A stretch of DNA of 25,451 nucleotides, taken from positions 1 through 25,451 of IMG/VR virus record IMGVR_UViG_3300034104_001635; one strand, written 5' to 3'. Position numbers and translations under genes: made by a program. Positions within the stretch are counted from its first letter, which is position 1, and each line of letters starts with the position of its first letter. Origin of the DNA: a virus. The notes below the pieces were generated by a model that worked only from the letters and a program-made list of their open reading frames with translations, had not been told where the DNA came from and ran no database searches. Positions 1 through 25,451 of this stretch are shown one piece after another.

Positions 1-1
1 C

Positions 2-658
2 GACAACCTGTGGAGTCGTGATACTAAAGAGTACGCTACTGTGCGCGAAAACGCGATGGCTATGGCGATGGAAAAAGCTGGCCCGGGAGCCAACATGGTG
101 TTGTCTGTGGCGGAAGGGATTGAGGCGGCGATGCTTGGAGACTACTCCAAAGCCGCAAAAAAACTATCCCCGGCTGGTTTCCGCAACTTTATTAATTCGT
201 ATGAGCAATGGCAAGAGGGCTCAAAGGACAACAAAGGCACAAAGATTTTGTCTCGGGACGCGTTTACCACCGGCGAGTTGATCGGGCAAGCTGTCGGTTT
301 CCGTTCAGATTTACTGGCTAATACTCAGTACATTACATTTAAAGTGATTGGTATTGAGCAAAAAATCAACAACGAGCGTAACGAAATTTTAAACCAATTG
401 GACCGAGAGTATCGCAACAAGAACTTTTCTGCGTATGTTAAATACTTCCGCAAGATGGAAAAGTTTAACGCGGAGCATCCGTCTTACGCCATTACTGATG
501 AAACTTTCTTGCGCTCGATGGAATCTAAAGAGGAACGCCGTGCCGAGTCGTACCGTGGGGTGACGTTGACTGAGAAAAACATCGGCCTTGCTGCAGCGCT
601 AGTCCCGTCACGCAAAGCTGCTGCAGAGAAAGAACGCAAAGGGCGCGAAGAGAAATGA
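2..658 (+). CDS. C-terminal end of a large polyvalent virion protein (LPD38-like), 5' partial
   Basis: The frame is open from the first complete codon at base 2, so this is the tail of a gene that begins outside the window. The 218 visible residues are mostly helical and charged. The order is a glycine/alanine-rich stretch, a segment with P-A-G-x-R-N and a central G-E-L-I-G-Q-A-V-G-F, then a long basic helix, then a run with N-A-E-H-P-S-Y-A-I-T, ending in a Lys/Glu-rich tail. From memory this pattern matches the C-terminal LPD38-type domain at the end of very large phage polyvalent proteins that are packaged and may be ejected with the DNA. It is the last gene of a rightward block and faces the leftward replication block across a terminator. 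The family call rests on recalled motif order only. Confidence 0.7.
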   Translation, partial: DNLWSRDTKEYATVRENAMAMAMEKAGPGANMVLSVAEGIEAAMLGDYSKAAKKLSPAGFRNFINSYEQWQEGSKDNKGTKILSRDAFTTGELIGQAVGFRSDLLANTQYITFKVIGIEQKINNERNEILNQLDREYRNKNFSAYVKYFRKMEKFNAEHPSYAITDETFLRSMESKEERRAESYRGVTLTEKNIGLAAALVPSRKAAAEKERKGREEK

Positions 659-687
659 AAAAACCCCCGGGGCGTGAACCTCGGGGG
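658..687 (-). terminator. Rho-independent terminator ending the leftward block
   Basis: A 9-bp stem (664-672 paired with 679-687, with one G-U pair in RNA) and a 6-base loop is followed on the minus strand by six T residues (658-663). The polarity fits termination of the leftward transcript that carries the primase gene. On the plus strand no T-run follows the hairpin, so it would stop rightward transcription less well. Confidence 0.85.
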
Positions 688-739
688 CTAAAGGCATTGA
701 TGTCACATGCCAAGGAGATAGTAGCCTCTGCAGTGTAGG

Positions 740-934
740 CTACACGCGCCAGACCCGCAAGCCCTTTATACCGTCTTCGACCACCACTTTGGTGATAGTC
801 TTGATGCGGAGTCGGCGAGTGGTCTGGGCTAGAGAAGCCTTTGCTTCTTCTACATTTATGCAGGGTACAAAAAAACTGTACCCGGGCCGGAACTTTTGCC
901 AGTTAACCAAGTACGACGCTGTCTCGATTTTCAT
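740..934 (-). CDS. Small protein of unknown function, 64 aa
   Basis: This is the last gene of the leftward block. The ATG at 932-934 lies inside the 3' end of the primase-helicase gene, giving a 32-base overlap in another frame, so translation is probably coupled. The protein has an alternating hydrophobic/basic pattern (F-R-P-G-Y-S-F-F-V-P near residue 16, then I-K-T-I-T-K-V-V-V near 45) that suggests a small alpha/beta fold. No catalytic motif or membrane segment is seen. There is no strong Shine-Dalgarno sequence in front of it. An inverted repeat (721-726 with 738-743) overlaps its stop codon. Function unknown. Confidence 0.65.
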   Translation of the reverse strand: MKIETASYLVNWQKFRPGYSFFVPCINVEEAKASLAQTTRRLRIKTITKVVVEDGIKGLRVWRV

Positions 935-3752
935 CGCCAGTAGAAATAACAGCGTCCATCTGCAGGAACTCGGCGTTGGCCGCGTCAAACTTGAGAACCC
1001 GCACCGCCGGAGAGACTACTCGCATCCCCTTGGACATGCGTTTGTTCATGGCCTCAACAAAGATGCCTCCCTGCTCAAGCTCTTTTAACGCGGCCTTGTA
1101 GTTGATTTGCTGGCGTACGCAGAAGTCTTTAAACGCTTTCGCTGATACGTACAACTCCTTGGTGTCCGGCTCGTAGCGGATCATCAACTCCCCCCGAGGC
1201 TCGAGCAGCGGCATCGCTTGCATATTGGTGCGGGCATCGACTTCGCCGTTAACCACCAGCGCATTGGTGATGTGCGCGTTTATAAATTCCCCCAGTGCAG
1301 TCACTGCGGTGGCTTGCGGGGGTTTAACTTCGTGTCGCATTTCGCTCAGCATTCCTTTAAGCCAATCGTAAATAGCCTTCATATCGTACTCGTGCAGCCC
1401 GAGATTTTTAGCGATCAGGCCACCTGCAATATTGCAAGCAGCTACACCAGACCAAAAACGCTCTCGCTGCGTGAACTGAACTTCTTTGTCCAGTCGAGCT
1501 TGGACTTTGCGCAAAAGCTCAACAGCCTCCTCTTTGTTGTTGACTAGCCACTGGGCGTAGACCTCCATCGCATGACCGTAGTTCTCACGCAGTTGGTGGT
1601 CGAACATTTGCTTGCCCGTCTGCACATCAATCGCCTCGGTGGGTTCGATCTTGTACTCCAGCAACCGCATTGACTCGCCATCTGGACTGCTCTTGGTTAC
1701 GCCGAGCTTCTCGTAAAAGGACGCATTGGAAGAGCACACCGTGATGCCTTGCCACTTGGTGTTGTTGATGCGTAGCTCGTTGGTTGAGCCCTTCATCTTC
1801 TCTTTCCCCCTGCCCTGCGAGATGCTGTAAGCGAGGTCGGAGAACTCCAGTCCGCTCATGTTCGTGATCTCGTCAATCGTGTTGGCTAGGTTATTCATCA
1901 CGCCAAGTCGGTGGATTTTGGCGTTGAACGTGTCCTTAAACATGGAGGTCATCTCTTTGGGCTGACCTGAGACGCTGTTGCACATGAACAGAGCGGTGGA
2001 CTTGCCCGAGCCTGACTCCGGGTGGATGAGGTTGATGATTGCGCCCTCTAGCCCCGTAAACTTCAGCAGTGGAGAGCCAAACCCGGTCAATGCGGCAAAC
2101 GCTTGCGGCTCTAGTCCGGGCAGCGCATACATGTTGAACACTTCTTTCCACTTCTCCATCGTGCCTTTTGGGTGAAGCTTGTCGGCCACATCTTTGGTGG
2201 TGCTCGATGGGGGGCTATAGAACACTCCGTCCTTGGTAATCTCCCGGTCACCAAGAATGAACTTACTGTCATTGTCGGCCCAGCCAAACTGAGTTCTCAT
2301 TTGTTCTGCTTTCCTAACGTACTGCAAGTTTTTTACGAACGACACCACAAACTGCGACAGGGTTTCGTACTGTTTGGTGTGAGCGACCACTCCGTATTGA
2401 GCCAGCGTCTTGCGCAGTTCATCCTTGGCCGTTATGGCTGCGGTAGAAATGGTGAACTCAACTATGCCGTCGTGCGGTAGGTGCAGCCGGAACAACGCCG
2501 TCTCTCCAAGCTCTGGGTCACGCATGCGCTTGACCACATAAAAGTCATGCTCATACACAAGTGCTGGTTCTTCTTCATCCTCGACCGCGCGTTTGTAAAC
2601 ACCGCCCTTGGCACCACGAAAGAACGGATACGGATACTCGGGTATCGTCAAAGTAGTGACGGTGCCTTCTCCGTCGTCCACAATGAACTCGTTATCGTCG
2701 GCCTCTTCAATCTCCACACCAAGCATGATTGGCGACTTGATCTTGCCGTTGTGTGTACATCCAGCGCAGCCGCCGGGGTTTTGTTTTTCAAATGTAGCGC
2801 AATGGTGTGGGCCACCTCGCTCACGCAGATTCTTAACTTTGTCTTCAACTTGAACGGGGTCGTACTCAGGATGTTGGTCTGACATCTTGTGAACAGCCGA
2901 GTCGGCATCAACGCAAAACGCGGCGATAGAAAGCGCCGACCGCCACAGCGGCTCCTCAATGCTTGACTGGTTCTGGAAGCAATACAACAACTGAGCGCAG
3001 CCTTCACCCTGCGCCGACTTCATCATGATGGTCTTGAACCGCTTGACCTTGTTGCCCATGAGCGCTTCCATCATCGGACTCATGGAGCGCGGGATGAAAT
3101 CAGGGGCGTCGTCTTTTGGTTCGGGCGCGCCCAGCAGAGTTTTCACCTGCTCATACGTCAGGCGTGTGGTGTCTTCGTTCCACACCTCGACAGGTTTTGG
3201 ATTCTCTTTGTCTTTGAAATTGTATGTACCCGGTATGCGCAGGACACGAGATGCCTCAAAGACAGATGAGTCTACGATCAGCCCGTGCTCAACACACAGC
3301 TCCCGCAGTCGTTGCGATAGCGGCTCCCACTCTCGGCGAGAGAGTGTTTCTTCTAGCAGCCAGTACGCGTGAATCCCGTACCCAGAATTCACCAGAATAG
3401 GTTTTGGCAGTCCGACAGCAGCGCAGAACTTTTGAAATTCTTGTAGACCTATGGTTTGGTCAAGGTAGCCTTTGATCCGACCCTTTTCATCCGGTACCCC
3501 TTTAGCGGGGCCGCAGTCGATGTCCATCCACAAAGCGCGGAAGTGCAGGGCGTTCTCATGTGTTCGATTCGGTAACGGTCCAAACTTGGCGCAGCCAAAA
3601 TAGGCGTCGATCCCGTTCTTTACAAACTTCTCAGCTATCTCATCAACTTCTTCACGTGTGTCTACAAACCGCTGGTCTGGATACTTGCCATACCCGAACA
3701 CACAGTACCGCCCTTGCGTAGGCAGCACGGCGTCAAGCAAGTCAAACGACAT
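903..3752 (-). CDS. Primase-helicase fusion (AEP primase plus DUF927-type helicase), 949 aa
   Basis: Probable replicative primase-helicase that primes and unwinds phage DNA. The N-terminal third looks like an archaeo-eukaryotic (RepB-like) primase: the metal motif W-M-D-I-D at residues 75-79, S-G-Y-G-I-H at 123-128, and a later V-D-S-S-V-F-E-A-S-R-V-L-R-I-P-G segment near 160. A Cys/His cluster follows at about 316-334 (H-H-C ... C-A-G-C-x-H), probably a zinc knuckle linking the two halves. The C-terminal half resembles DUF927/superfamily 3-like helicases: Walker A H-P-E-S-G-S-G-K-S-T at 577-586 and Walker B T-I-D-E at 625-628. The start ATG follows the HTH gene by three bases and has only a weak Shine-Dalgarno, consistent with reinitiation. 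The 949-aa length fits a two-domain fusion. Confidence 0.9.
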   Translation of the reverse strand: MSFDLLDAVLPTQGRYCVFGYGKYPDQRFVDTREEVDEIAEKFVKNGIDAYFGCAKFGPLPNRTHENALHFRALWMDIDCGPAKGVPDEKGRIKGYLDQTIGLQEFQKFCAAVGLPKPILVNSGYGIHAYWLLEETLSRREWEPLSQRLRELCVEHGLIVDSSVFEASRVLRIPGTYNFKDKENPKPVEVWNEDTTRLTYEQVKTLLGAPEPKDDAPDFIPRSMSPMMEALMGNKVKRFKTIMMKSAQGEGCAQLLYCFQNQSSIEEPLWRSALSIAAFCVDADSAVHKMSDQHPEYDPVQVEDKVKNLRERGGPHHCATFEKQNPGGCAGCTHNGKIKSPIMLGVEIEEADDNEFIVDDGEGTVTTLTIPEYPYPFFRGAKGGVYKRAVEDEEEPALVYEHDFYVVKRMRDPELGETALFRLHLPHDGIVEFTISTAAITAKDELRKTLAQYGVVAHTKQYETLSQFVVSFVKNLQYVRKAEQMRTQFGWADNDSKFILGDREITKDGVFYSPPSSTTKDVADKLHPKGTMEKWKEVFNMYALPGLEPQAFAALTGFGSPLLKFTGLEGAIINLIHPESGSGKSTALFMCNSVSGQPKEMTSMFKDTFNAKIHRLGVMNNLANTIDEITNMSGLEFSDLAYSISQGRGKEKMKGSTNELRINNTKWQGITVCSSNASFYEKLGVTKSSPDGESMRLLEYKIEPTEAIDVQTGKQMFDHQLRENYGHAMEVYAQWLVNNKEEAVELLRKVQARLDKEVQFTQRERFWSGVAACNIAGGLIAKNLGLHEYDMKAIYDWLKGMLSEMRHEVKPPQATAVTALGEFINAHITNALVVNGEVDARTNMQAMPLLEPRGELMIRYEPDTKELYVSAKAFKDFCVRQQINYKAALKELEQGGIFVEAMNKRMSKGMRVVSPAVRVLKFDAANAEFLQMDAVISTGDENRDSVVLG

Positions 3753-3755
3753 GAG

Positions 3756-3989
3756 TTATTTCTTGTGGGTGTTAATGTAGCGTTGGACTTTGTCTGCAAT
3801 TGCGGGGTTGGGTTTGGAGTCCCCTTTGAACCAGTTGTACACCGTCATCCGGGACACCCCGAACACGGCAGCTATTGCTTGTACGCTGATACCCTGCTCG
3901 ATACAGATACGGCCCAAAGCTACACCCAGAGACTTGGCACTCACGCTTTTATTTGTTTGCGCCAAGCTCTGACTGTAGCCATAGCTCAT
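3756..3989 (-). CDS. Helix-turn-helix DNA-binding protein, 77 aa
   Basis: Small Cro/Xre-like regulator. The helix-turn-helix is clear at about residues 34-57 (G-I-S-V-Q-A-I-A-A-V-F-G-V-S-R-M-T-V-Y-N-W-F-K-G). The chosen ATG (3987-3989) has GGAG seven bases upstream, overlapping the stop codon of the preceding gene; a more upstream start in the same frame has no such signal. It sits between the zinc-binding protein and the primase-helicase in a replication operon. It is one of three small DNA-binding candidates in the window that could recognise the dispersed palindrome; that link is inference. It could instead act only on its own operon. Confidence 0.85.
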   Translation of the reverse strand: MSYGYSQSLAQTNKSVSAKSLGVALGRICIEQGISVQAIAAVFGVSRMTVYNWFKGDSKPNPAIADKVQRYINTHKK

Positions 3990-3991
3990 GT

Positions 3992-4888
3992 TTACTCTCC
4001 GCCCCAAGCCTTAACCACCGAGGCCAAGTCTTTCTTGGCGACAGGGGCTTCGGGCTTAGCTTTCCCTTCGCGTTTGACCGGCTCCTCGACCGCATCCTCC
4101 TCTGTCACGGGGGCGGGATTGATCTTGGGGGCAGGGGCGGGCAGCTTTGCCCGACCGGAAGCATCCGCTTGGTACGGGGTCATGACCACCAGCTTTTGGG
4201 TTTCTGGGGCTACCTTGCTGGTAACTGCGTACTCACCTTTGTTGATGAAGCGCACTGGTGTGAACAGCACCGACTGGTTGTCGTTCTCTTCGTTGAAACT
4301 TACCTGTGTCACCACGTAGTCCAGCGACTTGCCGTTGTTCGAGAGGTACTTGGTGTAGTTCTCAAACGTATGGGTGTTATCGCCAACGCTATCGCCAAAC
4401 AACGACTTCGATGCCAAGTTCATTTGGTAGACCTTGCCTTCAAGGGCGGAGCCAAAGTCTTCTTCAAGAACCATAGCCAGTCGGCGGGAATAGCGGCATG
4501 CCTTGGAGTTGCCTTGGCCCGAGCCCTTGATGTTCTTGTTACACGAATCACAACGGTCCGACTGCGGGTTCTCAGCCTTGGGGTCAGGGCTTACGCCATC
4601 GTTGGAAAAGCAGTCAGGAGCGGTCGGCTCAGAGTCGGGGGACCATTGCTTCGCGTAGAAGATACGGCCCACTTTGGGGGATGCGTTAACAATAACCACG
4701 TTAAGGTTGCCCTTAACTTTGCCCATCTCTTCGCCGCCAACGACCTTGCGGAAGATGCCGTTTTTGGGGACGATGCGCGGGACCCCACCGGCGGTACCGG
4801 CGAGTTGTTTGGTTAGCTCGCTAACACCTGCTTGCTGCAGAAAGTCGGGCAAGTTTTGATCAAGAGTCATGAGAGTACTCATTTTCAT
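3992..4888 (-). CDS. Zinc-binding replication-associated protein (possible ssDNA-binding protein), 298 aa
   Basis: The middle of the protein carries four cysteines spaced C93 ... C113-x2-C116 ... C131, with a conserved-looking N-P-Q-S-D between them and G-S-G-Q-G-N-S-K-A before the last, a probable structural zinc site. The last 50 residues are Pro/Lys/Glu-rich and look disordered. There are no nuclease or NTPase motifs. It lies directly upstream of the HTH and primase-helicase genes, under a promoter shared with the 143-aa gene, so a role at the replication fork such as ssDNA binding is plausible but unproven. Its ATG overlaps the preceding stop as ATGA, with AAGGA upstream; a second Met is at codon 3. 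Confidence 0.75.
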   Translation of the reverse strand: MKMSTLMTLDQNLPDFLQQAGVSELTKQLAGTAGGVPRIVPKNGIFRKVVGGEEMGKVKGNLNVVIVNASPKVGRIFYAKQWSPDSEPTAPDCFSNDGVSPDPKAENPQSDRCDSCNKNIKGSGQGNSKACRYSRRLAMVLEEDFGSALEGKVYQMNLASKSLFGDSVGDNTHTFENYTKYLSNNGKSLDYVVTQVSFNEENDNQSVLFTPVRFINKGEYAVTSKVAPETQKLVVMTPYQADASGRAKLPAPAPKINPAPVTEEDAVEEPVKREGKAKPEAPVAKKDLASVVKAWGGE

Positions 4889-5316
4889 TTTTCCTTAGAA
4901 CGTCTAACAACCACGGTGTACTGATTTTCAACATTTAGCCCTTGTGGGTAAAGGTCTGGATTCTCAGAGATGAACTCCTTCATGTTTGTTTGATGAAGTC
5001 GTTTCTCCAACAGGCCGAACGCACTCGTTTCTCGTATGAACGAATACATCGAATCCCAATCGTTCGTCCAGTACCGTGACTTGACTGAGCGAATGATCGT
5101 GCCGTGTGGGGTACGGATGCTGTCGGCACCCATAGTTTTGCAAGCGTCTAGCATCTGCTGCTCGATGACGCGCATCTGCTCTTCAATTTCTTTTTCTTTG
5201 GCCTCGGCTTCTCGGCGCACCACATCACGGGCATCGCGCATCTTGATGTAGATCGATGCCAACTGGTCAAGGTCCAACTTGTTGGGGGGTGCTTCGTCCT
5301 GAACGGTATCGTCCAT
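4885..5316 (-). CDS. Coiled-coil phage protein of unknown function, 143 aa (Gam/Gp157-like layout)
   Basis: First gene after the promoter at 5345-5373, with an AAGGAG site seven bases before ATG. Residues about 28-60 form a strongly charged heptad-like helix (R-R-E-A-E-A-K-E-K-E-I-E-E-Q), followed by a G-A-D-S-I-R-T-P-H-G-T-I turn and a beta-rich second half. A long N-terminal helix followed by a small beta domain is the layout of Gam-like and Gp157-like phage proteins that protect DNA ends or adjust host nucleases. Similarity is by architecture only, with no diagnostic motif. It is co-transcribed with the zinc-binding protein, HTH regulator and primase. Confidence 0.75.
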   Translation of the reverse strand: MDDTVQDEAPPNKLDLDQLASIYIKMRDARDVVRREAEAKEKEIEEQMRVIEQQMLDACKTMGADSIRTPHGTIIRSVKSRYWTNDWDSMYSFIRETSAFGLLEKRLHQTNMKEFISENPDLYPQGLNVENQYTVVVRRSKEK

Positions 5317-5344
5317 TGCTATCTCCTTGTTGTGTTATGGGGTT

Positions 5345-5373
5345 ACTCTACCACGCGCTTTTTACACTGTCAA
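5345..5373 (-). promoter_or_regulatory. Sigma70-type promoter for the primase operon
   Basis: On the minus strand TTGACA (5368-5373) is separated by 17 bases from TAGAGT (5345-5350), with TGTAAAAAG in the spacer as in the promoter at 10405-10432. The -35 box contains the TGA stop codon of the SNF2-type helicase gene. The leader to the ATG at 5316 is about 20 bases. The predicted operon is 5316 leftward to 740. Confidence 0.8.
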
Positions 5374-6758
5374 GCGTCTGAAGTAAAAATTTCTTCGCGG
5401 TAGAGGTCGATCACTTGTTGGTGATTGCTGATGTTGTTTCGCAGTAGTGAATACAACTTTGCTTCGACAGGACTTCCATGAATATGGATGACTGTCATCG
5501 GGTTCTTTTGCCCGGGGCGGTCGATACGAGCGTTGGCTTGCAGGTATGTCTCTACGCTAGTGCATGGAGCGTACCAGATGATCGTATCCGCAGCGGTAAG
5601 GGTCAACCCGTGGGATGCAGCTTGCGGTTGGATGATGAGAACCTTCGTGCTCGGCTGGTTTTGAAACCGAGTAACAATATCTGTGCGGCGGTTGACAGAC
5701 ACGTCTCCGTTTATAACTTCACACTCAATACCATTTTTTGTCAGGTATTCGTGCAAAAGTTTGATTGTGTGCGTAAACGGCACGAATATGAGCGCCTTGT
5801 TGCTGCACTCATCGACGATCTCTTGCACCACGCTAAGTCGGTTGGACACATCAAAGTCAATGATCTCTCCGGTGTCGGTGTACACGGAGCCGCAGGAAAT
5901 TTGTAGGAGCTTGTTGATCTTGGACGCAGCGTTCACTGCGGATATCTCTTCCCCACCCGCGCTGATCAGTAGCTCCTTCTTCAGGCGTTTGTAGAACGCG
6001 GTCTGTTGCGGAGTTAGCGGAGCCTCTCGGTCCATGTACGTCAGCGGTGGCAGATCAAGGCATTGTTTCTTCTCAAACCGAATGGCTGGCTGCAGGGCTT
6101 TGTGCACTACATGCTTCGCGGTCGGCTTAGGGGCGTACCGATACTGGCTGACCTTTGTCATTACCGAGTCGCGGAACTCTCCAAAGAATAGCGGCACGTT
6201 TTGCGGATTGAGCAGCTTAGCCAAGCCGTAGGCATCTGTCGGGGACTGCGCCGCCGGGGTGCCGGTGAGCATCCATAGGCCCTTGACCACACGCGTTAGC
6301 TCTCGCATGTCTTTCCATCGAGCGGTCCGCGCATTCTTGTACGCTGAGGCTTCATCGACGACGATCAAGTCAAACTTACCGTCCTTAATTTCTTCCTTGA
6401 CAATACCAACGCCATCAAAATTGATGATGACGTACTCGGCGTTACTGTTGATGATCTGCTGGCGTTTCTCGCGGGAGCCATGTGCCACGGCTACTGTACG
6501 GTGGAGCGCGAAGCGAAACAAATCTTGCTGCCACGCGGACTTCATGATCGACAGGGGGCAGATTACCAACACACGGCGCAGCATCCCGATTTTCATGAGG
6601 TAGTCGGTTGCCCAAATCACTGATGCTGTTTTCCCCGTGCCTTGCTCGTTGAAGCAAAAAGCTTTGGGGTAGCTAACCAAAAACTCGACTGTAGACTTCT
6701 GATGTTCAAATGGACTGAGGCCCAGCGGACCGGGCCAGTCATACTCTGATAGGTTCAC
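5370..6758 (-). CDS. SNF2/DEAD-like superfamily 2 helicase, 462 aa
   Basis: ATP-dependent DNA translocase or helicase. Motif I is N-E-Q-G-T-G-K-T (37-44), motif II V-V-D-E-A-S (133-138), motif III L-T-G-T-P-A (164-169), and motif VI Q-A-N-A-R-I-D-R-P-G-Q-K (407-418) with the two arginine-finger residues. The R-x-D-R-x-G-Q signature and the Q-rich front place it in the SNF2-like group common in phages next to family A polymerases. The start is GTG, overlapping the HNH gene stop as GTGA, preceded by a GGAAG sequence. Probably acts in phage DNA replication or recombination. It is the last gene of the operon that starts at 10383. Confidence 0.93.
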   Translation of the reverse strand: MNLSEYDWPGPLGLSPFEHQKSTVEFLVSYPKAFCFNEQGTGKTASVIWATDYLMKIGMLRRVLVICPLSIMKSAWQQDLFRFALHRTVAVAHGSREKRQQIINSNAEYVIINFDGVGIVKEEIKDGKFDLIVVDEASAYKNARTARWKDMRELTRVVKGLWMLTGTPAAQSPTDAYGLAKLLNPQNVPLFFGEFRDSVMTKVSQYRYAPKPTAKHVVHKALQPAIRFEKKQCLDLPPLTYMDREAPLTPQQTAFYKRLKKELLISAGGEEISAVNAASKINKLLQISCGSVYTDTGEIIDFDVSNRLSVVQEIVDECSNKALIFVPFTHTIKLLHEYLTKNGIECEVINGDVSVNRRTDIVTRFQNQPSTKVLIIQPQAASHGLTLTAADTIIWYAPCTSVETYLQANARIDRPGQKNPMTVIHIHGSPVEAKLYSLLRNNISNHQQVIDLYREEIFTSDA

Positions 6759-7069
6759 TTTTTCTTCCGTTCTTTGCTGCTCACTTCTGATACAAGCTGG
6801 TGGTTACTATTTCGCTTAAACGAACGATTCTTCGTTGCGGACTCAAGGCGGGTTCCGTTTTTGTTGGTTCCACCTTTAGACAAAGCTTTGACGTGTGCAA
6901 CATCTCTGCCTTCGCGCACGTCGGCTCGTCCGTTGTTATTGGCGTCGGAATTTTTTTTGTCAATTGCTTCACGGGCGCGTTGCCGTTCCATGCGGGCTGG
7001 CAGTTCGCCTCGGGCGACTTGCTGTTGGTATTCCTTCTTGTAAGGACGGGGTTTGTTTACGTAGGGCAT
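6755..7069 (-). CDS. HNH-type endonuclease-like protein, 104 aa
   Basis: The C-terminal half has the shape of a phage HNH motif: G-R-D-V-A-H-V-K-A-L-S-K-G-G-T-N, then N-G-T-R-L-E-S-A-T-K-N-R-S-F-K. The usual D-H pair before the first strand reads A-H here, so only one of the two residues is kept and activity is uncertain. The N-terminus is basic. The chosen ATG follows AGGAGCTGAT; an upstream in-frame GTG is less well placed because it lies in the preceding gene. The upstream stop and this start are separated by one base, and the downstream end overlaps the helicase start. It could be a nicking or processing enzyme in recombination. Confidence 0.78.
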   Translation of the reverse strand: MPYVNKPRPYKKEYQQQVARGELPARMERQRAREAIDKKNSDANNNGRADVREGRDVAHVKALSKGGTNKNGTRLESATKNRSFKRNSNHQLVSEVSSKERKKK

Positions 7070-7070
7070 A

Positions 7071-7733
7071 TCAGCTCCTGTTGTACTCACATTCTTTCAC
7101 TGCGCAGAACTTGCACAGCGGGCCTTGGACTGGGTTCCATACGCCGTTCTTCAGGGCCGCCTCAATGCGGGCCACATCTTGAGCGGGTTTCTCAATATAC
7201 GTGTTAGCCATTGCAGCGTGGTGCTCGGCGGCCACAAACTCTTTACTGACCACAAAGGCCAACGCGGACTTGACCCTAACTATGTTAGGGAACAAAGCAA
7301 AGATGCCCAACGCCACGAGGTCCAACTGCTTGGTATCCGCGTACCGGGCTGACTTGCTGGTCTTGTAATCCACAGAGTGGGCAAGTTTCTTCTCGTGGTT
7401 AATCACAACTAGGTCGGCGATGCCGTGCCACCAGACATCGGACGCATCAAAGTCGCAAGCCTTGAGGTCCTTGGTCAAACCAAGTTTGAGTTCGCAGTAC
7501 TTTTCGCCTTCGATGGCTTTCAGATGGTTCAACGTGTCGCGCAAGTACGCGAACTTCTCAGGTACCGGAACACCGTCGCGGATGTATTCCTCGGCAGCGG
7601 TATGCACCGACTTGCCGTACAGCGTAGCTACCGTGTCCGACTCCTTGATGTCCTTGGCTACCTTGACGTGGTAGTACTTCTTCGGACACTGCTGGAACGT
7701 CTTGAGGCTACTAAAAGACCAGACGATACTCAC
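7071..7733 (-). CDS. PD-(D/E)XK nuclease, Cas4/RecB-like with predicted iron-sulfur cluster, 220 aa
   Basis: Exonuclease of the Cas4/AddB-like family. The metal site is visible as H44 (G-K-S-V-H), D107 (G-I-A-D-L-V-V), D122 and K124 (V-D-Y-K-T-S) and Q136. Four cysteines at C16, C207, C210 and C215 match the [4Fe-4S] arrangement of this family, one at the N-terminus and three at the C-terminus. Cas4-like phage nucleases process double-stranded ends for recombination; there is no CRISPR array here, so a replication/recombination role is likely. The start is GTG in a GTGA overlap with the 75-aa gene. One copy of the 13-bp palindrome lies inside the gene at 7276-7288 and encodes N-I-V. Confidence 0.92.
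   Translation of the reverse strand: MSIVWSFSSLKTFQQCPKKYYHVKVAKDIKESDTVATLYGKSVHTAAEEYIRDGVPVPEKFAYLRDTLNHLKAIEGEKYCELKLGLTKDLKACDFDASDVWWHGIADLVVINHEKKLAHSVDYKTSKSARYADTKQLDLVALGIFALFPNIVRVKSALAFVVSKEFVAAEHHAAMANTYIEKPAQDVARIEAALKNGVWNPVQGPLCKFCAVKECEYNRS
7276..7288. repeat. 13-bp palindrome CTAAC-TAT-GTTAG (perfect), intragenic
   Basis: Lies inside the Cas4-like nuclease gene and is read there as N-I-V. It is the leftmost clear copy of the dispersed motif. Confidence 0.85.
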
Positions 7734-7957
7734 CGTTCACCCCGTTCCCGCGCGTCGCGGGCTTCACGCATTGCACGAACTGCGGTAAGCGTAAGCCTTG
7801 TTTCGGTAAGTGCAATGATCGCGGCATCGACGGCTTGGTCGTACTTGCCCTCCAGCATAAACTCATGCAGTTGTTTTAGCGCCCGCTCTGCCATCATGCA
7901 CGGGTACGCGTAGTCCACAACAGCTTCGCCTTCAACAATCGCCATAACTTTTCCCAT
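7730..7957 (-). CDS. Small helical protein of unknown function, 75 aa
   Basis: Sits between the DNA polymerase and the Cas4-like nuclease and overlaps both (26 bases with the polymerase end, GTGA with the nuclease start). A second possible ATG at 7943-7945 would give a protein four residues shorter; neither start has an ideal ribosome site. The body is one helical bundle-like run with A-E-R-A-L-K-Q-L-H-E-F-M-L-E-G-K-Y-D-Q-A and a very basic C-terminal end rich in Arg. Proteins of this type appear as uncharacterised genes in many phages. No function can be given. Confidence 0.72.
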   Translation of the reverse strand: MGKVMAIVEGEAVVDYAYPCMMAERALKQLHEFMLEGKYDQAVDAAIIALTETRLTLTAVRAMREARDARERGER

Positions 7958-9758
7958 ATCCTGACTCACAGTCCAAAGGTAGGTCCGTAGCCCATGTTGG
8001 GCAGACCCGCATACACGACTCCACGTACTCTTGTGCGTGGTCCACTTCTTCGATAGGTGCAATACATGCGACCGCGTCATGCACCGTCATCACCACTCGA
8101 TACTTTTTAGCGATGAGCAAAAGCTGCTCTCCGATAACAATACGGGCTAGGGCTTGGCATACATTTTCTACCACCTTGCCCCCATAAATCCGAGTGGGGA
8201 TCATCGCTCTCCCCCGCTTGGTGTCGTATAAGTACTCTGACTTTCCGGTTTCCGGGTTTTGCTCCACCCGCAAGTTTGTGTACTTAAGGTATAAGCCGTT
8301 GGGTAGTCGGATGCCCTTGCGACCTTCAACCTGCAGGAGGCCGCCACACCCAAATTCAGTGTACTGGTCGGCAATGATCGCGTCTAGGACTTGCCCAGCG
8401 TCTTTCCATAGTTTCGGTATCTTCGCGTACTTTTGGCGGTACGTATCGATAATACGTTTAGCTTCATCTATGTCAATATCTACTGCAAAGTTAGCAAGCT
8501 GTACTTGAAACTTCGCCGCCCCCATGCCGTAGCCACAGCCAAGAATCGTTGTCTTGCCCACGAACCGCTCGTCTTTGGAGATTACGTTTGCTGCCTTGCC
8601 GTAGATGCCAGACGCCATGATCCGGTAGACATCTGCGCCATCTTTAAATGCAGACACTAAATCGTCCTGCTCAGCTAGCCATGCCAGCGTACGGGCTTCG
8701 ATCTGGCTGGAGTCCGAGTCAATGATGTAGTGGTCGTCCGGTGCAAGAATCGCGTACTTGAGCAGTGAGGTGCGAGGAAGATTCTGGAGGTTGAGTTTGT
8801 CGTCCCCACCCCAGCGACCAGTGTGCGCTGCGTAATACCTAAGCGGCACAGGCAACGATCCTCGGCTTGCGATGCCAAGAAACCGCTCGGTGCGAGTTTC
8901 TTCGATGGTGGATTTAACTCCTAGTCGAGCAGCTACAAGCAACTGCACGCCGGGTTCTGAGTGATCCAACAAATCGCGGAATTCTTCGTCACTTTTGGAG
9001 AACGCGTAAGTCTGTTTGCCCGTAGCCGGACTGACCTTCATGGGGGGTACAACTCCGTAGAGTCTGAGCAAGTCGGCAAACTTTGGGTTGCTCATCAACA
9101 CGTCTTTATCAGACTCCGCCGCCTCCAGCAAGTCAGCCTTCTTCGCTTTAACTGTAGCCAGATGGGCCTCCAATACCTTCTTGTCTAGTTGTAGTACTGG
9201 GTCAGTAAACATGCGAACTGTAGCGTCGATCAGCAGGAACTCAACTGACGGAAACCCAGAGGACATACAGCCGAACAATTCAAATGTGAGAACCACATCG
9301 TTCTTGCAGTACTCGCCATAACGAGCCAACGCTTCGGAGTCAAAGTCCTCACGGCGCTTGTCAATCGCAACCTCCACCTCGTTGCCCTTTTCACCAATTG
9401 CATAGTGCGCGGACAACACCTTGAGGCTACCACCTACGTCAGTGCCGTGAAGAGCACGCCCCATGCTCAGCGTGTCGAGCCAGCCCTTGGGCTTGATGCC
9501 AAACACCCATGAAAGGATGGCCCCATCAAACGGGGCATTGTGAGCTAGCGCAAGGGAGTTGGCCCAGTCATAAGAGGCAAGGAACTGGTATGTAGCTATG
9601 GCATCGCCGCTAAACCACACCGGCTCCCCGTCATCTTCTTGCACGGCCACACCGATCACTTCAAACCGGGGGTCACGGATGTACTCCTCGGTTGTCATTT
9701 TCGTCAAAGAAAACTCCCTGCTATAGAAAGTTTCAAAATCAATCGTGAGAATTTTCAC
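7932..9758 (-). CDS. Family A DNA polymerase with 3'-5' exonuclease domain, 608 aa
   Basis: Phage replicative polymerase. The N-terminal exonuclease shows D7-F-E9 and H-N-A-P-F-D at about 73-78. The polymerase core has the T-G-R-W motif near 313, motif A D-S-S-Q-I-E with the catalytic Asp at 349, motif B R398-x3-K402-x3-L406-x3-Y410-G, and motif C V-H-D-A with Asp 561. The residue equal to E. coli Phe762 is Leu406, and the usual motif C H-D-E reads H-D-A. It lacks a 5' nuclease domain, as is typical for phage enzymes of about 600 aa. The start is GTG in a GTGA overlap with the VRR-NUC gene. It heads the central replication operon with the nucleases and the helicase. Confidence 0.97.
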   Translation of the reverse strand: MKILTIDFETFYSREFSLTKMTTEEYIRDPRFEVIGVAVQEDDGEPVWFSGDAIATYQFLASYDWANSLALAHNAPFDGAILSWVFGIKPKGWLDTLSMGRALHGTDVGGSLKVLSAHYAIGEKGNEVEVAIDKRREDFDSEALARYGEYCKNDVVLTFELFGCMSSGFPSVEFLLIDATVRMFTDPVLQLDKKVLEAHLATVKAKKADLLEAAESDKDVLMSNPKFADLLRLYGVVPPMKVSPATGKQTYAFSKSDEEFRDLLDHSEPGVQLLVAARLGVKSTIEETRTERFLGIASRGSLPVPLRYYAAHTGRWGGDDKLNLQNLPRTSLLKYAILAPDDHYIIDSDSSQIEARTLAWLAEQDDLVSAFKDGADVYRIMASGIYGKAANVISKDERFVGKTTILGCGYGMGAAKFQVQLANFAVDIDIDEAKRIIDTYRQKYAKIPKLWKDAGQVLDAIIADQYTEFGCGGLLQVEGRKGIRLPNGLYLKYTNLRVEQNPETGKSEYLYDTKRGRAMIPTRIYGGKVVENVCQALARIVIGEQLLLIAKKYRVVMTVHDAVACIAPIEEVDHAQEYVESCMRVCPTWATDLPLDCESGYGKSYGDC

Positions 9759-10060
9759 TTTATGGCCTTAATCAGGTAGATCAACTCGGCAAAGTAGCCG
9801 TTGTCTAGCTCAGTTTCACGTATGACCAGAGCCATGCCGTTCGATTCTCTGATCTCACGCATATTCTTTTCTTGTAACGCGGTTGTCTCGCCCTTACCAG
9901 CCTTGGCCTCGATCGCCACGAACTTGCCGTTCACGCAGCACAGGAAGTCAGGCACGCCGCTGTTGCCGTAGCCGGTGCCAATCGGCATAGCGTAGTACAC
10001 GCTGTTGTCCTTAAGTATCTTTTTGATCTTGGCTTTAACCTTGGACTCGGGCGTAGCCAT
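9755..10060 (-). CDS. VRR-NUC domain nuclease, 101 aa
   Basis: A stand-alone VRR-NUC fold of the PD-(D/E)XK superfamily. Visible residues are G-V-P-D at 35-38, then F-V-A-I-E-A-K at 47-53, giving the D...E-x-K metal site, followed by T-A-L-Q-E-K. Length is typical for the viral single-domain form, which cuts branched or flap DNA. The ATG at 10058-10060 overlaps the preceding TAA stop as TAATG; an in-frame GTG four codons earlier is possible. It sits directly before the polymerase gene, consistent with a role in processing replication or recombination intermediates. Confidence 0.92.
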   Translation of the reverse strand: MATPESKVKAKIKKILKDNSVYYAMPIGTGYGNSGVPDFLCCVNGKFVAIEAKAGKGETTALQEKNMREIRESNGMALVIRETELDNGYFAELIYLIKAIK

Positions 10061-10383
10061 TACTTCTGCCACCCGATGAAAGTGGTGCCCTTGTGTTGGA
10101 GAATCGCCAAGATTGGCTTCTCGTCACACCCTTCGCACCAGAAGTGCACCTGCATACCATCGCGCTGACTGCTCGGGTTGTTTGTCTGTTCGTTGGGCAC
10201 GTTGGCAGAGGTGATCGTGCCGTTATCCATCACATGGGTAACTCGAACTTTTTCTGCATCTCCGTAGCGATTAAACACTGTCACGTCTGACTGGTGCAGG
10301 TTGTTGTGCCCACAGTACGGGCACTCATCCAGCCAATCGCCGCTGCTAATTTTCAAAGGGATCAAAAAGGTACCGTCACTCAT
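10060..10383 (-). CDS. Zinc-ribbon protein, 107 aa
   Basis: First gene after the promoter at 10405-10432. Two Cys pairs, C21-x2-C24 and C83-x2-C86, bracket a beta-rich middle with R-V-T-H-V-M-D-N-G, the pattern of a zinc ribbon. No catalytic motif is present. The ribosome site is weak (GGAGTAGTT before ATG). Its stop overlaps the start of the VRR-NUC gene. It may be a small DNA- or protein-binding factor of the replication operon; the exact role is unknown. Confidence 0.8.
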   Translation of the reverse strand: MSDGTFLIPLKISSGDWLDECPYCGHNNLHQSDVTVFNRYGDAEKVRVTHVMDNGTITSANVPNEQTNNPSSQRDGMQVHFWCEGCDEKPILAILQHKGTTFIGWQK

Positions 10384-10404
10384 AACTACTCCAGTGTTTC
10401 AGAC

Positions 10405-10432
10405 ATCCTACCACAACTTTTTACATTGTCAA
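10405..10432 (-). promoter_or_regulatory. Sigma70-type promoter for the polymerase-nuclease-helicase operon
   Basis: TTGACA (10427-10432) lies 16 bases from TAGGAT (10405-10410) on the minus strand, with TGTAAAAAG and TGTGG in the spacer as in other promoters of this phage. A perfect copy of the 13-bp palindrome (10436-10448) lies three bases upstream of the -35 box, an activator-like or blocking operator position. The leader is only about 15 bases. Confidence 0.82.
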
Positions 10433-10435
10433 CCA

Positions 10436-10448
10436 CTAACATTGTTAG
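10436..10448. repeat. 13-bp palindrome CTAAC-ATT-GTTAG (perfect), next to promoter
   Basis: Lies in the 115-bp gap between the DUF3310 and zinc-ribbon genes, just upstream of the -35 box of the 10405-10432 promoter. Confidence 0.88.
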
Positions 10449-10498
10449 GTGGGGGTACTCGCTGCACTGTCTCCAGCATCCGCTTTCCCCCCGAAAAA

Positions 10499-10957
10499 TT
10501 AGCCCTGAGCGATCTCGCGGTCAAGGTACCACTTGGCCTTCTTGAGGTTCTCCAAGCGCTCGCCTTTGAGGTCTGCACGGGTGATGTACTTCACCACATT
10601 GCCGAGGTGATAGTTCAGCTTCTTGGCCTCGATGAAGTCGATGGTCTCGATACCACCCGCCTTGTAGTGCGCGGGATTGATCATGTCGTTGATTGACGTG
10701 CCTGAAGAAACTACCGCAACGGTCTTCCACTCCTCAGCGGGTGCGGGGGGCACGGTCTCCGAGCTCTGCATACGAATCTTTGGTGTCCCATCGGGGTGCC
10801 TGAACTTGCGAGTAGCTTCCGCTTTCTTCATCTGTGAGCGGATCACGTACACGTACGCTAGGCTAGCCTTAAACTTTGCTGCCACGTCGGCAGGTTTCGC
10901 GTTGGGGTGGGTCATCATGTGCGCACGAATTTTTGCCGCGTTTGATTTTTTAGCCAT
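10499..10957 (-). CDS. HTH-like domain fused to DUF3310, 152 aa
   Basis: The C-terminal 60 residues (93-150) match the phage DUF3310 family: N-P-A-H-Y-K-A-G-G-I-E-T-I-D-F-I-E, then N-V-V-K-Y-I-T-R, then L-E-N-L-K-K-A-K-W-Y-L. This small domain is often labelled nucleotide kinase-like, but its activity is not established. The first 45 residues are a separate basic helical domain (H-P-N-A-K-P-A-D-V-A-A-K-F-K-A-S-L-A-Y-V-Y) that looks like a helix-turn-helix, joined by a flexible linker. The ATG at 10955-10957 has AAGGAG upstream; a longer in-frame start lacks one. Confidence 0.88.
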   Translation of the reverse strand: MAKKSNAAKIRAHMMTHPNAKPADVAAKFKASLAYVYVIRSQMKKAEATRKFRHPDGTPKIRMQSSETVPPAPAEEWKTVAVVSSGTSINDMINPAHYKAGGIETIDFIEAKKLNYHLGNVVKYITRADLKGERLENLKKAKWYLDREIAQG

Positions 10958-10958
10958 A

Positions 10959-11162
10959 TCAATTCTCCTTGGTATCAAGTTGTGTTTCCGCATACGCTAC
11001 TAGGACTTCGCGCATAGCTTCCTGTTTGTTGTGCATTTGATTGAAGTACTCCATCACATGCCGGGGTAGGCGTATGCTGGTGCACAGTAGTGCGGGCTTT
11101 TTGCCCAGACCGCGCCCTTTACGTTTTGTTGGGGGCTTCAGTTCTTCAATTCCGGTTGTCAT
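10959..11162 (-). CDS. Ribbon-helix-helix-like DNA-binding protein, 67 aa
   Basis: After a basic N-terminus (K-R-K-G-R-G-L-G-K-K) comes a strand-helix-helix pattern: L-L-C-T-S-I-R-L-P-R-H-V-M-E-Y-F, then K-Q-E-A-M-R-E-V-L-V-A-Y. This fits an Arc/CopG-like fold and resembles the DNA-binding part of BrnA-type antitoxins, but no toxin partner lies beside it. Dimeric RHH proteins bind short palindromes, so it is a candidate reader of the 13-bp motif. The ATG overlaps the stop of the 50-aa gene upstream (ATGA); GAGGAG lies eleven bases away inside that gene. Confidence 0.75.
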   Translation of the reverse strand: MTTGIEELKPPTKRKGRGLGKKPALLCTSIRLPRHVMEYFNQMHNKQEAMREVLVAYAETQLDTKEN

Positions 11163-11311
11163 AGAAGTGCTAACTCCTCGTCTTTGATGGGTTGTGGTTT
11201 GGTTTGTTTCAAGTGAGCACGGTGCATCCTTTCTAGAATCTTGGCGTCCACGCGAGTGAACGGCCACAGCTCGTTTGGTTTAGGTAGTGGGGGGTTCTTC
11301 TTACGGTTCAT
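11159..11311 (-). CDS. Small basic protein of unknown function, 50 aa
   Basis: A gene missed by length cut-offs. The ATG at 11309-11311 overlaps the stop of the 210-aa gene (ATGA), has GGAG upstream within an AAGGAGAAGAACGC context, and the TGA end overlaps the start of the RHH gene (ATGA). The perfect two-sided coupling is the main support. The protein has a Lys/Pro-rich front (N-R-K-K-N-P-P-L-P-K-P) and a short helix with T-R-V-D-A-K-I-L-E-R-M-H-R-A-H. No known family is recognised. Confidence 0.7.
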   Translation of the reverse strand: MNRKKNPPLPKPNELWPFTRVDAKILERMHRAHLKQTKPQPIKDEELALL

Positions 11312-11325
11312 GCGTTCTTCTCCTT
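11308..11325 (-). repeat. 18-bp junction repeat, copy 1
   Basis: Identical to 12853-12870 (plus-strand TCATGCGTTCTTCTCCTT). It encodes the last residues of one gene, the ribosome site and the ATGA overlap to the next gene. A diverged copy starts at 12626. Confidence 0.8.
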
Positions 11326-11940
11326 AATGTCGTAAAACCAATCGTCGCCAGCGGCCCACTTGCGAGTGCCGTCTACTGAGTAAAACGTCCTTGCAGCTTG
11401 GAAGTCGGGGAAATTGACGGTCGCAGGAATCAGGGACTGGTCGTACCAGAGGCAGCGGTTGTTGGGCTGCGTGGCAAACTGGCCGTTGTCCAAGCGAATG
11501 AAATTAAACGACTTGTGCTCCTCGGCTTGCTCCGTGAACCCCGTGTCCACGTCCAGCTCATCCGCGCAGAAATCTACGGTGAACAGGTAGCGCCCGTGAT
11601 GCCACTGCTTGTCTTTGCCCAGAAACTTGACGCCCAGATTGCGTAGCCCAATCTTTTCACAGACGGTAAATCGATAGCCCATGCAGTCCCACAATTGCAG
11701 CATATCAATTGGCAGATCACCATGATCGGCTTTCCACACATATGCATGGATCGGTAGCTTGTCGTACAAAGCCCCATAAGCCGGGAGCAACGACTCAATG
11801 CGGAACACCTGACCGCGCAGCGCCTTGATGCTGACCCAGATAGCGGGTTCCAGCTCCCCAAAACCCTTGGTGTGGTTGTACAGAAACTCACGCCTTACAA
11901 AACACTTGAGCGGCGGCAACGATGCAATGATGTAACTCAT
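11308..11940 (-). CDS. Phage protein of unknown function, 210 aa
   Basis: Globular protein rich in aromatic residues, with W-D-C-M-G-Y-R-F-T-V, H-G-R-Y-L-F-T-V-D-F-C and N-N-R-C-L-W-Y-D-Q-S. Alternating short hydrophobic strands suggest a mostly beta fold. No catalytic motif, signal peptide or membrane segment is visible, and no family is recognised. The ATG overlaps the previous stop as ATGA, and the last codons overlap the 50-aa gene. The C-terminal K-E-K-N-A is shared with the 167-aa protein further upstream and comes from the junction repeat, not from homology of the proteins. Confidence 0.8.
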   Translation of the reverse strand: MSYIIASLPPLKCFVRREFLYNHTKGFGELEPAIWVSIKALRGQVFRIESLLPAYGALYDKLPIHAYVWKADHGDLPIDMLQLWDCMGYRFTVCEKIGLRNLGVKFLGKDKQWHHGRYLFTVDFCADELDVDTGFTEQAEEHKSFNFIRLDNGQFATQPNNRCLWYDQSLIPATVNFPDFQAARTFYSVDGTRKWAAGDDWFYDIKEKNA

Positions 11941-12191
11941 AGAACCTTCCCGGCTTTGGAATAGACCATGAATTGCTTGACGTTGATGACGCGCTCAAAC
12001 TTTGAGATGCCGGGTAGGTTGCTGATGTCGATGCCTTCCTCACGCTTCTTCTCGACCACGTTGGTTTGGTTCTGCGACAGCATGGCGTTGGTGCCCTTGA
12101 AGTGCGGGTCTTTGGCAAACATGGATGGGCGGGGGACGTTGCGCCACACGAACGGACTGTCGGGGTGGCACTTGCATTTAGGTTGGGTCAT
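11937..12191 (-). CDS. Small protein of unknown function, 84 aa
   Basis: Basic protein with an N-terminal K-C-K-C-H-P-D-S-P pattern that could bind a metal, followed by a polar middle (N-A-M-L-S-Q-N-Q-T-N-V-V) and an end with F-E-R-V-I-N-V-K-Q-F. It is linked on both sides by ATGA overlaps. No family is recognised. Only two cysteines and one histidine cluster at the front, so a zinc site would need dimerisation or other ligands. Confidence 0.72.
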   Translation of the reverse strand: MTQPKCKCHPDSPFVWRNVPRPSMFAKDPHFKGTNAMLSQNQTNVVEKKREEGIDISNLPGISKFERVINVKQFMVYSKAGKVL

Positions 12192-12436
12192 TTTTTTCTC
12201 GTAGGTCTAGGACAATTTTCAGGGGGAACAACAACACACCAGACAGCTTGCCACCATCGTTTCCCGGCTTCGCTCACGACCCAGCGGTCAATGTAAGCGT
12301 CGGGCATGGCCTTGAGAATTCTCCCAACATGACTGCGGTCTGTTTGCACAGCCTCAACAATCTCTGCCACAGTCATGCCGTCTGGTGTTGCGCGTAGGGC
12401 CACGCGCACTCGGGCTAGTCGGACGTTACTTCCCAT
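12188..12436 (-). CDS. Winged-helix-like DNA-binding protein, 82 aa
   Basis: Residues about 5-45 give a helix-turn-helix pattern typical of MarR/replication-initiator-like winged helices: L-R-A-T-P-D-G-M-T-V-A-E-I-V-E-A-V, then D-R-S-H-V-G-R-I-L-K-A-M. A W-V-V-S-E-A-G-K-R-W-W segment follows as the wing, then a basic tail. The chosen ATG at 12434-12436 is preceded in frame by a TTG, which is less likely. It overlaps the upstream zinc-knuckle gene by 11 bases. It may regulate phage genes; the target is unknown. Confidence 0.75.
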   Translation of the reverse strand: MGSNVRLARVRVALRATPDGMTVAEIVEAVQTDRSHVGRILKAMPDAYIDRWVVSEAGKRWWQAVWCVVVPPENCPRPTRKK

Positions 12437-12629
12437 CAAGACACTCTTTGCAGATAAATTTCATCGGCCCCCCGGCAAACATTTTGATGTGTCCGCCTTT
12501 AGTGTGTTTATCTTTTTGACATTTCCAGCACATGCGTTTCTTGTTTGCCATAGCTTGGTTTGAAGCGGAGTACGCGTTCATAGCCATGACATTTTCAGCC
12601 GCAATATTTTTGTAGCCGTTGCCTCTCAT
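12426..12629 (-). CDS. Small zinc-knuckle protein, 67 aa
   Basis: Two CxxC pairs (C34-C37 and C60-C63) separated by a His/Lys-rich loop (K-H-T-K-G-G-H-I-K-M-F) form a probable zinc finger. The N-terminal 30 residues are Asn/Ala/Met-rich and polar. The ATG overlaps the previous stop as ATGA, within a diverged form of the junction repeat. Such small treble-clef-like proteins in phages may bind DNA, RNA or host factors; nothing more specific can be said. Confidence 0.75.
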   Translation of the reverse strand: MRGNGYKNIAAENVMAMNAYSASNQAMANKKRMCWKCQKDKHTKGGHIKMFAGGPMKFICKECLDGK

Positions 12630-12856
12630 GTGTTCTCTCCTCTTGCCCGGATGAGGGCGGCTTTGCTTCGGACATATGCAATCGCTGTGCTTGGCTCCAT
12701 CTCTCGGGCCATATCATCAGCCATCTCATCAAGAACCCTCGCACACGCCTCGCGCTCGGCTGCGGCGACAAGGGCGGCGAAGCGTTCAAGGAATTCAGGC
12801 GTAGCGTCAAAGCCGCCAGCTTGCCGGGTAAAGTTTTCAACGTCCTCGCGGGTCAT
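12626..12856 (-). CDS. Helical protein of unknown function, 76 aa
   Basis: Ala/Glu/Arg-rich, with F-A-A-L-V-A-A-A-E-R-E-A-C-A-R-V-L-D-E-M-A. This helical cassette recurs as a small module in many phage hypothetical proteins. The ATG at 12854-12856 follows AAGGAG closely and overlaps the stop of the upstream 167-aa gene as ATGA; longer in-frame starts lie inside that gene. Its own stop overlaps the zinc-knuckle gene. Function unknown. Confidence 0.78.
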   Translation of the reverse strand: MTREDVENFTRQAGGFDATPEFLERFAALVAAAEREACARVLDEMADDMAREMEPSTAIAYVRSKAALIRARGENT

Positions 12857-12870
12857 GCGTTCTTCTCCTT
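12853..12870 (-). repeat. 18-bp junction repeat, copy 2
   Basis: Identical to 11308-11325. It carries the last codons of the 167-aa gene, AAGGAG and the ATGA overlap to the 76-aa gene. Confidence 0.8.
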
Positions 12871-13356
12871 GAGGATTGACTCGGCGCAGGTGGCCGCTTG
12901 CAACTTTGTTAGGCTTGATTGGTTGATCGCCGAGAAATCCTGCTCCGTCAGCCCCACCCACTCGCGGAGCGGCGCGGCGGCAAGAGCTTGTTGCCAGCTC
13001 TGCACATTTGCGTCGGCCAATGACAAGCTCCTCATCTTTGCGAACTCAGTGATCGCCTCAACTGCTGGCGATGCGTTATCAGCAGACGACAAGACAATTC
13101 GCTCTTTGCGTGATGTCAGCCAGCCCATGAAGTCGAACAACACGCCGGCCACAGTTACATGGGCCACAGGCTCCTGCTCCTGCCGCGCAAAAGGGTTGCC
13201 CATCTCGGGGTGTAACTGCTCCCACGGTTGCTGCTCCTGCCGCGCCAGCCGCTCGCGCAGGGCGGCGAGAACACGCTTTCTTTGGCTTGCACCATTCGTC
13301 CCGTCATACGCAGTCAACGCCTCCAGCGCCTGCTGCATCAGTTCGCGGTCAGTCAT
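12853..13356 (-). CDS. Mosaic hypothetical phage protein, 167 aa
   Basis: The N-terminal T-D-R-E-L-M-Q-Q-A-L-E-A-L segment is typical of a family of mosaic phage proteins. A short internal repeat follows: two A-R-Q-E-Q stretches separated by about 18 residues, encoded by two identical 15-bp units (13174-13188 and 13231-13245). Further on are a P-V-A-H-V segment and R-E-W-V-G-L-T, another recurrent module. The ATG at 13354-13356 overlaps the stop of the 34-aa membrane gene. The short repeats suggest recombination-prone modular evolution. No biochemical role is known. Confidence 0.78.
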   Translation of the reverse strand: MTDRELMQQALEALTAYDGTNGASQRKRVLAALRERLARQEQQPWEQLHPEMGNPFARQEQEPVAHVTVAGVLFDFMGWLTSRKERIVLSSADNASPAVEAITEFAKMRSLSLADANVQSWQQALAAAPLREWVGLTEQDFSAINQSSLTKLQAATCAESILKEKNA

Positions 13357-13457
13357 ACAAACACCCCCACAAGTAACAGCACTAGCACAATCGCCACGAT
13401 GAAGCGGCACCAGTAGATGACGTTGTAGAGCAGGTCATCCAAGTCTTCTTTTGTCAT
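13353..13457 (-). CDS. Tiny single-pass membrane protein, 34 aa
   Basis: A very short gene, supported by ATGA overlaps on both sides (with the 73-aa gene upstream and the 167-aa gene downstream). The ATG is at 13455-13457. An acidic start (T-K-E-D-L-D-D-L-L) is followed by a strongly hydrophobic segment at about residues 19-34 (F-I-V-A-I-V-L-V-L-L-L-V-G-V-F-V). This predicts one inner-membrane helix with the N-terminus in the cytoplasm. It may pair with the neighbouring 73-aa membrane protein. Holin or superinfection-exclusion roles are possible but unproven. Confidence 0.7.
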   Translation of the reverse strand: MTKEDLDDLLYNVIYWCRFIVAIVLVLLLVGVFV

Positions 13458-13675
13458 CTCACCCCCAGCGCAGACAGCAGGAACACAATAAGAACTACAC
13501 AAACACAGTACAAAACAAACCGCACCGTGTCTTCGAACGTAAACGCCGGAGAACCGATCAACAGGTCTTGCACGAACTTCTCCTCGTGTGTGTAGTCGGA
13601 GCGCAGCGGTGGCTCGTAACGCCCACCAATCCTAATGCCTGTCTTCGTGGTGTAGGGTGGAATCTTCTCTAACAT
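13454..13675 (-). CDS. Small C-terminal-anchored membrane protein, 73 aa
   Basis: The soluble front (Y-T-T-K-T-G-I-R-I-G-G-R-Y-E-P-P, then acidic helices) ends in one clear transmembrane helix at about 50-71 (V-R-F-V-L-Y-C-V-C-V-V-L-I-V-F-L-L-S-A-L). This start is chosen because GGAG sits seven bases upstream of the ATG at 13673-13675, and because the start codon lies inside a perfect copy of the 13-bp palindrome (13669-13681), as in two other genes. A longer in-frame start lies in the preceding gene. The stop overlaps the 34-aa membrane gene. Function unknown. Confidence 0.78.
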   Translation of the reverse strand: MLEKIPPYTTKTGIRIGGRYEPPLRSDYTHEEKFVQDLLIGSPAFTFEDTVRFVLYCVCVVLIVFLLSALGVR

Positions 13676-13681
13676 AGTTAG
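13669..13681. repeat. 13-bp palindrome CTAAC-ATA-GTTAG (perfect), over a start codon
   Basis: On the minus strand it reads CTAACTATGTTAG, where ATG is the start codon of the 73-aa membrane protein and GGAG lies directly upstream. Confidence 0.88.
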
Positions 13682-13685
13682 CTCC

Positions 13686-14570
13686 TCATGCAACAAGAAC
13701 AAACACATCGTCGGTCACGCGACATCCAGCGCCAGAGACAAAGTGTTCTTTGTCCACCAGCTTGAGCATGCCTAACTTCCCCCGCAGTTCCGCAGGGAGC
13801 GTATTATCGTCATAGAGTTCGACCGTGTCACCAACACGCACAATATATTTGTTCATGTCGCGCACAACAAGCACCGACTTATCGGTACCTAACTGATCAC
13901 GCAAGTTCTCCAGTACGGCTAACTCCTCAGTCAAAATAACATCTGTCTCTTTAGCCCATAGAACTTTGGCCCTCTCGCCTTCATCCATCTGCGTTGATAC
14001 GTACAGCATGAACTGTTCAAAGCCGGGGCCTCGCACGTAATTTTGGGCAGCTTCTTGCACGGTCCTGCGTACCTTACCGGTCTCACTCTTGTGTCGATAC
14101 ACCGCGTTCTCGATATACCGCGCTGCGGTCTCGGTCCCATTGCATAGCCGCTCCGTAACAGTCATAGGGCTAAACATCTTCTTGATCTTGGCAATTGCCT
14201 TCTTTGGGTCTTTGGTTGTGTAGCCGCCCCCTCGTTGTCGAACCGCGTTGATTCGTGGGGAGTTAATCATGATCTCGTACTCGTAGCTCCTACCCCCTCG
14301 TTCCCCGGTAATCGTGCCCAACACTTCGTCACCCGCCCGTACTTGAAACCCATGTAGTTTGAATTGTTGACAGGTGTCCGTCTGCGTATCACGAATGGCA
14401 GATACAGCAGTGAATGTCCATGTTGGGTGCAACTGGGCAATCTCCACGATCACGGAGTCCAGTTTTGGGGGCAAGGAATACTCCGAGGTGTACCCGCTTG
14501 GCGTGCGCTTACAAATACTTTCCTTGGCATCATCGCTGAGTACCACGTTTCGCAATTGAGTTGCTTTCAT
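13686..14570 (-). CDS. Phage protein of unknown function, 294 aa, in the MoxR-VWA gene group
   Basis: Directly downstream of the DUF3150 gene, with AAGGAG before its ATG. The first third has strands with S-V-I-V-E-I-A-Q-L-H-P-T-W, the middle a basic G-G-G-Y-T-T-K-D-P-K-K-A-I-A-K-I-K-K-M-F segment, then helices with an R-Y-I-E-N-A-V-Y-R-H-K pattern, and the end is beta-rich (V-G-D-T-V-E-L-Y-D). No catalytic motif is recognised. Its place between DUF3150 and two membrane proteins suggests it belongs to the same functional module, but only position supports this. Confidence 0.82.
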   Translation of the reverse strand: MKATQLRNVVLSDDAKESICKRTPSGYTSEYSLPPKLDSVIVEIAQLHPTWTFTAVSAIRDTQTDTCQQFKLHGFQVRAGDEVLGTITGERGGRSYEYEIMINSPRINAVRQRGGGYTTKDPKKAIAKIKKMFSPMTVTERLCNGTETAARYIENAVYRHKSETGKVRRTVQEAAQNYVRGPGFEQFMLYVSTQMDEGERAKVLWAKETDVILTEELAVLENLRDQLGTDKSVLVVRDMNKYIVRVGDTVELYDDNTLPAELRGKLGMLKLVDKEHFVSGAGCRVTDDVFVLVA

Positions 14571-14581
14571 TTTCTATCTCC

Positions 14582-15433
14582 TTACCATTGAAACTTCTTG
14601 AGGATGTCGTCCACCTTGGACTTCACACCCATGCGAGCGGTCGAGTCTTCCTTGATGCTCTCAAGGTCTGCCCCTAACATAGTTAGCTCTAGCTGTTTGC
14701 GTGCCTCTTCCAGCTTGGGGTCGTTGGTGATGTTCAGCTTAGTCAGCAATTGGCACAGCTCCAGCGGGTTGCTGATAAGTGAGTCGTGGTAGCGTCGCTT
14801 GTCCTCGCCATCCATGTCGGTCAGTTTCTTCGAGATGGTTGTCAGCTCGGTGTGCAAACGATCCCACGGCTCCCGGCATGCTTCGGCTAGCTTTTGCGTC
14901 TGCTGTTCTTCAAACTCCACCACCAGTTCCTTGAGGTCATCGGCGGGCACGTCGAGGCGGAAGTCCCCGGCCTCGGGCACAGGCTTGACTGAGCGACGAA
15001 ACCCAAACTTCATACGCACATCCTCGATGGGCGGGTAGTCGTCGGCCTTGTACATACTCTGCAACGCAACCGGGGCCTCGGCCACCAGACGTGGGTACTC
15101 GATGTAGAAGTTATCGCACAGCATGTTGAACGTCTGCTCGTGCGCATTCATTGTGGTCTTGTAGTCCATGAACAACCGGGTTGGCAATAAGCGTTCACCC
15201 TTATCAGCCCACGGCAGCGTGTGCTGGTTGTGATACAGGCGTACTCGGGCCGCGAACTTCTCGATGTCTTTGCGTAGCGACGTACCTGCAAACAGGTTCT
15301 TCTTGGTCTGCGATGCGCCATGCACTGCACCTGCGTCGGCATTGACCTTGTCGGTCACCTCCCGGTCGATCTTGGACGCGGGCCACACGCTGATGTTCAG
15401 TTCCACTAACACTGCTGATGCGCTGATACTCAT
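14582..15433 (-). CDS. DUF3150 family protein, 283 aa
   Basis: Recognised by its family-typical opening, S-I-S-A-S-A-V-L-V-E-L-N-I-S-V-W-P-A, and by later landmarks: L-Y-H-N-Q-H-T-L-P-W (about 66-75), G-E-R-L-L-P-T-R-L-F-M-D-Y-K, P-V-P-E-A-G-D-F-R-L-D-V, and D-S-L-I-S-N-P-L-E-L-C. DUF3150 proteins are helical and found in phages beside CobS/MoxR ATPases and CobT/VWA proteins, as here. The biochemical role is not known; a substrate or adaptor for the ATPase is a reasonable inference. GGAG precedes the ATG. A palindrome copy at 14674-14686 lies inside the gene and encodes L-T-M-L. Confidence 0.88.
   Translation of the reverse strand: MSISASAVLVELNISVWPASKIDREVTDKVNADAGAVHGASQTKKNLFAGTSLRKDIEKFAARVRLYHNQHTLPWADKGERLLPTRLFMDYKTTMNAHEQTFNMLCDNFYIEYPRLVAEAPVALQSMYKADDYPPIEDVRMKFGFRRSVKPVPEAGDFRLDVPADDLKELVVEFEEQQTQKLAEACREPWDRLHTELTTISKKLTDMDGEDKRRYHDSLISNPLELCQLLTKLNITNDPKLEEARKQLELTMLGADLESIKEDSTARMGVKSKVDDILKKFQW
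14674..14686. repeat. 13-bp palindrome CTAAC-ATA-GTTAG (perfect), intragenic
   Basis: Inside the DUF3150 gene, read as L-T-M-L. It is the only intragenic copy not in the N-x-V frame. Confidence 0.85.
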
Positions 15434-15434
15434 T

Positions 15435-15659
15435 TCAGTTCTCCGTCTTTATGTTTACTTCCATTGGCACATGCCTACCAGTAAGGCCAGCCATCGTTTG
15501 CAGGATTGCATGGTCGTCACTCTGCGCGGCAATCACCCATGATTGGTTGCGCCCTCGATTCTTGGCGATACCAACGAAGTCGTACCATCTGCGCTCGACA
15601 ACAATGAAGTTACCGAATTTGCCACGCAGGAGCATGTACTTGCTTTTCCGCTTCGCCAT
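15435..15659 (-). CDS. Small basic protein of unknown function, 74 aa
   Basis: A very basic N-terminus (A-K-R-K-S-K-Y-M-L-L-R-G-K-F) is followed by a strand-rich body with W-V-I-A-A-Q-S-D-D-H-A-I-L-Q. It sits between the 76-aa gene and the DUF3150 gene, one base before the DUF3150 start. The ribosome site is a weak GGGGG. No family is recognised; the basic strand-helix pattern could bind nucleic acid or an acidic partner. Confidence 0.75.
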   Translation of the reverse strand: MAKRKSKYMLLRGKFGNFIVVERRWYDFVGIAKNRGRNQSWVIAAQSDDHAILQTMAGLTGRHVPMEVNIKTEN

Positions 15660-15668
15660 GGGTGCCCC

Positions 15669-15681
15669 CTAACAAAGTTAC
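15669..15681. repeat. 13-bp palindrome CTAAC-AAA-GTTAC (one mismatch), over a stop codon
   Basis: Lies in the 18-base gap between two small genes; its right arm contains the TAA stop of the 76-aa gene. Confidence 0.7.
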
Positions 15682-15908
15682 TTCTTCTCGGGCTTACCCG
15701 CCAGCTTTGCCATGTTGAACAGGTCATCGCTGATCAACTCCATCGTGATCTTGGATTCGTTGGGGTACGCATGGAAAGTATTGTCCTTACCGCCGGGGGT
15801 GTACTCCTCCTTCCACGCGTATGCCTTGGAGAGAATCTCGGCGATAGCCACCGCGTCCTTCACCGACAAGGCGAATGTCGAATCCCAGCCCAGCTTTAGC
15901 ACCATCAT
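15678..15908 (-). CDS. Small protein of unknown function, 76 aa
   Basis: Between the metallopeptidase/VWA gene and the 74-aa gene. The ATG at 15906-15908 has AAGGAG upstream, partly overlapping the VWA stop; a second Met follows at once. The protein has one central helix (A-L-S-V-K-D-A-V-A-I-A-E-I-L-S-K-A) and strands ending in K-I-T-M-E-L-I-S-D-D. Its conserved position in the operon suggests a small companion of the ATPase module. Not recognised. Confidence 0.76.
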   Translation of the reverse strand: MMVLKLGWDSTFALSVKDAVAIAEILSKAYAWKEEYTPGGKDNTFHAYPNESKITMELISDDLFNMAKLAGKPEKK

Positions 15909-15918
15909 GCTGCTCTCC

Positions 15919-17127
15919 TTAGTCTTTAATATGGATAGTCTTGCCATTGGTAGCAACCGCATCGCCGCCCCCAACCACACACCACAGAACTTCAGCGGGC
16001 CAGTCGTGCCCCCAATCATTGCCCACGCACCCATCGGTGAGCATGACCACGCACTCGGGCTTGATGTTCTTGTCGTTCAGATACTGCGACACACATGAGG
16101 GGGATGTACCGCCGCCACCGGCTGGCTTGGTCTGGCTAACAATGTTAGTCACGTCCGTGTACTCTTCGTGCGCAGCTACTACGCTGTCCCAATAGATCAA
16201 GTCAATCTGTTCAGGGCTGACCTCCTCGGCAATACCCTTGACCTCAGACAAGAAGTCCGATAACTCACGGATACCAATGGAGCCCGATGTGTCCACACCA
16301 ATGACAATCCGACCCACGCGCTCACCGATCATGCTGGGCATGTAGTACCCACTAGAGAGCATCCGACGATTGACACGCCGCCAGCTACTCTTGTCCTTGT
16401 TGCGGCACACGGACTTGACGAACTCACGCAGGACCTCCCGCCAGTCCACCTTGGGCTGCATCAATTCTTCAAGCTCACGCCCCATGCTGCCCGCCCCCTT
16501 ACCCGCAATCTTTTGATGCGCCATGAGTCCTTGACGGATCGCTTGGTCTACCTCGCGCTCGAGCGTTTCTTTCTCCTCCTCGCTCATGTTCTTGGCACCA
16601 TCCCAGTCGTGGTCGTCCAACCCACCGTCACCACCCTCGTTGCCACTACCACCTTCGTCACCGGGCTCTTGCTCCTGCTTGAGGATGTCGAACACCTGCT
16701 TGGCATTCATGCCGCGAAACTTCTCATTGATCAGACCCATCGGGTCGCCACGTCGAGGACCATCACGCCACACGGGCATCTGGATGGTGCGCCCCTGCGG
16801 GTCGAGGTCCTTGAGTCCGAGGTTGATCACGTAGTCGCACGCCATGTTGGCGAGCTTGTGGTTCTCGTCGTGCAGCTTGCGCCACGTGGTCAGGTGCCGG
16901 TACATCTTGTGCCCACACTCGTGAGCTACTACGAACGCCAGCTCCTGCTCACGTAGCTCCTTGATGAACTTGCGCCCGTACCGCTCGTTGCGGCCATCGG
17001 TGCACGCGGTAGGTATCTTGTCATCGACACTAGTGCGGCCCACCATCATGATCCCCTGCAGCAGGGCGAACTTGGGGTCACGCATCAGGCTGATCTTGGC
17101 CTTCTGAAGTTTGCGTTCCTCTAACAT
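15919..17127 (-). CDS. Metallopeptidase-VWA protein (DUF2201/CobT-like), 402 aa
   Basis: Two domains. The N-terminal part has a zinc metallopeptidase signature H-E-C-G-H (69-73) in V-A-H-E-C-G-H-K-M-Y-R-H, as in DUF2201. An acidic Gly/Asp/Glu-rich linker follows (about 152-195). The C-terminal VWA-like domain has a MIDAS motif D279-T-S-G-S (D-x-S-x-S), a candidate Thr at 341 and D365 in M-L-T-D-G. Such proteins are partners of MoxR-type AAA+ ATPases, as CobT is of CobS. The start was set at the ATG of M-L-E-E-R, because GGAG lies upstream and the ATG is inside a palindrome copy (17121-17133). A perfect copy also lies within the gene at 16136-16148. Confidence 0.92.
   Translation of the reverse strand: MLEERKLQKAKISLMRDPKFALLQGIMMVGRTSVDDKIPTACTDGRNERYGRKFIKELREQELAFVVAHECGHKMYRHLTTWRKLHDENHKLANMACDYVINLGLKDLDPQGRTIQMPVWRDGPRRGDPMGLINEKFRGMNAKQVFDILKQEQEPGDEGGSGNEGGDGGLDDHDWDGAKNMSEEEKETLEREVDQAIRQGLMAHQKIAGKGAGSMGRELEELMQPKVDWREVLREFVKSVCRNKDKSSWRRVNRRMLSSGYYMPSMIGERVGRIVIGVDTSGSIGIRELSDFLSEVKGIAEEVSPEQIDLIYWDSVVAAHEEYTDVTNIVSQTKPAGGGGTSPSCVSQYLNDKNIKPECVVMLTDGCVGNDWGHDWPAEVLWCVVGGGDAVATNGKTIHIKD
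16136..16148. repeat. 13-bp palindrome CTAAC-AAT-GTTAG (perfect), intragenic
   Basis: Inside the metallopeptidase-VWA gene, read as N-I-V in T-N-I-V-S. Confidence 0.86.
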
Positions 17128-17133
17128 AGTTAT
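17121..17133. repeat. 13-bp palindrome CTAAC-ATA-GTTAT (one mismatch), over a start codon
   Basis: On the minus strand the sequence AAGGAGATAACTATGTTAG combines the ribosome site, the motif and the start codon of the VWA gene. Confidence 0.82.
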
Positions 17134-17137
17134 CTCC

Positions 17138-18202
17138 TTACAGTAAGTCTTGGTTCTTGGCAACCCAGTCGGCGAACGCCTTGCAACTGAACGCGATGCC
17201 TTGCTTGCTTGCAGTCTTGGCGATGTTGATAGCGAACACGGCTTGCCACTCAGGCTCGAACCGCTCGAGATATTGCATGAACGGCGCGATGGTGTGCTTG
17301 TCTACCCGGCTGATCGCACCGAACACCGTGATCGCACACGCACCGGGGCTTGTCGGTACCTTGGTGCTGTCGGGGTACTTGATCTGCTGCTCCCACGTAG
17401 GTAGCTGGTCGGCAAACTCGATGTACGCCTGCATATCACGCGCTGCTGCTTCACCTACTGCGCCAGACAGAGCGGCAATCACCGAGTCCGGGTCGTTGAG
17501 CTTGCGGGTCCTAACAATGTTAGAGGCGGTCTCGAGCGAGCGCGGCGATACAAACGAGGCTTGCGGCTTGCGCGGGTTGTAGATGTACGGGTTGTCACCC
17601 TGCGCCGCATCGGTGTAGCTTGCCAGAGCATGGGGAAACTGATTGACCCACGCACACACCTCGGGCTCGATGCCATGAGGCACCGCCCACTCAAGCCACT
17701 GCTCGGATGTGGGTTTGCTTATCGTCACCGACACCACGCGGTTCAAGCTGTGCGCCTTCAAGCTGTCGCCCACGCCGTCCGTGGTCAGGTTACCCGTCAT
17801 GAACACAACCGTATCGTTGAGTATGGGCAAGTCACCGAGGCGCGGGTTCGCCTTCTCGAGCATGGGGTGCAGCATGTTCTTGACCGGGTCGGCACCCTTA
17901 CTGAACTCATCGAGCATGATGACTAGGGGCTTACCGAGGTGCACCTTGAAGCGGGCATTCGGGTAGTAGCGCGTGGTCTTGGTTTCGTGGTCAATCACGG
18001 GCATCGCAATGTCGCCCAAGTCCATGTTCGGCACGTCGATGTATGCGTAGTCATACCCTAGTTGGGATGCGATTGACTCCAGCAGGGAGGACTTGCCGAT
18101 ACCCGGCTCACCCCGCAGCATGAAGCGGGTGGTGGGGTTGGTGACAATCAGCGTTGCCGCTTGCTTGAGCGTGATGCTCTTGCCGAATTGAATCTCTGCC
18201 AT
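17138..18202 (-). CDS. MoxR/CobS-type AAA+ ATPase, 354 aa
   Basis: A single AAA+ domain. Walker A is G-E-P-G-I-G-K-S-S (31-39), Walker B V-I-M-L-D-E (94-99), sensor 1 is T-G-N-L-T near 136-140, and a candidate arginine finger is R155 in S-L-N-R. MoxR-type enzymes are hexameric remodellers that work with VWA proteins; the VWA/metallopeptidase gene begins 11 bases downstream. It is the first gene after the promoter at 18287-18315 and has GAGGAG before ATG. The 85-base leader contains a perfect palindrome copy. A copy inside the gene (17511-17523) encodes N-I-V. The role in the phage is unknown; remodelling of a host or phage complex is likely. Confidence 0.93.
   Translation of the reverse strand: MAEIQFGKSITLKQAATLIVTNPTTRFMLRGEPGIGKSSLLESIASQLGYDYAYIDVPNMDLGDIAMPVIDHETKTTRYYPNARFKVHLGKPLVIMLDEFSKGADPVKNMLHPMLEKANPRLGDLPILNDTVVFMTGNLTTDGVGDSLKAHSLNRVVSVTISKPTSEQWLEWAVPHGIEPEVCAWVNQFPHALASYTDAAQGDNPYIYNPRKPQASFVSPRSLETASNIVRTRKLNDPDSVIAALSGAVGEAAARDMQAYIEFADQLPTWEQQIKYPDSTKVPTSPGACAITVFGAISRVDKHTIAPFMQYLERFEPEWQAVFAINIAKTASKQGIAFSCKAFADWVAKNQDLL
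17511..17523. repeat. 13-bp palindrome CTAAC-AAT-GTTAG (perfect), intragenic
   Basis: Inside the AAA+ ATPase gene, read as N-I-V in S-N-I-V-R. Confidence 0.86.
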
Positions 18203-18234
18203 GATCTAACTCCTCGAACTTTCTGATGGGATGC

Positions 18235-18247
18235 CTAACATAGTTAG
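18235..18247. repeat. 13-bp palindrome CTAAC-ATA-GTTAG (perfect, extends to 17 bp), in leader
   Basis: The symmetry extends to 18233-18249 (GCCTAAC-ATA-GTTAGGC). It lies about 35 bases after the predicted transcription start of the AAA+ operon, between promoter and gene. Confidence 0.9.
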
Positions 18248-18286
18248 GCGGGTTTGCTGGGAGGCATTTCCCCCCAACGAATCTAT

Positions 18287-18315
18287 ATTGTACCACAGTT
18301 AAGTGGTATTGTCAA
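18287..18315 (-). promoter_or_regulatory. Strong sigma70-type promoter for the MoxR-VWA operon
   Basis: TTGACA (18310-18315), a 17-base spacer and TACAAT (18287-18292) on the minus strand, with the shared TGTGGTACAATATA core. The -35 box includes the stop codon of the 73-aa gene upstream. The leader begins with G-runs and C-runs that could fold (about 18254-18277), followed by the palindrome. Confidence 0.88.
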
Positions 18316-18533
18316 GCTCTTTTGTCCTCGGCCCAGACAAGATCGAACACAGACGGGTAGTACTCACCGCCCTTCACATACACCCGGCCCGTTGACCCCG
18401 GCTTGTGTGGCGGCTCTCCTCCTACTACAGTCTCAGCTTCCCCCCGGAAGTCCAGCACCACGTCGTCAACACTCACAACCTTACCCGTACGTGCGTGTAT
18501 GAGAACCAAACCGTCTTTTTTAACTTCGCTCAT
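18312..18533 (-). CDS. Small protein of unknown function, 73 aa
   Basis: Beta-rich, with G-L-V-L-I-H-A-R-T-G-K-V-V-S-V-D-D-V-V-L-D-F-R-G, then a Gly/Pro-rich turn (G-G-E-P-P-H-K-P-G-S-T-G-R-V-Y-V). This looks like a small barrel. The ATG overlaps the preceding stop as ATGA and has AAGGAG close by. It is the last gene of the operon starting at 20417; its stop codon is part of the -35 box of the next promoter. Function unknown. Confidence 0.78.
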   Translation of the reverse strand: MSEVKKDGLVLIHARTGKVVSVDDVVLDFRGEAETVVGGEPPHKPGSTGRVYVKGGEYYPSVFDLVWAEDKRA

Positions 18534-19528
18534 TTGCTTTCTCCTTCGATGATCCAACCCAGATACGCGGGGTTGGGGGTTTTGTTGGCCGTCAACTCGA
18601 CGATCTTGAGTACTTCTCTTGCGCACGCCATCATCAAGACGCAGTCGAACTTGTTTAGCGCGGTCTCCACGTGACATATGAGCGGGGTGTCGAGCGCGGA
18701 GTGCTCTCTGTCTACCTTGTCTCCCAGCAGCAGGGCCAGCGTTGCCTTGTAGTAGTTGGCATGCCGCGCCTCCTCGGACTGCGTGGGGTCGATCAACTTG
18801 AGCAGCAGGGCTTCTTGCGCGGGGCGGTACTTGAGTACTTTGTCGCGGTTCCAGCTGTTGGTGGTAGCAGTACTGCCCAGTTGCGACAGACTGAGCACCG
18901 CCACGCCGTCGGCGAACCCACCAAGCACCGCGTCTACTTCTTCTTTGTACACGGCGATGGCGGCGTTGCCGCTTGTGCGTAGGCTGCCGTACTTTGTCTG
19001 TATGACCAGCTCGGAGCGCAGCTTGATGAAGTTCTCAAAGTAGGCCCGAAACCCTGCGTACCTGCGCCTAACATTGTTAGCGGCCTTGCGGTTCATGCAG
19101 TAGCCCATCACCGGCTTGGTGGCTTGGAACTTGAACGCGCTGGTTTCGCCGGGCACAAGCACGACTTCGCCCTTGCTGGGCATGAACTGCATCTGCCCTG
19201 CTACCTCCAGCTTGGTGTTACCCCGCCAACCACTAGCTCGCACCCCTCGCAAGACTGCGCTGATGAACTCGTGCGTAGAGTTGGTCACCCACGTGCCGTT
19301 CGTAAGCACGACTGTGCTGTCGGGCAGATAAGTAATCACCGGCGTCTGGTGCAGCACCAGCTCGACATTGCCCCCAACCATACGCAGCCAGTAGGTATGG
19401 TGGTCACGCCGCCGACCGAGCGGTCTACGGTTATCACTACCTCGAATTGGCTTGGTGTCTTCGTACTTCTTAACCGCCTCGGCATAGTTATCTAGGTAGG
19501 GCAGGTATCTTGCGCTTGCGTATCCCAT
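18530..19528 (-). CDS. Protein of unknown function, 332 aa
   Basis: The largest unidentified gene of the window. The N-terminal half is strand-rich, with N-V-E-L-V-L-H-Q-T-P-V-I-T-Y-L and S-T-V-V-L-T-N-G-T-W-V, preceded by a very basic G-R-R-R-D-H-H-T-Y-W. The centre has N-N-V-R-R-R-Y-A-G-F-R-A-Y-F, and the C-terminal part is helical with Cys/Met (C-V-L-M-M-A-C-A-R-E-V). There is no catalytic signature, signal peptide or transmembrane helix. A weak AAAGG site precedes the ATG. A perfect palindrome copy lies inside (19068-19080). Co-transcribed with small proteins; not assignable. Confidence 0.8.
   Translation of the reverse strand: MGYASARYLPYLDNYAEAVKKYEDTKPIRGSDNRRPLGRRRDHHTYWLRMVGGNVELVLHQTPVITYLPDSTVVLTNGTWVTNSTHEFISAVLRGVRASGWRGNTKLEVAGQMQFMPSKGEVVLVPGETSAFKFQATKPVMGYCMNRKAANNVRRRYAGFRAYFENFIKLRSELVIQTKYGSLRTSGNAAIAVYKEEVDAVLGGFADGVAVLSLSQLGSTATTNSWNRDKVLKYRPAQEALLLKLIDPTQSEEARHANYYKATLALLLGDKVDREHSALDTPLICHVETALNKFDCVLMMACAREVLKIVELTANKTPNPAYLGWIIEGESK
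19068..19080. repeat. 13-bp palindrome CTAAC-ATT-GTTAG (perfect), intragenic
   Basis: Inside the 332-aa gene, read as N-N-V. Confidence 0.86.
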
Positions 19529-19567
19529 GATTGCCTTTCGTTTGGTTGTATATACTATCTTCGTGAG

Positions 19568-19729
19568 CTAGCTCATATTGCGCAGAGCGTATGCTTTGAT
19601 ACGCTTTAGCGTTGGGAACCTAGCTACAAACTTCTGTTTCGCCGCCGTCATTGACTTGGCCTCGAATGTCTCGCACATCCAGCAGCCGAACCGATTAGAA
19701 AACCCGGTTACGTAATACCTGCATAACAT
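19568..19729 (-). CDS. Small basic protein of unknown function, 53 aa
   Basis: A short gene supported by AGGAGCTAACAATG at its start: a strong ribosome site, a palindrome copy and the start codon together, as in two larger genes. The upstream TAA stop lies two bases before its ATG. The protein is basic, with aromatic residues near the front (C-R-Y-Y-V-T-G-F), a C-W-M-C pair, and a helix ending in F-P-T-L-K-R-I-K-A-Y-A-L-R. The two CxxC-like residues alone are not a zinc site. Function unknown. Confidence 0.72.
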   Translation of the reverse strand: MLCRYYVTGFSNRFGCWMCETFEAKSMTAAKQKFVARFPTLKRIKAYALRNMS

Positions 19730-19735
19730 TGTTAG
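19723..19735. repeat. 13-bp palindrome ATAAC-ATT-GTTAG (one mismatch), over a stop/start junction
   Basis: Covers both the TAA stop of the 55-aa gene (19732-19734) and the ATG of the 53-aa gene (19727-19729). Confidence 0.82.
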
Positions 19736-19899
19736 CTCCTACTGAAGTTGTCCAGTTGCTTGTCGTACTCGGCACGCTCGTACTCCTCTAGCAGTTGCTG
19801 ATCTCGCGCGGCGTCGTTTTGCTCCTCGGCGTAGTAGGAGATGATCCCCTCGGCCTCCTCCCACGTGTAGCCCTCGTCGATTAGTTTGTATCGGTTCAT
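19732..19899 (-). CDS. Small acidic protein of unknown function, 55 aa
   Basis: Very acidic and helical, rich in Glu, Tyr and Gln, with Y-T-W-E-E-A-E-G-I-I-S-Y-Y-A-E-E-Q and Q-Q-L-L-E-E-Y-E-R-A-E-Y. The ATG at 19897-19899 overlaps the previous stop as ATGA. Its last codons provide the AGGAG ribosome site of the next gene, and its TAA lies in the palindrome. Small acidic proteins of phages often act as DNA mimics or host-protein binders; that is only a possibility here. Confidence 0.74.
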   Translation of the reverse strand: MNRYKLIDEGYTWEEAEGIISYYAEEQNDAARDQQLLEEYERAEYDKQLDNFSRS

Positions 19900-20069
19900 T
19901 TCGCACCCCCAATTTCTTCGATGGATTCAACATCCCACGATGCGTCATCGTTCACCGGGTCAAAGTTAACGCCCTTCCATGCAAGCTCCTCGGCTTGGCT
20001 TGCGCTCTCTGCCTCTACAGTCAGCACGATGAAACTCGTGCGGCGCAGCTCAACTTCATATGTCTTCAT
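19896..20069 (-). CDS. Small alpha/beta protein of unknown function, 57 aa
   Basis: The pattern strand (K-T-Y-E-V-E-L), strand (F-I-V-L-T-V-E-A-E-S), helix (A-S-Q-A-E-E-L-A-W-K-G) and an acidic C-terminal strand (W-D-V-E-S-I-E-E-I) is common in tiny phage proteins of the DpnD/PcfM-like shape. The ATG at 20067-20069 has GGAG about nine bases upstream; an in-frame ATG 14 codons earlier overlaps the neighbouring gene. A palindrome copy lies directly upstream. No function is known. Confidence 0.78.
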   Translation of the reverse strand: MKTYEVELRRTSFIVLTVEAESASQAEELAWKGVNFDPVNDDASWDVESIEEIGGAK

Positions 20070-20082
20070 TTCGTACTCTCCT

Positions 20083-20095
20083 ATAACATTGTTAG
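20083..20095. repeat. 13-bp palindrome ATAAC-ATT-GTTAG (one mismatch), intergenic
   Basis: In the 29-base gap between the 28-aa and 57-aa genes, just upstream of the GGAG site. Confidence 0.8.
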
Positions 20096-20098
20096 TCT

Positions 20099-20185
20099 TC
20101 AGGGTCTCCACACCAGCACATCGAGCATCACGACGATGATTGCCAGCAGGAACACAACGCGTTCTAGTTTCTCGGCTCTGGTCAT
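20099..20185 (-). CDS. Tiny single-pass membrane protein, 28 aa
   Basis: A very short gene with AGGAG seven bases before ATG (20183-20185) and only one base after the stop of the preceding gene. A charged N-terminus (T-R-A-E-K-L-E-R) is followed by a hydrophobic helix V-V-F-L-L-A-I-I-V-V-M-L-D-V-L-V-W, so a small inner-membrane peptide is predicted. One Asp lies within the helix. It resembles in layout the 34-aa membrane gene at 13353-13457. Not detectable by usual length cut-offs; support is ribosome site, spacing and composition. Confidence 0.65.
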   Translation of the reverse strand: MTRAEKLERVVFLLAIIVVMLDVLVWRP

Positions 20186-20186
20186 A

Positions 20187-20417
20187 TCAGCTCCTGATGT
20201 GCTTCTGGTTAGTCTGCTTGAGCGTTAGGTGTGCTGAAGTAGGCGTTACATACTGATAGTTGCCCTTGGTGTACTCCTGTATCACGCACCAGCTTGCACG
20301 CTCGGTACGGGCACGGTCTTCACCGCAGAACAGACAGGTGCGGTAGCCGAGGTAGGCACGCTCGGCGGGGAAGTCATCACCGCAGTCAACGCAGGTGCTC
20401 CAGTCAAGGTTGGTCAT
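20187..20417 (-). CDS. Small zinc-finger protein, 76 aa
   Basis: First gene after the promoter at 20496-20524. Two pairs, C9-x2-C12-G and C28-x2-C31-G, form a zinc finger of the general type seen in DksA/TraR-like and other phage zinc proteins; the acidic tip typical of DksA is not clear. The second half is polar, with a beta segment (Y-Q-Y-V-T-P-T-S-A-H-L-T-L). The ribosome site GAGGTGAT is an unusually long match to the 16S rRNA end, six bases before ATG. A palindrome copy sits in its leader, just upstream of that site. Confidence 0.8.
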   Translation of the reverse strand: MTNLDWSTCVDCGDDFPAERAYLGYRTCLFCGEDRARTERASWCVIQEYTKGNYQYVTPTSAHLTLKQTNQKHIRS

Positions 20418-20430
20418 TCTCTAATCACCT

Positions 20431-20443
20431 CTAACATTGTTAG
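20431..20443. repeat. 13-bp palindrome CTAAC-ATT-GTTAG (perfect), in leader
   Basis: Lies about 50 bases after the predicted start of transcription and overlaps the upstream edge of the GAGGTGAT ribosome site of the zinc-finger gene. Confidence 0.9.
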
Positions 20444-20495
20444 CCCGGGGTCGGTGGGCTGGGGGCCGTGGTGGGATTCTTCCCAGCCAACCTAT

Positions 20496-20524
20496 ATTAT
20501 ACCACAATGTTATACCATAGTCAA
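20496..20524 (-). promoter_or_regulatory. Strong sigma70-type promoter for the small-protein operon
   Basis: TTGACT (20519-20524), a 17-base spacer and a perfect TATAAT (20496-20501) on the minus strand, with the shared TGTGGTATAATATA core. The leader (about 70 bases) can fold: GGCTGGG near the 5' end pairs with CCCAGCC, and an inner GGGA pairs with TCCC. Confidence 0.9.
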
Positions 20525-20574
20525 GCGGATTGGTCTGGGCAGGGACAAAAGTTGGGGCGGCGCAGGGGGCAGGG

Positions 20575-20586
20575 TGTTACGAAATT
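20575..20586 (-). repeat. Iteron-like AATTTCGTAACA, copy 1 (minus orientation)
   Basis: Exact 12-base match, inverted, to the copy at 20812-20823. Confidence 0.55.
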
Positions 20587-20605
20587 GGAGGGGGTGATGT
20601 GATGA

Positions 20606-20617
20606 AATTTTGTAACG
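20606..20617 (+). repeat. Iteron-like AATTTTGTAACG, copy 2
   Basis: Differs from the consensus AATTTCGTAACA at two positions. Confidence 0.5.
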
Positions 20618-20811
20618 ATTGGCGTGAACGTAACACGGAAACGTAACATTGTAAGTTGTTGATTTAAAAGAAAAAAAAGGCAAAAACTGTGTGTAATGTT
20701 ATAAAGTTATAGTTTTTAGAACTATATGAATGAGGTTCCTAAAAATTGGTGTGGTACGAATTGCGCTTGGCGTCTTGTTTTGCCCTGCAGGATCGACCCC
20801 CATTTGTCTAA

Positions 20812-20823
20812 AATTTCGTAACA
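20812..20823 (+). repeat. Iteron-like AATTTCGTAACA, copy 3
   Basis: Reference copy. It is followed by ATATAACAAT, a partial half of the palindrome. Confidence 0.55.
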
Positions 20824-20881
20824 TATAACAATCTAGCATCCATGCGGGTTTGCGGCTACCACTGTATGTAACAACAGCCGA

Positions 20882-20893
20882 TTTTTCGTAACA
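20882..20893 (+). repeat. Iteron-like TTTTTCGTAACA, copy 4
   Basis: Ten of twelve bases match the consensus. Spaced 70 bases from copy 3. Confidence 0.5.
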
Positions 20894-20908
20894 ACCCGGC
20901 TAAGTTAT

Positions 20909-20921
20909 ATAACAATGTTAG
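20909..20921. repeat. 13-bp palindrome ATAAC-AAT-GTTAG (one mismatch), control region
   Basis: Its last base is the first base of direct-repeat copy 1. Confidence 0.8.
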
Positions 20922-20950
20922 GACTACCCCCGCATCGAGAACTGGTATTC
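20921..20950 (+). repeat. 30-bp direct repeat, copy 1
   Basis: Begins GGACTACCCCCGCATCGAG and is identical over 30 bases to 21068-21097. The copies are 147 bp apart, start to start, and each follows a palindrome copy closely. Confidence 0.9.
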
Positions 20951-20991
20951 CAAGGGTTTCCCCTAATTGCGCCCTAAACATATTCTTGTTA

Positions 20992-21009
20992 CTCTGCGTG
21001 AACGCAGAG
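20992..21009. repeat. Perfect 8-bp inverted repeat with 2-base spacer
   Basis: CTCTGCGT-GA-ACGCAGAG, between the two direct-repeat copies. No T-run follows, so it is not a terminator; it could be a protein site or a cruciform. Confidence 0.7.
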
Positions 21010-21043
21010 CGGATGCTTAGTGTTTAGAACAAGTCAGCCCCCG

Positions 21044-21056
21044 CTAACCATGTTAG
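21044..21056. repeat. 13-bp palindrome CTAAC-CAT-GTTAG (perfect, extends to 15 bp), control region
   Basis: Symmetry includes the flanking G/C (21043-21057). It is 11 bases upstream of direct-repeat copy 2 and is the only copy with a C in the spacer. Confidence 0.86.
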
Positions 21057-21067
21057 CCCAACCATTG

Positions 21068-21097
21068 GGACTACCCCCGCATCGAGAACTGGTATTC
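21068..21097 (+). repeat. 30-bp direct repeat, copy 2
   Basis: Identical to 20921-20950. Confidence 0.9.
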
Positions 21098-21133
21098 GCC
21101 AAAAATTTCCGGTTCACGCGTAAACCCCAATCC

Positions 21134-21146
21134 ATAACATTGTTAG
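21134..21146. repeat. 13-bp palindrome ATAAC-ATT-GTTAG (one mismatch), beyond terminator
   Basis: Ten bases beyond the T-run of the terminator of the 166-aa gene. Confidence 0.78.
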
Positions 21147-21156
21147 GGGCAGACGC

Positions 21157-21179
21157 AAAAAAGCCCGCGCAAGGCGGGC
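21157..21179 (-). terminator. Rho-independent terminator of the 166-aa gene
   Basis: On the minus strand a 6-bp G/C stem GCCCGC/GCGGGC with a 5-base loop (21163-21179) is followed by six T residues. A second G/C hairpin lies at 21191-21208. It isolates the 166-aa gene as a single-gene transcript. Confidence 0.88.
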
Positions 21180-21215
21180 CGGGTTCGAGGCCCCGGGTTT
21201 CCCCGGGGCGGGTAA

Positions 21216-21716
21216 TTACTTAGTGATTGTGCTCACGTCAACCCCGAGGGCAGCGAGGGCAGACACGATACTGGTTTGAGCATTTTGCTGTTGCGTGCTC
21301 AAGCTTTCTTCGCGTTTGCAAGCTTTGTACAGTTTGATTAGATCATCGATCAAACGCAATTGCAGGGACTTGCGGGGCTTTGCACCATTGGACTCTTCTT
21401 CATCCGCAACCCCCTCCATGTATTCCCGTCCAGCATCACGTACGCGAGTCCACATCACCGAGGGGTTTGCGTGCCCTGCAGCCTTGAGAGTTGCGCGGAA
21501 TGCTTTCGCTTCCACTAGGACAGGCTTGTCACCCTCGATCAGGGAATTGTGTTCTACGTCATACCATGCATCGGGCAGGAACGCGCACAATGCAATTGCA
21601 TACTCTTTCGTCGCACCGTACTGACGTTTGAGAGCATCGGCTACAGCACCGCGAAGGGTAACAATGTTAGCAGGAGCGTTATCTTCAATAATGGGGGATG
21701 CAATGACTTTGGACAT
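21216..21716 (-). CDS. Protein of unknown function, 166 aa, own transcription unit
   Basis: Mostly helical. The front has A-V-A-D-A-L-K-R-Q-Y-G-A-T-K-E-Y-A-I-A-L, a middle with F-R-A-T-L-K-A-A-G-H-A-N-P-S-V-M-W-T-R-V-R, an acidic E-E-E-S-N-G linker, then L-Q-L-R-L-I-D-D-L-I-K-L-Y. It has its own promoter (21784-21812) and terminator (21157-21179), as expected for a highly expressed or separately controlled early gene, possibly a DNA-binding or origin-region protein. AAAGGT lies before the ATG. A palindrome copy at 21658-21670 encodes N-I-V. No family is recognised. Confidence 0.82.
   Translation of the reverse strand: MSKVIASPIIEDNAPANIVTLRGAVADALKRQYGATKEYAIALCAFLPDAWYDVEHNSLIEGDKPVLVEAKAFRATLKAAGHANPSVMWTRVRDAGREYMEGVADEEESNGAKPRKSLQLRLIDDLIKLYKACKREESLSTQQQNAQTSIVSALAALGVDVSTITK
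21658..21670. repeat. 13-bp palindrome GTAAC-AAT-GTTAG (one mismatch), intragenic
   Basis: Inside the 166-aa gene near its start, read as N-I-V. Confidence 0.8.
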
Positions 21717-21783
21717 AATCTAACCTTTCGAATGTATCTAACTATCTAACTATGCTACGGGAGGATTCCTGCAGCATGGGTAT

Positions 21784-21812
21784 ATTATACCACAAAATGA
21801 GACCATATGCAA
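21784..21812 (-). promoter_or_regulatory. Sigma70-type promoter for the 166-aa gene
   Basis: TTGCAT (21807-21812), a 17-base spacer and a perfect TATAAT (21784-21789) on the minus strand, with the shared TGTGGTATAATATA core. In the leader ATGCT (21775-21779) can pair with AGCAT around an inner AGGA/TCCT, and three TTAGAT repeats precede the gene. Confidence 0.86.
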
Positions 21813-22131
21813 TCTAGGCGTGAACAATAAATACAGGGGTATATGGGGTAACATAGTTAGCAGATACTCACAAACAGACCCCCCGGGCCCCATTTTTACA
21901 GCAAGGGGAGGTGGCTCCGCATACACACTAATCCACTCAAACGATTACGCGCCCCAAGTTTTACATAACTACGTGGTACACAAAGACCCCCTACCCCCTT
22001 GCGTTTTCCCCCAGACCACATTTATTTTTACTTCCCACAGAACACCCCCCGTCAACAATTTTTTTGCCAACCCCCCACCCCCATATATTTTTCTGTTACA
22101 TTCGGCGCATTCCCGAACTCTTTTCGGTGCC
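21813..22131. other. Noncoding divergence region upstream of the terminase genes
   Basis: About 320 bases between the leftward promoter and the terminase small subunit. The plus strand has five or more runs of five or six C residues between 21879 and 22081 and several T-runs. One palindrome copy is at its left end. No clear rightward sigma70 promoter was recognised. It may hold the rightward promoter of a different type or the packaging site. Confidence 0.5.
21848..21860. repeat. 13-bp palindrome GTAAC-ATA-GTTAG (one mismatch), divergence region
   Basis: The rightmost copy; none is found in the terminase and portal genes. Confidence 0.78.
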
Positions 22132-22728
22132 ATGATCCCTGTTGAACCTACTTTGGAACACCAAGTTCCATTCGATCTCTCCGACGAGCAGCCCAAGACG
22201 CATGCAGATGCTGTCGCTGTTGCTATCAATACGGTCGATCTAATTTCCCAGCTTGGCGGGTCGATAGACTTTGACAACGAAGACCTGCACAGAGCCAAAG
22301 CGCTCATCACAGGCGAGGGCAAGGGCAAGACCCCCAAACATGTAACCTCCTCGGCAGAAGCGTCGGCTGCCCATAACTTAATCCGCAGGTTCGACTACAG
22401 CGCATTTGCAGATGCGTTGCAGGCTAGGAACTTCATCACCAACAAGCTGATCACGTTGGCCGACTGCGGGGACCCGAAGTTGGAGATAAAAGCGCTTGAG
22501 TTGCTGGGCAAACATTCAGACATTGGCCTTTTTACCGAGCGCAGCGAGATCACGGTGCACCACACCACTTCCAAATCGCTGGAGGACTCTATTAAAGAGA
22601 GGGTCAAACGCCTGCTCAACGCCGAAGTGACGGACGTAACCAACCTGATGGACGAGCTAGACGAGGTTGTGGAGCAAAAGAAAGCCGAGAAAGATGCGGA
22701 ATCTGAAAATTTGGACCCAGCGCCATGA
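22132..22728 (+). CDS. Terminase small subunit-like protein, 198 aa
   Basis: Predicted DNA-recognition subunit of the packaging motor. An acidic N-terminus leads into helices with A-D-A-V-A-V-A-I-N-T-V-D-L-I-S-Q-L. The C-terminal half has the small-terminase-like run A-L-E-L-L-G-K-H-S-D-I-G-L-F-T-E-R-S-E-I-T-V, followed by a long charged helix. It lies directly before the large subunit, overlapping as ATGA. The ATG at 22132-22134 has no good ribosome site; the frame stays open upstream to a GTG at 21820, but that stretch looks noncoding. The call relies on the C-terminal pattern and gene order. Confidence 0.85.
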   Translation: MIPVEPTLEHQVPFDLSDEQPKTHADAVAVAINTVDLISQLGGSIDFDNEDLHRAKALITGEGKGKTPKHVTSSAEASAAHNLIRRFDYSAFADALQARNFITNKLITLADCGDPKLEIKALELLGKHSDIGLFTERSEITVHHTTSKSLEDSIKERVKRLLNAEVTDVTNLMDELDEVVEQKKAEKDAESENLDPAP

Positions 22729-24245
22729 GTGGTGTGTCTCTTAAAGACATCGAAGCCCTGATTAGCTCGGGCAAACTGTCCGAGAGTGACCTGCGGGTGC
22801 TTGAAGCGCAGCTAATAAAGCTTGAGAAGCTCAAAGAACGCGAGCTTATCCAGACCAAGTTCATCAAATTTGTCGAGAAAGCGTGGCCTAGCTTCATTTC
22901 TGGGGCACACCACAAGCGAATGGCCGAGGCGTTTGAGCGGGTGGCTAACGGGACGTGCAAACGGCTGATCATTAACATGCCGCCACGCCATACCAAGTCA
23001 GAATTTGCGTCTTATCTGCTCCCGGCTTGGTTTTTGGGGAAGTTTCCGCACAAAAAAGTGATTCAAAGCTCGAATACGGGCGAATTGGCGGTGGGTTTTG
23101 GTCGAAAAGTGCGTAACTTGGTGGACTCCGAGGTCTACCACGACATTTTTCCAGACCTGAGCCTGCAAGCCGACTCCAAAGCGGCGGGGCGGTGGAACAC
23201 CAGCAAGGGTGGCGACTATTTTGCTATCGGTGTGGGCGGTACGGTGACCGGTAAGGGTGCTGACCTGCTCATTATTGATGACCCGCACTCTGAACAGGAG
23301 GCGGCGATGGCAGCCACTAACCCAGAAGTGTACGATAAAGTCTATGAGTGGTACACCTCGGGGCCAAGGCAGCGTCTGCAGCCGGGGGGAGCTATTGTCA
23401 TCGTTATGACAAGGTGGGCACAGCGCGATTTGGCGGGGCAGGTCCTCAAAAATGCTGCACTGCGGGGTGAGAACGACTGGGAGGTCATTGAGTTCCCGGC
23501 CATCCTGCCCTCGGGCAACCCGCTATGGCCTCAGTTCTGGTCGATCGAAGAACTATCCGCGCTGCGGGAAGAACTGCCTAATAGTAAGTGGCAGGCCCAG
23601 TACCAGCAGAACCCGGTGGGTAACGAGTCAGCCATCGTCAAGCGCGACTGGTGGAAATGGTGGGAAGACGAGCGTCCCCCGCAGTGTGAGTACATCCTTC
23701 AGACTTGGGATACGGCGTTTGAGAAGAACCAGCGGGCCGACTACTCCGCTGGGACGACGTGGGGAGTGTTCCTCAACGAGGAGGACATGACTAAAAACTT
23801 GATCCTTTTGAACACGTACAAAAAACGTGTCGAATGGGTGGAGCTAAAACGGGACGTTCTTGAGCAATACCGAGAATGGGAGCCGGACGGGCTGCTCATT
23901 GAGAAGAAGGCCACTGGAGCGCCTCTTATATATGAGCTGCGGTCTATGGGCATACCCGCGCAAGAGTTCACCCCCAGTAAGGGTCAAGACAAAATTGCCC
24001 GCCTTAATGCTGTATCCGACATAATCGCCTCTGGGAAAGTCTGGGTGCCGCGCACCCGGTGGGCAGAGGAACTTGTGGACGAGATCGCGGCGTTCCCCTC
24101 CGGAGAGCACGACGACTTGGTTGACGCGACAACTTTGGCCTTGATGAGGTTTCGTCAGGGCGGGTTTCTTCGGCTGCCCACAGACGAGCCCGAAGATACT
24201 AATTGGTTCAAGGGCCACCGCAGAGAGCGGTTCTACACAGTTTAA
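22725..24245 (+). CDS. Terminase large subunit, 506 aa
   Basis: ATPase-nuclease motor that packages DNA through the portal. Walker A-like M-P-P-R-H-T-K-S-E (85-93), Walker B L-L-I-I-D-D (181-186), and the coupling motif V-M-T-R-W (227-231) mark the N-terminal ATPase. The C-terminal RNase H-like nuclease shows Q-T-W-D-T (D329), E393-K in L-I-E-K-K, and H-D-D-L-V-D (462-467). The pattern fits the terminase 6 group (uncharacterised phage protein family with a C-terminal nuclease). Length is normal and complete. The ATG overlaps the small-subunit stop. Confidence 0.97.
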   Translation: MSGVSLKDIEALISSGKLSESDLRVLEAQLIKLEKLKERELIQTKFIKFVEKAWPSFISGAHHKRMAEAFERVANGTCKRLIINMPPRHTKSEFASYLLPAWFLGKFPHKKVIQSSNTGELAVGFGRKVRNLVDSEVYHDIFPDLSLQADSKAAGRWNTSKGGDYFAIGVGGTVTGKGADLLIIDDPHSEQEAAMAATNPEVYDKVYEWYTSGPRQRLQPGGAIVIVMTRWAQRDLAGQVLKNAALRGENDWEVIEFPAILPSGNPLWPQFWSIEELSALREELPNSKWQAQYQQNPVGNESAIVKRDWWKWWEDERPPQCEYILQTWDTAFEKNQRADYSAGTTWGVFLNEEDMTKNLILLNTYKKRVEWVELKRDVLEQYREWEPDGLLIEKKATGAPLIYELRSMGIPAQEFTPSKGQDKIARLNAVSDIIASGKVWVPRTRWAEELVDEIAAFPSGEHDDLVDATTLALMRFRQGGFLRLPTDEPEDTNWFKGHRRERFYTV

Positions 24246-24254
24246 GGAATTGAC

Positions 24255-25451
24255 ATGGCTACTAGTGGAATGGACAAAGCGCTGTACGGTGCCCCTCTTG
24301 GACTCGATGCTCTTTTGGAGCCGGACATTGAGATCGAGATTGAGAACCCCGATGAAGTACGTATCGGCGTGGGTGACCTTGAGATTGACCTCAAACCCAA
24401 AACCAAGCGCGAGAGCGACAAAGACTTTGACGCGAACCTCGCCGACTACATGGACGAGAGCGACTTGCAGTCACTTGGAGAAGAGCTAGTTGCGGACTTT
24501 GAGAAAGACTGTAACGACCGCAAAGACTGGATGCAGACGTATGTGGAAGGTCTGAAGCTACTGGGCCTGAAGTACGAGGAGCGTACTGAGCCGTGGCTGG
24601 GCGCGTGTGGTGTGTTTCACCCGATGCTCACCGAGTCCGTTGTGCGCTTTCAGTCCGAGGGGATTACTGAGACGTTCCCGGCTGCAGGTCCGGTCAAGAC
24701 TGTGGTCATTGGCAAGGATACGCCGCAGAAAGAAGAAGCCGCTGCTCGCGTACAAGCTGATATGAACTACCAGCTCACTGAGGTGATGTACGAGTATCGC
24801 CCTGAGCACGAGAAGATGCTGTGGAACTTGCCCATTACGGGCTCCGCGTTCAAGAAGGTCTACTACGACCCGAGCAAAGGGCGGCAGATGGCGGTGTTCA
24901 TTCCCGCCGAGGACATCGTTGTTCCGTACGGGGCCAGTAATCTGGAGACTGCCGAGCGGGTTACGCACGTGATGCGTAAGACTGAGAACGACGTTCTTAA
25001 ACTCCAAGAAGCTGGGTTCTACCGCGACATTGAGTTGGGTGAGCCGTCCTATCAGCTAGATGATATCGAGAAGCAGAAAGCCGAAGAGATGGGCATGAGC
25101 GCCATCGACGATGATCGGTATCGGATGCTGGAGATTCACGTTGACTTGAACCTTGAAGGCTACGAGCACAAGAACAAGAAGGGCGAAGAGACCGACATTG
25201 CACTGCCGTACGTGGTCACTGTCGAGAAGGGCACCCGCAAAGTTTTAGCAATCCGTAGGAATTGGTATGAAGGCGATGAACTCCACCTCAAGCGACAGCA
25301 CTTCGTCCACTACCAATACATTCCCGGGTTTGGCTTCTATGGCTATGGCCTTATCCACCTCATCGGTGGCTACGCTAAGAGTGCGACCATGCTTATCCGC
25401 CAGCTTGTTGACGCTGGCACTTTGTCTAACCTGCCCGGTGGTCTCAAGTCG
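24255..25451 (+). CDS. Portal protein (P22-like), 3' partial
   Basis: The frame runs open from the ATG at 24255-24257 to the end of the window (399 codons, no stop). AAGGA lies nine bases upstream, ten bases after the terminase stop. The first 60 residues are acidic and variable. Later segments are typical of the podovirus-like portal: R-K-D-W-M-Q-T-Y-V-E-G-L-K-L-L-G, F-H-P-M-L-T-E-S-V-V-R-F-Q, W-N-L-P-I-T-G-S-A-F-K-K-V-Y-Y-D, and H-Y-Q-Y-I-P-G-F-G-F-Y-G-Y-G-L-I-H. The protein forms the dodecameric ring at the head vertex. Full length is probably near 700 aa; the rest lies outside the window. Confidence 0.93.
   Translation, partial: MATSGMDKALYGAPLGLDALLEPDIEIEIENPDEVRIGVGDLEIDLKPKTKRESDKDFDANLADYMDESDLQSLGEELVADFEKDCNDRKDWMQTYVEGLKLLGLKYEERTEPWLGACGVFHPMLTESVVRFQSEGITETFPAAGPVKTVVIGKDTPQKEEAAARVQADMNYQLTEVMYEYRPEHEKMLWNLPITGSAFKKVYYDPSKGRQMAVFIPAEDIVVPYGASNLETAERVTHVMRKTENDVLKLQEAGFYRDIELGEPSYQLDDIEKQKAEEMGMSAIDDDRYRMLEIHVDLNLEGYEHKNKKGEETDIALPYVVTVEKGTRKVLAIRRNWYEGDELHLKRQHFVHYQYIPGFGFYGYGLIHLIGGYAKSATMLIRQLVDAGTLSNLPGGLKS

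Follow-up and report, generated by a model that had tools for sequence, protein, structure and literature searches.

Copies of a short palindrome run across the early genes of a freshwater bacteriophage, the source of the window (the whole stretch of 25,451 nucleotides analyzed here). Which protein reads these copies, and what does their dispersal over the early region achieve?

The palindrome network and its conservation

The palindrome CTAAC-N3-GTTAG is present in the window in 18 copies, 10 perfect and 8 with one outer mismatch (Table 1), all coordinates of the original prediction being exact. Dinucleotide shuffling (100 replicates) yields a mean of 0.47 and a maximum of 3 copies at up to one mismatch, and the window contains no copy with any other spacer length (0-11). 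As was also predicted, the spacer is mostly A/T and the density climbs toward 21 kb, where the segment 19.7-21.9 kb holds 8 of the 18 sites. The motif has a tighter core, TAACA-N-TGTTA, that is, six-base arms CTAACA/TGTTAG flanking one base, and N3-class genomes have A..T as the inner pair at 136 of their 159 sites. A literature search on the motif string found nothing relevant.

Table 1. Palindrome copies, predicted transcription signals and selected genes of the window
Feature	Position	Strand	Context or basis
Palindrome, perfect	7276-7288		inside PD-(D/E)XK nuclease gene; absent at this place in relatives compared
Palindrome, perfect	10436-10448		upstream of leftward ORF 10060-10383
Palindrome, perfect	13669-13681		contains ATG (13675) of leftward ORF, after GGAG
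Palindrome, perfect	14674-14686		intragenic; homologous codons in 7 N3-class relatives
Palindrome, one mismatch	15669-15681		upstream of leftward ORF 15435-15659
Palindrome, perfect	16136-16148		inside VWA-domain gene; homologous codons in relatives
Palindrome, one mismatch	17121-17133		contains start codon (17127) of VWA-domain gene
Palindrome, perfect	17511-17523		inside MoxR-type ATPase gene; synonymous codons keep copy only in matching-class relatives
Palindrome, perfect	18235-18247		~40 nt downstream of -10 of promoter 18315-18287; upstream of ATPase gene
Palindrome, perfect	19068-19080		intragenic; homologous codons in relatives
Palindrome, one mismatch	19723-19735		contains ATG (19729) of leftward ORF
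Palindrome, one mismatch	20083-20095		upstream of leftward start codon
Palindrome, perfect	20431-20443		~54 nt downstream of -10 of promoter 20524-20496
Palindrome, one mismatch	20909-20921		apparently non-coding region
Palindrome, perfect	21044-21056		apparently non-coding region
Palindrome, one mismatch	21134-21146		just past predicted terminator of P166 gene
Palindrome, one mismatch	21658-21670		within 5' end of P166 gene
Palindrome, one mismatch	21848-21860		upstream of predicted P166 promoter
Degenerate palindrome, two mismatches	21746-21758		P166 transcript leader; extra half-site adjoining
Predicted strong promoter, TTGACA-17-TACAAT, extended -10	18287-18315	-	sequence
Predicted strong promoter, TTGACT-17-TATAAT, extended -10	20496-20524	-	sequence
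Predicted P166 promoter, TTGCAT-17-TATAAT	21784-21812	-	sequence match only
Predicted terminator after P166	21162-21180	-	sequence match only
P166, all-helical orphan protein (166 aa); candidate for the cognate DNA-binding regulator	21216-21716	-	comparative data; AF2 model
VWA-like/DUF2201 gene	15919-17127	-	leftward early region; start inside 17121 palindrome
MoxR-type AAA ATPase gene	17138-18202	-	leftward early region

The comparison set comprised about 150 related virus sequences. Within the window, no copy is found in the first 7.2 kb or in the virion genes, as originally noted, but the virion genes span 3.3 kb, too short for a test. In five ~62-kb relatives, each with 12-20 sites by the strict pattern, the leftward early arc, between -23 and -0.8 kb of TerL, accounts for 85 of 86 sites, which bears out the rarity in virion genes. 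Other related phages have the same kind of network built of other palindromes, namely CTAAC-N4-GTTAG, CTAACGCGTTAG, CTCAC-N3-GTGAG and CGACA-N3-TGTCG. Both spacer length and sequence of the motif switch between close relatives.

Site positions are kept in related phages. In particular, the placement of the 17121 site over a start codon is repeated in 11 of 12 relatives possessing the VWA-domain gene, in both motif classes. The peptide SNIVR of the ATPase gene is encoded as TCT AAC ATT GTT AGG in every N3-class genome and by other synonymous codons in the other motif classes. Since the motif-style spelling is confined to the N3 class, selection appears to act on the DNA and not on the protein, and these alignments support class-specific maintenance of the intragenic sites.

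P166 as the likely reader of the palindrome

The gene of P166 is situated at the dense end of the network, and its product was not among the proteins named in the original prediction. Among relatives sampled by TerL only, all 26 that bear P166 have a network, which is missing in 6 of 9 relatives without it. Of 28 shared gene families, P166 is the only one split by motif class, with a ratio of within- to between-class identity of 8.2 (1.47 for the next best family). When the TerL proteins of two phages are at least 85% identical, the motif class is the same in 369 of 369 pairs whose P166 proteins are at least 45% identical, and in 9% of 325 pairs whose P166 proteins are less than 30% identical. 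Motif class changes 5 times on the P166 tree versus 14 times on the TerL tree. Examination of the alignment revealed one residue, 84, at the start of a helix modelled at 85-100, which is Asn in all 36 N3-class proteins, including N4-like proteins serving N3 motifs, and Thr or Ser in 40 of 42 N4-class proteins. P166 is thus the likely reader of the palindrome, as far as comparative data can indicate, and its predicted target is CTAACATTGTTAG. TAACA-N-TGTTA sites are also present in some genomes, L281 and L284, which carry a different protein (P169) at the P166 locus; either P169 reads them too, or P166 is encoded beyond the fragment, or the sites are remnants.

The small DNA-binding proteins encoded at 3756-3989 and 10959-11162, originally put forward as candidate binders, find no support. 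The 10959 family shows no relation to motif class (ratio 0.99), and both it and the 3756 HTH family are present in the genome G010, which is nearly site-free. For G010, AGGGTTAACCCT was considered as a third operator; 11 sites were found at two mismatches versus 0-4 in shuffles, not all of them within the arc, and the P166-bearing genome G022 has four in its own arc. Because of the weak enrichment and the occurrence in the G022 arc, this operator was dropped.

Neither sequence nor fold comparison matched P166 to known DNA-binding families. No match was obtained in Pfam, PHROG or PDB, where the best sequence match, XerC-like, is not significant (E = 0.1), and fold searches with two models (pTM 0.52 for the AF2 single chain) returned nothing. 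One alignment, A1, was too diverse for collection scans, and A2 and A3 were used instead. A search for P166 in hosts and prophages did not find it in 84,980 bacterial and archaeal species, within the reach of the peptide patterns used. P169 (G010, G012) and a 215-aa family are not claimed as homologues (hhalign probability 10% and 0.9%, respectively). The proposed role supplies a likely function for an orphan family to which neither Pfam, PHROG nor solved structures offer a relative. The many natural motif classes form a ready series for the co-change of a regulator with tens of operators, which has long been a puzzle, given that a single protein must be matched by every site.

Promoter geometry, mechanism and competing explanations

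Among 36 strong leftward extended -10 promoters of the arc, 31 are followed by a site at 25-85 nt past the -10 element, and in none does a site overlap this element; the nominal binomial probability of this association (P = 2e-28) is overstated, since related genomes were treated as independent. Three other motif classes have their own palindrome at the equivalent place. With sites past the -10 element and no overlap, an elongation block of the stoperator kind fits better than promoter occlusion.

We consider it probable that the palindromes are dispersed operators of the phage-encoded P166 and act as elongation road-blocks for early shut-off. This interpretation is supported by comparative sequence data, namely the network, its conservation, class-specific site selection, the tracking of motif class by P166 and the promoter geometry; from these we infer that P166 binds DNA, dimerizes, and represses rather than activates, and at what time it would act. 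Each site would most likely be bound by a P166 homodimer. Bound ~25-85 nt past the -10 element, where simple exclusion of RNA polymerase is impossible, P166 would stop the polymerase once it has cleared the promoter, and additional copies, located at gene starts and at intervals of a few hundred bp within the early region, would halt escaped polymerases, including those from other promoters. Downstream of the P166 promoter of the window there is only a degenerate site; together with the separate promoter and terminator predicted for the gene, this leader site makes it probable that P166 restrains its own synthesis. Roadblock sites are usually most effective near a promoter. The role of deep intragenic sites is not obvious under the roadblock reading.

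Most likely, the system would serve to turn off the leftward early genes in the course of infection, and it might in addition silence those of a second phage that infects the same cell and belongs to the same class. Integrase was found in 0 of 19, and resolvase, ParA and ParB in 0 of 13, near-complete relatives (the window itself is a fragment). As lysogeny genes went undetected, we favor an early shut-off switch of lytic phages over a prophage repressor, with lysogeny via an unrecognized route being possible. The proposal links an abundant uncultured freshwater phage group to a testable regulatory circuit. If the phages are lytic, stoperator-like silencing would also be shown outside lysogeny. 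More tentatively, and with somewhat less than even confidence, P166 may be the founder of a new family of DNA-binding regulators, whose main action in strictly lytic phages would be that of transcription road-blocks spread over many sites, combining early shut-off with class-specific exclusion of co-infecting relatives without lysogeny; operator spacing would have been switched repeatedly by one base pair via changes around one residue, and unrelated proteins (the 215-aa family, with CGACA-N3-TGTCG sites) would have taken over locus and role.

It is unlikely that P166 is instead a positive elongation factor, which would load after early promoters, accompany RNA polymerase in the role of antiterminator or activator, and reload at further sites. 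Although the early region is long and the sites fall within the first transcribed stretch behind strong promoters, where antiterminator loading sites can lie, such loading must be directional, whereas the sites are symmetric and unpolarized (center base A in 56 and T in 60 of the sites outside start codons); moreover, the promoters are already near consensus and hardly need activation, and many sites are far within genes. The strong association with promoters and start codons also makes a DNA-organizing or partition array improbable, in which regularly spaced P166 would bridge or compact the early arc or mark phage DNA. Sites do span about 20 kb, with median spacing of 370-860 bp by genome, and in 11 of 16 genomes they are spaced more evenly than expected by chance (mean CV 0.58 versus about 0.9 expected), but spacing in the window is irregular (CV 1.0), the late arc is left out, and the ParA and ParB genes of a ParB-parS array were not found in the 13 relatives.

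Very improbable is an RNA-level, start-associated translation signal, suggested by 46 of 239 sites (about one-fifth) that hold a start codon behind a Shine-Dalgarno sequence and a further 36 with ATG 18-28 nt past the motif start. About half of the sites are not beside start codons, intragenic sites are conserved too, start-proximal and promoter-proximal placement would both result from genome compactness, and a loop of 1-3 nt is too small for a stable RNA hairpin, which was ruled out on this ground. The start-associated sequences of cluster K mycobacteriophages are asymmetric short repeated motifs just before start codons and at starts only, whereas the motif here is symmetric and occurs also inside genes and after promoters. 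Finally, short palindromes are typical of methylase or restriction sites, yet recognition by such enzymes or by a host protein is extremely improbable, as motif class tracks a gene of the phage rather than the remainder of its genome, the virion arc is nearly copy-free, and the motif switches between close relatives. The nucleoid, centromere and methylation alternatives of the original prediction thus find little or no support.

Comparison with known dispersed-site systems

The palindrome network resembles the stoperators of L5 and other cluster A phages, 20-30 short 13-bp sites dispersed over the genome, many away from promoters, that block elongation; from one related phage to another, the site consensus there diverges in step with the repressor, which creates immunity groups (PMC6550527, PMC9283540). 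Dispersed short sites in similar number and a consensus that co-varies with the candidate regulator are found here as well. However, L5 sites are asymmetric, monomer-bound and must be oriented with transcription (PMC9283540, PMC6550527), and are located genome-wide, whereas ours are symmetric, unpolarized and confined to the early arc. The L5 repressor has an HTH and a stoperator domain, in contrast to P166, which showed no similarity in the searches made, and L5 phages are temperate and encode integrase or parABS, neither of which was found in the relatives. The predicted dispersed, stoperator-like system with a true palindrome is supported by conserved positions, by placement shortly past promoters, at gene starts and within genes, and by co-variation with one phage protein, but it is not of the strict L5 type.

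The freshwater Nostoc phages A-1 and N-1, lacking integrase, have 21-43 repeated motifs between ORFs for which stoperators were suggested (PMC4916379); these are described as asymmetric, and no binding protein was identified there. The Kpn2I controller protein is a DNA-bound regulator that halts RNA polymerase during elongation (PMC6237814), but it governs a restriction-modification gene and has no site network. Similar to the case studied here, the SP-beta element SPBRE, a 15-bp repeat dispersed over the phage genome, was predicted from sequence before its master repressor MrpR was identified (PMC10516654). SPBRE is intergenic and maintains lysogeny, whereas the present sites also lie within genes and integrase was not found; MrpR is tyrosine-recombinase-like with about 320 residues, compared with the 166 residues and predicted all-helical structure of P166.

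The palindrome network and its classes

TerL of the 25.5-kb virus fragment has several hundred relatives in IMG/VR; among named phages it has only distant ones, Pelagibacter phages HTVC023P and HTVC027P, the metagenome-assembled DSL-LC04 and Planktothrix phage Pag-Yong1. A recount of the window recovered all 18 noted copies of CTAAC-N3-GTTAG at their exact coordinates, and dinucleotide shuffles yielded 0.47 copies at no more than one mismatch, compared to the 18 found. In five ~62-kb relatives, the leftward early region holds 85 of 86 sites.

De novo counts of gapped palindromes revealed one dominant palindrome in most relatives with enough upstream sequence, and its identity varies between them: CTAAC-N3-GTTAG (N3 class), CTAAC-N4-GTTAG with the core TAACA-N2-TGTTA (N4 class), CTAACGCGTTAG, CTCAC-N3-GTGAG, CTGACA-N2-TGTCAG (three copies only), and CGACA-N3-TGTCG. 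N3 and N4 sites are mixed in genome G007 and locus L188. HTVC027P, HTVC023P, 023Pt_psg01, and DSL-LC04 lack a comparable network. Pag-Yong1 (L162, OL906435) has its own network, GGTTCAGNCTGAACC, mostly ~20-30 nt ahead of start codons; this independent network spans 8.8-47.6 kb, including early and some late genes, and the first leftward gene (38932-39495) encodes a 187-aa orphan.

Sites also occur inside genes. Across both classes, 12 of 13 genomes have a site that covers the start codon of the VWA gene at an equivalent place. In the ATPase gene of N3-class phages, Ser-Asn-Ile-Val-Arg is spelt TCT AAC ATT GTT AGG, which forms the palindrome, whereas other classes, except for the mixed-class G007, largely keep the residues with different codons and no site. 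A site near codon 136 of a 283-aa gene is confined to N4-class phages. The sequence comparison thus indicates that selection acts on the DNA of the sites in a class-dependent manner.

P166 as the candidate reader

Clustering of all genes from 31 genomes identified one family going with the network, the 166-aa protein P166 (112 distinct members collected), encoded by the first leftward gene, adjoining the divergent TerS/TerL side. Among loci picked by TerL alone, a network is present in all 26 bearing P166 and absent from six of nine lacking it. Two of the three exceptions, G024 and G026, combine CGACA-N3-TGTCG sites with an unrelated 215-236-aa protein at this locus, as do L286 and L287; the third, G012, is a mosaic with a different 169-aa protein, P169, at the locus and sites in the distal part only.

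P166 is the sole family split by motif class among 28 families common to N3- and N4-class phages (identity 41% within and 5% between classes; ratio 8.2, versus 1.47 for the next family). For 80 distinct proteins, motif class changes 5 times on the P166 tree versus 14 on the TerL tree, and at least 20 times on the latter with shuffled labels. At position 84, 36/36 N3-class proteins have Asn, and 40/42 N4-class proteins have Thr or Ser; five loci (L206, L212, L224, L225, L227) with N4-like P166 serving N3 motifs have Asn at 84 and a shorter turn there. This position starts a helix modelled at 85-100, which we infer to be a candidate recognition helix. The P166 family seems to be new.

In L285-L288 and G024, the P166 locus holds a 215-aa orphan family, which accompanies CGACA-N3-TGTCG networks and shows no homology to P166 by hhalign. 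The orphan P169 occupies the locus in L279-L284 (G010, G012, and relatives), where the network is partial or lost, and is present in two copies in G010; a natural regulator swap is possible. Phage G003 (L016/L247) has two P166 genes and one motif class.

Promoter geometry and mode of regulation

Leftward promoters close to consensus and carrying an extended -10 are found repeatedly at corresponding positions across relatives. Of 36 such promoters, 31 are followed by a site whose start lies 25-85 nt beyond the -10, and in none of the 36 does a site overlap the promoter (P = 2e-28, to be read as indicative because related genomes are not independent). In G023, G024, and G026, the equivalent place is occupied by the palindrome of the respective genome. 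The sites show no strand polarity. A protein bound downstream could not compete directly for the promoter, and the simplest reading of this geometry is a block of elongating polymerase, as with L5 stoperators (PMC9283540) and the Kpn2I controller (PMC6237814).

As the note proposed, the network would work in a stoperator-like manner. However, the asymmetric sites and homologous repressor that define the L5 type are not found here, and the life style probably differs as well; therefore, the network is not counted as an L5-type member and is a new form of dispersed-operator system. Among relatives, mostly 60-66 kb, integrase was found in 0/19 and resolvase, ParA, or ParB in 0/13; a search with peptide patterns gave no P166 in 84,980 cellular genomes, and DSL-LC04 is predicted to be virulent (PMC10611076). 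For these reasons, lytic shut-off of early genes is preferred over prophage maintenance as the probable role.

Coordinates of features in the window
Feature	Position	Direction	Remark
XRE-type HTH protein	3756-4007		
43-bp match to MW202710	12753-12795		
VWA gene	15919-17127		
ATPase gene	17138-18202		MoxR-type AAA
Predicted promoter	18315-18287	leftward	paired with site 18235
Predicted promoter	20524-20496	leftward	paired with site 20431
Predicted P166 terminator	21180-21162		
P166 gene	21216-21716	leftward	
Site	21658		in 5' end of P166 gene
Degenerate site	21746		in P166 leader
Predicted P166 promoter	21812-21784		
TerL gene	22725-24245		

The two site-paired promoters in the table and their homologous places in relatives have a common TGTGGTATAATATA-like extended -10 and a half-site-like TAACnTTGTGG in the spacer. 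The 43-bp segment is 97.7% identical to the otherwise unrelated Manatee Spring phage, with no annotated feature at the match. The XRE-type protein is conserved family-wide and is also present in the nearly site-free G010.
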